Of a stretch of DNA of 59,646 nucleotides, positions 1 to 59,646 are shown piece after piece (the stretch's first letter is position 1; every line of letters begins with the position of its first letter). This DNA is from Streptomyces otsuchiensis (GTDB lineage: Bacteria; Actinomycetota; Actinomycetes; Streptomycetales; Streptomycetaceae): assembly GCF_004305975.1 (NCBI RefSeq), contig NZ_BHZI01000002.1, positions 1 to 59,646 on the forward strand, in the 5' to 3' direction. The notes under the pieces were generated by a model. That model did no database searches. It saw nothing but the letters and a program-made list of their open reading frames with translations, and was not told the origin of the DNA. A program made the position numbers and the translations under genes.

Positions 1-83
1 TCCGGGGTACGTGGTCACGGTGGCGGCGGGGTTCGCGCGGGCGGCCGGGGCGAGGGCTGACGGCGGGTACGGCGGCGGGGCGT

Positions 84-1298
<1,215 letters not shown>

Positions 1299-1326
1299 GG
1301 GCGGGCCTCTTTCGCGAACGGGTCGG

Positions 1327-2469
1327 TCAGCCGAGGAGGGAGCGGCCGATGATCTCCTTCATGATCTCGGTCGTCCCGCCGTAGATGGTCTGGATGCGCC
1401 CGTCGGTGAAGGCCCGGGCGATCGGGTACTCGGTCATGTAGCCGTATCCGCCGTGGAGTTGCAGACAGCGGTCGGCTGTGCGCTTCTGGAGCTCGGTGGC
1501 CCACCACTTGGCCATCGCGGCATGGGTGGCGTCGAGCGCGCCCCGGGTGTGCTCGCTGACGCAGCGGTCGACGAAGCTGCGGGTCACGGCGGCCTCGGTC
1601 GCCATCTCGGCGATCTCGAACCGGACGTGCTGGAGGCGGGCCAGCGGACGGCCGAACGCCTCACGCTCCCTGACGTACGCCGCGGTGATCTCCAGCAGGT
1701 GCTCGCTGACGGCGGCGGCACCGACGGCGATGGCCAGCCGCTCCTGCGGCAGGTTGCCCATCAGATGCCCGAAGGCGCCGTTCTCCGTGCCCAGCAGGTT
1801 GGCCTTGGGCACCCGCACGTCGTTGAAGAACAGCTCGGCGGTGTCCTGGGACTTCTGCCCGATCTTGTCGAGGTTCCGGCCGCGCTCGAAGCCGGGCGTC
1901 CCGCGCTCCACCACCAGCAGGCTCAGCCCCCGCGCCCCACCCTCGGGGGTGGTGCGGGCGACGACCACCACCAGGTCGGCGAGGATGCCGTTGGAGATGA
2001 AGGTCTTGGAGCCGTTGAGCAGCCAGTGGTCGCCGCGGTCCTCCGCGGTGGTGCGGATGCCCTGGAGGTCGGAGCCGGCGCCCGGTTCGGTCATCGCGAT
2101 GGCGCTGATCAGCTCACCGGAGCAGAAGCCGGGGAGCCAGCGCTCCCGCTGGGCCGCGGTGGCCAGCGAGGTCAGGTACGGGCCGATGATGTCGTTGTGC
2201 AGCCCGACGGCCAGTCCGGCGGCGCCGGCCCGCGCGAACTCCTCGTGGAGCACGGCCGCGAACCGGAAGTCAGGGCTCCCGCCGCCGCCGTACCGCTCGT
2301 CGACGGCGAGTCCCAGCAGTCCCTGGCGTCCGGCGGCGCGCCAGGCGTCACGGGAGACGATGCCGTCGGCCTCCCACCGCGCGTAGTGCGGGGTGACCTC
2401 GCGTTCGATGAAGGCGCGGACGGTCCCCCGGAACGCCTCGTGGTCCTCGGTGTACAGCTCGCGGCGCAT
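1327..2469 (-). CDS. Acyl-CoA dehydrogenase
   Basis: A 380-residue FAD-dependent acyl-CoA dehydrogenase (alpha,beta-desaturation). The family signatures are in order: N-terminal helical part, the ITEPGAGSD-like block ([14 protein letters not shown] near 135), and the C-terminal [21 protein letters not shown] block with [15 protein letters not shown] near the end. The gene follows the CoA transferase after 72 bp and precedes the thiolase by 28 bp, so it is probably co-transcribed. The start has a purine-rich stretch (GGAAGG) just upstream. Substrate range (straight or methyl-branched acyl-CoA) is not determined. Confidence 0.94.
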
Positions 2470-2541
2470 CGGCCGTTCCTTCCGTCGTCGTCTCGGGACG
2501 GCCGTGGCCGGGCCGCGCGGACCCGCGGGTCCGGCCCCGGG

Positions 2542-3696
2542 TCAGGGTGCGCCGTCGAGCAGCCCGGGCACCCGCCAGTCGCGGGCCACGTCCTCGGTGT
2601 CGGCGCCCGGCTCGGCCGGGGGTCTGCGCAGCGTGCCGGGGGTGGCCGAGAACCGTGGCGCCGGCGCGGGCTGCGTGGTGCCCGCGTGCTCGGTGAAGGT
2701 GGCGCGGGCGGCGAGGTGGGGGTGGAGCGGTGCCTCGCCGAGGGAGAGGACGGGCACCACGCAGGCGTCCGTGCCCTCGAAGAGTTCGGTCCACTCGGCG
2801 CGGGTGCGGGTGGCGAAGCGTTCGGTGAGGACGGCCCGCAGCCGGGGCCAGTCCGCCGGGTCGTCACGGTCCGGGAAGGCGGCGCCGTCGGGCGCGGCGG
2901 CGGCCGGGTCCAGCTCCAGCAGCCGCAGGAGCTCCGCGTAGAAGCGGGGTTCGAGCGGGCCGACCGCCATGTGGCCGCCGTCGGAGGTGGCGTAGCTGTC
3001 GTAGAACGGGGTCCCGCCGTCGAGCAGGTTGGCCTCACGCCGGTCCTGCCAGGCTCCGGCCGCCATCAGCCCGTGCAGCATGGTGGTGAGGTGGCTGGTC
3101 CCGTCGACGATGGCCGCGTCCACCACCTGCCCCTCACCGGTGGCGCGGGCGTGGTGCAGGGCCGCGAGGACGCCGACGGCCAGGTACAGCGAGCCGCCGG
3201 CGTAGTCGCCCAGCAGGTTGGCGGGGGCGGCGGGCCGGCCGTCCGCCCGCCCGATGGCGCCGAGGACGCCGGTGAGCGCGACGAAGCCGATGTCGTGGCC
3301 GGCCCGTTGTGCCAGCGGGCCGTCCTGCCCCCAGCCCGTCATCCGGCCGTACACCAGGCGGGGGTTGCGGGCGTGGCAGTCGGCCGGCCCGACGCCCAGC
3401 CGCTCGGCGACACCGGGCCGGAACCCCTCGATGAGGATGTCCGCCCGCTCGGCCAGATCGAGGACCCGGCGGGCGGCGTCGGGGTCCTTGAGGTCCAGGC
3501 GCACCGAGCGCTTGTTGCGGTTGGTCAGGTCGGTGGCGGGGTCGATGTGCGGCCAGCTGCTGCCGGGCCGGTCCACCCGCACCACGTCGGCGCCGAGGTC
3601 GCCCAGGAGCATCGCCGCGAACGGCCCCGGGCCGATGCCGGCCAGTTCCAGCACTCGCGTTCCGGCGAGTGGTCCGGCGTCGGCCGGCTTCGTCAT
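2542..3696 (-). CDS. CaiB/BaiF family CoA transferase (alpha-methylacyl-CoA racemase-like)
   Basis: A 384-residue family III CoA-transferase fold protein. It opens with LAGTRVLELAGIGPGPFAAM, followed by LGDLGADVVRVDRPG and NKRSVRLDLKDP, all typical of the family. The conserved Asp sits in NLLGDYAGGSLYLAVG near residue 170 and a GEGQVVDAAIVDG segment follows. The closest functional class is alpha-methylacyl-CoA racemase, which epimerises methyl-branched acyl-CoA before beta-oxidation; a true CoA transferase remains possible. It is the first gene of the leftward operon with the dehydrogenase and thiolase, consistent with branched acyl-CoA breakdown. Confidence 0.9.
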   Translation of the reverse strand: MTKPADAGPLAGTRVLELAGIGPGPFAAMLLGDLGADVVRVDRPGSSWPHIDPATDLTNRNKRSVRLDLKDPDAARRVLDLAERADILIEGFRPGVAERLGVGPADCHARNPRLVYGRMTGWGQDGPLAQRAGHDIGFVALTGVLGAIGRADGRPAAPANLLGDYAGGSLYLAVGVLAALHHARATGEGQVVDAAIVDGTSHLTTMLHGLMAAGAWQDRREANLLDGGTPFYDSYATSDGGHMAVGPLEPRFYAELLRLLELDPAAAAPDGAAFPDRDDPADWPRLRAVLTERFATRTRAEWTELFEGTDACVVPVLSLGEAPLHPHLAARATFTEHAGTTQPAPAPRFSATPGTLRRPPAEPGADTEDVARDWRVPGLLDGAP

Positions 3697-3742
3697 GGCA
3701 CCCCCAGGCAGCGCTACGTCGCGGTAACAACGGCGATCCTAA

Positions 3743-3753
3743 GAACGTGTTTC
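3743..3753. promoter_or_regulatory. Candidate TetR-type operator, AAC-N2-GTT
   Basis: GAACGTGTTTC lies about 50 bp upstream of the CoA-transferase start. The AAC-NN-GTT core is shared by KstR/FadR-like TetR operators that control acyl-CoA degradation in actinobacteria. The outer bases match the KstR consensus only partly, so assignment to a particular regulator is inference. Confidence 0.3.
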
Positions 3754-3888
3754 ATTTTTTACAAGGAACGGCACCGTTCGCCGCGGCCGGGAGCCCGGCA
3801 GTGACGGCGACGGCGACGGCGGCCTGAACGCCTGACCGACCGGGGTACCCGTGTACAGCCGGCCCCGCGCGGCGGGACACTGTCGGGC

Positions 3889-4938
3889 ATGGACCAGTCG
3901 CAGGAGTTCGACCTCACCACCACCTACCTCAACACCGCCTCCCACGGACTGCTGCCCGCGCGTTCCCTGGCGGAGCTGCGCCGGGGCGCGGAGCGGATGG
4001 CGGACGGCACCCTGGACCAGGCCGCCTGCTTCGCGGTGGTGGAGGAGGCCCGCGCCACCTTCGGCCGCCTGGTGGGCCTGCCCGCCGGCCGGGTCGCCGT
4101 CGGATCCACCGTCGCCGTGCACGTCGCACTGATCGCCGGTTCGCTGCCGCCCGGCGCCGAGGTCCTGATCGCCCGCGACGAGTTCAGCTCCCTGCCGACG
4201 CCCTTCGACCAGCGCGGCGACCTGCGGCTGCGGCAGGCGCCGCTGGCGGAGCTGGCCGGCGCGGTGACCGCCGGGACCGCGCTGGTGGTCGTCAGCGCGG
4301 CGCAGTCGGCGGACGGCGCCGTCGCGGACCTCGCGGCCGTCAGCGCGGCGGCGCGCGCACACGGCGCGCGCACACTGGTCGACACCACCCAGTCCACCGG
4401 CTGGCTGCCGCTGGACGCCGGGGATTTCGACTACACCGTGTGCGGGGCCTACAAGTGGCTGCTCTGTCCGCGCGGCACCTCCTTCCTGACGGTGCCGGAG
4501 GACTTCGGCGGGCTGCGCGCCCTCCACGCCGGCTGGGTCGCGGGCGAGGACCCGTGGCGCAGCTGCTACGGGCCGGTCACCGAACTGGCGCACAGCGCAC
4601 GCCGGTTCGACGAGAGCCCGGCGTTCCTCTCCTACCTGGGCGCGGCTCCCGCGCTGCGGCTGATCGAGGAGCTGGGACAGGAGGCCATCGGCGCCCACGA
4701 CCGCGCGCTCGCCGCCCGCTTCCGGGCAGGGCTCTCCCAGCTGGGACACCCCGTGCCCGACTCCGGCGGCCCGGTGGTCTCGGTCCCCGGTCTCGGCCCG
4801 CTGACCGCCGAGTTGGCGCGCGCCGGGGTCCAGGCCGCCGACCGCGCGGGACGGCTGCGGATCGCTCTGCACCTGTACAACACCGAGGCCGATGTCGACC
4901 GCGCGCTTGAGGTGCTGGAGTCCCACCGGCCCGCCTGA
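3889..4938 (+). CDS. Class V aminotransferase-fold PLP-dependent enzyme
   Basis: A 349-residue fold-type I PLP enzyme of the class V group (cysteine desulfurase / isopenicillin N epimerase-like). It begins with the substrate-binding region TYLNTASHGLLPA. The PLP-pocket segment is VDTTQSTGWLPLD (about residues 164-176), and the Schiff-base Lys is in CGAYKWLLCPRGT (about 190). No cysteine loop typical of SufS is obvious, so a desulfurase role is unlikely. It stands alone, divergent from the acyl-CoA operon and 110 bp before the hydroxylase gene. Specific substrate unknown. Confidence 0.88.
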   Translation: MDQSQEFDLTTTYLNTASHGLLPARSLAELRRGAERMADGTLDQAACFAVVEEARATFGRLVGLPAGRVAVGSTVAVHVALIAGSLPPGAEVLIARDEFSSLPTPFDQRGDLRLRQAPLAELAGAVTAGTALVVVSAAQSADGAVADLAAVSAAARAHGARTLVDTTQSTGWLPLDAGDFDYTVCGAYKWLLCPRGTSFLTVPEDFGGLRALHAGWVAGEDPWRSCYGPVTELAHSARRFDESPAFLSYLGAAPALRLIEELGQEAIGAHDRALAARFRAGLSQLGHPVPDSGGPVVSVPGLGPLTAELARAGVQAADRAGRLRIALHLYNTEADVDRALEVLESHRPA

Positions 4939-5048
4939 CGGGCGTCGGCCCCGGGCGCTCTTCCCCCTGCGATCACCCCGGGCGATTTCTCGTACTGGTC
5001 GGTAACAGCGTCTAGGCAGGGGCGCTCCGGCATGCCTAGGGTGCCGCC

Positions 5049-5978
5049 ATGCCGACCGATCTGCCCGACGTGGTGCTCTGGTCCGTTCCCGCGTTCGTCC
5101 TGCTGACCGTGGTCGAGATGGCCGCCTGCCGGCTGCGCCCGGACCGGAGCGCGGCGGGGTACGACGCGAGGGACACCGCCACCAGCCTCACCATGGGCCT
5201 GGGCAGTCTCTTCTTCGACCTGCTGTGGAAGATCCCCGTGCTGGCGGTCTACACGGCGGTCTACAGCCTCACACCGCTGGAGATTCCACTGCTGTGGTGG
5301 ACGCTCCCGCTGCTCCTGGTCGCGCACGACCTCTGCTACTACTGGTCGCACCGCGGTCACCACGTGATCCGGCTGCTGTGGGCCTGCCACGTGGTCCACC
5401 ACTCCAGCCGGCGGTTCAACCTCTCCACCGCGCTGCGGCAGCCGTGGACCAGCGTGTCCACCTGGCCGTTCTACCTGCCGCTGGTCGCGCTCGGCACCCA
5501 TCCGGCGCTCGTGGCCTTCCTCTCCTCGGTGAACCTCGTCTACCAGTTCTGGGTGCACACCGAGCGGGTGGGCCGCCTGCCGCGTCCGGTCGAGTACGTC
5601 TTCAACACCGCCTCGCACCACCGGGTCCACCACGCCTCGCAGGGTGGGTACCTGGACCGCAACTTCGGGGGGATCCTCATCGTCTGGGACCGGTTGTTCG
5701 GCACGTTCGCCCCGGAACGGGAACGGTGCGTCTACGGCCTCACCAAGAACATCACCACGCACAACCCGCTGCGGGTGGCCACCCACGAGTACGCCGCGAT
5801 CGGCCGGGACCTGCGCGGCGCGCGCGACTGGCGTGAGCGCGCCGGTCATCTGCTCCGCTCCCCCGGCTGGCGGCCGGGGACGGACCGGGCTCCGGGGGCG
5901 GACGCCGCTCCGGGGGCGGACACGGCTCCGGCTCCGGCGGCGGTCCGGGAATCCGGCGGGACGGGCGGCAAGCGGTGA
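5049..5978 (+). CDS. Sterol desaturase / fatty acid hydroxylase family membrane protein
   Basis: A 309-residue membrane di-iron oxygenase. Three histidine clusters are visible: HDLCYYWSHRGHH near residue 97, HVVHHSSRR near 116, and HHRVHHAS near 193, set between hydrophobic helices. The family hydroxylates or desaturates sterols, fatty acids or carotenoids. The C-terminus (after about residue 275) is an Ala/Pro/Gly-rich tail encoded by a 15-bp imperfect tandem repeat near 5886-5930 (APGAD units). It overlaps the next gene by 4 bp, so the two are probably translationally coupled and may act on the same membrane lipid. Confidence 0.9.
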   Translation: MPTDLPDVVLWSVPAFVLLTVVEMAACRLRPDRSAAGYDARDTATSLTMGLGSLFFDLLWKIPVLAVYTAVYSLTPLEIPLLWWTLPLLLVAHDLCYYWSHRGHHVIRLLWACHVVHHSSRRFNLSTALRQPWTSVSTWPFYLPLVALGTHPALVAFLSSVNLVYQFWVHTERVGRLPRPVEYVFNTASHHRVHHASQGGYLDRNFGGILIVWDRLFGTFAPERERCVYGLTKNITTHNPLRVATHEYAAIGRDLRGARDWRERAGHLLRSPGWRPGTDRAPGADAAPGADTAPAPAAVRESGGTGGKR

Positions 5979-6685
5979 GCCGCGTCGCGGCGGACCGGCT
6001 GCGCGTCGCGTTCCTCGCCGTCACCACCCTGCACCTCCTCGCCCACGCCACCGACGTCGAGCTGGCCCAGCAGCTCACCAAGCCCTTGCTGATGCCTGCA
6101 CTCGCCGCCTGGGTGTGGGCGCGGGGCGGGCCCCGCGTCCTGGTGGCGGCGCTGTTCTTCGGGTGGGGCGGGGACCTGGCGCTGCAGTCGGGCTCCGACA
6201 GCTTCTTCCTCGCGGGCATGGCCTCCTTCGCGATCGGCCACATCTGCTACCTGGCGCTGATCCGCCGGGCCGGGTCCTTCACCCTCCGGCGTTCGCTGCC
6301 GGCAGCCGTCGGCTACGCGGCGGTCTGCGCGGTGATGGTGACGCTGCTGTGGCCCGGACTCGACCCGGCGATGCGGGTTCCGGTGGCGGGCTACAGCGTG
6401 CTGCTGACCGCGATGGCGTGGGCGGCGCTCGCCGGCGTGGGCGGGCGGGTCGCGGCGGGTGGCGCGCTGTTCCTTCTCTCGGACGCGCTGATCGCCACCC
6501 GGCTCGCGGAGTGGCAGCAACTGCCCGCCGCGGGCCTGTGGGTGATGCTCACCTACACGGCGGCGCAGTACCTGCTCGCCTCCGGCCTGCTGCGGGCCTA
6601 CGCGCGGCGGGTGTCCGAAGGCCCGGAGTCCCCGGCCGCCGCGTCGAGTTCGGCGACCAGCCGGCGCGGCGCGACGACCCGGTAG
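5975..6685 (+). CDS. YhhN family membrane protein (lysoplasmalogenase-like)
   Basis: A 236-residue polytopic membrane protein starting at GTG in a GTGA overlap with the hydroxylase gene. It shows the YhhN/TMEM86 pattern: LTKPLLMPALAAWVW, then LFFGWGGDLAL with the conserved Gly-Asp, FAIGHICYLAL, and LFLLSDALIATR near residue 170. Known members hydrolyse the vinyl-ether bond of lysoplasmalogens; activity here is inferred from family. Its 3' end overlaps the convergent MmcQ-like gene by 88 bp, so the two C-termini share DNA. Confidence 0.85.
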   Translation: MSRVAADRLRVAFLAVTTLHLLAHATDVELAQQLTKPLLMPALAAWVWARGGPRVLVAALFFGWGGDLALQSGSDSFFLAGMASFAIGHICYLALIRRAGSFTLRRSLPAAVGYAAVCAVMVTLLWPGLDPAMRVPVAGYSVLLTAMAWAALAGVGGRVAAGGALFLLSDALIATRLAEWQQLPAAGLWVMLTYTAAQYLLASGLLRAYARRVSEGPESPAAASSSATSRRGATTR

Positions 6686-7017
6686 CTGTCCTCCACCCAG
6701 TCGCGGAGCAGTTCGTCCTCGGGAGCCTCACCGCCCGCACCGGTCAGCGGCACCCGGACCCAGCCGCTGCGGCCCAGCCCGTAGCCGGCCGGTCCGGCAC
6801 CGGGCATGCTCAGGGCGTGGGCGTGGCTGTCCCCGGCGGTGAGCTTGAGCACCATGGCGGCGGCCGGGCTTCCGCCGGGGGTTCCGAGGAAGACGAAGAC
6901 CTTTCCGCGCACCTTGATCGCCGACTCGCCCCAGGGGAACTCCTCGACGGCGCCGGGCAGGGTCAGCGCGAAGGCGCGCACGCCCTCGCGTCGCCGGGCG
7001 GCGAGGCGGTCGGTCAT
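6598..7017 (-). CDS. MmcQ/YjbR family protein
   Basis: A 139-residue protein starting MTDRLAARRREGV. The early block LTLPGAVEEFPWGE and the following IKVRGKVFVFLG strand are typical of MmcQ/YjbR (double-wing, CyaY-like fold). A longer reading frame extends upstream, but this ATG restores the family's usual N-terminus. Function is poorly known. The last 88 bp are shared, in antisense, with the YhhN gene. Confidence 0.85.
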   Translation of the reverse strand: MTDRLAARRREGVRAFALTLPGAVEEFPWGESAIKVRGKVFVFLGTPGGSPAAAMVLKLTAGDSHAHALSMPGAGPAGYGLGRSGWVRVPLTGAGGEAPEDELLRDWVEDSYRVVAPRRLVAELDAAAGDSGPSDTRRA

Positions 7018-7090
7018 GGCTTCACGGTAGCCGCGGGCTCCGGTGGACGCGCGCCGGGGCGACCGCCGGGGGCCGCCCCGGACGGGGAGG

Positions 7091-7954
7091 TCAGGCGGCG
7101 TGGGCGCCGCCCTCCTGCTCCTCCTCGACACCGCGGTTCCACTCGGCCTTGCCGGACTGCCAGCCGTCCTCGTCCGCGCCGCGCCGCCAGTAGCCGGAGA
7201 CGGAGAGCTGGGAGGGCTTCATTCCCAGGTCGTGCCGCAGGTGCCTGCGCAGCGCCTTCACCCAGTGCGCCTCACCGTGGATGAACGCCTGCCCGGTGCC
7301 GCCCGGCAGGTCGGCGGCGGTGACGGCGGCCAGCAGGGCGTCGCCGTACTGCCCGGCGGAGCGGTCCACCCAGACGATGTCGATGTCACCGGCGGGCGGC
7401 GTCAGCTTCTGCTCCTCCTGGGCGCCGGCGATCTCCACGAAGACGCGTGCGACGGCGCCCTCGGGCAGCGCCTCCACCGACGCCGCGATGGCCGGGAGCG
7501 CGCTCTCGTCGCCCACCAGCAGGTGCCAGTCGGACTCGGGGGCCGGGGCGTAGCCGCCACCCGGGCCGAGGATCGCGATCTCGTCGCCCTCCCGTGCCGC
7601 CGCCGCCCAGGGGCCGGCGAGGCCGGTGTCGCCGTGGTGGACGAAGTCGATGACCAGTTCGGGGCCGGCGGGGTCGAAGGCGCGGACGGTGTAGGTACGG
7701 GTCGTCGGCCACTGCTCGCGGGGCAGGTCACGGCGGACCGCGGCCATGTCCAGGGGCTGCGGGTACTCCACGCCGGGCTGCGGGAAGACCAGCTTCACGT
7801 AGCTGTCGGTGTAGGGACCGGTGGCGAAGGCGCTCAGGCCCTCGCCACCGAGCACGACCCGGATCATGTGCGGGGTGAGCTGTTCCGTGCGCAGCACCCG
7901 CCCGACGTGGGTCGGGTTGGCGGGGCGGGCCGGTCGGGTCGGCCGGTCGTTCAT
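7091..7954 (-). CDS. Siderophore-interacting protein (FAD-dependent ferric-siderophore reductase)
   Basis: A 287-residue protein of the ViuB/SIP family that releases iron from ferric siderophores in the cytoplasm using flavin and NAD(P)H. The N-terminal FAD-binding barrel contains RTYTVRAFDPAGPELVIDFVHHG (positions about 85-107), and the C-terminal NAD(P)-binding domain contains LLVGDESALPAI and HGEAHWVKALRRHL. Start: ATG at 7954 is preceded by GAAGGAGTACCG, a strong ribosome site; a longer frame to 8038 lacks this. A perfect iron-box palindrome lies upstream at 8125-8144, so expression should rise in iron limitation. Confidence 0.92.
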   Translation of the reverse strand: MNDRPTRPARPANPTHVGRVLRTEQLTPHMIRVVLGGEGLSAFATGPYTDSYVKLVFPQPGVEYPQPLDMAAVRRDLPREQWPTTRTYTVRAFDPAGPELVIDFVHHGDTGLAGPWAAAAREGDEIAILGPGGGYAPAPESDWHLLVGDESALPAIAASVEALPEGAVARVFVEIAGAQEEQKLTPPAGDIDIVWVDRSAGQYGDALLAAVTAADLPGGTGQAFIHGEAHWVKALRRHLRHDLGMKPSQLSVSGYWRRGADEDGWQSGKAEWNRGVEEEQEGGAHAA

Positions 7955-8124
7955 CGGTACTCCTTCGTCGGTGCGGCCCTGAGCGCCGGTCGCCGTCGGC
8001 GGCCACCGGCCGCACCGGTCAGCCGCAGGAGCCGGCACACGCGGCGGCGGTCGGCCGCGGTCGGCGGGTCCGGCCGACGGCGGCGCACGCCCGCCGGGGC
8101 GTCCCGCGCTCCGGCAGCGAACTC

Positions 8125-8144
8125 AGGTAAGGCTGACCTTACCT
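8125..8144 (-). promoter_or_regulatory. Iron box (DmdR1/IdeR-type operator)
   Basis: AGGTAAGG, spacer CTGA, then CCTTACCT: a perfect 8-bp inverted repeat close to the DtxR-family consensus TTAGGTTAGGCTAACCTAA. It lies about 170 bp upstream of the siderophore-interacting protein start and is placed to repress that gene when Fe(II) is plentiful. Confidence 0.8.
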
Positions 8145-8225
8145 TTTCCGGCCGGGTTCCGGAGCCGTACGGAACCGGTGGATCGCCGCATACCGGCCCC
8201 CGAAGGCTCGCGCCGGGGGCGCCCG

Positions 8226-9005
8226 TCACCGGGAGTGCGTGCGCAGAGCGGCGGTGAGGGCGTCCCGGCACAGCCGGTCGGCGAGGCGGGTGGTCTCCGG
8301 CTGCCGGTAGCGCGGTGTCAGCCGCAGGACGTGCGCGCAGGCGGCGTCCAGCCCGGTCCGGTGCCCGGCGGAGACGAACACCGGCTTGACCCCGTCCCTG
8401 GTCCGCAGCGCCCGTCCCACCACCTCACCGGCGTCGAGCAGCGGCGCGGCGTCACCCCGCGACGGGCCGGGCGGTTCGTGGCGGAAGGTGAACGGCGACT
8501 TCGCCACCCCGATCGTCGGCAGACCGGTGACGACGCCGAGATGGCAGGCGAGCCCGAACCGGCGGGGGTGGGCGAGACCGTAGCCGTCGCACACCACCAG
8601 GCCGGGGGCGACGCGCAGGCGGCCCAACGCCTCCAGGACAGTGGGCAGTTCACGGAAGGCGAGCAGGCCGGGGACGTACGGGAACGCCACCGGTCCCACC
8701 GCGGTCGCCCGGTCCAGGACGGTGAGGTCCCCGGCGTCCAGCAGCACGGCGGCGGCCGCGACCACGCCCGCGCCGTCGTCGTAGGCCACGTCCACCCCGG
8801 CGACCGTGCCGGTGCCGTCCGCGGGCGGGCCGGGCTCGTCCAGGACCAGGAGGCGACGCAGCTCGCGCTGGACCGCGACGGCCTCCGCCTCGGTACGCGG
8901 GGTGGGATGCGGCGCCGGGCCGGCGGTCACGGCGCACTCCGGGCCGGCCGGAGCCACCGGGTCGGTGGTCCGGCCGGTCCGGTCGCGCGGCTCGGGCCGG
9001 GTCAC
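8226..9005 (-). CDS. nfi: Endonuclease V (deoxyinosine 3' endonuclease)
   Basis: A 259-residue endonuclease V, which nicks DNA one base 3' of deoxyinosine. Family motifs in order: [11 protein letters not shown] with the metal-binding Asp near residue 70, [14 protein letters not shown] near 108, [19 protein letters not shown] near 139, and TIGVAKSPF near 160. Its start overlaps the stop of glyA by 4 bp, so the two are co-transcribed and endonuclease V is likely produced from the riboswitch-controlled message. An N-terminal extension of about 40 low-complexity residues precedes the conserved core. Confidence 0.92.
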
Positions 9006-10513
9006 CCCAGGTCCAGCCCGGGGTAGAGCGGGTGGCGGCCCAGCAGGTCGGCGGCGCGGCCGGCGACCTCGGCGGCGACACCGTCCCGGAGCGTGAAGCG
9101 GGCCTTGGACGGACGGCCCGCGTCGGTGGTCCCGGCGGTGGTGGCCGCCAGCACGCGGTCGATCAGGGCGGCGACCTCGTCCATCTCGGCGGCACCCATG
9201 CCGCGGGTGGTCAGGGCGGGCGTGCCCAGCCGGACACCCGAGGTGTACCAGGCGCCGTTGGGGTCGCGCGGGATCGCGTTGCGGTTGGTGACGACGCCCG
9301 CCTCCAGCAGCGCGGCCTCGGCCTGGCGGCCCGTCAGCCCGTACCCGGAGACGTCCAGCAGCACCAGGTGGTTGTCGGTGCCGCCCGTGACCAGCCGGGC
9401 GCCGCGCCGGTTCAGGCCGTCGGCGAGGGCGCGGGCGTTGTCGACCACCCGGGCGGCGTAGTCGGCGAACTCCGGGCGGCGTGCCTCGGCCAGGGCAACG
9501 GCCTTCGCCGCCATCACGTGCGGCAGCGGGCCGCCGAGGACCATGGGGCAGCCGCGGTCCACCTGCTCGGCGAGGGAGTCGTCGCAGAGCACCATGCCGC
9601 CGCGCGGGCCGCGCAGCGACTTGTGGGTGGTCGTGGTGACGATCTGGGCGTGCGGCACGGGGTCGAAGTCACCGGTGAGGACCTTGCCGGCGACCAGTCC
9701 CGCGAAGTGCGCCATGTCCACCATCAAGGTGGCCCCGACCTCGTCGGCGATCTCCCGCATCACCCGGAAGTTCACCGGCCGGGGATAGGCGGAGTAGCCG
9801 GCCACCAGGATCAGCGGGCGGAACTCACGGGCGGCGGCGCGGACCGCGTCGTAGTCGAGCAGCCCGGTGCCGGGGTCGGTGCCGTAGCTGCGCTGGTCGA
9901 ACATCTTGCCCGAGATGTTGGGGCGGAAGCCGTGGGTGAGATGGCCGCCGGCGTCCAGGGCCATGCCGAGCATCCGCTGCTCGCCGAGTTCCCTTCGCAG
10001 CGCGGCCCAGTCCGCGTCGGTCAGGTCGTTGACCTGGCGGACGCCCGCGCGGCGCAGCGCGGGGCTCTCCACCCGCGCGGCGAGCACCGCCCAGAACGCC
10101 ACCAGGTTGGCGTCGATACCCGAGTGGGGCTGGACATAGGCGTGCCGGGCGCCGAACAGTTCGCGGGCGTGCCGGGCCGCCAGCTCCTCGACCGTGTCCA
10201 CGTTGCGGCAGCCGGCGTAGAAACGGCGGCCGGTCGTGCCCTCCGCGTACTTGTCGCTGAACCAGTTGCCCATGGTCAGCAGCACGGCGGGAGAGGCGTA
10301 GTTCTCACTGGCGATCAGCTTCAGCGACTCCCGCTGGTCCGCCAGCTCGGCGCCGATGGCATCGGCCACGGCGGGTTCCACCGCGCGGATCACGTCGAGC
10401 GCCGCACGGTAGGCGGTCGACACCTCGGCGGCGCCGGGGGCCCGGGAGGAGCCGGGTGCGCCGGACGGGATACCGGTCCTGGGCGAGGCGGGGGTGAGGG
10501 GATGGGTGGACAT
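9002..10513 (-). CDS. glyA: Serine hydroxymethyltransferase
   Basis: A 503-residue PLP enzyme converting serine and tetrahydrofolate to glycine and 5,10-methylene-THF. Visible motifs: [13 protein letters not shown] near 65, [13 protein letters not shown] near 95, [13 protein letters not shown] near 250, and the PLP-Lys in [15 protein letters not shown] near 275. It is longer than the 420-residue E. coli enzyme because of an N-terminal extension and insertions, as in the second glyA type of actinobacteria. Start ATG has GGAGG 8 nt upstream. A ZTP riboswitch occupies the leader, tying expression to one-carbon supply. Confidence 0.95.
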
Positions 10514-10537
10514 CGGGGGCCTCCGGTGCGCGACGCG

Positions 10538-10622
10538 TGGACGGCCCAGGCGCGCGGCTCACAGGGACACGAGCCGCTTCCCGATGGTTGCACCCATCTC
10601 GATCGCGCCAGTCACGGCCCGG
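10538..10622 (-). promoter_or_regulatory. ZTP (pfl) riboswitch upstream of glyA
   Basis: On the minus strand the leader contains GGGCCGTGACTGGCG (10606-10620), then CATCGGGAAGCGGCTC around 10571-10586, and finally GCGCCTGGGCC (10543-10553). These match the 5' domain and 3' pseudoknot-forming CCGCCTGGGC element of the pfl/ZTP aptamer, with a hairpin (GAGCCGC / GCGGCTC) between them. Placement 25-110 nt before a glyA start fits the known regulon of folate and one-carbon genes. The ligand should be ZMP/ZTP. Confidence 0.85.
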
Positions 10623-10718
10623 TCGGAGCGTAGCACTCGCGGCCCCGCCCGGCCTGGGGCACGGTGGAGTGACGGCCGGTGACCGAACACCGGCCGCACC
10701 AGCGGCTGAGGAGCGCTT

Positions 10719-10943
10719 ATGTCGGAGCACACCTACCGGGTGACGGAGATCGTCGGCACCTCGCGCGAGGGCATGGACGACGCCATCAGCAACGGGATCT
10801 CGCGCGCCGCGCAGACGCTGCGCAACCTGGACTGGTTCGAGGTGACGCAGGTGCGCGGCCACATCGAGGACGGACGGGTGGCCCACTACCAGGTCTGCCT
10901 GAAGGTCGGCTTCCGGCTGGAGGACGGCGACCAGGAGGGCTGA
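10719..10943 (+). CDS. Dodecin family flavin-binding protein
   Basis: A 74-residue protein matching dodecin along its length: YRVTEIVGTSREGMDDAI, then RAAQTLRNLDWFEVTQVRGHI with the conserved Trp that stacks on flavin, and VAHYQVCLKVGFRLED. Dodecins form dodecamers that store riboflavin or FMN (or CoA). Start ATG has GAGGAGC 6 nt upstream. It stands alone between glyA, which diverges, and the next membrane protein gene. Confidence 0.93.
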   Translation: MSEHTYRVTEIVGTSREGMDDAISNGISRAAQTLRNLDWFEVTQVRGHIEDGRVAHYQVCLKVGFRLEDGDQEG

Positions 10944-11118
10944 GGCCCGGCTTCGCACGGTGACGCCCCCGCTCCGGACGCCGGGCGCCGTCCGCCCACG
11001 ACGGCTCGTTCCGGCACCCCTGACGGCCGACGGCCACCAGGGGCCGCACCAACCGCTCCCGAACGGGTAGTTGGCACAATCGGGCGCGAGAGGGCCACCA
11101 GCCGGATCGGAGCGAGGC

Positions 11119-11916
11119 GTGACACTGAACTTCACCGTGGACATCACGGGCACCACCGGGATGCGCACCGGCGAATGGGCGGACGGTGAGGAGTTCCTGA
11201 TCCTGCCCGACCAGCGCATGAAGCAGGAGGAGGCGCTGGCCCGGGTACGGCTGCACGATCCGGCGGAGCCGGTGACGTCCGTGCCGGTGACGTCCGTGCC
11301 GGGAGCGGCACAGGCCGGGGAAGGCCCCGGGGGCGGCACCGGGGGCGGCGGCCTGCGACAGGTCACGGTGGCCGAGGTCGAGCAGCGCACGGAGCACCGC
11401 CGCGGCTCGCCGCACCCCGTCCTGGTGGTGCACGGGCCGGACGACGCCCCCATGGTCACGGTCCGGCCGGCTGAGCCGGACGTGCCCGAGCCGAGCGGCT
11501 TCCGGCTGGAGGACGAACACGGGGAGGAGCTGGGCCGGATCGAACGGCGCGCCTCACGCTTCGGGAGGCGCGCCGCCTGGCGCATCGTGCCGGTCGACGG
11601 CCCGGTGCTGACCGGCTACCGGGGCAGCCTGCTGGGATGGGCCGGGTTCATCATCACCTTCCCGGTCTGGCTGCTGTTCTTCCTCGGTTCGCTGCTGGTC
11701 ACGCTGGTGACTCTCGGAGAGGTGACGGAGCTGCTGGTGTGGGGGGCGCCCCGGCGGGTCGCGTGGCGGCGTCGCGGGGCGATGCCGGTCACGGGCAACG
11801 CCCTGGACTTCCGGTACATGCGGTCCGGATACCGCTGGAACGCGGAGCTGCTGGAGCCGCGCGTCGCGTACGCGCAGGCGAGCCTCCATTACTTCCACAA
11901 GATGCACAAGGACTGA
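11119..11916 (+). CDS. Hypothetical membrane protein
   Basis: A 265-residue protein of unknown function, starting GTG at 11119 (an upstream ATG at 11071 is possible but has no better ribosome site). The first 110 residues are hydrophilic with a Gly-rich linker near 70-80. Residues 170-205 hold a strongly hydrophobic segment (LLGWAGFIITFPVWLLFFLG and following) that is probably one long or two closely spaced transmembrane helices, and the C-terminal 60 residues are basic and aromatic-rich (ending YFHKMHKD). No family recognised. It converges on the PH-domain operon across a shared terminator. Confidence 0.72.
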   Translation: MTLNFTVDITGTTGMRTGEWADGEEFLILPDQRMKQEEALARVRLHDPAEPVTSVPVTSVPGAAQAGEGPGGGTGGGGLRQVTVAEVEQRTEHRRGSPHPVLVVHGPDDAPMVTVRPAEPDVPEPSGFRLEDEHGEELGRIERRASRFGRRAAWRIVPVDGPVLTGYRGSLLGWAGFIITFPVWLLFFLGSLLVTLVTLGEVTELLVWGAPRRVAWRRRGAMPVTGNALDFRYMRSGYRWNAELLEPRVAYAQASLHYFHKMHKD

Positions 11917-11926
11917 CGGGGCGTCT

Positions 11927-11963
11927 GGCCGGGCCGGGCGACCACCGCTCGCCCGGCCCGGCC
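11927..11963. terminator. Bidirectional hairpin terminator
   Basis: Perfect 15-bp arms GGCCGGGCCGGGCGA and TCGCCCGGCCCGGCC around a 7-nt loop, exactly between the converging genes ending at 11916 and 11974. No U-tract, as is common in Streptomyces. Confidence 0.75.
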
Positions 11964-11973
11964 CGAGCGCCGT

Positions 11974-13632
11974 TCAGCCGTCGCCGCGCTCCGCCCGGAA
12001 GGCCGCGATGCCGCCCGGCAGGGCGCGGTCGGCGAACTCCGCCGCCTCCTCGGCCGCCAGGTCCACCGCCTGGTACCCGCCGAGACCGGCCGCCGTGGAG
12101 AGTGAGACCGTCGCGAGGCCGAGCCGCCGCTGGAAGAGGGACTGCCGGACCCGCACACCGCTGACGGCGCGCAGCTGGAGGGCCGAGGTGGCGCGGCTGA
12201 CGGCACCGGAGCGCACCACCACGTAGTCGCCGGTGAACGTGTGGCCCAGCGACCGGTGCCCCACGGCGGCGAGCGCCAGCGAGACCGCCAGCAGAGCGGG
12301 GCCGGAGATCCACCAGAATGTGTGCGGCAGCTTGGTGGTCGCCGCCGTCCACGCCAGGAGCGCGGTCACCGAGGCGGTGACGGTCAGCGCCCACCCGATC
12401 CGGCGGCGCAGCGCGGCCGCCGGGTGACGGCGCAGTGGCGCCTCCAGCGGGCTGGGGTCCGCGCCGAGGACCCGGGCGACCACGTTCCGGGCGACACGGC
12501 GCGGGCCGCGCGGCAGGATGGTCGCCCCGACGCTCCACATCGACAGGCCGGTGGTGATCACGGTGGTGTCGGCCATCCGCATCCAGCGCCACAGCAGCGG
12601 CTCGGAGATCGCGGCCCCGCGCAGCCGGTTGTCGTCCCGGTTGATCTCCCGGGTCTTGAACAGGCCCTGGGTGGTGCGCAGCAGGGTGCCCTTCTCCCCC
12701 TCGATACGCATCAGCCGGAAGTGGGCGTGCTCGGTGAAGAAGTTGACGCCCAGCCCGGCCGCGCCGAGCAGCCAGGTGACGGCGAGCGCCACGCCGACGG
12801 TGGCCGGCGTCCCGAGGGACTCCCAGTCGGCGAGCGAGGTGACCCAGCCCGTGGAGTCGACGCCGAACATCCCGAGGGTGACCCAGGCGCCCCACAGCAG
12901 GCCGGCGGCGGTGAGGAAGGCCCAGACGTTGAACATGTTGTAGAAGACCCACCACCAGCGGAGCCCCGCGAAGACCCGCTCGTCGTCGGCCTGTTCGGTG
13001 CGGGCGGCCGCGCGCTCGGTCTGGTCGGCGCCCCCGCCGAGCAGCCGGTCGTGGAGGGCGAGCGCCGCCTGTTTGGAGACGGCGTCCAGGACGAGCGCCG
13101 ACTCCATGGCGGTGTTCATCTGTCCCGCGCCGACCTTGACCCGGCGCAGGCCGACCAGCCGCTGGAGCAGCCGGGCGTCGGCGTCCACGCTGCGGACCCG
13201 GTCCCGCCGCACGGAGCGGTTGGTGCGGACGAGCAGACCGGTGCGGCGTTCGACGTACTCGCCGGTGACGCGGTAGCGGGTGGTGAGCCAGCGGACCACA
13301 TCCAGGACGGCGCCGAGGGTCCCCCAGGCGGCCACGCCCGCCAGCGGCCACAGCACGCCGGGGGTCGGCTCGACCCGGACGATCAGCAGCGCCACGGCGG
13401 CGGGGGTCATCGAGAGCAGTACCCGAAGGGCGTCGACCCAGATCATCCTGGCGTCGAGCCGCTCCCAAGGGGTGCCGGGGTCCTCGGGCGGGGTGGCCGG
13501 GTCGTCGGGCGCGGTGGCGGCGGCGTCCCCGGCGGGCGGAGCGGCGGTGACCGGCGGGCCGTCGGCCGGGGGTTCGGCGGCCGGTCCGGCGGCCGCACCG
13601 GGCCGGGCCGGCTCCTCGCTGGTGGTGGTCAC
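11974..13632 (-). CDS. PH domain-containing membrane protein (YdbT-like)
   Basis: A 552-residue membrane protein with repeated bacterial PH (bPH2) domains. After an acidic Ala/Pro-rich N-terminus (about 60 residues), helix pairs near 75-125 precede the first bPH2 segment (TGEYVERRTGLLVRTNRSV, then IRSVDADARLLQRLVGL-like region), and further ones follow near 290-345 and 445-500 (TGDYVVVRSGAVSR, then LQLRAVSGVRVRQSLFQRRLG). Start: GTG at 13632 overlaps the upstream stop as GTGA. Members are often paired with a smaller YdbS-like protein, as here. Role unknown; membrane-associated. Confidence 0.85.
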   Translation of the reverse strand: MTTTSEEPARPGAAAGPAAEPPADGPPVTAAPPAGDAAATAPDDPATPPEDPGTPWERLDARMIWVDALRVLLSMTPAAVALLIVRVEPTPGVLWPLAGVAAWGTLGAVLDVVRWLTTRYRVTGEYVERRTGLLVRTNRSVRRDRVRSVDADARLLQRLVGLRRVKVGAGQMNTAMESALVLDAVSKQAALALHDRLLGGGADQTERAAARTEQADDERVFAGLRWWWVFYNMFNVWAFLTAAGLLWGAWVTLGMFGVDSTGWVTSLADWESLGTPATVGVALAVTWLLGAAGLGVNFFTEHAHFRLMRIEGEKGTLLRTTQGLFKTREINRDDNRLRGAAISEPLLWRWMRMADTTVITTGLSMWSVGATILPRGPRRVARNVVARVLGADPSPLEAPLRRHPAAALRRRIGWALTVTASVTALLAWTAATTKLPHTFWWISGPALLAVSLALAAVGHRSLGHTFTGDYVVVRSGAVSRATSALQLRAVSGVRVRQSLFQRRLGLATVSLSTAAGLGGYQAVDLAAEEAAEFADRALPGGIAAFRAERGDG

Positions 13633-14123
13633 GTGGCGTCCCCCGGAGTGTCCTGGGTGATCTCGGCGAGCCGGTCGGCGGCGGCGGTCGCGTCCGCCGG
13701 CGCGAGGCCGCGGATGTACACGGCGCCGCTGGAGGAGGCCGTGGTGACGACCAGCGTGGAGAGGCCCAGCAGCTGTTCCAGCGGCCCCCGGGTGGTGTCC
13801 ACCGTCTGGATGCGGGATATCGGCGCGACCCGCCAGTCGCGCACGAACCAGCCCGAGGAGGCGTAGACGGCCTCCGCGCTCGTCTCCCAGCGGTGCACCG
13901 CGTACCGCCAGGACGGCACGGCGGCCGTGTGCGCCAGACCGAGGGCGGCGACGGCCAGGGCCGCCGGGCCGGTCCAGGGGCGACTCGCGTCCCACAGGAG
14001 GTAGACCGTGGCCAGGGCTCCGGCCAGTACCACCGTCAGCAGGAGCGAGCGCAGGGTCCACCACAGGACGGCCCGCCGCTGGACACGATGGCGCGGCGGG
14101 CGCAGGGATATCGAGGTCTGCAT
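13629..14123 (-). CDS. PH domain-containing protein (YdbS-like)
   Basis: A 164-residue protein with two N-terminal transmembrane helices (about residues 20-45 and 55-75) followed by one bPH2 domain (AVYASSGWFVRDWRVAPISR, then IQTVDTTRGPLEQLLGLSTL). It is the partner of the larger PH protein and overlaps it by 4 bp. ATG at 14123 gives the normal family length; 30 bp of extra frame upstream is not needed. It diverges from the TetR gene at 14200. Confidence 0.85.
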   Translation of the reverse strand: MQTSISLRPPRHRVQRRAVLWWTLRSLLLTVVLAGALATVYLLWDASRPWTGPAALAVAALGLAHTAAVPSWRYAVHRWETSAEAVYASSGWFVRDWRVAPISRIQTVDTTRGPLEQLLGLSTLVVTTASSSGAVYIRGLAPADATAAADRLAEITQDTPGDAT

Positions 14124-14199
14124 GAGACAGAGTGTCCCACAAGAAGACATCACTGTTCCACCTTGATGCGCGGCGCTCCAATTCCATTACCATTCCGGC

Positions 14200-14805
14200 A
14201 TGTCTCCGTCCCCCACCCCGTCCGGCGCCACGGGCACCACAGCCCGCACCCGCCGCGCCATCCTCGACGCCGCCGCGACCTGCTACGCGGCGGACCTCGC
14301 CGCACCGCTCTCCGACATCGCCCGGGCCGCCGACGTCGGACGGTCGACCCTGCACCGGTACTTCCCGGACCGCGCCGCGCTGATCCGGGCGCTGGTCGCG
14401 GACACGGTGGAAGCGACGAAGGCCTGCTTCGCCGAGGCGGAACTCGACCGCGGCACCGCGGCCGAGGCACTGGCCCGCCTCGTCCCGGCCGTCTTCGAGC
14501 TGAGCCCGCGCCTCGCCTTCCTGTTCAGCGACACCAGCGGCGACGTGCTGTGGGATGACAGCGAATGGGAGGCCGCACACGCCCCGGTCGGGGCACTCCA
14601 CCACCGCGGGCTCGCCGAGGGGTACTTCGCGCCGGAGATCACGGTCGACTGGTTCGTGCGGACCCTGTGGTACCTGGTCGACGCGGGCTGGGAGGCGGTA
14701 CGGGAGGGGGCGCTGCCCAAGTACGAGGCCATCGCGCTCGTCACCCGCACCATGCACAGCGGCCTGACGGCGGACCCCCCGGCCACCGGCGCCACGACCA
14801 GCTGA
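14200..14805 (+). CDS. TetR/AcrR family transcriptional regulator
   Basis: A 201-residue one-component regulator. The N-terminal helix-turn-helix is clear: TRRAILDAAATCYAADLAA, then LSDIARAADVGRSTLHRYFPDRAALIRAL (about residues 12-65). The C-terminal ligand domain is divergent with several Trp residues. It faces the PH-domain operon across a 76-bp AT-richer gap and may regulate it or itself; the effector is unknown. Confidence 0.9.
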   Translation: MSPSPTPSGATGTTARTRRAILDAAATCYAADLAAPLSDIARAADVGRSTLHRYFPDRAALIRALVADTVEATKACFAEAELDRGTAAEALARLVPAVFELSPRLAFLFSDTSGDVLWDDSEWEAAHAPVGALHHRGLAEGYFAPEITVDWFVRTLWYLVDAGWEAVREGALPKYEAIALVTRTMHSGLTADPPATGATTS

Positions 14806-14893
14806 TCCGGGGCCGGCGGACGGGCCGGAGCACCCTCCCGGCCTTGATATGGTTGACCTGTCGCCGCGCCCCAGGGGCAGTGGCGGCAGCCCT

Positions 14894-14981
14894 GTCCGGG
14901 TGGCGGAATGGCAGACGCGCTAGCTTGAGGTGCTAGTGCCCTTTATCGGGCGTGGGGGTTCAAGTCCCCCCTCGGACACCA
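14894..14981 (+). tRNA. tRNA-Leu (anticodon GAG), CCA encoded
   Basis: The acceptor stem is GTCCGGG paired with CTCGGAC (one G-U), followed by discriminator A and an encoded CCA. The anticodon stem CTAGC / GCTAG encloses the loop TTGAGGT, so the anticodon is GAG (CUC/CUU). A long variable arm (TGCCCTTTATCGGGCG) and the T-arm GGGGGTTCAAGTCCCCC confirm a class II tRNA-Leu. Confidence 0.97.
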
Positions 14982-14987
14982 CCGGGA

Positions 14988-15014
14988 AGACCCCAGCCCA
15001 GCTGGGGTCTTTCT
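14988..15014 (+). terminator. Intrinsic terminator after tRNA-Leu
   Basis: AGACCCCAGC, loop CCA, GCTGGGGTCT, then TTCT: a 10-bp perfect hairpin with a short T run 7 nt after the tRNA 3' end. Confidence 0.85.
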
Positions 15015-15109
15015 GCTGTCGAGGGCTCTCAGGGGCCCATATGAACAACCGCGTGAACAGCGGACGTGATCCTGCTCCGCCAAGCGGCGACCGTGGACGC
15101 CCCGATCCG

Positions 15110-15410
15110 GTGACGCCGGCGGTGACGGACTTCTTCGCCGAGTCGGCGCGGCGCCGGCCATAATCCGGCACGGCGTATCCGGGTTTTGGTAGCGGGCGTT
15201 CGCCGCGACTTCGACGGGTTCCCTCCGGCGCGACATCATTGTCGATCTCGCCGGCCCGGGAGTCGTGAAGCCGGAAGCCCTCCGGCAGGCCGAGGCGATT
15301 GCGGACCGTCCGCCAGCGGGCCGTCACGGGGTCCTCGGGGACCACCCGCGCGCTCGTCGTCCGGCAGTCGCCAGCCGTGAGGGCCTGATCGACGTGGACG
15401 GCCGGACTGT
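15110..15410 (-). pseudogene. Decayed tyrosine recombinase (integrase) fragment
   Basis: On the minus strand, one frame reads EDPVTARWRTVRNRLGLPEG then FRLHDSR (about 15235-15340), which resembles the stretch leading to the catalytic HxLR of phage-type integrases (AGLPxGFRLHDLRH). The following residues are in another frame (PVEVAANARYQNPDTP, about 15160-15215), resembling the region before the active-site His/Tyr, so at least one frameshift and loss of catalytic residues are implied. It lies just downstream of tRNA-Leu, the usual position of integrative elements. The rest of 15015-15931 contains no gene I recognise. Confidence 0.42.
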
Positions 15411-15828
15411 CACCGCCACCTTTCGTCAGCCTGCGCAGTTCCTGGCCGCCGCCGGCTGCAACCACAACCGCTCCCGCAGCACCCTCGGCCGCCTGAAGCA
15501 CCCGCCGGCCGCACCTGCGTAGTGGAAGTGAGTCAGGGTCATGAAGTAGGCGGCGTCCGATGGTGTCGGAGCCACCGTTCAGCGGCTGCCACGGCACCGG
15601 GCACATCCTCCGGCGACGAAGCTCAGGGCGGAGTGACCAGCAACCCACCCGCGGGAGCACCAGTCGACCCACGCACTACCACCCCTGACCGGGCACGACG
15701 AGCCATGGGCGCCTAGAGGTTCAACAAAACCAGGTGGACGGTTTACGCACGCCGCATCTGCCACCGAACGTCGATCATTTCGCTTGATAACCGGTATAGC
15801 CCCCACCCTGCGGGCGAGTTTCCAGCTG

Positions 15829-15858
15829 TTGACATACCATTCGCGCTGTTATTACGGT
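15829..15858 (+). promoter_or_regulatory. Candidate promoter with receptor-like half sites, upstream of the TetR gene at 15932
   Basis: TTGACA (starting at about 15829) is followed at normal spacing by an AT-rich TTATTAC block, giving a vegetative-type promoter about 75 bp before the start codon. ACATACC (15833-15839) and the downstream GTTATT lie inside it in the loose arrangement of gamma-butyrolactone receptor sites (ARE), so receptor control is possible. The match is weak. Confidence 0.3.
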
Positions 15859-15931
15859 CAGTTAGTGCCACCCGTGGGGTGGGACACGACAAGCCGCAGG
15901 GGTCACCTCGGCGTACCGGAAGGACGACGAG

Positions 15932-16594
15932 ATGCGGCAAGCGAGAGCGCAGCGCACGCACAACGACCTGCTCGTCGCGGCGGCTGCGGTGTTCGACCGG
16001 ATGGGATACGAAAAGGCGACGCTGTCCCTCGTGAGCGAACGCGCCGAGGTGAGCCGGGGCGCTCTGAGTTTCCACTTCTCGCACAAGGCAGACCTCGCTG
16101 ACGCCGTGCAGCGACACGCCTGCACCTCTTTCGCCCGCCGGTTGTCCAGCGTCGGCGAGGGCGCCCAGCCGGCGCTCCAGACGATGGTCGACATGAGCCA
16201 CTCGGCACTCTCCCTCCTCACCAGCGACCCGGTCGCTCGGGCCGGGATGCGCCTCACGAACGAGCGCGACGCCCCACTTGATTCCGCGGTGCACTGTCGG
16301 CTGGCACTCTGCGAGGCCTTCCGCTCGATCGCGGAGCAGGCACGCGACGATCTGAGTCTCCGGTCGGAGGTGGTTCCGCAGCCGCTGGCCGTGCTCGCGG
16401 TCTCTCTGGTGAGCGGCGCCCACGCCGCCCACACGGACCTTGCCGTTGCGCCCCACCGGTGGCTGGCCGACACCTGGCACCTGCTCCTGCCCTCGCTTGC
16501 GGGCGAGAAGTGTTCCTGGCGCTTTCGGACGGGCACCACACCAGCACGCGAGGGTGCGGGCGTACCCCCGCAGGCGTCCGGCTCCCAGACGTGA
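15932..16594 (+). CDS. Gamma-butyrolactone receptor-like TetR regulator (possible pseudo-receptor)
   Basis: A 220-residue TetR protein of the ArpA/ScbR subfamily. The DNA-binding part reads THNDLLVAAAAVFDRMGYEK, then LVSERAEVSRGALSFHFSHKADLADAV (about residues 9-62); the AxVSxGALxFHFxxKxxLA pattern is diagnostic of butyrolactone receptors. The C-terminal domain is more divergent than in the gene at 19849, and two receptor paralogues flanking an AfsA gene is the arrangement of receptor plus pseudo-receptor (for example ScbR/ScbR2). It converges with the NmrA-type gene. Ligand binding cannot be judged from sequence alone. Confidence 0.85.
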   Translation: MRQARAQRTHNDLLVAAAAVFDRMGYEKATLSLVSERAEVSRGALSFHFSHKADLADAVQRHACTSFARRLSSVGEGAQPALQTMVDMSHSALSLLTSDPVARAGMRLTNERDAPLDSAVHCRLALCEAFRSIAEQARDDLSLRSEVVPQPLAVLAVSLVSGAHAAHTDLAVAPHRWLADTWHLLLPSLAGEKCSWRFRTGTTPAREGAGVPPQASGSQT

Positions 16595-16669
16595 CCCGGC
16601 GCGGGGTGATCGGTGTCGGCGGGTGGGGATTCGCGCCACGGTCTGTCGTAGGCGGCGGAGGTCGTTCCC

Positions 16670-17524
16670 TCAGAAGAGGTGCGCGTGGTCCCTCGCCCAC
16701 CGGCTGAACGTATTGCTTTCCCTGCCGAGTAGCCGGTGGACCGCCGGCCCCACACGGCACGTTCCCCGGGCGATCTGACGGTCACCCCGCTCCAGGAGCG
16801 CCGTGACCACAGCCTTCGGGTGGCGTTCCGCCCAGGCTCGCGCCGCCTGCGCGCGTGTCAGCGGCGCAAAGGAGACAACGGTGCCCAGGGCATCGCCCAG
16901 CGACCTCACCTGGTCGCGCGCGGTCAACAACTCCGAGCCTGTCAGGACATACGTCCTCCCCGCGTGCCCGGGGGCGCTCACCACGAGCGCCGCGACCGCG
17001 GCGACGTCACGTGGGTCGACGGGTGTGGCCGGCGCGTCTGGCGGCCAGACCCGGACCACTTCTCCCCTGCGGATCGCCCGACGCCATTGGAGCGCGTTGG
17101 ACATGAAGGCCCGTGGTCTCAGCAGAGTCCAGGACAGCCCGCTGGAGCGGACCAGCTCCTCGCCGAGCCGGTGGGCCCGGGTCACGGCGTCGCGCGCGAG
17201 CGGGTCGCCCGCACCGCCGACGGACAGCTTCACCAGATGGGTGACGCCGGACTGCCGGGCGGCCGCCACCAGTGCCTCGTCATGCGCCGGCCGCAGCGGA
17301 TCGGGGTTGACCATCAGAAGTGAACGAACGTCGCGCATCGCCGACCTGAGCGAGGGCGGGTCACCGTGGTCTCCCTGGCGAATCTCGGCCCCGGTCGCCG
17401 CCAGGCAGTTGGCTGCGGCCCCGTCCGGGTCCCGGACGAGAACCCGCACTCTCTCGCCGGTGGCGGCCAGCCGCCGTGCGGTCGCACCGCCGACCGTTCC
17501 GGTCGCACCCGTCACCAGGATCAT
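16670..17524 (-). CDS. NmrA-like NAD(P)-binding oxidoreductase
   Basis: A 284-residue atypical short-chain dehydrogenase. The Rossmann signature VTGATGTVGGATARRLAATG (residues 4-23) and VLVRDP are followed by LSVGGAGDPLARDA and LLRPRAFMSNALQW, typical of NmrA/HSCARG and nucleotide-sugar-type atypical SDRs. The catalytic YxxxK is not evident, so it may be a redox sensor or a reductase of another type. Start ATG at 17524 opens the Rossmann fold directly; the longer frame to 17818 has no such support. It lies 154 bp downstream of the AfsA-SDR pair and may be read from the same message. Confidence 0.85.
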   Translation of the reverse strand: MILVTGATGTVGGATARRLAATGERVRVLVRDPDGAAANCLAATGAEIRQGDHGDPPSLRSAMRDVRSLLMVNPDPLRPAHDEALVAAARQSGVTHLVKLSVGGAGDPLARDAVTRAHRLGEELVRSSGLSWTLLRPRAFMSNALQWRRAIRRGEVVRVWPPDAPATPVDPRDVAAVAALVVSAPGHAGRTYVLTGSELLTARDQVRSLGDALGTVVSFAPLTRAQAARAWAERHPKAVVTALLERGDRQIARGTCRVGPAVHRLLGRESNTFSRWARDHAHLF

Positions 17525-17678
17525 CGTCCCCCGCCTTCTGTCCTCATCCCACCGATGTCCACCGTCCGGCCGGCGGGCCCACCCGGGCCGCGGCCGAACG
17601 GTGGACGTCGCACACCGCCAGCCGGCGGCCCGTCCGGGAGCAGCCGGGAGTGGCCGGGGCACCGCGCTCTGGGCAACG

Positions 17679-18455
17679 TCACCGGGCCGTGAAGCCGCCG
17701 TCGACCGGCACTGCAGCGCCCGTGACATAGGAGGAGCGGTCGCTGCAGAGCCACAGCGCCGCCTGCGCGATCTCCTCGGCGTTCGCCACCCGGCCCAGCA
17801 TCGCGTCCTTGGCCGCACGCTGCTCCAGTCCTGGAGTGGCGTCGAATGCCGACTGCATGAGCTCCGTCCGGGTGGCGCCGATCACCAGCGCGTTGGCCCG
17901 CACCCCCTGGGCCCCGTACTCGTCGGCGACGGCTTTCGCAAGGCCGATCACCGCGTGCTTGGCGGCGATGTAGGGCGCGCTCGGGATGCCCGGCGAAACG
18001 ACACCAGCGGTGCTGGATGCGAGCACGACGGCGCCACCACCCGAGCGGAGCATGGCCGGTATCTGGTACCGGAGGCAGTGCAGGACGCCACGGACGTTGA
18101 CATCCATGATCTGGTCGTACTCCGAGTCGTCCAGTAGGTGCAGAGGGGTGCGCGGCGTTCCCCAACCAGCGTTGTTGAAGGCGGCGTCCAGGCGGCCGTA
18201 CTCGGACACCGTTCGTGCCACCGCCTCGGCCACGCCCTCGGGTTGACACACGTCGGCGGTGAGTGGCAAGGCCGACCCGCCCGCCGCGGTGATGCCAGCC
18301 GCCAGCGATTCCAGCCGGTCGGTTCGCCGCGCCAGCAGAGTGACGGACGCCCCCTCGGCGGCGAAGAGGCGCGCAGCCGCGGCACCGATGCCGCTGGACG
18401 CACCGGTGACCATGACGACCCTGCCCTGTAGAAGTCCAGCCCCTGGCGAGGTCAT
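17679..18455 (-). CDS. SDR family oxidoreductase, putative butyrolactone-biosynthesis ketoreductase
   Basis: A 258-residue classical short-chain dehydrogenase: TGASSGIGAAAARLF cofactor site (residues 17-31), NNAGWG near 92, the Ser in ASSTAG near 142, and YIAAKHAVIG with catalytic Tyr-Lys near 157. Its start overlaps the AfsA stop by 4 bp, so it is translationally coupled to butyrolactone synthesis. In virginiae butanolide synthesis BarS1, an SDR, reduces the 6-keto group; the same job is inferred here, giving a 6-hydroxy type signal. Confidence 0.9.
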   Translation of the reverse strand: MTSPGAGLLQGRVVMVTGASSGIGAAAARLFAAEGASVTLLARRTDRLESLAAGITAAGGSALPLTADVCQPEGVAEAVARTVSEYGRLDAAFNNAGWGTPRTPLHLLDDSEYDQIMDVNVRGVLHCLRYQIPAMLRSGGGAVVLASSTAGVVSPGIPSAPYIAAKHAVIGLAKAVADEYGAQGVRANALVIGATRTELMQSAFDATPGLEQRAAKDAMLGRVANAEEIAQAALWLCSDRSSYVTGAAVPVDGGFTAR

Positions 18456-19504
18456 CGTCCCTCCCTGCACAGCACCTTCTCCCCGGGCGGCAGCCCCGGC
18501 TCCTCGCGGTGCGCGGCCGCACCCATCCACGGTTCGAGAACGTGCTCCTCCTCCAGCACGAACAACCCCCGGACCAGCTCGCGTGATCGCTGATCCATCC
18601 GCACGGTGACGGCGGCCCTGTCCGCGCCCGCTCCACGCACCTCGACCGGGGTCACCAGACAGGGCTCGTCGTGCTCGATGTAGCGGAGGAAGGTCACCGA
18701 GACCTGTTGACAGATCGTGGCCGACAGCCCGAGGGTCAGCTGGGCGGCCTGCCGCATCGCCTCCATCGCGGCCATCGCGGAGACATGGTCCAGCGGATGG
18801 TCGTACAGGACGGGGTGATCGCGCTCCGCCCGCAGAACCCAGGTACCCGGTGCCGATCCCGCCGACAGCAGGACATCCCGTGGGCGGTCCCTGCCCACCA
18901 GCGCGGGCTGCACCGGGTCGCCCAGTCGGGGAAGTGACGGGTCGTCCGAGAGCCGGGCGGCGCCGCGTAGCCGGGCCTGGACGGTGCGGGACACGCAGCT
19001 GGCTGTCACCTGCCCCACGCCCACCGCTTCCGCACCACGCCGTAACGCCATGTGCATCCGGACGCCGCGGAGCACGCCCGCCCGCATGCGCACTTCGCGG
19101 CACACCACCTCGACGGTGATCTCGCTCGGCCGTGCGTCCGGCCGGATCAGTTCCTCGTCGACCTCGTAGGTCAGTGAGTTGATGGCGAGCGCATGGCCGT
19201 AGGTCACGTGGTAGCCCACGTGCGCCACGAGCATGCCCGCCTGCCGGAGCGTCTCGGCCACCAGCTGCGGATCGCTGCCCCGCCCGGTGGTGCTGCCGAG
19301 GAAGCGGTGCCCGGCCGGCCATCGCACGGTGACGACGAAACGGTGCGGAGCGGAACGTTCCACACCGGTGGGAAGAACTTGGGAGGACTGGCGTCGATGG
19401 ACCAGTTTTCTGGGTACCGTGGTCGCTCGTTCGGCGAGTGTCTGAGTCTCTTGTTGCAAGCTGATGGTCGAACCAGCTGATGCGCTCACTGCGCTACCCC
19501 CCAC
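18452..19504 (-). CDS. AfsA/ScbA family gamma-butyrolactone synthase
   Basis: A 350-residue protein with two AfsA hot-dog repeats, the enzyme family that joins a beta-ketoacyl chain from fatty acid synthesis to dihydroxyacetone phosphate. The first repeat contains LVAETLRQAGMLVAHVGYHV (about residues 81-100); the second contains YDHPLDHVSAMAAMEAMRQA (about 230-249), both with the conserved Glu and Arg/Gln. Start GTG at 19504; an internal GTG five codons later is an alternative. The TTA codon at 19043-19045 (Leu in HMALRRG) implies dependence on the bldA tRNA. Divergent from the receptor gene across about 340 bp that holds two ARE-like palindromes. Confidence 0.95.
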   Translation of the reverse strand: MGGSAVSASAGSTISLQQETQTLAERATTVPRKLVHRRQSSQVLPTGVERSAPHRFVVTVRWPAGHRFLGSTTGRGSDPQLVAETLRQAGMLVAHVGYHVTYGHALAINSLTYEVDEELIRPDARPSEITVEVVCREVRMRAGVLRGVRMHMALRRGAEAVGVGQVTASCVSRTVQARLRGAARLSDDPSLPRLGDPVQPALVGRDRPRDVLLSAGSAPGTWVLRAERDHPVLYDHPLDHVSAMAAMEAMRQAAQLTLGLSATICQQVSVTFLRYIEHDEPCLVTPVEVRGAGADRAAVTVRMDQRSRELVRGLFVLEEEHVLEPWMGAAAHREEPGLPPGEKVLCREGR

Positions 19505-19550
19505 TGGGCCTCTGGTCTTGGCGAACCGTCACACAAGGTCTCGATCGAAG

Positions 19551-19575
19551 TAAAAAACCGCCCGGCCCGTTTGTC
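19551..19575. promoter_or_regulatory. ARE-like palindrome near the afsA-type gene
   Basis: AAAAAACCG (19552-19560), then CCCGGCC, then CGTTTG (19568-19573): an imperfect inverted repeat with the AAACCG...CGGTTT-like arms of gamma-butyrolactone receptor sites. It lies about 50 bp upstream of the AfsA-type start, suited to repression of that promoter by the receptor. Confidence 0.5.
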
Positions 19576-19744
19576 AATGAGAATTCGGCGTTCCACTTGT
19601 GTGAGAGCCAGGCCGTCGCATGACGCATCCCCCACCTCCCAGCACCTGACGCCAGTCGGGTACGACGCGCGCACCACGCGCCGTGATCCGAGGTGCGCCG
19701 CCACGCAGCCCGACCACTGAGCCGGAGAACACGTTCGCGACGGT

Positions 19745-19768
19745 TACAAACCGTGTGGTTGGCTTTCA
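19745..19768. promoter_or_regulatory. ARE-like palindrome near the receptor gene
   Basis: ACAAACCG (19746-19753), then TGTGGTTGGCTTT: an imperfect inverted repeat related to the site at 19551. It lies 80-105 bp upstream of the receptor's TTG start, as expected for receptor autoregulation. The 19505-19848 gap holds nothing else that I recognise. Confidence 0.45.
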
Positions 19769-19848
19769 TGGTGACAGAGGGTTAAGCTGAGGCCTCCCCG
19801 GTGGCCGTCACAGCAGTTCCTGTCACCGGGCCGAAGGAGGTCCGCCCG

Positions 19849-20532
19849 TTGGCGAAGCAAGAACGAGCCCTACGCACCCGGCGCGCCGTGTTGAACGCGG
19901 CTGCGGAGATATTCGGTGTCCGTGGCTACCGGGCGACGACGATCGCCGATGTGATCGCCCACGCCGGAGTGACCAAGGGGGCCCTGTATTTCCACTTTCC
20001 CTCCAAACGCGCGCTAGCTGACGCGATCATGGAGGAACAGACCCGGTTCGGCGTAGTGAGGACCAGTGGCTCGCCGCTCCAGCAGTCCATCGACATGTCA
20101 CTCCAGGTCGCCCATCAGCTGCGGCGTGACCCGCTTCTGCAGGCCGGCACACGGATCGCCATCGACACTCTTTTCGACGAGTCGCCCCTGAACCCGTTCG
20201 GACGCTGGGCCGGTGTCCTCTCAGACGGCCTGCGCCAAGCGCAGGAACAGGGCGAGATCCTCGCGCACGTGGATGTACAACGCACCTCCCAGTTGTTCGT
20301 GGGCGCGTACACCGGCATCAACATCTTCTCCCTCGCGGAGACGCGGCGGGCCGATCTCCCGGCCCGGGTCTCCTTCTTCTGGGAGCTGCTCCTGCCAGCG
20401 ATCGCCCACCCGGGGGTGCTGCCTCGGACACGGAGCGAGGGCTCCACCGAGGTCAACGCGATCCTCGCGCAGTCCGCAGCACCGCCGGACGCCTCTCCTC
20501 CGGCTCGCCCCGCCCCGGCCGACGGCGCCTGA
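19849..20532 (+). CDS. Gamma-butyrolactone receptor (ScbR/ArpA family TetR)
   Basis: A 227-residue receptor-type TetR repressor. The N-terminus AKQERALRTRRAVLNAAAEI, with IADVIAHAGVTKGALYFHFPSKRALADAI (about residues 26-55), is nearly the ScbR/FarA consensus. The ligand domain keeps the aromatic-rich RRDPLLQAG...LNPFGRWAG region. Start: TTG at 19849 is chosen because AAGGAGG (19834-19840) lies 8 nt upstream and the protein then opens as in known receptors; a GTG at 19801 gives 16 more residues without this site. Divergent from the AfsA-type gene, the standard arrangement. It would bind the signal made by that gene and release ARE sites. Confidence 0.93.
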   Translation: MAKQERALRTRRAVLNAAAEIFGVRGYRATTIADVIAHAGVTKGALYFHFPSKRALADAIMEEQTRFGVVRTSGSPLQQSIDMSLQVAHQLRRDPLLQAGTRIAIDTLFDESPLNPFGRWAGVLSDGLRQAQEQGEILAHVDVQRTSQLFVGAYTGINIFSLAETRRADLPARVSFFWELLLPAIAHPGVLPRTRSEGSTEVNAILAQSAAPPDASPPARPAPADGA

Positions 20533-20556
20533 GCCCGCCGCTCTCTCGGGCGGCCG

Positions 20557-20589
20557 GCGCACATACCCCCGGCGGGGGGGTATGTGCGC
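20557..20589. terminator. Long perfect hairpin after the receptor gene
   Basis: GCGCACATACCCCC, loop GGCGG, GGGGGTATGTGCGC: a 14-bp perfect stem 25 bp after the receptor stop and downstream of the leftward operon. No T run; best read as a bidirectional terminator between converging units. Confidence 0.65.
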
Positions 20590-20637
20590 GTTACAGGGGC
20601 AACCGGGCGCCTCCGCCGGTCAGCGACGACGGCACCG

Positions 20638-20811
20638 TCAGTCGATCCCCCGGACGATGTGGGACTCCGCCGGGTCGTCCATGCACCCGGCGAGCACCGG
20701 TACGGCCTCCGCGTTCCCCATCGCCACCTCCGTCCGAGGGCTCCGAACGGAAGTCCCCGGAAACGGTCCGGCGCAGTCCTGGTCTGCGCCGTGTCCGTGT
20801 TCGTACGTCAC
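20638..20811 (-). CDS. Candidate small ORF (57 residues) at the end of the polyketide operon
   Basis: GTG at 20811 is preceded by GAGGAG with 6-nt spacing (20818-20823), as good as any start in the operon, and the frame runs 57 codons with about 85% G/C at third positions. The peptide starts VTYEHGHGADQDC and ends ESHIVRGID; an upstream in-frame ATG at 20847 is also possible. It follows the FabG gene by 80 bp in the same direction. It resembles no family I know; it has two Cys and no hydrophobic helix. It could be a small accessory or regulatory protein, or a chance frame. Confidence 0.38.
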   Translation of the reverse strand: MTYEHGHGADQDCAGPFPGTSVRSPRTEVAMGNAEAVPVLAGCMDDPAESHIVRGID

Positions 20812-20890
20812 CTCGCGCTCCTCTCGTCGGCTACGGCAGTTGCTCATGCCCGCCGCACAGCGGTCCCACAGACCGGGCCGTCCGTCGCGC

Positions 20891-21595
20891 TCAGTGCCCC
20901 ATTCCGAGCCCGCCGTCGACCGGGACCACAGCGCCGGTGACGTACCCGGCCTCCTCGGATGCAAGCCAGACCACTGCGGCTGCGATCTCCCCGGGAGCTG
21001 CGGTCCGCCGGAGGGGCACCTCGCGCAGGATCTCCTCACGCCTGCGCTCGGACAGTTCACCCGTCATGTCGGTCTCCACCAGCCCCGGCGCCACCACGTT
21101 GGCCGTCACACCGCACGGGGCGAGTTCACGCGCCAGCGAGCGGGCGAGCCCGACCAGCCCCGCCTTGCTCGCTGCGTAGCTGGTCTGTCCGGGTGAGCCC
21201 CGCAGACCGGCAACTGAAGAGACGAAGATCATGCGTCCCCGACGATTGACCAACATCGACTGGGCCGCCCGCCGCGCCGTGCGGAAGGCACCGGCCAGGT
21301 TGGTGTCCAGAACGCGGTGGAACTCCCCGTCGCGCGTCCGCAGCGCCAGCCTGTCGTCGGTGATGCCGGCGTTCGCCACGACGATCTCCACGGGCCCGTG
21401 GGCCTCCTCGGCCTCAGTGAACGCCCGGTCCACCTGAGCGGGATCGGTAACGTCGCAACGGATCGCCAGTAGCCCGTCGGGTACTCCAGATCCCCGGTGC
21501 GTCACCGCGACGGCGTCCCCGCGCGCCGCGAAAGCGCGGGCGACGGCCAGCCCGATTCCCCTGTTACCTCCGGTGACGAGAACGGAACGGCTCAT
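20891..21595 (-). CDS. 3-oxoacyl-ACP reductase (FabG-type SDR)
   Basis: A 234-residue FabG-like ketoreductase. Cofactor site VTGGNRGIGLAVARAFAARG (residues 7-26), NAGITDD near 80, SSVAGLRGSPGQTSYAASKAG with catalytic Ser, Tyr and Lys (about 126-146), and the PGLVETDM turn near 168. FabG proteins of discrete (type II) polyketide systems reduce ACP-bound beta-ketones. It is the last recognisable enzyme of a leftward operon in which all but one junction overlap by 4 bp, and it overlaps the flavin reductase gene upstream. Confidence 0.93.
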   Translation of the reverse strand: MSRSVLVTGGNRGIGLAVARAFAARGDAVAVTHRGSGVPDGLLAIRCDVTDPAQVDRAFTEAEEAHGPVEIVVANAGITDDRLALRTRDGEFHRVLDTNLAGAFRTARRAAQSMLVNRRGRMIFVSSVAGLRGSPGQTSYAASKAGLVGLARSLARELAPCGVTANVVAPGLVETDMTGELSERRREEILREVPLRRTAAPGEIAAAVVWLASEEAGYVTGAVVPVDGGLGMGH

Positions 21596-22167
21596 GTAAC
21601 AGCCTCCAGGTCCAGGCCCGCGTAGGCACCGCGATGGTAGACGAGCGGTCCGTGCTGTGCGGGGGCGGTGTGCACGGCCTCGACCCTGCCCAGCAGGATC
21701 ACGTGGTCTCCTCCCGGGTACCGCAACTCGGTCCGGCAGTCGATCGCCAGGACTGCGTCGTCGACCAGCACGTTTCCGGTGAGGCCCACCGCAGCGCCGA
21801 GTTCGCGCTGTGCCCGCGTACCGGCCGGGCGCCGACGAGAGGCGAAGGCCCGTGCCAGCGGCTCCTGCTCACGCGACATCACGTTGACGGTGAAGGAGCC
21901 GTGCCGTTCGATCGCGCGCTGGGTCCGCCCCTCGGCGCCGATGCTGATCATGACGAGCAACGGGTCGAGGGAGATCGACGTAACGGAACTCGCGGTCACC
22001 GCCTCCGTCTGTTCCCCGCTGTTGACGGTCACCACCGTGACGCCGGTGGGCAGCAGGCCCATCGCGGCGCGGAACGTCATCGTGTCAGGTGCTTCGCTGG
22101 TGTGCCTCCCGTCACCTACCCCGGTGGGGGTGGTGGGGGGCTCTGCCGCAGCAATCGATGTTCTCAT
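21592..22167 (-). CDS. Flavin reductase family protein
   Basis: A 191-residue FMN-binding flavin reductase (DIM6/NTAB, HpaC-like). Typical segments: FRAAMGLLPTGVTVVTV (about residues 32-48), AVTASSVTSISLDPLLVMIS (about 56-75), and a C-terminal strand DHVILLGRVEAV. Such enzymes supply reduced flavin to a partner monooxygenase. In this cluster the luciferase-like protein at 43582-44727 or another flavin oxygenase could be the partner; in the manumycin family AsuE2 plays this part. It is embedded in the polyketide operon, overlapping genes on both sides. Confidence 0.92.
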   Translation of the reverse strand: MRTSIAAAEPPTTPTGVGDGRHTSEAPDTMTFRAAMGLLPTGVTVVTVNSGEQTEAVTASSVTSISLDPLLVMISIGAEGRTQRAIERHGSFTVNVMSREQEPLARAFASRRRPAGTRAQRELGAAVGLTGNVLVDDAVLAIDCRTELRYPGGDHVILLGRVEAVHTAPAQHGPLVYHRGAYAGLDLEAVT

Positions 22168-22667
22168 CGGACACCCTCCTCGCCGGTGGTCCGATGCCGT
22201 CCACCGCCGTGCTTCTGCACCAGACAGCTGACCCGGGCCGAGGAGGTCAGTCGCCCCTTGTCATCCGTGATCGACACCGCGTAGGTCGCCACTCTGTCCC
22301 CTTGACTGAGCGGCACGCACACGCCCGTGACCGTGCCGCTCCGCGCCGGACGGTGGTGGGTGCAGGACACCTCCACTCCGGCCACTGCTCCCCGGGGAGC
22401 CACGTGAAGACCGGCGGCCATGGAGCCCAGCGTCTCGGCTAGCACCGCGTTGGCTCCCCCGTGCAGCCAGCCGAACGGCTGTTGGTTACCCTCCACGGGC
22501 ATGGTCCCGACCAGCCGCCCCTCCTCGTGCGAGACGACCGTGATCCCCATCTTGGTGATCAGCTGCCGGGCGAGCAGCTCAGGCGGGATCGAAAGGATGG
22601 TCTCGGGCAGCCGAACGCCCGGCTCGGCCGCGGTGGGCGGCGTGGCGAGTGTTCCGTTGTTCTCCAC
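22164..22667 (-). CDS. PaaI-family hot-dog thioesterase
   Basis: A 167-residue hot-dog fold acyl-thioester hydrolase. The signature NQQPFGWLHGGANAVLAETLGSMA (within residues 61-84) has the HGG motif and the catalytic acid of PaaI/4HBT-II enzymes. It would release an acyl chain from ACP or CoA, as product release or as editing. Its position between the flavin reductase (4-bp overlap) and the ketosynthase genes (28-bp gap) supports a role on the polyketide. Confidence 0.9.
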   Translation of the reverse strand: MENNGTLATPPTAAEPGVRLPETILSIPPELLARQLITKMGITVVSHEEGRLVGTMPVEGNQQPFGWLHGGANAVLAETLGSMAAGLHVAPRGAVAGVEVSCTHHRPARSGTVTGVCVPLSQGDRVATYAVSITDDKGRLTSSARVSCLVQKHGGGRHRTTGEEGVR

Positions 22668-22695
22668 GTGAGTCTCCCGTAGGTGTTCGGATCGT

Positions 22696-23496
22696 TCAGC
22701 GGCCGGAACGGTGGAGGCGCAGCCCGGGCCCGCCCGGGGTGATCACACCGACGGCGGTCGGCGCGCCGTCCAGCACACGTCGTGCAGCCGCGGCAAGAGC
22801 ACCGACGCCGTGCAACGGGTCGTCCTCGGCCGCTGCTTCGGCAGAGTGGTACTCCTGTGCCATCAGGTCGATCGAGACGTCGGCCGTCCCAGGACTGCTT
22901 CCGTAACGGCCGAGCAGCAGGGCGACCGCCGCATCACCGCCAGCCTCCGGACCGGGACTGCTCCCGCGTGCGGCGAGAGCCGCGCGGGTGCGGGGGCTGG
23001 CGGCGAGTTCTACCCCGATCAGGAGAAGCCGATGCACCCCCTCCTCCGCGAGCAACAGCCCCACCGTCTCGAAAGCTGCTGCGGCGGAGCGGCTGTCCTC
23101 CACCGACAGACACGTGACCGGGCCGCGGATGCGGTGGTCACGGGTGACGACCCCCAGGACGGAGGTCGGCACCGACTGGTAGAAGAGCAGCGGGTTGTTG
23201 GCCTGCCCCGCCGCGAGGCGGCGGCTGGCGAGGTCGGTGGTGGTGACGTCCCCGAAGCCGGTGACCAGCACGACGGCCGTGTGGTCCCCCGACACCCCGA
23301 GCCCGTCGGGGGCAGCCCCTGCAAGGCACCGGTCGGAGACCGTCTTCACCAGCGGATTGAAGCGGGACTCTATGAAGCCCGGCAGCCCGGGCAGCGCTCC
23401 CTCGGCCGGCCACGCCACGGAGGCCGTTCCCAGGAGACGTGCGGGAAGGCCGGCCGGTTCGCGTGACAGTGCGGCTCGAATCGGATCGGTGGTCAT
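22696..23496 (-). CDS. Half-size beta-ketoacyl synthase-like protein (chain-length-factor-like)
   Basis: A 266-residue protein covering only the N-terminal thiolase-fold half of a ketosynthase. The segment where the nucleophile would stand reads SVEDSRSAAAAFE (near residue 128), with acidic residues instead of Cys, so it should not form a C-C bond itself. It resembles the short KS-like subunit of aryl polyene systems (Ketoacyl-synt_2 family) more than a full 400-residue CLF. Its start overlaps the stop of the active KS gene by 4 bp, which supports a KS/KS-like heterodimer setting chain length. That role is inference. Confidence 0.82.
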   Translation of the reverse strand: MTTDPIRAALSREPAGLPARLLGTASVAWPAEGALPGLPGFIESRFNPLVKTVSDRCLAGAAPDGLGVSGDHTAVVLVTGFGDVTTTDLASRRLAAGQANNPLLFYQSVPTSVLGVVTRDHRIRGPVTCLSVEDSRSAAAAFETVGLLLAEEGVHRLLLIGVELAASPRTRAALAARGSSPGPEAGGDAAVALLLGRYGSSPGTADVSIDLMAQEYHSAEAAAEDDPLHGVGALAAAARRVLDGAPTAVGVITPGGPGLRLHRSGR

Positions 23497-24683
23497 GGGC
23501 GCTCCAGGACGATCGCTGCGTTGAGCCCGCCGAACGCGGCGTTCACGCTCAGGACCCGGCGTACCGCAGCGCTGCGTGGTTCGTTGGGGACCCAATCGAG
23601 ATCGCAGACCGGGTCGGGCGAGCCGTAGCCGGCCGTCGGCGGCAGGATGCCGTGGAGCAGGGCGTACACCCCGATCACCGCCTCGACCGCGCCGGAGCCC
23701 TCCAGCATGTGCCCGGTCGTGCTCTTGGTCGAGCTGACCGGGATGTGGCGGGCCGCGGGCCCGAGAGCCCGGTGGAGTGCCGAGGTCTCGGCCGGGTCGT
23801 TGATCTTGGTCCCGGTGCCGTGGGCGTTGACGTAGTCGACCCCCTCCGGTGCCGCCCCCGCGTCGCGGAGCGCCGCCGAGATCGCCCGGGCCATGCCGGT
23901 GCCCTCGGGATGCGGGTGGCAGACGTGGTGAGCGTCCGCGGCCATGCCCCAGCCGCTGAGCCGAGCAAGCGGCTGCGCACCGCGCGCTCGCGCCCCGGAG
24001 CCGGACTCCAGCACCAGGACAGCGGCACCGTCGCCCAGCAGCAGCCCCTGACGCTCGGCCGAGAACGGCCGGACCCTGCCGTCCGCCGCGAACGCGCGGC
24101 CGGAGTCGAACTTGGCGAAGAACTCCGGCTCGACCAGATAGGCCCCACCGCACAGCACGATGCCGGCCCGGCCCGCACGGATCAGCCGTGCACCGTGCAC
24201 GAGGGCGTTGGTAGACGCGACACACGCGTTGACGAAGGCCAGCCGCCGCCCCGATACGCCGAGGTCGTCGGCTACCAGCCCGGTCAGAGCGGCCGGAAGG
24301 CTCTCCGCAATCCCCGGGACGGCGGCCGAGCCGCCGCCGGACCAGAAGGCGGTGACGCCGGTGTGGTCACCCTGGGTACCGAGCAGCACATCCGCGTGAC
24401 GCGGCTCCTCCAGACCCGCCATGCCGAGCGCGGCGCGGGCACAGGCCACGAGCGCCGCACGCTGGTCGGGCGGACCTGGATTCTCCCGTGTGCCGGGCGC
24501 GGAGGGAAGCTCACGGGCCGTGGCCGCGGTCCGCGATCGGAACCGGCCGGTCGCGAAACGGTCGACCGGCCGGAAGGCCGCGTTCCCCGCGAACACGCCG
24601 TCCCGCAGCGCGGCGTCACCGGCGCCGTGGCCCGTGAGCAGGCCGTAGCCCGTGACGAGGACGTCGTCGGGGGCGGTGCTCAT
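23493..24683 (-). CDS. Beta-ketoacyl-ACP synthase (KS, discrete polyketide type)
   Basis: A 396-residue KAS II-type condensing enzyme with a complete catalytic triad: Cys154 in VNACVAST, His288 in NAHGTGTKIND, and His325 in STKSTTGHMLEGSGAVE. It elongates an ACP-bound acyl chain with malonyl-ACP. Overlaps of 4 bp with the KS-like gene downstream and the tandem ACP gene upstream place it at the core of the operon. Together with FabG, a two-subunit MaoC dehydratase and an enoyl reductase, the set resembles highly reducing type II polyketide synthases. Confidence 0.94.
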   Translation of the reverse strand: MSTAPDDVLVTGYGLLTGHGAGDAALRDGVFAGNAAFRPVDRFATGRFRSRTAATARELPSAPGTRENPGPPDQRAALVACARAALGMAGLEEPRHADVLLGTQGDHTGVTAFWSGGGSAAVPGIAESLPAALTGLVADDLGVSGRRLAFVNACVASTNALVHGARLIRAGRAGIVLCGGAYLVEPEFFAKFDSGRAFAADGRVRPFSAERQGLLLGDGAAVLVLESGSGARARGAQPLARLSGWGMAADAHHVCHPHPEGTGMARAISAALRDAGAAPEGVDYVNAHGTGTKINDPAETSALHRALGPAARHIPVSSTKSTTGHMLEGSGAVEAVIGVYALLHGILPPTAGYGSPDPVCDLDWVPNEPRSAAVRRVLSVNAAFGGLNAAIVLERP

Positions 24684-25279
24684 CGCCCGGCTACCTCCGT
24701 CACCGCGTCACCGGTGCGGTTGCCCGCTGCGCTCAGAGCGCACAACGACCGGTGGAGGCCGCCCACCGTGGTGACCCCCTCGACCTCCGCTGGGGCGATC
24801 TCCATGTCGATGCCGTGCTGCTCCTTGAGCTGGTAGCAGAACCACACCAGGGTGAGCGAGTCGAGCACGACCTCCTCGTCGTCCGCGACCTGGTCGGGAG
24901 CGACATCGGGGAGGATCTGGCTGAGCACCAGTAGGCGCTTGACCTCGGCGAGGGTCAGCCCGGCCAGGTCGGCACGGCCTGCGGACGCTTTCACGGCGAG
25001 GGCGTCGGTGTCCGCCGACGACAGCCGACTGCGGATGTCGGCCGCCAGCTCGCCCACGGTCGCCGTCGCCAGCCCGTCCACCGCCTCATCGGGGAGCTGT
25101 ACCCCGTACTGCCGCTCCAGGTGGACAGTGAGTTCCACCAGTGCGAGCGACTCCAGTTCGAGCCCGCCGGCTCCAAGGGGAGTCGAGGGCGAGGTGTCAC
25201 TGGGCACGGGCATGTTGAGCATGTCGCGGACGATGCCGAGCACATAGTCCGAGACGGGGTCGTTCTCTGCGGTCCTCAC
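24680..25279 (-). CDS. Tandem acyl carrier protein (two ACP domains)
   Basis: A 199-residue protein with two carrier domains. Domain 1 (about 5-85) has the phosphopantetheine Ser44 in LELESLALVELTVHLE; domain 2 (about 105-180) has Ser141 in VVLDSLTLVWFCYQLKEQHG. The two domains are dissimilar: the second carries aromatic residues (WFCY) after the attachment Ser, so they may serve different partners rather than simply raise throughput. The gene overlaps KS and FabV genes by 4 bp each. One of the two phosphopantetheinyl transferases in the window (38449 or 57025) would activate it. Confidence 0.93.
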   Translation of the reverse strand: MRTAENDPVSDYVLGIVRDMLNMPVPSDTSPSTPLGAGGLELESLALVELTVHLERQYGVQLPDEAVDGLATATVGELAADIRSRLSSADTDALAVKASAGRADLAGLTLAEVKRLLVLSQILPDVAPDQVADDEEVVLDSLTLVWFCYQLKEQHGIDMEIAPAEVEGVTTVGGLHRSLCALSAAGNRTGDAVTEVAGR

Positions 25280-26499
25280 GTCGGTCTCCTTGGGTTCGAG
25301 GGAATGATCAGGGCGTCGAGGATGGGGCGCACCGGATCGGTGTCGGCCGCGTAGTCCACCCCGTCGACTCCGAAGCCGTGCAGCTGGCGGGCGAGGACCG
25401 CGTAGCGGTCCAGGTCGCCGAGGCGTGCGAGGTCTGCCGTGTCGCCGACCGCCTCCCAGCGCCGACGCACCTCGGCCTGGATGCCGGGGCGCATCTCGAT
25501 GTCGTCCAGACGGATCCGGTCCCGTTGGTCGGTGACGACACCTCCGTTGCCGGAGTAGAGGGCTGCGAGCAGGCGGCTCGCCTGGCCGTCCGTGTCCTCC
25601 GGGACTCCTGCCTCACGGGTGACCCGCGAGAGCAGGAGCGTGTACAGCAACTGCACCGGCATCACCTGGCTCGCCGGTGTGATCAGCGCCCGCATGACCG
25701 CGGCGTGGGCACGGCCGCCGTGCGGAGCCAGCAGACGCGCCAGGTCGGTCGCGGTGCGCTCCAGATCCTGTTTGGCGCGTCCGAGGGTGCCGTCGCGGTA
25801 GGTCGGGGCGAGCCACCGGTTACCGACGTAGCTGAAGGCGACCGTCGTGGCACCGGGCATGAGCGCCCCGTGCTCCTGCAGCACCTCGATCCAGCGACGC
25901 CAGTCGGCTCCGCCCATCACCCGCACGGTCTGCTCGACCTCCTCCGGAGTCGCGGCCGGGGTGGTGTGAGTCCGGATTCCCGCCGTCCGGGGGTCGAACG
26001 CCTTCTCCGTGAAGGGCGCTCCGATGGTCTTGATGACCGACCGGTCGACCCGGCCCGTGCCGTTTTCCTCCCGGCGCGGCGCGGCCAGGCTGTGCACGAC
26101 GAGGTCCACGCCGCCCAGTTCCTCGGAGATCAGGCGCGCAGCGTGCTCCTTGACCGTGTCGCTGAAGGCGTCACCGACGACCGTGCGGCCGAACAGCTTC
26201 GCGGTGCGGAGCTCATGCTCGGTAGCGGAGGCGTTGTACCAGCCGGCGGTGCCCGTGCGGTGGGGCACACCCGGACGTTCCGCGCAGATGCCGACTGTCG
26301 CGGCCCCGTAGCCGAAGGCGGCGGTGAGCCTGGTGGCCAGGCCGAGCCCCGACGAGGCCCCTATGACGAGCGCGGCACGGGGTCCGCGGGCGGGCCGCGC
26401 GGCCTGGAGCGACCGCACCGTTGTGCGCACCACCCGCGCTCGCCCGACCGGGTGGGCGGTGACCCAGAGGGCGCCACGGCGGACGGGCTCGATGATCAT
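25276..26499 (-). CDS. fabV: Trans-2-enoyl-CoA/ACP reductase, FabV type
   Basis: A 407-residue enoyl reductase of the FabV/TER family, which is larger than FabI and uses a Tyr-X8-Lys active site. Here this is Tyr234-Lys243 in TYRDGTLGRAK. The N-terminal I(I)EPxxRG and the cofactor site VIGASSGLGLATRLTAAFGY (about 45-64), then DLVVHSLAAPRR and SYVGNRW, all match the family, and the length is near normal. It would make the chain saturated at one or more positions. FabV in a secondary-metabolite operon is unusual. Overlaps both neighbours by 4 bp. Confidence 0.95.
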   Translation of the reverse strand: MIIEPVRRGALWVTAHPVGRARVVRTTVRSLQAARPARGPRAALVIGASSGLGLATRLTAAFGYGAATVGICAERPGVPHRTGTAGWYNASATEHELRTAKLFGRTVVGDAFSDTVKEHAARLISEELGGVDLVVHSLAAPRREENGTGRVDRSVIKTIGAPFTEKAFDPRTAGIRTHTTPAATPEEVEQTVRVMGGADWRRWIEVLQEHGALMPGATTVAFSYVGNRWLAPTYRDGTLGRAKQDLERTATDLARLLAPHGGRAHAAVMRALITPASQVMPVQLLYTLLLSRVTREAGVPEDTDGQASRLLAALYSGNGGVVTDQRDRIRLDDIEMRPGIQAEVRRRWEAVGDTADLARLGDLDRYAVLARQLHGFGVDGVDYAADTDPVRPILDALIIPSNPRRPT

Positions 26500-27938
26500 C
26501 CCTTCTCACCCGTCAGAGCGCGGCTGGCGCGGGTCGCGCCGAGCGGCCGTCCCGCTGCATGACCGGCGCGCAGCAGCTCCGCGGTTCGCAGCAGCTTTCC
26601 GTTGTCGGTGCGCGGCAGCGATGGAACGATGTGGACGCGGCGGGGGATCTTGAAGTTGCTCAGCCGCTCCCGCGCGAAGGCGAGCAGCTCCGTCACCGAC
26701 AGCCCGTCGGGAGCACCCACGTGCGCCTCAATGCCGTCGCCCTGGACGACGACCACCTCCCGGACAGCCGGGTGGGTGGCGAGGGCGTGCTCGACCTCCA
26801 GCAGGTCGACCTTCAGCCCGCCGACGGCGACGAGGGAGTCGGAGCGACCGGTGATCCGCAGAGCGCCGTCCGCGGCGTCGAACTCGGCGAGGTCACGCGA
26901 GTTGAGCCAGCCGTCGTGGTATCGGTCGGTCCCCTGCTCCTGAAGGTAAGGCGAGCGGTCGAGTCCGATCCGCAGTTCGCCCCCGTCCACCCGGGTCCGG
27001 ACCCCGGGGACGACCCTGCCGACCGCGGGGGGACCGAGCTCGCCTGCGAGGTCGGTCGCGATGATCCCGGTCTCGGTCGTGCCGTAGGCCTGCCCCACCC
27101 TGATCCCGTAGCGCTCCAGGAACCGCTGGTGGACTTGGGGTGGAAGTCCTTCGCCACCGCTGACGGCGAGCCGTAGGCGCGGGAGGGGCGGCGGGATGAC
27201 CACCCGGCTGAGCAGGTCGAAGTGAAAGGGAACGCCGAAGAGGACGTCGATGTTCTCCTCCACGAGCGTCCGCAGCAGGGCGTCGGGCTGGAGCCGGGAG
27301 GTGAAGACGACGGTGGCCCCGGTGTTCAGCGCGTGCAGGACTCCCCCGATGAGCCCGAAGGAGTGGATGGTCGAGTTGAGCAGCAGCACACGCTCACCCG
27401 GGCGGGGCATCCCTTCGAGCCGGGAGAACGCCTGCAGCTCGGCCCGCAGCGACCTCGAGGTACGGCCGATCACCTTGGGCCGGCCCGTGGAGCCGGAGCT
27501 GAACTGCACGAGGCAGTGGTCCGAGCGGGCGTTCCTGCCTCTGCGTCGCCACTCCACGTACACCTCGCACTCGTCCCGGAACTGCGCTGTGGCGGCGTCG
27601 TCGGTCACGTGCACGTAGTGGCGGGGCTCGCAGAGGTCCAGGATCCGCTGCACCTCACTCGTCTTGAGGCGGTGGTCCAGGAGCTGGACCTGCGCCCCGA
27701 GGGACCACAGGGCCATCAGGGACCAGATCCCGGTGAGGCTGGGCGGCAGCCGTAGCGCGACCGAGCTACCGTGCCCAATCCCCTGGGCGGCGAACATCCC
27801 GGCGCTCCGTTCCACGCGCTCGCGCAGTTCGGCCCAGGTGACGGTGGCTTCCGCGCGCGCCCAGACGGCGTCGCCCGGCTGCCCGGCCAGCAGGTGGTCT
27901 CCCCACCAGGGGGCCTCCGAATGCTGGGGAGTGGTCAC
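26496..27938 (-). CDS. AMP-dependent acid-CoA/ACP ligase
   Basis: A 480-residue ANL-superfamily adenylating enzyme. The phosphate loop is VQFSSGSTGRPKVIG (about residues 149-163), with YGTTETGIIATD near 285, the hinge-side Asp motif in NSRDLAEFDAADGALRITGRSDS near 350, and the catalytic Lys near the end in LPRTDNGKLLR. It is short for a CoA ligase, as in ligases that load an ACP. First gene of the leftward operon, next to the 3,4-AHBA genes, so 3-amino-4-hydroxybenzoate is a likely substrate; this is inference. Confidence 0.9.
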   Translation of the reverse strand: MTTPQHSEAPWWGDHLLAGQPGDAVWARAEATVTWAELRERVERSAGMFAAQGIGHGSSVALRLPPSLTGIWSLMALWSLGAQVQLLDHRLKTSEVQRILDLCEPRHYVHVTDDAATAQFRDECEVYVEWRRRGRNARSDHCLVQFSSGSTGRPKVIGRTSRSLRAELQAFSRLEGMPRPGERVLLLNSTIHSFGLIGGVLHALNTGATVVFTSRLQPDALLRTLVEENIDVLFGVPFHFDLLSRVVIPPPLPRLRLAVSGGEGLPPQVHQRFLERYGIRVGQAYGTTETGIIATDLAGELGPPAVGRVVPGVRTRVDGGELRIGLDRSPYLQEQGTDRYHDGWLNSRDLAEFDAADGALRITGRSDSLVAVGGLKVDLLEVEHALATHPAVREVVVVQGDGIEAHVGAPDGLSVTELLAFARERLSNFKIPRRVHIVPSLPRTDNGKLLRTAELLRAGHAAGRPLGATRASRALTGEKG

Positions 27939-27987
27939 TGGAGTTCCTCCAACGTTGGGTTGTCCCTCTCACGGGTCGGCTGAGCCG

Positions 27988-28018
27988 CCCGCGTCCGGCC
28001 GGTCAGGCCGGACGCGGG
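27988..28018. terminator. Strong hairpin between the AHBA genes and the polyketide operon
   Basis: CCCGCGTCCGGCC, loop GGTCA, GGCCGGACGCGGG: a perfect 13-bp stem that extends further with one mismatch. It lies 54 bp after the dehydroquinate-synthase-II-type gene and 50 bp before the AMP-ligase start, so it should end the AHBA message and separate the two leftward units. Confidence 0.75.
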
Positions 28019-28071
28019 TGGCTGTGCCCGGGTTCCACCGGGGTGTGCGGAACCGAGGCGGTCCGTGGGCG

Positions 28072-29223
28072 TCACTTCTCGACGCAGTACTCCTTGACCG
28101 GCCAGCCGACGTGACGCTTCTCGGTCGACACGTGGCCGAGCAGCTGGTCGCCGGCCTTGAGCTCGGTGACGTTGAGCACGGTCGCGCCGGGCCCGAGAAC
28201 GCGCACGTGCCAGTCGTCCTGCACGGTGAGGCTGACCTCGGTTCCGTCCTCGGCCACCGCCCTGATCGTCAGCATCGGCCGCGACTCGAGCTTGATCCGG
28301 CCCACCACGACGCGGCGGGTCCGGCCGTCGGCGCCCACCGCCAGGATCGGCGATCCTGCCTTGAGCTCACTGAGGTAGTTGGTCCGGTTGTCCAGACCCA
28401 CCGTGTAGGAGTGCAGCGCACCGGCGTTCACGCGGAATGGGCGCGTGGGCATGTAGGGCAGTGGATGGGTCTCGCTGACGCACAGGACGAAGCCGTGCGC
28501 GTAGGAGCCGACCAGGATCCCCTCGTCCTTCGCGAAGTGGCTGGCCGTGTCCACGCAGACGCGGTCACCGAGGCCGTTGTGCTCGATCGACTCGACCGTG
28601 AGCGTCGTCAGCTCCAGCTTCGGCGTCTGCGTGCGCAGCAACTCGGCGAAGGCGAAAACCTCGTTGGCGTCCTGGGGTGCGAAGAGCACCCCTTCAGAGC
28701 CCTTCTCCAGCACGTCGAGGATGATTCCCGCCTCCTCGAGGTCCCCGGCCCAGCAGACCAGCTGACCGGGTGTCTTGTCGGCCGCCGCGATGACGATCTC
28801 CAGTGGGATCTTGGTGGGGTCGCGGAACTGGACCACGGTGTGGGAGAGCTCGATGGCCGAGGCGCAGGCCAGCTTGAGCGTGGGGTCGTCGACCACTTCG
28901 ACAAAGGAGGCCGGTTCGTGCCCGGTTCCGGCACTGGTCAACCGCAGGCGGTCCAGGTCGTCCGAGGACTCCAGCCGGGTCAGCCACAGGTCGTGTGCGC
29001 CCTTCTCCGTCTGCGCCGTGGACTCGGGTGTGGAACCGGCTGGTGCGGCAGGCGGTCCCCCGGCCGGAGGCAGCACCACGCGCCTGACTGTGGGCGGCAG
29101 CGTGGCCAGCTGGGCCTCGTCCTCCGCGACGACTCCCTCCAGCTTCACGTGCAACGCGGCCTCGATGACCGCGTCCCGCTGCCCGCTGGGAACTCCTCGC
29201 AGATCAATCCATCCGAACTTCAC
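28072..29223 (-). CDS. 3-dehydroquinate synthase II family protein, GriH-like (3-amino-4-hydroxybenzoate synthase)
   Basis: A 383-residue protein of the archaeal AroB'/GriH family: it opens KFGWIDLRG and contains GVLFAPQDANEVFAFAELL (about 175-193), RVCVDTASHFAKDEGILVGSYAHGF (about 220-245) and RPFRVNAGALHSYT (about 264-277). In grixazone synthesis GriH turns the C7 product of GriI into 3-amino-4-hydroxybenzoate. Actinobacteria make shikimate with ordinary AroB, so this family here signals 3,4-AHBA formation rather than primary metabolism. GTG start overlaps the aldolase stop (GTGA). Acts together with the aldolase at 29220. Confidence 0.92.
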   Translation of the reverse strand: MKFGWIDLRGVPSGQRDAVIEAALHVKLEGVVAEDEAQLATLPPTVRRVVLPPAGGPPAAPAGSTPESTAQTEKGAHDLWLTRLESSDDLDRLRLTSAGTGHEPASFVEVVDDPTLKLACASAIELSHTVVQFRDPTKIPLEIVIAAADKTPGQLVCWAGDLEEAGIILDVLEKGSEGVLFAPQDANEVFAFAELLRTQTPKLELTTLTVESIEHNGLGDRVCVDTASHFAKDEGILVGSYAHGFVLCVSETHPLPYMPTRPFRVNAGALHSYTVGLDNRTNYLSELKAGSPILAVGADGRTRRVVVGRIKLESRPMLTIRAVAEDGTEVSLTVQDDWHVRVLGPGATVLNVTELKAGDQLLGHVSTEKRHVGWPVKEYCVEK

Positions 29224-30053
29224 CGGGAACCTGCCAATACTCGTGATGACGAAAGGGACGACAATTCCGATTGCTCCTGACCGCTGTCAGGGGTGGGGGG
29301 ATGCACCAGCGTGGCCAGCTCCCGCACGACGTCTCGAGGGCTGGGATGTCCGAAGACCCGCCGCCCGACCGCGAGTCCGCTGCAGCCGGCGGCGAGCGCC
29401 GAGCGGGTGTACGTCGCGAGGTCTCCCTCTCCTGAGGGACCGCCTGCCACCAGGACAGGGATCGGGCTGCTGGACACCACGTCGGCCATGGCATCGAACG
29501 GTGCGGACCAGGTCGTCTTGACCAGGTCGGCGCCGAGGTCAGCCGCGATGTTGACCACGTGGGCCAGCAACGCCGGGTCGTGCGGATCACGCACACGGGG
29601 GCCGCGTGGGTAGACCATCGCCAGCAGCGGAAGGCCCCAGCGGTCGCAGGCGCCGGCCACTGCCCCGAAGTCCGCCAGTTGGGCGGCCTCGGTGTCCGAA
29701 CCGACGTTGACGTGGACGCTCACCGCGTCGGCGCCCAGAAGCAGGGCGTCCTCCACCGAGGCGACGAGCACCTTGGCGTCGACATCCTGGGCGTGTGCGG
29801 TGCTCCCGCTCAGGTGAACGACGAGAGCGGTTCCCCGCAGGGTGCGGGGGTCCAGACCGCGCGCCCGGCCCTTGTGGAGGACCACGGCGTCGGCTCCGCC
29901 TTCGGACACCTGCTGGACCACCTCGTGGAAGCGGCCCTCGCAGGCGATCGGTCCGTCGGCCAGTGAATGGTCGAGCGGAACGAAAAGGAAACGGCCGTCC
30001 GGTGGACCGAGCCTACTGATTCTGAGGCTCTTTCCTGGAGACCAGCGTGACAT
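29220..30053 (-). CDS. Class I aldolase, GriI-like (2-amino-4,5-dihydroxy-6-oxo-7-phosphooxyheptanoate synthase type)
   Basis: A 277-residue DeoC/LacD-type aldolase. The N-terminus GRFLFVPLDHSLADGPI (about 16-32) and the Schiff-base Lys in DLGADLVKTTWSAPFDAM (about 185) match archaeal AroA' and GriI, which joins aspartate semialdehyde to a C3 phosphate. Start: ATG at 30053 (or GTG at 30056) has GAGGAG 9-12 nt upstream; the long frame to 30281 is not needed. First gene of a two-gene leftward unit with the GriH-like gene. Divergent from the FAD monooxygenase across about 250 bp, where no operator was recognised. Confidence 0.92.
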   Translation of the reverse strand: MSRWSPGKSLRISRLGPPDGRFLFVPLDHSLADGPIACEGRFHEVVQQVSEGGADAVVLHKGRARGLDPRTLRGTALVVHLSGSTAHAQDVDAKVLVASVEDALLLGADAVSVHVNVGSDTEAAQLADFGAVAGACDRWGLPLLAMVYPRGPRVRDPHDPALLAHVVNIAADLGADLVKTTWSAPFDAMADVVSSSPIPVLVAGGPSGEGDLATYTRSALAAGCSGLAVGRRVFGHPSPRDVVRELATLVHPPTPDSGQEQSELSSLSSSRVLAGSR

Positions 30054-30300
30054 CACCAACCTCATCTCCTCGACGTTGGCCTCTACGATCCCGGCGGTTC
30101 GGCTTATCGCCAACGCCCTTTCCCCCTGCTCGAACTCACCTGCTCTTCCCGCGCACCGCCAGGCGGCACCCGGGGGCGCCGTTCGGTCAGGTCGGTCGGG
30201 TCTGGGGCGCTTACCGGGCGCGCCGGAGAATGCTGGGAGTCGAGGCGGGCGATTCGCACACGGCGACCTCGCACGAGTCACCAGCTCTCAGGAGGAACAG

Positions 30301-31509
30301 ATGCCTGACGGACCATCCGACCCCGCGGTGTGCGTGGTGGGCGCGGGCCCCGCCGGGCTGCTTCTCGCGCTGCTCCTCGGCCGCCTGGGGCACCGGACCA
30401 CCGTCCTGGAGCGCGCTGATCGCATCGATCTCGTCCACCGGGCCGGCGCGCCAGTCCTCCAGCCCGTCTCACTCGGCATCCTCCGGGAACTGGGCCTGCT
30501 GGAGGAGGTGCGGCGCGGCGCGGGCGAGATCCGCAGGGGCGAGGTGCGGGTGAGCGGGCGTCACGTGGCGGGGTACGACTACGCCGAGCTGCCGGAAGCG
30601 CCGGTCCCGTTCGCCCTCACTGTTCCGGTAGGCGCACTCCGTGCCGCTCTGCTGAAGGCACTGGAACCCGTTCCGCAGGTGGACGTCATGCTGAGTACGT
30701 CGGTTGAGGCGCTGGACGGGAACGCGGGTGGACGGCGTGCGATCCGAGTGCGCGGGCCGCAAGGCTCCTCGACTCTGGAGCCGGGGTACGTGGTCGGTTG
30801 CGACGGAGCCCTATCCACGGTCCGCGAGCTGGCCGGCATCCCCACCGAGGTGTTCGCCTACGACAAGGGGCATCTGGACCTGGTGGTCCCCGCCCCGTCC
30901 GGCTGGGCCTCCCGAATCACCATGCACTTCCGGGACGACGAATATCTGCTGTCCATGCCGTATCCCGGCGACCGCGTGATCGTGGTGTGGATCACCGCCG
31001 AGCACCGGGTGAGGACCGCACTGGACGCGAGGCTCGCGCAGTTCGCGGCGGAGGTGACACGCTCGGCGCCCGAACTCGCCCCGCTCTTCCCGGCTGCCGT
31101 TGCTCGGTCGGCGTGGAGCGATGTCCCGCACCGCAACGTGGGCCACCACATGGTGCGCCCCGATCGCTGGACGGACGGCAACGTAGTGCTGCTCGGCGAC
31201 AGTGCCCACGCCATGCACGCCCTCGGTGGCCAAGGATTGAACACCTCGCTTCAGGACGCGGTGCTGATCTCCGACGGTATCCACCGGGCGCTGAACGGTG
31301 GATCGACAGCGGTGCTGCGGGAGCACCTCGCCCACCGGGTGCCCTTCATTGAAGGGCTGCAGAGCGGTCAGCGTGACACTCTCGCCGCGCTGCGGTCGCC
31401 GCGGGCCGACGCCGGGGCGATGCCCCTCCCCGACCTTCTGTCACTGGCACTCGGCCAGCCCGAGTTCCGGGGACTGTGGTCGGGGCAGCGGGCGGGGTCC
31501 CCGCGATGA
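30301..31509 (+). CDS. FAD-dependent aromatic monooxygenase (4-hydroxybenzoate hydroxylase-like)
   Basis: A 402-residue class A flavoprotein monooxygenase. FAD-binding GAGPAG near residue 13 in VCVVGAGPAGLLLALLLGRL, the DG motif in VVGCDGALSTVREL near 166, and GDSAHAMHALGGQGLNTSLQD near 302 are in the right order and spacing. The sequence around RAGAPVLQPVSLGILRELGL is like 4-hydroxybenzoate 3-hydroxylase. In manumycin-type clusters a related enzyme (AsuE1) hydroxylates the 3,4-AHBA-derived ring, which fits its place beside the AHBA genes. Strong ribosome site AGGAGG. Overlaps the next gene as ATGA. Confidence 0.92.
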   Translation: MPDGPSDPAVCVVGAGPAGLLLALLLGRLGHRTTVLERADRIDLVHRAGAPVLQPVSLGILRELGLLEEVRRGAGEIRRGEVRVSGRHVAGYDYAELPEAPVPFALTVPVGALRAALLKALEPVPQVDVMLSTSVEALDGNAGGRRAIRVRGPQGSSTLEPGYVVGCDGALSTVRELAGIPTEVFAYDKGHLDLVVPAPSGWASRITMHFRDDEYLLSMPYPGDRVIVVWITAEHRVRTALDARLAQFAAEVTRSAPELAPLFPAAVARSAWSDVPHRNVGHHMVRPDRWTDGNVVLLGDSAHAMHALGGQGLNTSLQDAVLISDGIHRALNGGSTAVLREHLAHRVPFIEGLQSGQRDTLAALRSPRADAGAMPLPDLLSLALGQPEFRGLWSGQRAGSPR

Positions 31510-32384
31510 CGTCGCGGATCCCGGCTGTCTCCGTGGCGAAGGACAAGGGATGGCAAGTCCCAACCGATGCGTACCTGCGGCGGCTGGAGTACGACGGTGT
31601 GGTGGAGCCTGGTGCCGACTGTCTGCGTGCCCTCAGCGAGGCACATCTGCGGGCGGTGCCGTACGAGATGCTCGACGCCCTGGACGGCAGGGCACCCTCG
31701 CTGGACCTCCCGGCCGTCTTCGCCAAGCTGGTCGACCGGCGCGGCGGCGGCACGTGCCTGGAGTCCACCCCTCTCTTCGGCCACTTCCTGCGGCAGTGCG
31801 GGTTCTCGTTGAAGCTGGTCGCCGCCCAGGCGTGGCGGGTCGCCGGCACGTGGGCACCGCGCTGGGACCACCTTCTCCTCGTCGTGGAGGCGGAAGGCGC
31901 CGAGTGGCTGGTGGATGTCAGTTTCCTGATGCTGACCGTCCTGCGGCCGCTGCGGATCGACTCAAGACCGCAGGAGCACGCCGGGTGGACGTACCGGGTG
32001 GCCCGGGTCGACGGTCACCGCGTCGTCCTGCGCCGAACGCCAGACGGTGACTGGGCGCCGGTGTACCGGTTCGCGGACCGGTCGCTGCGGTTGGACGACT
32101 ACACCTGGATTGTCGGCCACCACATGGCCGACGACGACTCCCCGCTCACCGGGAGCCTGCTCTGTTCGCGCGGAGTCGAAGGCGGAAAGCTCATCCTCAT
32201 GCGGGACAACTTCGTACGGGCGGAACACGGCCGGGAATACGTGGAGTTCCTGTCGAACACCACGGAGGCCGAAAAGGCGCTGGGCGAAATCCTGCGGGGA
32301 CACGAACACCTCACGGAAACGGCGCTGCGGTCCTGGGAGCGGACCCGAAGGAGTCGTCGTCGCGTGTTGCCGGGAATCGGTTGA
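31506..32384 (+). CDS. Arylamine N-acetyltransferase family amide synthase
   Basis: A 292-residue NAT-fold enzyme. The catalytic triad is Cys84 in RGGGTCLES, His122 in RWDHLLLVV and Asp137 in WLVDVSF; the spacings of 38 and 15 residues equal those of the classical enzymes (Cys69-His107-Asp122). Members in natural product clusters form amides: RifF closes the ansamycin ring, and AsuC2 is proposed to join the upper chain to the amino group of the 3,4-AHBA unit in asukamycin. Beside AHBA genes, N-acylation of an aromatic amine by a polyketide chain is the likely job. Coupled to the monooxygenase gene by a 4-bp overlap. Confidence 0.93.
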   Translation: MTSRIPAVSVAKDKGWQVPTDAYLRRLEYDGVVEPGADCLRALSEAHLRAVPYEMLDALDGRAPSLDLPAVFAKLVDRRGGGTCLESTPLFGHFLRQCGFSLKLVAAQAWRVAGTWAPRWDHLLLVVEAEGAEWLVDVSFLMLTVLRPLRIDSRPQEHAGWTYRVARVDGHRVVLRRTPDGDWAPVYRFADRSLRLDDYTWIVGHHMADDDSPLTGSLLCSRGVEGGKLILMRDNFVRAEHGREYVEFLSNTTEAEKALGEILRGHEHLTETALRSWERTRRSRRRVLPGIG

Positions 32385-32413
32385 ACCGCTCAGGAGAACG
32401 GACGGACAGTGTG

Positions 32414-33481
32414 ATGAGAAACGACTCGGAGAAACCCGAGACGCTTCACGGGGTGGGAATTCGCACCGTGGGTGCCTATCTTCCCGAGAGAGAGGTCAAG
32501 AACACCGACCTGGAGGATGTCCTGCTCACGCGGGACGACTGGATCAGGGAGAACATCGGAGTTGAGGTGCGTCGCATGGCCGCCGAGGACGAGTGGACCT
32601 CCGATCTGGGGGCGCACGCCCTGCGGGACGCCTGCGCCCGGGCAGGGATAGACCCCGCCGAGGTTGACCTTGTCGTCTGCGGCACCTATACCCCTGACAA
32701 CATGGCACCTCCGACCGCGATGCTGATCATCGAAAAGGCCGGTGCCACCGGCGCGACCGGTTTCGACGTCAACAGCGGTGCCTGTCCCGGAGGTGTCTTC
32801 GCCTTGGACGTGGGCGCGCGATACATCGCCTCCGGAGCGTACCGGCGGGTCGCTGTGGTGATGGCCGACGTCAGCACGAGGACACTGGACTGGAAGGATG
32901 TCGGCCCCGCGGTCATCTTCGGGGATGGGGCGGCGTGCTACTTGCTGGAGAGGTGCGCGCCCGGTACCGGCATCGGCACGACACTGCTGCGCAGCGACCC
33001 ATCCGGGTATCGCACGGTGTGGGTTCCGCGGCAGAAGCGGAAACGCCGCGACGGCACCCCGCGCACCAGTGGCTTCGGCGACAACTTCGCGCAGCTCGAC
33101 GGGGCGGCCGTCCGCTCCTTCGCGGTGGGGCGGGTACCGGACTTCGTGCGGGAGTTGCTGGCCGCAGCCGGCCACAGCACCTCGGACATCGATCTCTTCG
33201 CGCTTCACCAGGCCAACCTGCACATCGTGCACGGGATCCTGGAGGAACTGGGCGTGCCACGCGATCGCACGGTGACCAACGTCGAGCGGTACGGGAACAC
33301 CTCGGGCGCCAGCGTACCGCTGGTTCTCAGGGAGGCGCTGGATCTCGGTCGGCTCTCCCCGGGCGACCTGGTGGTGCTCGCAGCGTTCGGTTCGGGGCTG
33401 AGCATGGGGGCAACCGTAGTGCGCTGGTGCGGGCCCGAGGACTTCGCCGCCACGGCCGGTACGGCAGGAGGAGTTCGGTGA
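32414..33481 (+). CDS. 3-oxoacyl-ACP synthase III (first of two)
   Basis: A 355-residue KAS III with Cys124 (NSGACPGGVF), His265 (FALHQANLH) and Asn295 (ERYGNTSGAS), i.e. a full condensing triad. KAS III enzymes start a chain by joining an acyl-CoA to malonyl-ACP. An insertion after residue 200 (RQKRKRRDG) is unusual and basic. Start: ATG at 32414 is used; TTG at 32381, which would overlap the NAT stop, is possible, and AGGAG at 32392 serves the nearer start. Followed by a second, different KAS III with a GTGA overlap. Confidence 0.93.
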   Translation: MRNDSEKPETLHGVGIRTVGAYLPEREVKNTDLEDVLLTRDDWIRENIGVEVRRMAAEDEWTSDLGAHALRDACARAGIDPAEVDLVVCGTYTPDNMAPPTAMLIIEKAGATGATGFDVNSGACPGGVFALDVGARYIASGAYRRVAVVMADVSTRTLDWKDVGPAVIFGDGAACYLLERCAPGTGIGTTLLRSDPSGYRTVWVPRQKRKRRDGTPRTSGFGDNFAQLDGAAVRSFAVGRVPDFVRELLAAAGHSTSDIDLFALHQANLHIVHGILEELGVPRDRTVTNVERYGNTSGASVPLVLREALDLGRLSPGDLVVLAAFGSGLSMGATVVRWCGPEDFAATAGTAGGVR

Positions 33482-34536
33482 GCGCCGTTGGCCGGCGAGC
33501 ACCGCTCGCGGGGGCCCCGACCGCCTTGCTGGGTGTCGGCAGCTACGTCCCGTCGCGACGGATCACCAACGAGATGATCTGCGAGAGACTCGACAGCTCG
33601 GACGAGTGGATCCGGAACCGCTCGGGCATCCGCACCCGATACTGGGCGGCCGAGGAGGAGACCGTCGAGGTGATGGCGGTCGGCGCGGCGGGGCAGGCGT
33701 TGCGGCACGCGGCCCTCTCCCCTGAGCGGATCGACTGCGTGATCGTCTCTACCGTCTCGCACCTCCGGCAGTTCCCCTCACTGGCGGTCGCCGTGGCCGA
33801 CCGGCTCGGTACGCGGGCCCCCGCCGCATTCGACCTGACTGCCGGATGTGCGGGGTTCTCCTACGGCCTCGCGATGGCGTCGGACCTCGTCACGGCTGGC
33901 AGCGCCGAGCACGTCCTTGTCATCGGCGTGGAGCGGCTGTCCGAGCAGCTCGATGTCGAGGACCGCGGCACGGCCTTCCTCTTCGGCGACGGTGCCGGCG
34001 CCGTGGTGGTGGGCCGCGCGGACGAGCCGGGCATCGGCCCCGTGGTGTGGGGTTCGGACGGCTCCCAGCGGCACACCATTCGGCAGACCGCGGCCTGGTC
34101 CTCGCTCCGCGAGGACCGCACTGCCCCGTGGCCGGTCATCGCCATGGAGGGGCGCGAAGTGTTCCGCTGGGCCGCCTACGAGATGGTCTCCGTCGCGGCA
34201 CGCGCCTTGGAGCGTGCGGGCGTAGAGCCGGAGGCACTGGCTGCCTTCGTCCCGCACCAGGCCAACCTTCGGATCACGGAAGAGCTGGTCAAGGGTCTCG
34301 CGCTCCCCGAGCACGTGCCCGTGGCCCGCACCATCACCGACTACGGCAACTCCTCCGCCGCGTCCATCCCCCTGGCGCTCCATCAGATCCTGAGTGCCGG
34401 AGAGGCCGAACCGGGCGGCCCGGCGCTGCTACTCGCGTTCGGCACCGGCCTGGTGTACGCGGGGCAGGTCGTCACTCTCCCCACCGCGCCGCCGGAACCG
34501 CCGCGACCGGCTGCCGCACCCACCGCACAACCATGA
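33478..34536 (+). CDS. 3-oxoacyl-ACP synthase III (second of two)
   Basis: A 352-residue KAS III starting at GTG 33478 with GGAGGAG just upstream. Triad: Cys124 (TAGCAGFSYG), His260 (VPHQANLRI), Asn291 (YGNSSAAS). It is closer to housekeeping FabH than its neighbour. Two adjacent active KAS III enzymes also occur in the asukamycin cluster (AsuC3/AsuC4), where they start the upper chain. A Pro/Ala-rich tail of about 20 residues follows the fold. It precedes an ACP gene by 32 bp. Confidence 0.93.
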   Translation: MSAVGRRAPLAGAPTALLGVGSYVPSRRITNEMICERLDSSDEWIRNRSGIRTRYWAAEEETVEVMAVGAAGQALRHAALSPERIDCVIVSTVSHLRQFPSLAVAVADRLGTRAPAAFDLTAGCAGFSYGLAMASDLVTAGSAEHVLVIGVERLSEQLDVEDRGTAFLFGDGAGAVVVGRADEPGIGPVVWGSDGSQRHTIRQTAAWSSLREDRTAPWPVIAMEGREVFRWAAYEMVSVAARALERAGVEPEALAAFVPHQANLRITEELVKGLALPEHVPVARTITDYGNSSAASIPLALHQILSAGEAEPGGPALLLAFGTGLVYAGQVVTLPTAPPEPPRPAAAPTAQP

Positions 34537-34568
34537 CCCACCCGTCACATCAACCAAGGAGCAGCCCC

Positions 34569-34820
34569 ATGAGCAGGGACGCCATTCTCGACACACTGCG
34601 CGAGATCCTCGACGAGGTCGCCGAGGTACCGGCCGACCGGGTCACTCTCGACGCCGGTTTCACCGACGATCTGGAGCTCGACTCGCTTGCCATCGTGTCG
34701 GTCTTCGTCCTGGTCCAGCGAAGGTTCGGTGTCGATGTCCCCAACGAGGACGCCGACACCCTGACTACCGTGCGGGCCGCCGTCGACTACCTGGAGCAGC
34801 GGGACGCGGCCGCCGTCTGA
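34569..34820 (+). CDS. Acyl carrier protein
   Basis: An 83-residue ACP with the phosphopantetheine Ser39 in DLELDSLAIVSVF and the usual four-helix length. Start ATG has AAGGAGC 6 nt upstream. Directly behind the two KAS III genes, it is probably the carrier on which the second acyl chain is started. The following 109 bp to the LeuA-type gene contain a GCACG / CGTGC hairpin with a 7-nt loop but no gene. Confidence 0.94.
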   Translation: MSRDAILDTLREILDEVAEVPADRVTLDAGFTDDLELDSLAIVSVFVLVQRRFGVDVPNEDADTLTTVRAAVDYLEQRDAAAV

Positions 34821-34929
34821 CCCGACGTGCGACCGCGGGCCGGCACGCACATGTCGTGCGGGCCGGCCCACCCCCGGGCGCGCCCCACCGAATCCACCGG
34901 CCCAACCACCCACTGGGAGGAGCAAGCTC

Positions 34930-36750
34930 ATGCACCACCCGCCCTCGCTCGGCCGTGCCACGCCTGTCACCGCGAGCACCCTGCGCCAGCGCCCGTCGGG
35001 AATGCCCGTCCACCGGTACCGGGGCCACGACCGGGTCCCCCTGCCCGACCGCACCTGGCCGGACCGGCGCGTCGTCGCCGCGCCGCGCTGGCTGTCCACC
35101 GATCTACGCGACGGCAACCAGGCACTGGCGAGCCCGATGTCTGCCGAACGGAAGCGCAGGATGTTCGACCTGCTGGTGCGGATGGGCTACAAGGAGATCG
35201 AGGTGGGCTTCCCCTCCTCCGGGCGCACCGACTACGACTTCGTCCGGTCGCTCATCGAGGAGGACGTGGTGCCGGACGACGTCACCATCACCGTGCTCAC
35301 ACAGGCGCGTGACGAACTCATCGAGCGCACCGTGCGGTCGATCGTCGGCGCACGCCGTGCCACCGTCCATCTCTACAACGCCACCAGCCCGCTGTTCCGG
35401 GAAGTCGTCTTCCGCCTCGGCCGGGAGGAGGTCCGCGGGATCGCTACGGCCGGCACCCGGTCGGTACTGCATCACGCCGAGCGTCTGTTGGACGGGCGCA
35501 CCGCCTTCGGCTACCAGTACAGTCCCGAGGTCTTCACCGACACGGAACTCGACTTCGCGCTGGAGGTCTGCGAGTCGGTGATGGACGTCTGGCAGCCCGA
35601 GGCCGGCCGCGAGATCATCCTCAACCTGCCGGCCACCGTCGAGCGCTCCACTCCCTCGACCCACGCCGACCGCTTCGAATGGATGTCCCGCCACCTCTCC
35701 CGGCGTGAGTTCGTCTGTCTGTCCGCGCACCCCCACAACGACCGCGGCACCGCCGTCGCAGCGGCCGAGCTGGCGGTGATGGCGGGCGCCGACCGCGTCG
35801 AGGGCTGCCTGTTCGGCCAGGGCGAGCGCACCGGCAACGTGGACCTGGTCACCCTGGGCATGAACCTCTTCTCCCAAGGCGTGGACCCGCAGATCGACTT
35901 CTCGCAGATCGACGAGATCCGCCGGACGTACGAGTACTGCAACCAGATGGACGTGCACCCCCGCCACCCCTACGCGGGGGATCTCGTGTACACCTCCTTC
36001 TCCGGCTCGCACCAGGACGCCATCAAGAAGGGCTTCGAGGCCATGGAGGCCACCGCCGCCGCCCAGGGCCGGCCGGTCGGGGAGCTTTCGTGGTCGATGC
36101 CCTACCTCCCGGTCGACCCCAAGGACGTCGGCCGCACCTACGAGGCGGTGATTCGCGTGAACTCCCAGTCGGGTAAGGGTGGCGTCGCCTACGTCCTGAA
36201 GACGGAGCACGGCCTGGACCTGCCGCGCCGCACCCAGGTCGAGTTCTCCCGAGTCGTGCAGGACCGCACAGACTGCCACGGCGATGATGTGCCGCCGACA
36301 GAGCTACTGGCCCTCTTCGAGCGGGAGTACCTGCCCGACCCTGCGGCACCGTGGGGCCGGATCACACTGCGCTCCGCGCAACTGGAGAGCGGCGGGGAGC
36401 GCGACCGTCTGTCCGTCGAGGCAGAGATCGGCAGTGAGACGGTACGGCTCACGGGCATCGGCGACGGCCCCGCGGATGCCTTGTCCGTCGCACTCCGGGA
36501 CGCCGGCATCGACCTCTCGGTCCTGGACCGGGTGGAGCACCCGCTCGGCGCGGATCGCCGGGTCTGCTATGTATGGTGCACTGTGGAGGCTGGGCAGTTC
36601 GGAGGGGTTGGCATCGGTTCCGACCCTGTGCGCGCCACGGTGGATGCGTTGGTGTCGGCCGTCAACCGCGCCTACCGCGTGCCTTCGGACGCCACCGAGG
36701 CCGGAGAGGACGGCCCACGCAGCAGCCTCCACACTTCGCTGGCGGCCTGA
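34930..36750 (+). CDS. leuA: 2-isopropylmalate synthase (cluster copy)
   Basis: A 606-residue LeuA2-type enzyme joining acetyl-CoA to 2-ketoisovalerate. STDLRDGNQALASPM (about 56-70), SAHPHNDRGTAVAAAEL with the metal-binding His pair near 275, and GCLFGQGERTGNVDL near 296 are all present, and the C-terminal LeuA dimer/regulatory domain is complete (about 480-585). A copy inside a polyketide cluster suggests raised supply of a leucine-pathway intermediate, for example isovaleryl-CoA as branched starter, or a side pathway using an analogue. Its last 79 bp overlap the convergent TetR gene. Good ribosome site GGGAGGAGC. Confidence 0.94.
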   Translation: MHHPPSLGRATPVTASTLRQRPSGMPVHRYRGHDRVPLPDRTWPDRRVVAAPRWLSTDLRDGNQALASPMSAERKRRMFDLLVRMGYKEIEVGFPSSGRTDYDFVRSLIEEDVVPDDVTITVLTQARDELIERTVRSIVGARRATVHLYNATSPLFREVVFRLGREEVRGIATAGTRSVLHHAERLLDGRTAFGYQYSPEVFTDTELDFALEVCESVMDVWQPEAGREIILNLPATVERSTPSTHADRFEWMSRHLSRREFVCLSAHPHNDRGTAVAAAELAVMAGADRVEGCLFGQGERTGNVDLVTLGMNLFSQGVDPQIDFSQIDEIRRTYEYCNQMDVHPRHPYAGDLVYTSFSGSHQDAIKKGFEAMEATAAAQGRPVGELSWSMPYLPVDPKDVGRTYEAVIRVNSQSGKGGVAYVLKTEHGLDLPRRTQVEFSRVVQDRTDCHGDDVPPTELLALFEREYLPDPAAPWGRITLRSAQLESGGERDRLSVEAEIGSETVRLTGIGDGPADALSVALRDAGIDLSVLDRVEHPLGADRRVCYVWCTVEAGQFGGVGIGSDPVRATVDALVSAVNRAYRVPSDATEAGEDGPRSSLHTSLAA

Positions 36751-37280
36751 GGCGCGGACGGCCGGTTCGTCATCGAGACCCACTCCGTGAAGACCCCGAC
36801 GAAAGCCCCGGCGAGGTAGTGGCCGCGCAGTCGCGCCGCAGCGGGTCCGGTCCCGGCGTCATCCGCGCCGACGAGCTGGGCCTCCACTTCCTGTGCCAGC
36901 AGCTCACGCAGCCGGTTCACGAACCGCGCGGACCCGCCGGGGCCCAGCATGCGCTGGTAGAGCGTCGCATTGGCATCGACGTGGCGGAAGAGGTCCACCA
37001 CCTCGTCCGGAGTTCTCTCCGCCGGACGGGTGAGCGGACACTGCGCCGCGGCGCGCGCGAGCCGGCCCACCTCCTCTTCCATGGCGTCCAGCAGCAGAGC
37101 GTCACGGTCACGGTAGTGCTGGTAGACGGTCGCGCGGTTGACGGTGGCGCGCTCGGCGATGTCGGCGATGGTCATGGACTCGATGTCACGCTCTCCCGCC
37201 ATCTCCAGGGCGGCGGACCGCAGTAGGGCGCGCGTTCGCAGCACGCGGGGATCGACACGGCCGGCGGTCTTCTTCTCCAT
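36672..37280 (-). CDS. TetR family regulator
   Basis: A 202-residue TetR protein: RALLRSAALEMAGERDIESM, then IADIAERATVNRATVYQHYRDRDALLL (about residues 18-66) form the DNA-binding domain. The remainder is helical with a C-terminal TetR_C-like region (VVDLFRHVDANATLYQRML). ATG at 37280 is preferred; a GTG at 37298 adds six residues. It diverges from the dehydratase-PPTase genes, with an inverted repeat about 40 bp upstream that could be its own operator, so it probably controls 37567-39294 and itself. Its 3' end runs 79 bp into leuA. Confidence 0.9.
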   Translation of the reverse strand: MEKKTAGRVDPRVLRTRALLRSAALEMAGERDIESMTIADIAERATVNRATVYQHYRDRDALLLDAMEEEVGRLARAAAQCPLTRPAERTPDEVVDLFRHVDANATLYQRMLGPGGSARFVNRLRELLAQEVEAQLVGADDAGTGPAAARLRGHYLAGAFVGVFTEWVSMTNRPSAPQAASEVWRLLRGPSSPASVASEGTR

Positions 37281-37316
37281 GCGGACCAGGATAGGCACTT
37301 CTCTGACACCTGACTA

Positions 37317-37338
37317 GTAAACGACGAGCGTGGTTTAT
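37317..37338. promoter_or_regulatory. Candidate operator of the TetR regulator at 36672
   Basis: TAAAC (37318-37322) and GTTTA (37333-37337), 10 nt apart, in the gap between the divergent TetR and dehydratase genes. A short inverted repeat at this position is typical of TetR autoregulation; no more can be claimed. Confidence 0.4.
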
Positions 37339-37566
37339 ATGTCGGGTAGCGCCGTTCCCGACGGTACCCGCGCACCCGGACCACGGGACGGTTCGGCCGA
37401 GCCCCGGAGCCGGCAGATCCGCCGCCCGGGTCCGGCCAGACCGCATCCGCACCGGCCCCGGGGGCCGCGGCGCCAGGCGGGAACAGTGACGATCAGCCGT
37501 GCGATGGCGCGCCCGCAGGTCCTGCGCGGCACACCAGGACCGGCCGGCCCGAGAGAAAGGACCATC

Positions 37567-38025
37567 ATGACCATCGCCGGGCGACTACACACCGCTGTGC
37601 GGCCCTACCGTGTACGGCCGACCAGGGCGACGATCCGCCGCTTCGCGGCGTCGATCGGCGCCACCGACCCGAGCTGCTTCGATGTGTCCGCGGCGCGCGC
37701 CGCCGGCCACCCCGACCTCCTTGCTCCGCCCACCTACCTGTTCGGCCTGGACATGGAGCAAGGACGGGTCTTCGACATGCTGGAGAGTGCAGGGGCGGAC
37801 CCTCGCGACTGCCTGCACGTTGAGCAGGAGTTCATCTACGGCGCCCCGGTCCACGCCGGCCGCGCACTCGTGTTCACGCCCACCTTCGACACCGAGGGCC
37901 ACCACCGACGGGGCATGGAGTTCCTCACGCGGCGCACGGTGGTGCACCGGGACGACGGTACCGAGGTCGCCGCGTTGCGCCAGGTGATCGCTGTCCCGAG
38001 CCCGGCGGACGGGACTGCAGCGTGA
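37567..38025 (+). CDS. MaoC-like dehydratase, first subunit (HadA-like)
   Basis: A 152-residue FAS1-type/MaoC N-terminal hot-dog protein: RPTRATIRRFAASIGATDPS (about 18-37), then HPDLLAPPTYLFGLDM and HVEQEFIYGAPVHAGRAL (about 93-110). These subunits bind substrate but usually lack the catalytic Asp-His pair and pair with a HadB-like partner, here the next gene, which overlaps by 4 bp. Together they would dehydrate beta-hydroxyacyl-ACP. AsuC8/C9-type pairs do this in manumycin-like pathways. Start ATG has GAAAGGA upstream. Confidence 0.88.
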   Translation: MTIAGRLHTAVRPYRVRPTRATIRRFAASIGATDPSCFDVSAARAAGHPDLLAPPTYLFGLDMEQGRVFDMLESAGADPRDCLHVEQEFIYGAPVHAGRALVFTPTFDTEGHHRRGMEFLTRRTVVHRDDGTEVAALRQVIAVPSPADGTAA

Positions 38026-38459
38026 ACAGCCGCGGCCGGAACCGGCCGGAACCGGGAGCCGAGCTTCCAGGGCTCCCCGCACGGCTCGCCACCGCTGAGC
38101 TCGTAGCCGAATTCGCGGAGGCATCGGGCGACCGCAATCCTCTGCATGTGAACCCCGCCGCCGCCCGGGCCGCCGGACACCCGGACGTCCTCGTCCACGG
38201 CATGCTCACCCTCGGCTGGCTGGCCGAGCTGGTGTCCTCATGGGAAGCGGTGAGAAGTATCCGTCAGCTCCGGGCCAGTTTCGTGGCACCCGTACCGGCC
38301 GGTACACGGCTGAGTGTCTTCGGCACCGTCACCGAGCTGTGGGAAACCGACGACGGAACGCACGCATCTCTGCGGCTGACGGCGCACCGCGCAGACGGCA
38401 CCGTCACCGCGCGCGGGAAGGCAATCGTCACTCTCGGGGAGGTGGGCAGTGCGTCGTGA
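38022..38459 (+). CDS. MaoC-like dehydratase, catalytic subunit (HadB-like)
   Basis: A 145-residue R-specific hydratase/dehydratase. The signature FAEASGDRNPLHVNPAAARA (about 31-50) contains the catalytic Asp and His, followed by HPDVLVHGMLTLGWLAEL. GTG start in a GTGA overlap with the first subunit. This is the only dehydratase in the cluster, so it should serve all double bonds formed by the KS/FabG system. It overlaps the phosphopantetheinyl transferase gene by 11 bp. Confidence 0.9.
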   Translation: MNSRGRNRPEPGAELPGLPARLATAELVAEFAEASGDRNPLHVNPAAARAAGHPDVLVHGMLTLGWLAELVSSWEAVRSIRQLRASFVAPVPAGTRLSVFGTVTELWETDDGTHASLRLTAHRADGTVTARGKAIVTLGEVGSAS

Positions 38460-39294
38460 CGGCCCCGCGACCCACGGCCCGCCGATCACGACCGGCACGT
38501 GCGGGATCGGCCCGTCCCACTCCTGTTCGGCCTCGTCGGGGTCGCCACGGTCCGCCGCGCCGCACCGCCCGCTCCCCCGCGCCGCGGCACGACTGTGGGT
38601 CTGGGGCGGGCACGCGACCGGGGAGACCACCCCGGAAGACGTCTCGATGCTCTCGGCGGCGGAGCGAGCACGCTTCGACTCATTCCGGGACCCGGCCAGG
38701 GCCTCCTGGTACGCCGGCGCCCACGCGGGCCTTCGACGGGGCCTCGCGTCACTGCTGGGTGTAAGGCCCGCCGATCTGGAGTTCGGCCGTGCCCCGTGCC
38801 CCGGCTGCGGGGACACAGACCACGGCAAGCCCGTGATCACCGAGCCGCTGACGGCACTGGGGATGAGCCTCTCGCGTTCGGGTCCGGCGTGGCTCGCCGC
38901 GGCCGCAGAGGGAGTCTCCGTGGGCGTGGACATCGAGCGGCGGCGGGCGCACTATCCGGCGGGGCTACTGACGGCAGTGCTCAGCGGACCGGAGCGGGCT
39001 CACGTCGCTGCAGCGCCGGCCGGGGACAGGGCGAGGGAGTTCGCCCGGTGCTGGGCGCGCAAGGAGGCCGTCGTCAAGGCGAGTGGCGTCGGAGTGGCGA
39101 CGGACCTGCGCCGCGTCGACACGCGCCCGGGGCACGCCGCGCCCCACGTACAGCACGCCGGGTCGCCCTGCGGGACGGATAGCTGGGTGGTGCGGGACCT
39201 GCCGGCCGCGACGGGCCACGTCGCCGCGGTCGCCCTCCCCTCCACCGCCGGGAGCCGGGCTTCGGAGAGGCGGCCTCGCCCGGGCGCCTCATGA
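38449..39294 (+). CDS. 4'-phosphopantetheinyl transferase (Sfp type)
   Basis: A 281-residue Sfp-type enzyme that converts apo-ACP to holo-ACP with CoA. Motifs: VSVGVDIERRR with the metal-binding Asp/Glu near residue 165 and FARCWARKEAVVKASGVG near 205. The first 45 residues are low-complexity, so the true start might lie further in. Coupled to the dehydratase subunits, it most likely activates the ACPs of this cluster. Its stop overlaps the converging LuxR-type gene by 6 bp. Confidence 0.92.
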   Translation: MRRDGPATHGPPITTGTCGIGPSHSCSASSGSPRSAAPHRPLPRAAARLWVWGGHATGETTPEDVSMLSAAERARFDSFRDPARASWYAGAHAGLRRGLASLLGVRPADLEFGRAPCPGCGDTDHGKPVITEPLTALGMSLSRSGPAWLAAAAEGVSVGVDIERRRAHYPAGLLTAVLSGPERAHVAAAPAGDRAREFARCWARKEAVVKASGVGVATDLRRVDTRPGHAAPHVQHAGSPCGTDSWVVRDLPAATGHVAAVALPSTAGSRASERRPRPGAS

Positions 39295-39954
39295 GGCGAG
39301 GATGCCTTCCTCCATCGCCCGCACCACGGCCATAGTGCGATTGGGGCAGTTGAGTTTGGCCAGCACGTTGCTGACCAGCCGCTTGACCCCGTGCTCCGAT
39401 ATGACCAGCTGCCGGGCCACCTGCTTGTTACTCAGCCCCTGAACCAGCAGGTGGAGCACCTGGAGCTCACGCGGCGTGAGCGCCGCCCCGCGGCCCTCCG
39501 GGAAGGACCTGCGGGCCCTGCCCGCACGTCCCAGGAGTGCCCGGGCGAGAGTGGCAGAGACGAAGAGTTTGTCCCCCAGTATGTCGGTGACGGCTGCGCT
39601 GAGGATGTGGGCGTTGAGGTCCTGGCGGTCGACGTAGCCGTGACCGCCCAGCCGCGCCGAGCGGGCGACATCCTCGTCGTCAGCGCCGTCCACCAGCACC
39701 AGCAGTCGCACGCCGCGCGCGGCCAGTCCGGATAGCACCCCATCGGGCCACCGCTCCTCCGCCTCGTCCGCCGCCAGGACCACCAGCTGCCGTGACGAGC
39801 CCTCGAGCCGGCTGACGGCATCCTCTCCGGCGGCGAAGGAACTGACCGCGGTGTCCTTTGCGTTCGAGCGGATCATGGCTTCGATGCCGTACCGCTGCAC
39901 CGCATCCCCCAGCACGACGCTGATCTCCGACTTCGGTCCGCACATCGTGTCCAC
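39289..39954 (-). CDS. NarL/LuxR-type response regulator-like protein
   Basis: A 221-residue protein with an N-terminal receiver-like domain and a C-terminal LuxR helix-turn-helix: LTPRELQVLHLLVQGLSNKQ, then VARQLVISEHGVKRLVSNVLAKL (about residues 157-200). The receiver part lacks a clear phospho-acceptor Asp at the end of strand 3 (LVVLAADEAEE), and no sensor kinase is nearby, so it may be an atypical or orphan regulator. Start GTG at 39954 lies 5 nt after GGGGGAAGG; ATG at 39945 is the alternative. An ARE-like palindrome 70-90 bp upstream suggests control by the butyrolactone receptor. Probably the pathway-specific regulator. Confidence 0.88.
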   Translation of the reverse strand: MDTMCGPKSEISVVLGDAVQRYGIEAMIRSNAKDTAVSSFAAGEDAVSRLEGSSRQLVVLAADEAEERWPDGVLSGLAARGVRLLVLVDGADDEDVARSARLGGHGYVDRQDLNAHILSAAVTDILGDKLFVSATLARALLGRAGRARRSFPEGRGAALTPRELQVLHLLVQGLSNKQVARQLVISEHGVKRLVSNVLAKLNCPNRTMAVVRAMEEGILAS

Positions 39955-40020
39955 AGCAACCTTCCCCCTCGTCCGAGCATGGCCGGGTGAGTGCCTCTCA
40001 CCGTGATACCGGGCGAGCAT

Positions 40021-40040
40021 AAAACCATCCGTACGGTTTT
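40021..40040. promoter_or_regulatory. ARE-like palindrome upstream of the LuxR-type regulator
   Basis: AAAACC, ATCCGTAC, GGTTTT: perfect 6-bp arms with an 8-nt spacer that itself contributes to CCGTACGG. The arms match those of the two sites beside the receptor and AfsA genes. Placed 67-86 bp upstream of the regulator's start, it is a candidate target of the receptor at 19849. Confidence 0.5.
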
Positions 40041-40058
40041 GACAGGGGCCATTTCGCG

Positions 40059-40152
40059 CTGGACCAATCAATAACAGCCATCCCTAGGGGGAGGTTTCAC
40101 ATATTCATCGCCAATTGGGCGACATGCATCGAGGACAACAGACCAATTGGCC
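40059..40152. repeat. Repeated CCAAT/CCAATTGG motifs in the regulator-MFS intergenic region
   Basis: GACCAATCAAT (40061-40071), CGCCAATTGGGCG (40109-40121) and GACCAATTGGCC (40141-40152) recur at about 30-50 bp spacing. The latter two are palindromic. They look like binding sites of one regulator, perhaps the LuxR-type protein encoded next door; function is inferred. Confidence 0.4.
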
Positions 40153-40170
40153 GGTTTCTCTCACTCGACT

Positions 40171-40212
40171 GCCTCCGGCCCCGCACACCGCAGGGTGCGC
40201 GTGACCGGAGGC
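40171..40212 (-). terminator. Terminator of the MFS gene
   Basis: Outer arms GCCTCCGG (40171-40178) and CCGGAGGC (40205-40212), with a further GC-rich inner stem. It begins 14 bp after the MFS stop codon on the minus strand. Confidence 0.65.
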
Positions 40213-40225
40213 AAGTGACAGAGCG

Positions 40226-41425
40226 TCAGGCCACCGCAGTGGTCTCCCGTTCGGCCGGGACACCGGTAGCGGCGTCCCGTGAGTCACGCCGCGCGGTGAC
40301 GACGAGCACGACCATCAGGGCCGTCTCGACGACCGCGAGCATGGGCAGCGCCGCCGGGCCGTACAGCGAGAGCATCAGCCCACCCAGCACTCCTCCCAGT
40401 GATGTGCCCAGGTACATGGCACTGGCATTGAGCGCCATCACCTCGTTGCCGGACGGACCCGCCCGGCCAAGCAGCCATACCACCAGCGGCGGGTTGAGCA
40501 GACCGATCGCGAACGCCATGAACATCACAAGCACGACAAGCGCTGCGAACGGAGTCGAGCCCCACAGGACCATCCCGGAGAGCACGACCATGACGGCGAC
40601 CAGCATGCCCGCCCCGATCGCGACGGTCCGCAGCGCACCCAGCTTGTCGCTGGCAGCGCCTCCGACCTGAGTGGCCACCACACCCGCGAGGCCAGCAGCC
40701 ACGAACAACATCGCCACACCCGCGGTATCCACCCCCCCGGCCGCGGCGCTGATCGGCGCGATGTAGGTCATCATCATCATGCTGCCGGCGGACAGCAGCA
40801 TCATGGCGCTCAGGCCACGCAGTACTGGCCCCTTGGTCGCCGGGGCAAGCCGCTCGCGCAGCCCCGACGCAGGCGGCAGCGCCAGCACCGGAAGCAGGGT
40901 GAGCATCGTGACGAGCACGAGGACACCGAGTCCGACGCACATCCAGAAGGCGGCCTGCCACCCCCACATCCCCCCGAACCAGGTTCCCAGCGGGACACCG
41001 AGCAGTTGCGCCAGCATGATGCCCGCACTCAGGGCACCCAGCGCGCGTCCGCGCCGCCCTTCCGGCGGAAGGGTACCTGCCGCGTTGAAACACATGGGCG
41101 TCACCGCCGCGGCCGCCATCGCACTGATCACCCGGGAGACGAGCAGCACCTCGTAGTCCGAGGTACTCGCAGCCACGACGTTTCCGGCGATGAACATCGC
41201 CATGCCGGCGACAGCCAGCGCCCGGCGGGGGACACGCGCCGTGAGCACGGCGGCGACCGGAGCCGAGATCGCGTAGACGATCGAGTAGACGGTCACCAGC
41301 TGGCCGATCGCCGCCTCACCTCTGCCGAGATCCTCGGCCATGTCGCGCAACAGGCCCGCGACCACGAAGTCGGCCGTGCCGAAGGTGAAGATCGCGAGCA
41401 CCAGTGGTACAAGCCACCGCCCCAT
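40226..41425 (-). CDS. MFS transporter
   Basis: A 399-residue major facilitator with 12 predicted membrane helices. It shows the DHA1/AraJ-type pattern: FTFGTADFVVAGLLRDMAED in helix 1, SIVYAISAPVAAVLTARVPRR with the loop 2-3 basic motif, and LGALSAGIMLAQLLGVPLGT in helix 5. Such proteins export drugs or arabinose-like compounds by proton antiport; here the likely role is export of the cluster product. Divergent from the amidotransferase gene, with a palindromic operator candidate between them. Confidence 0.93.
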   Translation of the reverse strand: MGRWLVPLVLAIFTFGTADFVVAGLLRDMAEDLGRGEAAIGQLVTVYSIVYAISAPVAAVLTARVPRRALAVAGMAMFIAGNVVAASTSDYEVLLVSRVISAMAAAAVTPMCFNAAGTLPPEGRRGRALGALSAGIMLAQLLGVPLGTWFGGMWGWQAAFWMCVGLGVLVLVTMLTLLPVLALPPASGLRERLAPATKGPVLRGLSAMMLLSAGSMMMMTYIAPISAAAGGVDTAGVAMLFVAAGLAGVVATQVGGAASDKLGALRTVAIGAGMLVAVMVVLSGMVLWGSTPFAALVVLVMFMAFAIGLLNPPLVVWLLGRAGPSGNEVMALNASAMYLGTSLGGVLGGLMLSLYGPAALPMLAVVETALMVVLVVTARRDSRDAATGVPAERETTAVA

Positions 41426-41489
41426 GGGGTCCTACCTCTCCAGGCGTCAGAGCTGCACGACGGAGTGGCCGGCAGTCACCGGTCACAAT

Positions 41490-41527
41490 AAACCAACACT
41501 CGCCGTCTATGCAACGCGCGTTGGTTA
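41490..41527. promoter_or_regulatory. Operator candidate between MFS and asnB-like genes
   Basis: GCAACGCGCGTTGG (41511-41524) contains the perfect palindrome CAACGCGCGTTG. A wider pair, AACCAAC (41491-41497) and GTTGGTT (41520-41526), forms a second inverted repeat. The 14-mer recurs with two core changes at 44959-44972, upstream of the luciferase-like and FrnE-like genes. Confidence 0.45.
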
Positions 41528-41658
41528 CATGGCCGCCCACTGTGACGTGCCCTTCCCCCAGCTCTTTCGGGCACCGCATCAGGGATCGGACGGGACGGGC
41601 ACCAGCGCCTACCGTTCCGGAAAAACCGTTCCTCACACGGGAGAAGGGGAGGACGAGT

Positions 41659-43506
41659 ATGTGCGGCATCACCGGATGGGTCGCGTTCACTCGTGACCTG
41701 ACGGCTCACCAGGACGTCCTGGAGGCCATGACCGCGACCATGAACCGGCGGGGGCCGGACGCCGACGGGACGTGGGTCTCACGGCGAGCGGCGGTGGGCC
41801 ACAGCCGCCTGTCCGTCATCGATCTCGAGGGCGGGCGTCAGCCCATGGTGACGCGGGTGCACGGCCAGAACATCGTCCTCACATACAGCGGCGAAGTGTA
41901 CAACTACCGCGAACTGCGGCAGGAACTCATTGGCAGAGGGCACTCCTTCACGACCCGGAGCGACACGGAGGTGGTCCTGCGCTCCTACATCGAGTGGGGC
42001 ACCGGCTGCGCCGAGAGGCTCAACGGCATGTTCGCCTTCGCCCTCTGGGACGCCCGCACCGAGCGGATGGTGCTCGTCCGCGACCGGGCGGGCGTCAAGC
42101 CGCTCTTCTACCACCGCACCCGGGACGGCGTCCTTTTCGGCTCGGAACCGAAGGCAATCCTGGCCCACCCAGAGGTAGTCCGACGCGTCCGCACCGACGG
42201 GCTGCGGGAGATGTTCTCCTTCACAAGGACCCCCGGCGAGGCCGTATGGGACGGCGTGCGGGAGCTGCCCCCGGGCACGCTCGCGGTCGTCGACCGCTCC
42301 GGCGTCCGGGAGCGGAGGTACTGGCGCCTGGAGGCTCGGGAACACACCGACGACCTCGCCGCCACAACGGCACACATCCGCGCGCTGCTGGAGGACATCG
42401 CCGCGCGCCAGATGATCTCGGACGTGCCCCGGTGCGTGCTTCTCTCGGGTGGTCTCGACTCCAGCGCGCTCACCGCCATGGCCGCCGGCGGGTTGCGCCG
42501 GCAGTCCGCCGACGCACGGGTGCGCACCTTCGCCGTCGACTTCGTCGGCGGCGCCGACACCTTCCGCGCCACGCGGCTGCGGGAGACTCCCGACGCTCCC
42601 TACATCCGCGACGTGGTCCGTCACGTCGACACAGACCACCGGGACATCGTGCTCGACGCGCGCGGGATCGCCGACCCGGAGCTGCGCAGCCGCACGGTCG
42701 CGGCGCGCGACCTGCCGGGGGTCCACGGAGACATGGACCTCTCGCTCCACCTGCTGTTCGAAGCGATCAGCCGCGAGTCGACGGTGGCCCTGTCAGGTGA
42801 AGCAGCGGACGAGCTGTTCGGGGGGTACGTCTGGTTCCATGATCCCGGCGCCCAGCAGGCCGAGACATTTCCCTGGACCGCGATATTCGGTGAGGCGGAG
42901 CGCGAGGCGCTCACACTGCTGCGACCCGAGGTGCGCGCCCGCCTCCAGCTGGAGGAGTACGCGCGCCAGCGGTACAGCGACGCGGTGGCGGAGGTCCCGC
43001 GGCTGACCGGCGAGGAGGGGCTCGAACGACGAATGCGGCGCATCGGCTACCTGAACCTCACGCGATGGATGCCGTCGCTGCTGGAACGGAAGGACCGGAT
43101 GAGCATGGCCACCGGACTGGAGGTCCGGGTCCCGTTCTGCGATCACCGGCTGACCGAGTACGTCTTCAACACCCCCTGGAGTCTCAAAACGTTCGACGGC
43201 CGGGAGAAGAGCCTGCTGCGGGCCGCCGTCCGCGACCTGCTGCCCGAGTCGGTCGCCGATCGGCGCAAGAGCCCCTATCCGTCGACGCAGGACCCGTTCT
43301 ACCAGCAGGAGCTGCAGCAGCAGGGCAAGCGGGTACTCGCCGACCCGGGCGACGACATCTTCGACCTCGTCGACCCCGAATGGCTGGCTCGGGCCGTCGC
43401 CGGGGACGCGGGCGAGATGTCCCTGCCGGTCCGTCACGGCCTGGAGCGGATCCTGGAGTTTTCCGCGTGGATCGACCTCTACCACCCGAGCATCGACCTC
43501 GACTGA
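41659..43506 (+). CDS. asnB: Glutamine-dependent asparagine synthetase family amidotransferase
   Basis: A 615-residue class II amidotransferase. After Met removal Cys2 is the glutaminase nucleophile (MCGITGWVAF); MNRRGPDADGTW and GHSRLSVIDLEGGRQPM follow. The synthetase half has the ATP-pyrophosphatase loop VLLSGGLDSSALTAM (near 260) and ALSGEAADELFGGY (near 383). Cluster-borne homologues amidate carboxylates other than aspartate, e.g. OxyD in oxytetracycline, so a terminal carboxamide on the product is plausible. Ribosome site GGGGAGG. Followed by a 19-bp bidirectional terminator. Confidence 0.92.
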   Translation: MCGITGWVAFTRDLTAHQDVLEAMTATMNRRGPDADGTWVSRRAAVGHSRLSVIDLEGGRQPMVTRVHGQNIVLTYSGEVYNYRELRQELIGRGHSFTTRSDTEVVLRSYIEWGTGCAERLNGMFAFALWDARTERMVLVRDRAGVKPLFYHRTRDGVLFGSEPKAILAHPEVVRRVRTDGLREMFSFTRTPGEAVWDGVRELPPGTLAVVDRSGVRERRYWRLEAREHTDDLAATTAHIRALLEDIAARQMISDVPRCVLLSGGLDSSALTAMAAGGLRRQSADARVRTFAVDFVGGADTFRATRLRETPDAPYIRDVVRHVDTDHRDIVLDARGIADPELRSRTVAARDLPGVHGDMDLSLHLLFEAISRESTVALSGEAADELFGGYVWFHDPGAQQAETFPWTAIFGEAEREALTLLRPEVRARLQLEEYARQRYSDAVAEVPRLTGEEGLERRMRRIGYLNLTRWMPSLLERKDRMSMATGLEVRVPFCDHRLTEYVFNTPWSLKTFDGREKSLLRAAVRDLLPESVADRRKSPYPSTQDPFYQQELQQQGKRVLADPGDDIFDLVDPEWLARAVAGDAGEMSLPVRHGLERILEFSAWIDLYHPSIDLD

Positions 43507-43513
43507 ACGACAG

Positions 43514-43554
43514 CGGCCGGTGAGTGGGCCCGTTCCGGGCCCACTCACCGGCCG
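43514..43554. terminator. Bidirectional terminator, 19-bp perfect stem
   Basis: CGGCCGGTGAGTGGGCCCG, loop TTC, CGGGCCCACTCACCGGCCG, between the converging amidotransferase and luciferase-like genes. Confidence 0.85.
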
Positions 43555-43581
43555 TCCCCCTGGCAGGGTTGACCCCCTCGA

Positions 43582-44727
43582 TCAGGAGACCGCCGTCGCT
43601 CGCCGGAAACCCTCGACGGCCTTGCCGACGAACTCGCCCCGGTTCTCCCTGACCCAGTCGTTGGAGACGCGGACGCTCCGCGCGCGGCCGTTGAAGTGCG
43701 GCGCAACGAACCGGGCGAGGAGCTCGAAGCTGCGCAAGGTCTCCGCACGGGGCGCCCAGTCGTTCACGGCCACGAGCAGCCGGCCGAAGCCACCCGTCCG
43801 CTCCACGAGCCGTTGCACGGCCGAGACGCAGTCGTCGACCGAGCCGACGATGGCCGCCCCCGACGCCACCATGGCCTCGACCTCCTGCCCCGGGGGCGCG
43901 GACGAGAAGTCCACCGGCAGCCCCAGCGTGTCCTTGAAGTAGCCCAAAGCGTACCGCCGGAACCCCTCACGAACGTCGGAGTACGCCTGTTCGGTGGTCT
44001 TGGCGACGTGGACGGGCAGCACCAACCGCCAGTTCCGCCGGTCGACCACCCGTGTGTGCGCCGCGGCCTCCCGTTCCGCGTGCCCCCACTGGGCGGCGAG
44101 GTCGATCGGAGGGGCACCGGGGACCGGTGCCGCGAAGGACAGCGGGCTGAGGCCGTGCCGGCCGGCGAGCCGCATGCTGACAGGGGAGGACGCGCTGGAG
44201 ATCGCCACCTCCAGCCCGTCCGAATACGGGGCGAGATGAAGCCGGGCGTCGCGGAGTTCGAACCAGTCGGTGGCCCGCGTCACCGTCTCACCTCGCAGCA
44301 GTGGGACGATCACCTCCAGCGCCTCCGCGGTCATGCGCCGCGTCTCGACCGCGTCGACACCGAGCATGTGGGCGTCGGCGGGCGACGAGCCGGAACCGAC
44401 GCCGAACATGACACGGCCCCGGGTCATGTGATCGAGCTGGACGATGCGCGAGGCGGCGTGGAACGGATGGTGATAAGGCAGGCTGACCACGCCGGTGCCG
44501 AGGCGGATGCGGCGGGTTCGCTCTGCCGCCGCGGCCAGGAACACCTCCGGGGAGCTGATGGTTCCCCATCCTCCCGAGTGGTGCTCACCGACCCACGCCT
44601 CGTCGAGGCCGAGCTGGTCGAGCCATCCGATCAGTTCCAGATCACGCCACATCTGCAGGTCGGGTGCCTCCCCCGGTGGGTGCAGCGGCGAGATGAACGC
44701 GCCGAATCCCACGGCGTCAGTCGTCAT
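43582..44727 (-). CDS. Luciferase-like (LLM class) flavin-dependent monooxygenase
   Basis: A 381-residue bacterial-luciferase-fold oxygenase using reduced FMN. AWVGEHHSGGWGTISSPEVFLAAAAERT (within about 42-69) and VSLPYHHPFHAASRIVQLDH (about 81-100) are typical of the limonene/alkanal monooxygenase group, and GSVDDCVSAVQRLVERTG near 305 is the usual C-terminal feature. It would need reduced flavin from a partner such as the reductase at 21592. Whether it acts on the cluster product is uncertain; it may mark the right edge of the cluster. Divergent from the FrnE-like gene. Confidence 0.92.
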   Translation of the reverse strand: MTTDAVGFGAFISPLHPPGEAPDLQMWRDLELIGWLDQLGLDEAWVGEHHSGGWGTISSPEVFLAAAAERTRRIRLGTGVVSLPYHHPFHAASRIVQLDHMTRGRVMFGVGSGSSPADAHMLGVDAVETRRMTAEALEVIVPLLRGETVTRATDWFELRDARLHLAPYSDGLEVAISSASSPVSMRLAGRHGLSPLSFAAPVPGAPPIDLAAQWGHAEREAAAHTRVVDRRNWRLVLPVHVAKTTEQAYSDVREGFRRYALGYFKDTLGLPVDFSSAPPGQEVEAMVASGAAIVGSVDDCVSAVQRLVERTGGFGRLLVAVNDWAPRAETLRSFELLARFVAPHFNGRARSVRVSNDWVRENRGEFVGKAVEGFRRATAVS

Positions 44728-44957
44728 GTGTAAACCCTTCGGGATGGCGGAAGTCGCGTGCCGGTGCCTACTGACGGGAGCCCTGGTCCGGGCGGGCCAC
44801 GCCGATCCACACCATGGCCTCCGGCGCGGGCACGCACAAGGCCCGTTCTGGGTGCCCGAAGCGGCGGCACTCCACGACCGGAAGCAGGCCGATCGTCCAG
44901 CCCGATCGGGGCCGCGCCGACACCCCGCCCTGCCTACGCCAGCCCCTCGCCGCTGTC

Positions 44958-44993
44958 CGCAACATGCGTTGCGTATGCGACGAATGTCGCATA
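44958..44993. promoter_or_regulatory. Two adjacent inverted repeats upstream of the FrnE-like gene
   Basis: CGCAAC-ATGC-GTTGCG (44958-44973) is followed directly by TATGCGAC-GAAT-GTCGCATA (44974-44993), a perfect 8-bp repeat ending 11 bp before the ATG. The first is almost the motif found at 41511. Both sit where a repressor would block transcription of the FrnE-like gene and perhaps the divergent monooxygenase. Confidence 0.5.
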
Positions 44994-45004
44994 CCGTTGG
45001 GGTC

Positions 45005-45985
45005 ATGCGAATCGAGATCTGGGCAGACGTGGTGTGCGCGTGGGCGTACATCGGGAAGCGCCGGGTGGAGCGGGCGCTCGCCGGGCGGGACGAGGACATC
45101 GAGGTCGTGTGGCGGCCGTTCCGGATCGACCCGACCGCACCGGCCGGAGCCGTCGCCCTGGAGGAGGCGCTGCGCGACCCACTGATGGACGAGGCACTGC
45201 GCGCCTGCGCACCGGGGCTGACCCCGGCCCAGAACCGGGTCCGGATCTCCGAGGTGGCCGCGACCGAGGGCCTCGGGCCGAACTGGGGTTCTCCCTGGCG
45301 GGTCAGCAGTCACGACGCGCACCGGCTGATCGCGCTGGCGTACGAGCACGGGGGCGCGGGGCTCCAGGACGCCGTGGCCGAAGCCGTGATGCGGGCGAAC
45401 TTCCTGCACTCCATGGACATCGGCGACCGCGCGGTTCTCGGCTCCGTCGCGGCCTCGGCGGGCTTCCCGCAGGGTGCCGCGCTGCTGCACACCGACGCCG
45501 GTGAGGCGTTGGTGGCCGAGCTGCTGTTGCAGGGTAAGGCGCGCGGGGTGCGGACCTCCCCCACGCTGGTCGTCGGTGACCGGGCGCTCGGCGGGGCGCA
45601 GTCACCGCGGGTCATCGCAGAGTTCCTGGCGCGGGGCCGGCCCGGCCGCGCCGTCCCGGCCGAGGTGGAGCGTCTGCGCTGGGCGGAGTCCCTGCTCGAC
45701 CGGCGCGATCCGCTCGGGGCACTGGTGCTGCTGCGACCGCTGATGGAGGAGTTCGGGGCCGATCGCGGCGTCCGTCTGCTCGCGGCGCGGGCGTGTTTCG
45801 CGTCGGCGCAGCTCCGGCGGGCGCGGGCGCTGCTGGAGGCGGTGGTCGAGGAGACGCCGGCCGATCCGTACGCGCGGATGCTGTACGGGCGGACTCTCCA
45901 GCGGCTGGGGCTCGACGAGGAGGCCCGCGTCCATCTGCGCCTGGCCGACCCCGCCTCGGGTGCGATGAGCGGAACCGGCGGCTGA
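45005..45985 (+). CDS. DsbA family protein (FrnE-like) with C-terminal repeat domain
   Basis: A 326-residue thioredoxin-fold protein. The N-terminal 215 residues are FrnE-like: IEIWADVVCAWAYIGKRRVE, NWGSPWRVSSHDAHRLIALA, and GVRTSPTLVVGDRALGGAQS. The active site is CAWA (Cys11, Ala14) instead of the CPWC of redox-active members, so only one cysteine remains. Residues 225-320 form helical TPR-like pairs (LARARALLEAVVEETPADPYARML-type). FrnE was named from the frenolicin cluster but is widespread, some members acting as chaperones or thiol isomerases. Two operator-like palindromes precede it. Confidence 0.88.
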   Translation: MRIEIWADVVCAWAYIGKRRVERALAGRDEDIEVVWRPFRIDPTAPAGAVALEEALRDPLMDEALRACAPGLTPAQNRVRISEVAATEGLGPNWGSPWRVSSHDAHRLIALAYEHGGAGLQDAVAEAVMRANFLHSMDIGDRAVLGSVAASAGFPQGAALLHTDAGEALVAELLLQGKARGVRTSPTLVVGDRALGGAQSPRVIAEFLARGRPGRAVPAEVERLRWAESLLDRRDPLGALVLLRPLMEEFGADRGVRLLAARACFASAQLRRARALLEAVVEETPADPYARMLYGRTLQRLGLDEEARVHLRLADPASGAMSGTGG

Positions 45986-46121
45986 GCGCGGCGGCGGCTG
46001 AACGGGGGCGACGACCGCGCGAGGCGACGGCTGAACGCCCCCGCGTCGGTTGACCGCTGCCCGCCGACCGCCCGCGCGGGCGGTGGGCGGCGCCCCTCCC
46101 CGCCGGCGCCCCCGCCGGCGC

Positions 46122-46742
46122 CTACTCGAAGCGCGAGACGTCGCCCGCACCGCGGCGCACGATCTCCGCGCCGCCGTCGGAGAAGTCGATGACCGTGGTC
46201 GGCTCGGTACCGCAGTCCCCCGAGTCGATGACGGCGTCGACCACGTGGTCCAGCCGGTCCTTGATCTCCCAGCCCTGGGTCAGCGGCTCCTCCTCGTCCG
46301 GCAGCAACAGGGTGCTGGAGAGCAGCGGTTCACCCAGTTCGGCGAGGAGCGCCTGGACGACGACATGGTCGGGGATGCGGACCCCGACCGTCTTCTTCTT
46401 GGGGTGGAGCAGACGGCGGGGTACCTCCTTCGTCGCCGGGAGGATGAAGGTGTAGCTGCCGGGCGTCGCGGACTTGATCGCCCGGAAGACGTCGTTGTCG
46501 ATCTGCACGAGCCGGCCCAGCTGCGCGAAGTCCTGGCAGACGAGGGTGAAGTGGTGCCGGTCGTCGAGCCGCCGGATCGACCGGATGCGGTCGAGGCCGT
46601 CGCTGTTGCCGATCTGGCAGCCCAGCGCGTAGCAGGAGTCGGTGGGGTACGCGACGAGGGCGCCCGCGCGGATGCTGTCGGCCACGGTGGTCATGGTCCG
46701 CGGCTGGGGGTTGTCGGGGTGCACGTCGAAATACTTGGCCAT
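46122..46742 (-). CDS. YciO/Sua5/YrdC family protein (threonylcarbamoyl-AMP synthase-like)
   Basis: A 206-residue protein of the YrdC superfamily. Core motifs: IRAGALVAYPTDSCYALGCQ (about 24-43), FTLVCQDFAQLGRLVQID, and the Lys/Arg-rich KKKTVGVRIPDHVVVQAL (about 116-133). It lacks the second Sua5 domain and is most like E. coli YciO, whose function is less clear than that of TsaC. Stand-alone leftward gene; housekeeping. Confidence 0.9.
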   Translation of the reverse strand: MAKYFDVHPDNPQPRTMTTVADSIRAGALVAYPTDSCYALGCQIGNSDGLDRIRSIRRLDDRHHFTLVCQDFAQLGRLVQIDNDVFRAIKSATPGSYTFILPATKEVPRRLLHPKKKTVGVRIPDHVVVQALLAELGEPLLSSTLLLPDEEEPLTQGWEIKDRLDHVVDAVIDSGDCGTEPTTVIDFSDGGAEIVRRGAGDVSRFE

Positions 46743-46799
46743 CGGGCGAGCTTAGTCCCCGGGTACCGCCGGGACGGCTCCCGGCGCGTGGCGGGGCAC

Positions 46800-47645
46800 T
46801 CACGGCGTGGGCCGTTCGTACGCCTGGAGCACCCCTCCCGCGCAGAACAGCAGCGCGCCGCCGAGAGTGGCCCAGTTGGCGAGGCTGACGTTGACCAGGC
46901 TGTCGGTCGCCGGCTGGGTGTAGTCGGCGAGCGCGGAGACCATGAAGAGCACGGCCCCGAGCTGGTTGACGACCACGATCCACCACCCGAGGTCCCGCAC
47001 CCGCACGACGACACGGCCGTGGCAGACCTCGTGGACGGCGAGCTGACCGGAGATCAGGAACAGCGTGCAGCCGATCATGTCGGGCGTCCACACGAGCCGG
47101 TCGATCTGCTGGGCGGAGAGCCCGCGCAGCAGCGAGTCGAGGAGATTGACGCCGAAGACGCCGGTGCCGCCCAGCAGGAGCAGGGCGCTCAGCCAGTCGA
47201 CCCGCATGGGTTCGTAGCTCCACCAGCGCCACTCCCCCGCGACCAGACCGTCGTCCCGGCCGCCACGGCCGGGTGCGTTGACGCACTGGAGGAACTCGGC
47301 GTAAGCGCCGACGGTGAACAGCAGGCCGCCCGCCAGGTAGACCAGCGCGCAGCGGACGACCCCGACGGCGGTCAGCTCCGCCAGGGCGGCGCCCGCGACG
47401 AAGAGGGCACTGCCGACGGTGAACGTGGCGGACACGATCCGGTTGAGCAGGCGGAGCCGGCCCAGCACCGGAGCGGCGGCGTAGCGGTCGGCCGCCGGGC
47501 CGCGTGGGGCCGCGCGCACGCGCAGCAGCCCGCGTTTGCGGGCGGCACGCGACTCCCATTCGGCGGTTCCGCCGCTCTCCAGTGACCATTCACGGCGGGT
47601 GGCGAACAGGGGTGCGGCGCCGGTGTCCGGCCGGGGGCGTGCCAT
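46800..47645 (-). CDS. YrhK-like multi-pass membrane protein
   Basis: A 281-residue protein with about eight hydrophobic helices. It contains two YrhK-like repeats: LLNRIVSATFTVGSALFVAG with FTVGAYAEFLQCVN, and LGAVLFMVSALADYTQP with LGGALLFCAGGVLQ near the end. Function unknown. Start ATG at 47645 (a second ATG at 47654 is possible). Divergent from the ArsR-type gene across about 185 bp. Confidence 0.8.
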   Translation of the reverse strand: MARPRPDTGAAPLFATRREWSLESGGTAEWESRAARKRGLLRVRAAPRGPAADRYAAAPVLGRLRLLNRIVSATFTVGSALFVAGAALAELTAVGVVRCALVYLAGGLLFTVGAYAEFLQCVNAPGRGGRDDGLVAGEWRWWSYEPMRVDWLSALLLLGGTGVFGVNLLDSLLRGLSAQQIDRLVWTPDMIGCTLFLISGQLAVHEVCHGRVVVRVRDLGWWIVVVNQLGAVLFMVSALADYTQPATDSLVNVSLANWATLGGALLFCAGGVLQAYERPTP

Positions 47646-47793
47646 GGGGCGCATCGTATGGTTACCGGCCGCTTCCTCCCGGTACGCGCGCCGCCCTCCT
47701 CCCGGGAGGGGTGGCGCCACGGATTCGGGCACGGCGCCACCTCTGCCCATCCCACCGCTCACATCTGGCACGACGGTGCGCGAGGTCGTACTA

Positions 47794-47811
47794 TTCAACC
47801 AAGAGGTTGAA
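47794..47811. promoter_or_regulatory. ArsR-type operator
   Basis: TTCAACC, spacer AAGA, GGTTGAA: a perfect 7-bp inverted repeat 18 bp before the ArsR-family start codon; GGTTGA recurs once more at 47820. Position and shape fit autorepression. Confidence 0.6.
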
Positions 47812-47829
47812 CAACGAGATGGTTGATGA

Positions 47830-48297
47830 GTGGACGAACAGATGACTCCCCGGCCGGAACCACCGCCGTCGGCGGGCGCACCGCCCGATCCGGCGGACCA
47901 GCCACCGCCCTCGGGCGGGCTCTCCCTCGACCTGGCGTTCGCCGCACTGGCGGACCCGGTCCGCCGGGCGGTGGTCGCCCGGCTGTCGAGGGGCCCGGCG
48001 ACGGTGCTGGAACTCGCCGAGCCCTTCGCGATCAGCACCCAGGCGGTCTCCCGCCACATACAGGTGCTGGAACGCGCCGGCCTGGTCACCCGGACCAGGG
48101 AGGCGCAGCGCCGTCCGGTCCATCTCGCACCGGCGGCGCTGGAAGAACTGACCAGCTGGATCGACGGCTACCGGCTGCTCCACGAGCAGCGCTACCGCCG
48201 GCTCGACGAGGTGCTCGGCGCACCCCGGGCCGGCACCGGGTCCACCGGGTCCACCGGGTCCACCGAACAAGGAACGGAAAGAGGAGAGCGACCATGA
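47830..48297 (+). CDS. ArsR family transcriptional regulator
   Basis: A 155-residue winged-helix regulator starting at GTG. After a Pro-rich N-terminus (to about residue 30) comes LAFAALADPVRRAVVARLSR, then LAEPFAISTQAVSRHIQVLERAGLV (about 62-86). It lacks the ELCVCDL metal site of true arsenic sensors. A 9-bp tandem repeat (ACCGGGTCC, about 3.3 copies at 48235-48265) encodes a Gly-Ser-Thr tail. It overlaps the AHSA1-type gene by 4 bp, a common regulator/effector pair. Confidence 0.92.
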   Translation: MDEQMTPRPEPPPSAGAPPDPADQPPPSGGLSLDLAFAALADPVRRAVVARLSRGPATVLELAEPFAISTQAVSRHIQVLERAGLVTRTREAQRRPVHLAPAALEELTSWIDGYRLLHEQRYRRLDEVLGAPRAGTGSTGSTGSTEQGTERGERP

Positions 48298-48767
48298 CCA
48301 ACCCCGTACACATCACGGCTCCCGACGGGCTGCCCGTGATCGAGATGACCCGGGAGTTCGAGGCACCGGTGAGCGAGGTCTACCGGGCACACCGGGACCC
48401 GGAGCTGGTCGCCCGCTGGCTGGGCCCCGACGGCTTCACCATGGCCGTCGAGACCTACGACGTGCGGACGGGCGGACGCTACCGCTACACGCACCGGGAC
48501 CCGGAGGGCAACGAGTACACCTTCAACGGCGTCTTCCACGTCGCGCGCGAGGACGAACTCATCGTCCAGACGTTCGAGTTCGAGGCCGTTCCGGACGTGG
48601 TGAGCCTGGAGACCCTGCGCTTCGAACCACTGGAGGGCGGCCGCACCCTGCTGCGCGCCCACAGCACCTATCCGAATGTCGAGTCGCGTGACGCGATGGT
48701 CGGCAGCGGTATGGAGAAGGGAGTCACCCAGGGCTACGCGCGCCTGGACGCGATCGTCGCCGCGTGA
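48294..48767 (+). CDS. SRPBCC (AHSA1/CalC-type) domain protein
   Basis: A 157-residue START-like hydrophobic-pocket protein: IEMTREFEAPVSEVYRAHRD, then LVARWLGPDGFTMAVETYDV and GGRYRYTHRDPEGNEYTFNG. Members paired with ArsR regulators are common in actinobacteria and may bind a small ligand; substrate unknown. Ribosome site AGAGGAGAG overlaps the ArsR gene end. A terminator hairpin follows. Confidence 0.92.
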   Translation: MTNPVHITAPDGLPVIEMTREFEAPVSEVYRAHRDPELVARWLGPDGFTMAVETYDVRTGGRYRYTHRDPEGNEYTFNGVFHVAREDELIVQTFEFEAVPDVVSLETLRFEPLEGGRTLLRAHSTYPNVESRDAMVGSGMEKGVTQGYARLDAIVAA

Positions 48768-48790
48768 CGCGTCGGTGAGCGGTCGGAGAT

Positions 48791-48830
48791 GTGGGGCGTG
48801 CCGGTGGCGAGTCCGGCCGGCACGCCCCAC
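48791..48830 (+). terminator. Hairpin terminator after the AHSA1-type gene
   Basis: GTGGGGCGTGCCGG and CCGGCACGCCCCAC, a perfect 14-bp stem with a 12-nt loop, 24 bp after the stop. The remaining sequence up to 49098 holds no gene I recognise and should carry the mfnB promoter. Confidence 0.75.
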
Positions 48831-49098
48831 GGCGCGTGCGCCGGCTCGGACCGGCGGAGATTTCCGCCGTGCCCCACGACGACGCGGCGCCTGCCGCCCG
48901 GGGACGCCGCGGCCGGCCGGCGAGGACGCCCCGCCCACCGTGCGCCCGGCGCACCGCGCGTGGGCGTGAGCGCCCCTTTGGAATGCCGCACGCTCTACCG
49001 GTGCCCACGGGCGGCATAAAAGATGAGCACACATCACATGAACCAGGTGCTCCGCGCCCCTGTCCCCCGGTCAGGCGGTCCCGCGGAGGAAGGAGCCC

Positions 49099-49869
49099 AT
49101 GGTGTTGCTGCTCATCTCCCCGGACAGCGTCGAGGAGGCTCTCGACTGTGCCAAGGCGGCGGAGCACCTCGACATCGTCGACGTCAAGAAGCCGGACGAG
49201 GGCTCACTCGGCGCCAACTTCCCCTGGGTCATCAGGGAGATCCGCGAGGCGGTCCCGGCGGACAAACCGGTGTCCGCCACCGTCGGTGACGTCCCCTACA
49301 AGCCAGGCACGGTGGCCCAGGCCGCGCTCGGCGCCGTCGTCTCCGGCGCCACGTACATCAAGGTCGGCCTCTACGGGTGCACGACGCCCGACCAGGGCGT
49401 CGACGTCATGCGCGCGGTCGTGCGGGCGGTGAAGGACCACTGCCCCGAAGCGCTCGTCGTCGCCTCGGGCTATGCCGACGCCCACCGGATCGGCTCCGTC
49501 AACCCGCTCGCCGTACCCGACATCGCAGCGCGCTCCGGCGCCGACGCGGCCATGCTCGACACCGCTGTCAAGGACGGGACGCGGCTGTTCGACCACGTTC
49601 CCCAGGAGGTCTGTGCCGAGTTCGTCCGGCTAGCGCACGCCTCCGGTCTGCTCGCGGCCCTCGCGGGCAGTGTCAGACAGAGCGACCTCGGCCCGCTGAC
49701 CCGGATCGGCACCGACATCGTCGGCGTGCGCGGCGCGGTCTGTGAGGGCGGCGACCGCAACGCCGGGCGGATTCAGCCGCACCTGGTGGCCGCCTTCCGG
49801 GCCGAGATGGACCGGCAGGCCCGTGAGCACGCGGCCGCGGCCCCCACCGCCGTTCCCGCCGTCACCTGA
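49099..49869 (+). CDS. mfnB: (5-formylfuran-3-yl)methyl phosphate synthase (MfnB)
   Basis: A 256-residue TIM-barrel enzyme of the MfnB family, which builds 4-(hydroxymethyl)-2-furancarboxaldehyde phosphate from two glyceraldehyde 3-phosphates in methanofuran synthesis. The functional residues known for the archaeal enzyme can be placed: Asp28 and Lys30 in [15 protein letters not shown], Lys88 in TYIKVGLYG, and Asp154/Lys158 in MLDTAVKDG. Streptomyces has no methanofuran, so the furan must go elsewhere. Two dehydrogenases and a methyltransferase follow in the same direction (16, 2 and 56 bp gaps). Start GGAGGAAGGAGCCC-ATG is strong. Confidence 0.93.
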
Positions 49870-49885
49870 CCGTCTGAGCACCTGG

Positions 49886-51289
49886 ATGCCGACCTCCGTG
49901 CCGGCCCACGTCCCCGGACGGCGGGCCGCGTCCTACCCCGTCGTCGACCCGGCCACCGGGGAGACCTTCGACGAAGCCCCCGACCTGCGGCCGGACGAGC
50001 TGGACGCCGTCGTCGACCGGGCCCATCGGGCCTGGCCCGGCTGGCGCTCCGACCCCGCCGCCCGCGCCACCGCGCTACGTGCGGCGGCTGACGCGGTGGA
50101 GGCGGCCGGCGACGATCTCGCCCGGTCCCTCACCCGCGAACAGGGCAAGCCGCTCGCCGAGTCGGGCGCGGAGATCGCCCGTACGGCGGCCCGGCTGCGC
50201 TACTTCGCCGGCCTGACGCCCAGGACCCGGCGGATCGACGACGGCCGGCCCGTGCACAGCGAGATCCGCTGGCGCTCCTTGGGGCCCGTCGCCGCGATCG
50301 TGCCGTGGAACTTTCCCGTGCAGCTCGCGGCGGCGAAGTTCGCGCCCGCGCTCGCGGCGGGCAACACCGTGGTCCTCAAACCGTCCCCGTTCACGCCACT
50401 CACCACCCGGCTGCTCGGCTCCGTCCTGGCCGCAGCCCTCCCCGAGGACGTGCTGACCGTCGTCACCGGCCGCGAGCCGCTCGGCGCCCGCCTCGCCTCT
50501 CATCCGGGCATCCGCCATGTGACCTTCACCGGCTCGGTGCCCACCGGACGAGCTGTCGCCGGGGCGGCGGCGGCCTCCCTCGCCCGGGTCACCCTGGAGC
50601 TGGGCGGCAACGACGCCGCCGTGCTGCTGGACGACGTCGACGTGGACCGGATCGCGGACCGCCTGTTCTGGGCCGCGTTCCGCAACTGCGGGCAGGTCTG
50701 CATGGCGGTCAAACGTGTCTACGTCCCGGCACGGCTCCACGGTGCGGTGGTCGACGCGCTCGCCGACCGCGCGAGGACCGTCACCGTCGGGGCGGGCCTC
50801 GATCCGGACACCCGGCTGGGCCCGGTCAGCAACGCGCCCCAACTGGCCCGGGTCGAGCGGGTCGTGGGCCAGGCCCTGGCCGACGGTGCCCGGGCTGCGG
50901 CCGGCGGCCGGCGGCTGCAGGGGCCGGGCTACTTCTTCGCCCCGACGATCCTCACCGATGTCCCGTCCGGCAGCCCGGTGGTGACCGAGGAACAGTTCGG
51001 TCCGGTTCTGCCGGTGCTGCCGTACCGGAGCCTCGACGAAGCCGTCGACGCGGCCAACGGGACCGGCTTCGGCCTCGGCGGCTCCGTGTGGGGCACCGAT
51101 CCCGACCGGGCCGGGGCGGTGGCCGACCGGCTCGAATGCGGCACGGCCTGGATCAACCACCACGCCGAGCTGTCCCTCGCCCAGCCGTTCGCCGGCGTCA
51201 AGAACAGCGGTGTCGGCGTCGCGGGCGGAGCGTGGGGGCTGTACGGCAACCTCCGGCCGTTCGTCGTGCACCGCCCCCGGGAGGAGTGA
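49886..51289 (+). CDS. Aldehyde dehydrogenase
   Basis: A 467-residue NAD(P)-dependent aldehyde dehydrogenase. IVPWNFPVQLAAAKFAPALA (about 136-155), the general-base Glu in VTLELGGNDAAVLL (near 235), the nucleophilic Cys in FRNCGQVCMAVKRVYV (near 270), and the late NSGVGVAG are present. Start ATG at 49886 is 16 bp after the mfnB stop; a longer frame from 49742 runs through mfnB and is not real. Oxidation of the furan aldehyde to 2-furoate is the likely job given the neighbours (inference). Confidence 0.93.
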   Translation: MPTSVPAHVPGRRAASYPVVDPATGETFDEAPDLRPDELDAVVDRAHRAWPGWRSDPAARATALRAAADAVEAAGDDLARSLTREQGKPLAESGAEIARTAARLRYFAGLTPRTRRIDDGRPVHSEIRWRSLGPVAAIVPWNFPVQLAAAKFAPALAAGNTVVLKPSPFTPLTTRLLGSVLAAALPEDVLTVVTGREPLGARLASHPGIRHVTFTGSVPTGRAVAGAAAASLARVTLELGGNDAAVLLDDVDVDRIADRLFWAAFRNCGQVCMAVKRVYVPARLHGAVVDALADRARTVTVGAGLDPDTRLGPVSNAPQLARVERVVGQALADGARAAAGGRRLQGPGYFFAPTILTDVPSGSPVVTEEQFGPVLPVLPYRSLDEAVDAANGTGFGLGGSVWGTDPDRAGAVADRLECGTAWINHHAELSLAQPFAGVKNSGVGVAGGAWGLYGNLRPFVVHRPREE

Positions 51290-51291
51290 CC

Positions 51292-52398
51292 GTGAGGTTC
51301 CAGGCGGCGGTACTGCGCTCGTACGAGGACCCGTTCGCGGTCGAGGAGGTGGCCCTGCGCGCGGAACCCGCCGCAGGCGAGGTCCTCGTAGAGATCGCGG
51401 GCTGCGGAATGTGCCGGACCGATCTCGCGGTCCGGCGGTCGGCCGGCCGCAGCCCGCTGCCGGCGGTGCTCGGTCACGAGGGGGCGGGGGTCGTGGTGCG
51501 GACGGGTGGCGGCCCGGACACCGCGATCGGTATCGGTGACCACGTCGTGCTGAGCTTCGACTCCTGCGGCCACTGCCGGAACTGCCGTGGCGCGGCACCC
51601 GCCTACTGCGACTCCTTCGCCTCACTCAACCTCTTCGGGGGACGTGAGGAGGCCGCGCCGCGGCTCACCGACGCGGCCGGGCGCGCCCTGGCGCCCCGCT
51701 GGTTCGGCCAGTCCTCGTTCGCCGAGTACGCGCTCGTCCCGGCCCGCAACGCCGTCCGGGTGGACCCCGCACTCCCCGTCGAACTGCTGGGCCCGCTCGG
51801 CTGCGGTTTCCTCACCGGCGCCGGTGCCGTGCTGAACACCTTCGGCGTCGGCCCGGGCGACACCCTCACGGTACTCGGCGCGGGGGCGGTGGGCCTGGCC
51901 GCCGTGATGGCGGCCACCGCGGCCGGCGCGCTGACCGTGGCGGTCGACCGGCACCCCCGTCGGCTGGCCCTGGCCGAACGGTTCGGAGCGATTCCACTGC
52001 ACGCCGGAACGGCCGGGCTGCCCGGGCGAATCCGGCGGCTGACCGACGGCGGGGCGCGGTACGCGCTGGACACCACCGCCTCGCCCCCTCTCATCAACGA
52101 CGCGCTCTCGGCCCTGCGCCCCACCGGCGTCCTCGGCCTGGTGGCCCGGCTCCACACCGCGCTGCGGCTCGAACCGGGCACGCTGGACCAGGGCCGGTCC
52201 ATCCGCCACATCTGCGAGGGGGACGCCGTCCCCGGGCTGCTGATACCCCGGCTGACCGGCCTGTGGCAGGCCGGACGCTTCCCCTTCGACCAGCTGATCC
52301 GCACCTACCCGCTGTCCGACGTCAACGAGGCCGAACACGACTGCGAGGCGGGCCGCGTCGTCAAACCGGTCCTGGTCCCGGAGCGACGAGGCCGATGA
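51292..52398 (+). CDS. Zinc-dependent alcohol dehydrogenase (aryl-alcohol type)
   Basis: A 368-residue medium-chain dehydrogenase close to benzyl/aryl-alcohol dehydrogenases. Catalytic zinc: Cys in GCGMCRTDLAV and His-Glu in LGHEGAGVV; structural zinc: the four Cys of SCGHCRNCRGAAPAYC (about 91-106). The cofactor motif is LGAGAVGLAAVMAATAAGA near 200. GTG start two bases after the aldehyde dehydrogenase stop, with GGAGGAG upstream. It could interconvert a furan alcohol and aldehyde, by analogy with aryl alcohols. Confidence 0.93.
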   Translation: MRFQAAVLRSYEDPFAVEEVALRAEPAAGEVLVEIAGCGMCRTDLAVRRSAGRSPLPAVLGHEGAGVVVRTGGGPDTAIGIGDHVVLSFDSCGHCRNCRGAAPAYCDSFASLNLFGGREEAAPRLTDAAGRALAPRWFGQSSFAEYALVPARNAVRVDPALPVELLGPLGCGFLTGAGAVLNTFGVGPGDTLTVLGAGAVGLAAVMAATAAGALTVAVDRHPRRLALAERFGAIPLHAGTAGLPGRIRRLTDGGARYALDTTASPPLINDALSALRPTGVLGLVARLHTALRLEPGTLDQGRSIRHICEGDAVPGLLIPRLTGLWQAGRFPFDQLIRTYPLSDVNEAEHDCEAGRVVKPVLVPERRGR

Positions 52399-52454
52399 GC
52401 GAGCCCGGCGGCCTCGTCGGCTCTCCCGTCCACACACCCGTCAATGGAGGAAAC

Positions 52455-53390
52455 ATGGTCGACACGATGCCCCGGCACACGGACGCGGAGGGCGTGGACG
52501 GAGGCGTGGGCGTGACCGCCCTCCTGGTCGCCGCGGCACGGGCGATCGAGACCCACCGGCACGACAGCCTGGCCCGGGACGTCTACGCGGAGCACTTCGT
52601 GCGCGCCGCCCCGGCGTGCGCGGACTGGCCGGTGCGCATCGAGCAGGCCCAGGGCGGGGACGGCAACCCGCTGTGGGGCCGGTTCGCCCGCTACTTCGGC
52701 CTGCGGACCAGGGTCCTTGACGACTTCGTTCTCGGGTCGGTCGGTACCGGCGCCCGCCAAGTGGTGCTGCTGGGGGCGGGGTTGGACACCCGCGCCTTCC
52801 GGCTGGACTGGCCGTCCGACTCCGTGGTCTTCGAGATCGACCGGGCGGGGGTGCTGGCGTTCAAGCACCGGGTCCTCGCGGAGCTGCCGGCCCGGCCGAG
52901 GGTGCGGCGCGTCCCCGTGCCGGTCGACCTGCGCGAGGACTGGGTCAGCGCGCTGACCGCCGCCGGCTTCGATCCCGCCGCACCGAGCGTCTGGCTGGCC
53001 GAGGGGCTGCTCTTCTACCTGCCGCGCCCCGCCGAGACCTACCTCATCGACACGGTGGACTTGCTCACGACCGCGGGCAGCGCGCTGGCCTTCGAGGTCA
53101 AGGTGGAGAAGGACCTGCTGGCCTACCGCGACAGCACCACCTACAGCGCGACGCGCGAACAGATCGGCATCGACCTGCTCCAGCTCTTCGACAAGGGACC
53201 ACGGCCCGACTCCGCCGGGGAGCTGACGGCCAAGGGCTGGTCCACCCGGATCCACACCCCCTTCGAGTTCACCCGGCGGCACGGACGCGGTCCGCTCCCG
53301 GAGCCGAACGACGCGTTGGAGGGCAACCGGTGGGTCTTCGCGCACAAGCCGCGCGGCACGGCGTCCCCGGTCCGGCCGCCGGCCGTCTGA
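52455..53390 (+). CDS. SAM-dependent methyltransferase (leucine carboxyl methyltransferase family)
   Basis: A 311-residue methyltransferase of the LCMT/Ppm1-type family common in mycobacteria and streptomycetes. The SAM-binding motif is VVLLGAGLDTRAFRLDW (about 98-114), with FEIDRAGVLAFKHRVL after it and VWLAEGLLFYLPRPAETYLI near 190. Many members methylate carboxylates or hydroxyls, so a furoate methyl ester or ether could be the end product of this set. Start ATG follows GGAGGAAAC. It closes the MfnB unit. Confidence 0.9.
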   Translation: MVDTMPRHTDAEGVDGGVGVTALLVAAARAIETHRHDSLARDVYAEHFVRAAPACADWPVRIEQAQGGDGNPLWGRFARYFGLRTRVLDDFVLGSVGTGARQVVLLGAGLDTRAFRLDWPSDSVVFEIDRAGVLAFKHRVLAELPARPRVRRVPVPVDLREDWVSALTAAGFDPAAPSVWLAEGLLFYLPRPAETYLIDTVDLLTTAGSALAFEVKVEKDLLAYRDSTTYSATREQIGIDLLQLFDKGPRPDSAGELTAKGWSTRIHTPFEFTRRHGRGPLPEPNDALEGNRWVFAHKPRGTASPVRPPAV

Positions 53391-53474
53391 GCCGGGTCCC
53401 GTGCCGCCGGGTTCTGGATGCGGGTACCGGCTCTGGTGGCGTCCCGCCCGGGATGCTTCGATGGCCGGGTGACG

Positions 53475-54062
53475 ATGCGACATCCTCTTCCGGCCGGCCC
53501 TCTCCTCGCGGCCGTCGAAGCCGAGGCCGCCGACGCCGCCGGCGCGCTGACCACCGCCGTGTCGGTGCTGGCCTTCTGCGGCGTGCTGGCGATGATCGGC
53601 TACGCGTTCTGGTGGGTGGCGCGCCGGCTGCGGGGTGGCAGGGCCCGCTCCGGCGGCGCGCCCGCCCGTGGGCCTGTGTCGGCGCGCCCCGGTTCGCCGG
53701 GCAGGTGGCGGGTCCGGGACTTCCCCGCGACCGCCCCCGAACGGCTGCCGAGGCGCTGGCCGCGCCCCGGGCAGATCCACTACGCGGCGATCCCGTTCGA
53801 CGACGGCACCGGGGCGAAGGACCGGCCGTGCCTGGTGCTGGCGGCCAACGACCGGGAGATCGCCGTGGCGAAGATCACCAGCCGCGAGTACCCGCCCCGG
53901 CGGCCCCTCTACCTCCCGCCGGGGACGGTGGACGACCGCCACGGGCGGGCCAGCTATCTGGAGCCGGAGAGCGTGTACCTCCTGCCCCACTCGGCCTTCC
54001 GCCGGTCGGCGGGACGGGTCGGCAAGGGGCTCTGGAGCCAGGTGATGGCGCGCGTCGGCTGA
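53475..54062 (+). CDS. PemK/MazF-like toxin-family protein with N-terminal membrane helix
   Basis: A 195-residue protein. A hydrophobic segment (TTAVSVLAFCGVLAMIGYAF, about 27-46) is followed by a Gly/Arg-rich linker and a PemK-like domain (about 95-190): PGQIHYAAIPFDDGTGAKDRPCLVL, shown here as GQIHYAAIPFDD then KDRPCLVL, and YLEPESVYLLP. No antitoxin gene is adjacent, and the membrane anchor is not usual for a free ribonuclease toxin, so the fold may be reused. Several starts are possible (53418, 53469 GTG, 53475 ATG). Confidence 0.7.
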   Translation: MRHPLPAGPLLAAVEAEAADAAGALTTAVSVLAFCGVLAMIGYAFWWVARRLRGGRARSGGAPARGPVSARPGSPGRWRVRDFPATAPERLPRRWPRPGQIHYAAIPFDDGTGAKDRPCLVLAANDREIAVAKITSREYPPRRPLYLPPGTVDDRHGRASYLEPESVYLLPHSAFRRSAGRVGKGLWSQVMARVG

Positions 54063-54565
54063 CCGTTCGGGTCCGCCGTGCGAGGGCGTGTGCCCGGCTC
54101 CTGGCCGGTCCCGTCCGGAATCGGGTACCGGGAATCCGGGGCGTCTTGTCCCCGTACATACCGAGCTGTCGCCCGCCCGGAAAAGTTGGTCCTCTGCGGC
54201 CGTTCGCGTTGTCGGTCCGCTGCTCTACCGTGTCTAGGCATGGCCCCCCACAACGGGCCGGCGATCCACCGTGCACGGGTACGGCAGCCGGCCTCACCGG
54301 TGTCCGCCGACGCACCGCCCGTGCCGGCGCCGGCCGCGCGCGGCCGCGGACCGGCGGCCGCGACCAGGGCAGGACCGGGGCGGGGCCGAGACTGAGCTGG
54401 TGATCCAATGCTCGGCACCTGACGGTGCCGACGGGGGACTTGGATGTGCCGTTCGCACTACGGGGCGACAACTCCTTACCCTCCGCACGCGCTACATCGC
54501 GGGCATGGGCCACTTCAGCACATTGCAGAGTCGTGAGTTCGCAGGACCGACTACGGGGTGACGAT
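54063..54565. other. Intergenic region without a recognised gene
   Basis: About 500 bp between the PemK-like gene and the chosen start of the large LuxR regulator. Open frames exist (e.g. 54078-54395) but have no ribosome site or family likeness. It may hold the regulator's promoter and leader; no clear operator or terminator was seen. The regulator's frame is open back to 54425. Confidence 0.4.
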
Positions 54566-57028
54566 GTGGTGTTGAGGCAGAGTTCGAGAACGGCCACCGA
54601 CCGAACGAGGGAAGCGGGGCCCGGGGGCACACGCGCCCCGGTGGCGTTACGACTGGTAGGACATCTGGGGGAACTGCGGGACATCTGCGAGCTGCTCGAC
54701 CTGCCGGGCGAGCGGCTGCTGACCCTGACCGGCCTGGCCGGGATCGGCAAGAGCACGCTGGCGCGCGCCGCGTTCGACGCGAAGGCGCGGCCGGGCCTGG
54801 ACCGGCTGCTGGTCCTGGAGATGTCGGACCTCACCGACGACGCGGAGGCGTACGCCCGCCTCTGCGCGCTGCTGCCCGGTGCCGGCGAGGACGTGGACGT
54901 GCCGCCCGGCGGGCGGCTGCTGGTCCTGGTCGACGACTGCGATGTCGTCATCGGCGGTGTGGTGCCCGGGGTCTGCCGGCTGCTCGCGGCCCGGCCGGAG
55001 GCGGCGGTGATCTGCGCCAGCCGGCTGCCACTGGACATCCGGGCGGAACACATCCATCCCGTTCACGCGCTCTCCCTGGGACCGCACGGCGACGCGGTGC
55101 GCCTGTTCACCGAGCGGGTCAGCCCGCACTACCGGCACGTCGTCGCCGCGGAGCAGCACGAGGTGCTGGAGATCTGCGAGCACGCCGAAGGCATCCCACT
55201 GGTACTGGAGCTGGTCGCCGAGGCGGTGGGTCCGCTCTCGCCGAGGGAGCTGCTGCACCGGCTGCGGATGGGCCGCTACGGCCGTCACCGCAGGCTGAGG
55301 GACCTCCCGGAGCGGCACCGCTCCATCGAGCACGCCCTCGCGTGGGGGGAGGCGGCCCTGGCGCACGAGGACACCGAGCTGCTGAAGCGGCTGTCGGTGT
55401 GCGACTCCCCCGTGGACGTCGCCACCGCGCGACGGCTGCTCGACACCAGCTCGGAGCAGGCGGTCCACGGCCTGGGCACTCTGGTGCACAAGAGCCTGCT
55501 GATGAGCGGGGCGAGCGACCGCGGCGGCTACCAGTTCACGATGCCGCGGGTCATCCGGGACCACTACCGGCGCGAGCTGGAGCGCGAGCCACAGATGATG
55601 TCCGCCGTCCGGCGGCGGCACGCCGCCACCACGATGGCGCTGCTCGCGCAGGTCCGGCGCGATCTGCGGGCCTCCTCGTCGGTCCCGGCCGGTGGCGGTC
55701 GCCGCCCCGAACGGCTGGACATCGCCCGCAGCAGGCACTCCGATGTGCACGCCGCCGTCCGCTACCTGCGGGAGGCCGGGCAGCACGCGGAGGCGCTGCG
55801 GCTGCTGACCCTCCTGGAGGAGCCGCTGCTGCGGCACGGGCTGGTCGCGCGGTGCACGACCTTCGGTGAGTACGTGGACGCGATGGAGTCCGTGGCGCAG
55901 TGTCTCGCCGAGCGGCCGCGCGGTGGGCGCCCGGCCGCCGAGGCGATGGTGATGACGGCGGGGTGGGCGATGACCTGGGGGCAGGTCGACCGGGCACGCT
56001 CCCTGCTGGCGCAGGCGGACGCGGCCTGTCCCGAGGACGCCCCCGGCGCGCTGCGCGCCAGGATAACCGCCGGCCGCTGCGAGCTGCTGCGCAGGACCGG
56101 GCGCGACGCCACGGCCCGGCCTCTGCTGGCGGGAGCCAGAAGCGACCTGCTGGCGGCCGGAAGGCACTCGGCCGCCGCCACCCTGGTGCGCACCGAGGCG
56201 TTGCTGCTCGCGGCGGAGGACCCGCGGGCCGCCGAGCGGCTGCTGCTGGGCGCCGACCGGGATCTGGCCGGGCGTCGCTGCGACCCGCTGGTGCGGGCCG
56301 CGGTGCGTATCGAACTGGCCCGGCTGCTGCGGGACTCCGGACGGACGACGGCCGCCCACGGTCTGGCCCGGGAGGCGGTGGCGGTGCTGGCCCGTTCCAC
56401 GGCGCCGCCCCATCTGGCGGCGGCCGCCGACACCCTGGCGACCGTGTCCGCCGTCTCCACCCCGGCCGAACGCGAGGTGGTCGCCACGCTGCTGGCCGGG
56501 GCCGCCGAGCTGCGGACGTCCTGCGGTATCGGCGGCGAGGAGGACGGCGTGGCGCTGACCACGCTGCGGGCCGCGCTCGGCGCGGCCGGTCCCGTGCCCG
56601 GCGGGCACGGGCGGGTCGGCACCGGGCAGCTGCTGGCGGCCGCGCGTTCGGCGCGGCCCGCCGATCCGGATCAGGCGCCCTCCCGTGGTGGGCCGCGTCC
56701 GCTGGCGGCACGCACCGCGGTCGGCGGGTACGACCGGCCACCGCGCGCGGCCGGCGTTCCCGCGTCCGCCGCCGCCACGTCCGCCGGTTCCGGGGGCACG
56801 AGTACGGCGCACGGCCCCTCCCGCACCCCGCACGACGCGGCGGGAGAGCTGACTCCGCGGCAGTACGAGGTGGCGCTGCTGGTCTGCGAGGGGCTGACCA
56901 ACCGCCAGATCGCGCGCCGGATGGAGATCTCGGAGTGGACGGTGGTCAACCATCTGCGGCTGGTGATGCGCAAGCTGGGCTGTCCCTCCCGTATCCATGT
57001 GGCCCGGCTGATGCGTGGCGGGCGGTGA
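54566..57028 (+). CDS. Large ATP-binding LuxR family regulator (STAND/LAL type)
   Basis: An approximately 820-residue regulator. An NTPase domain near the N-terminus has the P-loop TGLAGIGKSTLARAAF and Walker B RLLVLVDDCDVVIG; a long helical, TPR-like middle follows (LLRRTGRDATARPLLAGARS and similar). The C-terminal LuxR helix-turn-helix reads LTPRQYEVALLVCEGLTNRQ, then IARRMEISEWTVVNHLRLVM. Start is uncertain: GTG 54566 has GGGGTGA before it, while GTG 54425 would add 47 residues. A TTA codon at 54647-54649 suggests bldA control. It overlaps the PPTase gene as GTGA and probably activates the cluster that begins at the right edge. Confidence 0.88.
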   Translation: MVLRQSSRTATDRTREAGPGGTRAPVALRLVGHLGELRDICELLDLPGERLLTLTGLAGIGKSTLARAAFDAKARPGLDRLLVLEMSDLTDDAEAYARLCALLPGAGEDVDVPPGGRLLVLVDDCDVVIGGVVPGVCRLLAARPEAAVICASRLPLDIRAEHIHPVHALSLGPHGDAVRLFTERVSPHYRHVVAAEQHEVLEICEHAEGIPLVLELVAEAVGPLSPRELLHRLRMGRYGRHRRLRDLPERHRSIEHALAWGEAALAHEDTELLKRLSVCDSPVDVATARRLLDTSSEQAVHGLGTLVHKSLLMSGASDRGGYQFTMPRVIRDHYRRELEREPQMMSAVRRRHAATTMALLAQVRRDLRASSSVPAGGGRRPERLDIARSRHSDVHAAVRYLREAGQHAEALRLLTLLEEPLLRHGLVARCTTFGEYVDAMESVAQCLAERPRGGRPAAEAMVMTAGWAMTWGQVDRARSLLAQADAACPEDAPGALRARITAGRCELLRRTGRDATARPLLAGARSDLLAAGRHSAAATLVRTEALLLAAEDPRAAERLLLGADRDLAGRRCDPLVRAAVRIELARLLRDSGRTTAAHGLAREAVAVLARSTAPPHLAAAADTLATVSAVSTPAEREVVATLLAGAAELRTSCGIGGEEDGVALTTLRAALGAAGPVPGGHGRVGTGQLLAAARSARPADPDQAPSRGGPRPLAARTAVGGYDRPPRAAGVPASAAATSAGSGGTSTAHGPSRTPHDAAGELTPRQYEVALLVCEGLTNRQIARRMEISEWTVVNHLRLVMRKLGCPSRIHVARLMRGGR

Positions 57029-57822
57029 ACCCGGCCGGGCCGGCCACCGGTGACGGCGGACGGTCCGGCGGTCCCCGGCTGGTGGCCCGCCGGGCGGGCC
57101 CGGACGGAGCGCCCTCGCTGCGGGTGTGGCTGGGGCGGGCCGGCGCGGTCACGCCCGCCGACCGGGAGTTACTGGACGAGCCGGAGGCGGCTCGCGCCCG
57201 GCGGCTGCCGCCGGGGGAGGTACGGGATCGCTATGTGGCGGCCCGGGCCGGTGTCCGCCGGCTGCTGGCCACCGAGTTGGGCCGCCCGGCGGCCGAGGTG
57301 CGGTGGGGGCGCCACCCCTGCCCCCGCTGTCCGGACCCGGCTCACGGACGGCCCCGGCTGCTGGGGCCGCCGGCGGCGCCGGAGGTCGGGGTCTCGCGCA
57401 GCGGACCGTGGTGGCTGCTGGCGGTCGCCGCCTCGGGCGGGGTCGGGGTGGACATCGAGCATCTGCCGGTCGCGGGCCGCGAGTCGCTGGTTCGCCGCTG
57501 TTTCAGCGGGGCGGAGCGGGAGTGGCTGGCGGCGCTGGAGCCGTCCGCGCGGGCGGCGGCGCTGGCCCGGGGGTGGGTCCGCAAGGAGGCCGTCACCAAG
57601 GCGTGGGGCGTGGGCGTGGCGGCGGAGCTGCGGAGCGTGGAGGTGCTGGCCGGGACGTGGCGGCCGGGTGCGGCGAGCGGCCTGGTCACCGCCGACGACG
57701 GAAGCGGCTGGGAGGTGTCGGACCTGGTGCTGCCGCCGGAGGCCGGTGGCGGGCCGGTGGGCGGCGGACGGCCGGTGGCGGCGCTGGCGCTCCCGCTCCG
57801 GACTGACGGGCTGACGGACTGA
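57025..57822 (+). CDS. 4'-phosphopantetheinyl transferase (second copy)
   Basis: A 265-residue Sfp-type transferase. Core motifs: SGGVGVDIEHLPV with the metal ligands near residue 145, FSGAEREWLAAL, and ARGWVRKEAVTKAWGVGVAA near 190. It shares the layout PCPxC...HGxP...VSRSGPWWL with the copy at 38449, so the two are paralogues. GTG start overlaps the LuxR stop. A TTA codon at 57169-57171 (Leu49) again suggests bldA dependence. Its C-terminus ends inside an 8-bp tandem repeat. Confidence 0.92.
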   Translation: MNPAGPATGDGGRSGGPRLVARRAGPDGAPSLRVWLGRAGAVTPADRELLDEPEAARARRLPPGEVRDRYVAARAGVRRLLATELGRPAAEVRWGRHPCPRCPDPAHGRPRLLGPPAAPEVGVSRSGPWWLLAVAASGGVGVDIEHLPVAGRESLVRRCFSGAEREWLAALEPSARAAALARGWVRKEAVTKAWGVGVAAELRSVEVLAGTWRPGAASGLVTADDGSGWEVSDLVLPPEAGGGPVGGGRPVAALALPLRTDGLTD

Positions 57823-57838
57823 CGGGCTGACGGGCTGG
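57803..57838. repeat. Tandem repeat of CTGACGGG-type units
   Basis: Four to five imperfect copies of CTGACGGG/A run across the stop codon of the phosphopantetheinyl transferase gene. Probably replication slippage; it sets the last residues of that protein. Confidence 0.7.
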
Positions 57839-57887
57839 CGGGCCGGCGGCCCCGACCACCCGCCGGCGCGGGCGCGGAGCGTCGCGC

Positions 57888-57923
57888 GGCCCCGACGGGA
57901 GCTGGGAGCTCCCCGTCGGGGCC
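57888..57923. terminator. Hairpin between converging PPTase and KAS III genes
   Basis: GGCCCCGACGGG (57888-57899) and CCCGTCGGGGCC (57912-57923), 12-bp perfect arms around a 12-nt loop containing a further AGCT repeat. Suited to terminate both strands. Confidence 0.8.
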
Positions 57924-57951
57924 GTTCGCCGCGTGCGCCCGGGCCGCCGGG

Positions 57952-58968
57952 TCAGCCGGCGGCGTGCCAGCGGATCGCGGCGGCTCCCGCGAAGTCGCCG
58001 GCGTGGGCGAACCCGGCCAGCACCAGCAGGCTGTCGTCGGCGACCCTTCCCTCCCGCAGGGCGTGGTCGAGCGTGACGGGCACGCCCGCGCCGAAGAGGT
58101 TCCCGAACCGGTCGTAGGTGTCGGGGTGACGCTCGGGTTTGATCTCCAGCCGTTCCTGCCACTGCCGCAGGAAGACCCGGTTCGGCTGGTTGGTCACCAG
58201 CAGGTCGATGTCGGCCGGTTCGGCGTCGATGTCGGCGCAGACGGCGCGTACCACCTCCGGCACCAGCCGGTTGCCGCGCTCGACGATGTCGGCGACCTTT
58301 CCCGGGGTGAAGCCGACGTGCATCTGGCTCTCCCCTGCCTCCCAGTACTTGCGGCCGTCGGAGAGGGTCAGGCCGCAGTCCTTGGAGTACTCGCCGAGGT
58401 TGCGGGTCTTCACGGACAGGATCGGCGACTGGGCGGAGGCGGTGACGTAGGCGACGCCGCAGCCGTCTCCGGGCACCATCGCCTCGGGGAGGGTGCGCAC
58501 CCGGGACTGGGCCATCACCGTGCCCGCGCCGTTCTGCACGTTGCACAGCAGCGCCGCCCGGGCCTGGCCGCTGCCGATCAGCGCCCGGGCGACGCGCAGC
58601 ATGTGCACGAAGGAGGCGCAGCCGCCGTTGTGCGCGTCCAGCACCCAGCTGGGGCGGAGGCCGAGCCGATGGCTGATCTCGGCTCCGGAGCCGGTGAACG
58701 GGAGGTCGGGCAGCAGCACGTTGGTGAGGACCGTGTCGATGCCGGCGGCCTCGTCGGGTCCGATCCGGTCCAGCAGGGTGCGCGCCGCCTGTTCGATCAT
58801 GTCGGCCGCGCTCTCCTCGCGGGCGACGTGGTGACGGTGGGCGGGCGGGCCGAACATCTCGTGGCCGGCCATGGGGGCGTCGTCGCCCTGCTGGTCGAGG
58901 AACCACTGGGTGTCCACGCGCCGCGGCGGCAGGTAGGAGGCCAGCTCCATCAGGCTGACGGTGCTCAT
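57952..58968 (-). CDS. KAS III-like protein with altered active site
   Basis: A 338-residue FabH-fold protein. Cys117 (AHNGGCASF) and Asn290 (DRFGNLFGAGVP) are in place, but the usual catalytic His is Asn260 (LLVTNQPNRVF, normally HQAN). Loss of this His impairs decarboxylation of malonyl-ACP, and KAS III homologues of this kind (e.g. CerJ, ChlB-type) act as acyltransferases instead. Acyl transfer to a hydroxyl, amine or carrier is therefore more likely than condensation. Start ATG overlaps the stop of the SRPBCC gene upstream, so the two are coupled. Confidence 0.88.
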   Translation of the reverse strand: MSTVSLMELASYLPPRRVDTQWFLDQQGDDAPMAGHEMFGPPAHRHHVAREESAADMIEQAARTLLDRIGPDEAAGIDTVLTNVLLPDLPFTGSGAEISHRLGLRPSWVLDAHNGGCASFVHMLRVARALIGSGQARAALLCNVQNGAGTVMAQSRVRTLPEAMVPGDGCGVAYVTASAQSPILSVKTRNLGEYSKDCGLTLSDGRKYWEAGESQMHVGFTPGKVADIVERGNRLVPEVVRAVCADIDAEPADIDLLVTNQPNRVFLRQWQERLEIKPERHPDTYDRFGNLFGAGVPVTLDHALREGRVADDSLLVLAGFAHAGDFAGAAAIRWHAAG

Positions 58969-59633
58969 GCGGTACCGGACTCCCGAGCCTCGCCGTTGCC
59001 GTGGTGGTACTCCATGATCTTCTTGAGGTTCTGCAGCTCCACCCAGTGGCCGGCGTAGAAGAGGTTCCAGAAGTCGCCGACCCAGGGCCGGTCGGGGCTG
59101 GTGGCCAGCTCCGGGTGGGGGTTCTTGTCGTAGTACGGGTGACGGCAGTTGGTCCACAGCACCACCGAGCCGGGCTTCTTCAGCACGGCCTGGGCGTCGA
59201 CGATCCGGTAGAGGTAGATCATCCACAGTTCGTCGCCCTGGTCCCAGGCGCAGTGCATGTCGACGGTGAGGGCCTGCGGGTCGGTCTTGAACTCCATGTA
59301 GATCTCGGTCCGGTCGTCGACGAGGGTGTCGCGGCCCACGTGCAGTCCCGGCCGGCCCTCGACGGGCCGGAAGTCGCGGGTGCTGTAGGTGTACTCGTTC
59401 AGGTTGCGGATGTCGCTCAGGTAGTCGAAGACGGCGCGCGGCGGGGCGTCGATGTACTCCTCGACGGTGCAGAACCGGCCGTAGACCTCGTCGTAGGTGA
59501 AGCTCTCCTTGGTCACGGACTGGGCCTGCTCGACGGCCTCCTCGCGGGAGGTGGTCTCCCAGCGCAGCAGGCCGGGGACATCGGCGATGAACGGCGGGAT
59601 CGCGGGCGGCGGGGTGTACGGGGCGGTGGTCAT
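58965..59633 (-). CDS. SRPBCC family protein (cyclase/aromatase-like fold)
   Basis: A 222-residue START-like protein: EEYIDAPPRAVFDYLSDIRNLNEYTYSTRDFRPVE contains the fold's opening (here VEEYIDAPPRAVFDYLSDI, about 57-75), and YMEFKTDPQALTVDMHCAWD and YAGHWVELQNLKKIME follow. It is longer than polyketide cyclases, with about 50 extra N-terminal residues. Coupled to the altered KAS III gene; both presumably belong to a pathway lying outside the window. AAGGAACC precedes the ATG at 59633, near the window edge. Confidence 0.82.
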   Translation of the reverse strand: MTTAPYTPPPAIPPFIADVPGLLRWETTSREEAVEQAQSVTKESFTYDEVYGRFCTVEEYIDAPPRAVFDYLSDIRNLNEYTYSTRDFRPVEGRPGLHVGRDTLVDDRTEIYMEFKTDPQALTVDMHCAWDQGDELWMIYLYRIVDAQAVLKKPGSVVLWTNCRHPYYDKNPHPELATSPDRPWVGDFWNLFYAGHWVELQNLKKIMEYHHGNGEARESGTA

Positions 59634-59646
59634 GGGTGGTTCCTTC

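What the first reader, a model, noticed from the sequence alone, without database searches (positions are those of the whole stretch)
20638..44727. Hybrid cluster joining 3-amino-4-hydroxybenzoate synthesis to a discrete reducing polyketide system and an NAT-type amide synthase
Seen: GriI/GriH-like pair, KS plus short KS-like partner, tandem ACP, FabG, two-subunit MaoC dehydratase, FabV, AMP-ligase, thioesterase, two KAS III, ACP, NAT-like enzyme, FAD monooxygenase, flavin reductase, PPTase, AsnB-like amidotransferase and exporter. Known: manumycin-type clusters combine 3,4-AHBA, two KAS III, an AsuC2-type NAT and an AsuE1-type monooxygenase, but they also carry 5-aminolevulinate synthase, ligase and C5N amide genes, none of which is here. 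Inference: a manumycin-like scaffold without the C5N ring, possibly ending as a primary amide and with a partly saturated, branched acyl chain.
Basis: partly seen in the sequence, partly recalled or inferred. Interest (0 to 1): 0.85.

Follow-up and report, generated by a model that had tools for sequence, protein, structure and literature searches.

The report
Carpatamide/daryamide-type manumycin gene cluster
This stretch of a Streptomyces genome carries a complete-looking gene cluster for a small two-chain amide of the manumycin family, matching almost gene for gene the cluster in a marine strain whose name is that of the known daryamide producer, so it is a good new example of a known kind rather than a new kind.

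Summary
A cluster of 27 genes with open frames (18.5-46.0 kb) joins 3,4-AHBA synthesis (GriI/GriH) to a discrete reducing type II PKS, a KAS III pair, a NAT-type amide synthase, oxygenases and an AsnB-type amidotransferase. Carpatamide I is exactly such a molecule and has a published candidate cluster, ctd (PMC11595529). Streptomyces sp. CNQ085, whose name matches the daryamide producer CNQ-085, carries the same cluster over two contigs: 15 of 15 genes FabG-ACP collinear at 55-86% identity, then LeuA end, TetR, two MaoC, PPTase, LuxR, MFS, AsnB, luciferase-like and DsbA genes in the same order. Product and amide-forming step are inferred, not shown.

The parts
18452..19504 (-). AfsA/ScbA-family gamma-butyrolactone biosynthesis protein (possible cluster signal; one TTA codon)
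   Evidence: NCBIfam NF041195 270.9 bits over cut-off 200; 39-41% homologue near both the CNQ085 and Lentzea clusters; TTA codon 154
19888..20532 (+). TetR-family regulator (possible butyrolactone receptor)
   Evidence: Pfam; 40% homologues near both other clusters
20891..21595 (-). FabG-like ketoreductase
   Evidence: Pfam, NCBIfam NF009466 over cut-off, 86% over the 71 residues present at the contig edge in CNQ085
21592..22080 (-). Flavin reductase (place of ctd37)
   Evidence: Pfam Flavin_Reduct; 71% in CNQ085
22164..22667 (-). 4HBT hotdog thioesterase (place of ctd36)
   Evidence: Pfam; 79% in CNQ085
22696..23496 (-). Short CLF-like KS partner (266 aa, no Pfam hit); place of ctd35
   Evidence: 64% over 204 aa in CNQ085; in 7 of 7 clusters compared, this one included; NCBIfam: 4 of 6 members match AmcG, 2 of 6 a KS model, weakly; in a rough pairwise alignment none of the three KS catalytic residues is kept
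23493..24683 (-). Ketosynthase alpha for the lower chain, Cys154/His288/His325
   Evidence: Pfam; PDB hits FabF-type, 6kxd 'Ketosynthase' among them; residues; 74% in CNQ085
24680..25279 (-). Fused double ACP; the C-terminal domain has the Trp of the starter-ACP motif quoted for CmaA3/AvaA3
   Evidence: Pfam for the first domain; both Ser motifs; motif in PMC10777205; in different frames in the 3 ALAS-type clusters where both were seen
25276..26499 (-). FabV-type enoyl reductase (place of ctd32)
   Evidence: Pfam; NCBIfam NF010177 408.1 over 403, but NF043048 386.5 under 400; in 3 of 7 genomes compared
26496..27938 (-). AMP ligase, probably loads 3,4-AHBA on the ACP (AvaA1-like role)
   Evidence: Pfam; 76% in CNQ085
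28072..29223 (-). GriH-type 3,4-AHBA synthase (DHQS II family)
   Evidence: Pfam, NCBIfam NF002625 over cut-off; 85% in CNQ085
29220..30089 (-). GriI-type aldolase (start codon uncertain)
   Evidence: Pfam DeoC, NCBIfam NF005556 over cut-off; 82% in CNQ085
30301..31509 (+). FAD monooxygenase (place of ctd28)
   Evidence: Pfam FAD_binding_3; 64% in CNQ085, 49% in Lentzea
31506..32384 (+). NAT-type amide synthase, Cys84/His122/Asp137
   Evidence: Pfam Acetyltransf_2; triad (recalled) invariant in 4 of 4 aligned; 70% in CNQ085
32381..33481 (+). KAS III, Cys135/His276/Asn306 (upper chain)
   Evidence: Pfam, residues; 82% in CNQ085, 74% Kitasatospora, 72% Lentzea
33478..34536 (+). KAS III, Cys124/His260/Asn291 (upper chain)
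   Evidence: Pfam, residues; 78% in CNQ085
34569..34820 (+). ACP for the upper chain
   Evidence: Pfam; 79% in CNQ085
34930..36750 (+). 2-isopropylmalate synthase (LeuA), second copy in the genome; probable supply of branched starter
   Evidence: Pfam, NCBIfam over cut-off; another LeuA match, 73% identical, at G000:C148; LeuA end (84 aa, 48%) at the same place in CNQ085
36672..37298 (-). TetR-family regulator, overlapping the LeuA end
   Evidence: Pfam; 80% in CNQ085
37330..38025 (+). MaoC/HadA-like dehydratase subunit (true start probably near 37567)
   Evidence: Pfam FAS1_DH_region; 61% in CNQ085 from residue 80 on
38022..38459 (+). MaoC/HadB-like dehydratase subunit
   Evidence: Pfam MaoC; 54% in CNQ085
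38449..39294 (+). Phosphopantetheinyl transferase
   Evidence: Pfam ACPS; 58% in CNQ085
39289..40071 (-). LuxR-type regulator (place of the positive regulator Ctd14)
   Evidence: Pfam GerE; 67% in CNQ085
40226..41425 (-). MFS exporter
   Evidence: Pfam; 83% in CNQ085
41659..43506 (+). AsnB-type amidotransferase, probable maker of the primary amide (place of ctd12)
   Evidence: Pfam; 80% in CNQ085 beside the luciferase-like gene
43582..44727 (-). Luciferase-like monooxygenase (place of ctd10)
   Evidence: Pfam; match in 7 of 7 genomes, in or beside the cluster
45005..45985 (+). DsbA-like protein with TPR, probable last gene
   Evidence: Pfam; 79% in CNQ085 and 41% in Lentzea, within the cluster region

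Best explanation
A complete-looking carpatamide/daryamide-type manumycin cluster. GriI and GriH make 3,4-AHBA; the AMP ligase loads it on one domain of the double ACP; the KS with its short CLF-like partner adds malonate (once, if the product is carpatamide-like), and FabG, the MaoC pair and FabV reduce the unit to a saturated arylpropionyl chain; the 4HBT thioesterase releases it and the AsnB-like enzyme turns the acid into a primary amide. Separately the KAS III pair with its ACP builds a short branched dienoyl chain from a branched starter, supported by the extra LeuA; the NAT-type enzyme joins it to the ring amine. The FAD monooxygenase, flavin reductase and luciferase-like enzyme may then oxidise the ring to an epoxy-hydroxycyclohexenone. 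Shown here: gene content, open frames, motifs, synteny, no ALAS over the cut-off. Inferred: every chemical step and the product.
For: Families and open frames, motifs. Streptomyces sp. CNQ085: 15 of 15 genes FabG-ACP collinear on one contig, the rest in the same order on a second. [quoted passage not shown] Carpatamide I has a 7-methylocta-2,4-dienoyl chain, a CH2CH2 lower chain and a primary amide; ctd25/26 KAS III, ctd29-31 AHBA, ctd32 ER, ctd34 KS, ctd36 thioesterase-like, ctd10/28/37 oxidoreductases, ctd12 amide, ctd14 regulator fit the window's order. No ALAS over the cut-off in the window's, CNQ085 or Lentzea genomes (best 242, 244 and 298 bits against 338.55), but in 4 of 4 others; FabV (E<=1e-20) and the FAD monooxygenase (E<=1e-40) match in exactly the first three. 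In the ava/cma systems loading of 3,4-AHBA on an ACP by the ligase was shown in vitro and product formation by heterologous expression (PMC10777205 passages). asuC2 knockout phenotype as cited in PMC11213898 (passage).
Against: No product is known for this strain. AsnB scores over the asparagine synthase cut-off and is the only match of its kind in this genome at E<=1e-50, so it may be an ordinary asparagine synthetase. In Lentzea the AsnB and LeuA matches lie on other contigs than the cluster. That strain CNQ085 is CNQ-085 rests on the name, and that its two contigs adjoin on the split LeuA.
Confidence: 0.88

Rival explanations
1. A C5N-bearing manumycin (asukamycin/colabomycin type) whose ALAS, ligase and amide genes lie elsewhere in the genome.
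For: The core genes are shared with the four ALAS-bearing clusters; the assembly has 752 contigs, so a gene could be missing.
Against: No ALAS over the cut-off in the genome (best 242 bits against 338.55), nor in CNQ085 or Lentzea, while 4 of 4 other genomes have one on the cluster's contig, about 8 to 20 kb from the NAT. Those four have no FabV match at E<=1e-20. The window groups apart from them with support 100 in the unrooted concatenated tree and 85 to 100 in the four single-gene trees.
Confidence: 0.03
2. The AsnB-like gene is an ordinary asparagine synthetase carried along, and the product is a free acid or ester rather than an amide.
For: 485.5 bits against the 267.1 cut-off of TIGR01536; only match in this genome at E<=1e-50; PMC11595529 implies that carpatamides A and C lack the NH2 unit; no AsnB match in the Lentzea cluster.
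Against: 80% orthologue at the same place, beside the luciferase-like gene, in CNQ085; carpatamide I carries the amide, and ctd12 (with ctd27) was assigned to it.
Confidence: 0.15
3. An avenalumic/coumaric-acid-like pathway in which 3,4-AHBA primes a reducing type II PKS and the amine is then removed by diazotisation.
For: Same front end: AHBA pair, ligase, two ACP domains, KS and CLF-like gene, FabG (compared with Table 1 of PMC10777205).
Against: Only one AMP-binding protein and no nitrosuccinate-type gene among the cluster genes scanned with Pfam, and a NAT, KAS III pair and oxygenases that such a pathway does not need. No dedicated search for a diazotase was made.
Confidence: 0.02

Closest known systems
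Cluster in Streptomyces sp. CNQ085 (L025 + L066), the name of the reported daryamide producer CNQ-085
   Same: Order FabG to DsbA; 15 of 15 genes on L025 at 55-86% identity; ten further genes at 48-83% on L066
   Different: AfsA and a TetR lie on the other side, only 39-40% identical; LeuA is cut by the contig end
ctd, candidate carpatamide cluster of Streptomyces parvus 1268 (CP162609, PMC11595529)
   Same: KAS III pair, AHBA genes, ER, KS, thioesterase-like gene, three oxidoreductases, amide gene, positive regulator, in a matching order; primary amide product without C5N
   Different: Sequence not compared. Numbering leaves 10 genes between ctd14 and ctd25 against 6 here; NAT placed at Ctd16 in the text; CLF said to be lacking, whereas a short CLF-like gene is present here
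ALAS-bearing manumycin-type clusters (Kitasatospora mediocidica, Streptomyces sp. NBC_00620, S. lanatus, Streptomyces sp. CBMA152)
   Same: GriI, GriH, AMP ligase, MaoC pair, FabG, flavin reductase, thioesterase, NAT, luciferase-like, KS, short CLF-like, PPTase, LuxR, TetR in 4 of 4
   Different: ALAS over the cut-off, no FabV match, ACPs in different frames (3 of 3 read), FAD monooxygenase only 29-32% identical and beside the PPTase; the first KAS III matches in Kitasatospora only
Cluster in Lentzea sp. NBRC 105346 (L068/L069)
   Same: FabG to ACP collinear, 15 of 15 genes at 46-77% identity; FabV, fused ACP, no ALAS over the cut-off
   Different: Luciferase-like gene lies beside FabG; no AsnB or LeuA match in the cluster; extra acyl-CoA genes
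Avenalumic acid (ava) and p-coumaric acid (cma) clusters
   Same: 3,4-AHBA loaded by a ligase on one of two ACPs and extended by a reducing type II PKS (PMC10777205 passages)
   Different: They remove the amine by diazotisation; no NAT or KAS III pair is in their Table 1
Salternamide region of Streptomyces shinuiensis HK10 (PMC12740849, passages)
   Same: Reported reducing type II PKS region with 3,4-AHBA synthase and flavin enzymes, manumycin family
   Different: Salternamide A is chlorinated; neither sequence nor gene order was available here

Membership tests
Manumycin family (cluster level) | 3,4-AHBA synthase gene pair | tested here: met
   GriH DHQS E 1.7e-107, GriI DeoC; NF002625 and NF005556 over cut-off
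Manumycin family (cluster level) | Lower-chain PKS primed by AHBA (ligase, ACP, KS) | tested here: met
   Genes adjacent at 23493-27938; homologues in 6 of 6 related clusters. Genes only; chemistry not tested
Manumycin family (cluster level) | NAT-type amide synthase for the upper chain | tested here: met
   Acetyltransf_2, triad Cys84/His122/Asp137. AsuC2 itself was not compared
Manumycin family (cluster level) | C5N unit genes (ALAS, ligase, amide synthase); in the majority of compounds but not all (PMC8000086 passage) | tested here: not met
   ALAS: no match over the cut-off in the genome. Ligase and amide synthase of C5N were not searched for apart
Manumycin family (cluster level) | Ring-oxidising enzymes | tested here: inconclusive
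   Flavin reductase and luciferase-like genes are shared with the ALAS-type clusters; the FAD monooxygenase is only 29-32% identical to theirs
Carpatamide/daryamide subtype | Whole-cluster synteny with the daryamide producer | tested here: met
   strain identity by name
Carpatamide/daryamide subtype | Enoyl reductase for a saturated lower chain | tested here: met
   FabV: NF010177 408.1 bits over 403; the narrower NF043048 is missed, 386.5 under 400
Carpatamide/daryamide subtype | Amidotransferase for the primary amide | tested here: inconclusive
   AsnB gene present and syntenic, function not separable from asparagine synthesis
Carpatamide/daryamide subtype | Sequence orthology with ctd | not testable with these tools
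Carpatamide/daryamide subtype | Product | not testable with these tools
   Needs metabolite analysis
Bagremycin/ferroverdin AHBA enzymes | NCBIfam BagC_FevH and BagB_FevI cut-offs | tested here: not met
   426.6 against 750 and 272.9 against 500 bits
Cispentacin AmcG (for the short KS partner) | NCBIfam NF058659 cut-off | tested here: not met
   24.1 against 80 bits; 4 of 6 members match weakly, best E 4.9e-06

The most novel reading that the evidence does not exclude
Manumycin-family lower chains are made by a ketosynthase paired not with a normal chain-length factor but with a shrunken, AmcG-like half protein (about 160-280 aa in the five read in full, KS catalytic residues apparently lost) that Pfam missed in the window copy; it would be a second home, beside cispentacin, of such half partners and would correct the statement that the carpatamide cluster lacks a CLF. 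Since the same kind of partner sits in clusters expected to extend once (here) and several times (ALAS type), chain length would have to be set elsewhere.
Probability: 0.45. Interest if true: 0.45.

Novelty: new member of a known kind. Interest (0 to 1): 0.3.

Why it matters
It gives a contiguous carpatamide/daryamide-type cluster and ties it, through synteny, to the genome of the strain that bears the daryamide producer's name, where the cluster is split over two contigs. With CNQ085 and Lentzea it defines a small group (FabV in the cluster, fused ACP, no ALAS over the cut-off), which makes the gene basis of the saturated, amide-ended lower chain testable by single deletions. The short KS partner is a small open question of its own.

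Tried and rejected
C5N-type product: rejected because no ALAS passes the cut-off in the genome. Grixazone/ferroverdin/bagremycin-type use of AHBA: rejected on NCBIfam cut-offs (bagremycin/ferroverdin only) and on the PKS/NAT context. Avenalumic-type pathway: rejected on gene content. 'AsuE1-type' label for the FAD monooxygenase: not adopted. FabV as a marker by itself: rejected, since 50 of 392 sampled genomes of the genus (this one included) have a match at E<=1e-60, the 49 others at no more than 45% identity, and 2 of 396 across the phylum, this one included; these two calls scored only four candidates a genome. Only its presence inside the cluster counts.

Led nowhere: PDB searches with the short KS partner, alone and as a profile, gave no meaningful hit; profile comparison with the KS was weak (probability 11%, E 0.0028); its structure could not be predicted because the machine was busy at each of eight tries, so no fold search was made. 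The two-sequence alignment of KS and short partner is rough: Cys154 faces Arg, His288 faces Gly, His325 a gap. The asukamycin paper PMC2915727 is not held. 'Manumycin' does not occur in the held text of the AmcG paper.

Rows dropped: the tables keep the best query per place and omit low bit scores (40 or 45); omits those under 60. In the tree GriI of Kitasatospora was missing and its KS partial, because the loci then at hand did not reach them. Of the window's predicted genes outside the cluster only part were scanned with Pfam.

Full report
WHAT IS THERE. The window lies in a genome of 6.15 Mb in 752 contigs. Its genus is Streptomyces by inference: a genome listed as of the same genus (G319) has the contig length and NAT place of the S. 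lanatus record. The genes form tight runs, 10 of 26 neighbouring pairs overlapping by four bases. G+C of 18452-45985 is 70.3%, against 74.3% for bases 1-15000 and 73.9% right of 46000. Catalytic motifs, recalled from the families, are in place: KS Cys154/His288/His325, both KAS III Cys/His/Asn, NAT Cys84/His122/Asp137, FabV Tyr234 and Lys243, AsnB Cys2, ACP serines.

WHO ELSE HAS IT. A NAT alignment scanned against genome contigs gave 27 pattern matches, of which 6 encode a relative (two short peptide patterns, so distant relatives may be missed). The best, 69% identical, is Streptomyces sp. CNQ085. On that contig 15 of 15 window genes from FabG to the second ACP follow in the same order and orientation at 55-86% identity. 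The match ends shortly before the contig's end. A second contig of the same genome carries at its end (19019-19264 of 19268) the last part of a LeuA (84 residues, 48%) and then, going inward, TetR 80%, MaoC pair 61% and 54%, PPTase 58%, LuxR 67%, MFS 83%, AsnB 80%, luciferase-like 80% and DsbA 79%, each in the orientation of the window. That the two contigs adjoin is inference. The AfsA/TetR pair lies on the other side there. Among 392 sampled genomes of the genus, this one included, 22 have a NAT match at E<=1e-30; the best others are 51-53% identical (at most six candidates scored a genome).

WHY THAT MATTERS. [quoted passage not shown] passages only). A 2024 paper (PMC11595529; parts 1 and 2 of 4 and passages seen) describes carpatamide I: a 3,4-AHBA-type ring, a 7-methylocta-2,4-dienoyl amide, a saturated CH2CH2 lower chain and a primary amide, with a candidate cluster ctd. 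From its text, ctd25/26 (KAS III), ctd28 (oxidoreductase), ctd29-31 (AHBA), ctd32 (ER), ctd34 (KS), ctd36 (thioesterase-like), ctd37 (oxidoreductase), and ctd10, ctd12, ctd14 (oxidoreductase, amide, positive regulator) fall where the window has KAS III pair, FAD monooxygenase, GriI/GriH/ligase, FabV, KS, thioesterase, flavin reductase, luciferase-like gene, AsnB and LuxR. This map is mine; the paper's Table S1 could not be read. Its placing of the NAT at Ctd16, its amide role for ctd27 and its 10 genes between ctd14 and ctd25 (6 in the window) do not fit it.

THE SPLIT FROM C5N TYPES. Over seven genomes (the window's and those of six loci), ALAS passes the cut-off in four (Kitasatospora mediocidica, Streptomyces sp. 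NBC_00620, S. lanatus, Streptomyces sp. CBMA152, the last with two such genes) and not in the window's, CNQ085 or Lentzea, where lower-scoring relatives occur. FabV matches in exactly the latter three at E<=1e-20, and so does the FAD monooxygenase at E<=1e-40; the other four carry a FAD monooxygenase 29-32% identical, next to the PPTase. The two ACP domains are one protein in the three and lie in different frames in the three ALAS-type clusters where both were found. The unrooted tree of six proteins separates the two groups with support 100; the four single-gene trees give 85 (NAT) and 100 (GriH, ligase, luciferase-like). FabV as such is not rare in the genus (50 of 392 at E<=1e-60, this one included), so its place inside the cluster is what counts. 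The first KAS III is not a mark of the group: it is also in Kitasatospora. A saturated lower chain is itself not new: a passage names U-62,162 as a rare case (PMC8000086).

HOW IT PROBABLY WORKS. In the ava and cma systems a ligase loads 3,4-AHBA on one ACP, a second ACP is expected to carry malonate, and a reducing type II KS-CLF extends the chain (PMC10777205 passages). The window has the same set with the two ACPs fused; the C-terminal one has the tryptophan of the starter-ACP motif quoted there, with tyrosine where the 4 other second domains read have the histidine. FabV explains saturation of the lower chain, the thioesterase its release, and AsnB the amide. The KAS III pair is of the kind reported for the asukamycin upper chain (title seen in a reference list; not compared by sequence), and asuC2 knockout evidence for the NAT is cited in PMC11213898 (passage). 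The extra LeuA, beside a second match elsewhere in the genome, fits supply of an iso-branched starter; this is inference. Ring oxidation is likewise inference.

THE SHORT KS PARTNER. The 266-aa gene next to the KS has no Pfam hit. Relatives occur in 6 of 6 other clusters and the five read in full, this one included, are 161-277 aa. NCBIfam gives weak matches to AmcG in 4 of 6 and to KS models in 2 of 6. AmcG, a motif-less partner of the KS AmcF, forms a heterodimer that does a single C2 extension and a cyclisation (PMC10698177 passages). Sequence evidence for KS kinship is thin and no structure could be obtained. By position it would be ctd35, which may be why that cluster was said to lack a CLF.

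VERDICT. In the held library, a search for carpatamide or daryamide found 25 papers, 24 listed, of which only PMC11595529 has a gene cluster in its title; no listed title (20 of 111 listed) and 64 ties daryamides to genes. The library covers open-licence papers only.

Noticed in passing
window 49099-53390: Run of 4-HFC-P synthase (MfnB-like), aldehyde dehydrogenase, zinc alcohol dehydrogenase and leucine-carboxyl-methyltransferase-like genes (Pfam): looks like a small furan-type pathway of its own.
   Followed up: no
window 54641-59633: Large LuxR-type regulator, a second PPTase and a further KAS III-like gene near the right edge (Pfam); perhaps the start of another cluster cut by the window end.
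   Followed up: no
window 22696-23496; L025 1235-2068; L068 12202-12687; L083, L085, L029, L030: Short CLF-like KS partner, weakly AmcG-like, found in all seven clusters compared and without a Pfam hit in the window copy.
   Followed up: partly
window 18452-19504: ScbA/BarX-type butyrolactone gene carries the only TTA codon among the 27 cluster genes checked, a possible bldA control point.
   Followed up: no
window 41659-43506: The cluster AsnB is the only match of its kind in this genome at E<=1e-50, so it may double as the cell's asparagine synthetase.
   Followed up: no
L068/L069 (Lentzea sp. NBRC 105346): A third cluster of the FabV type without AsnB or LeuA matches inside it and with extra acyl-CoA genes; its product may be a free acid with another starter.
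   Followed up: partly
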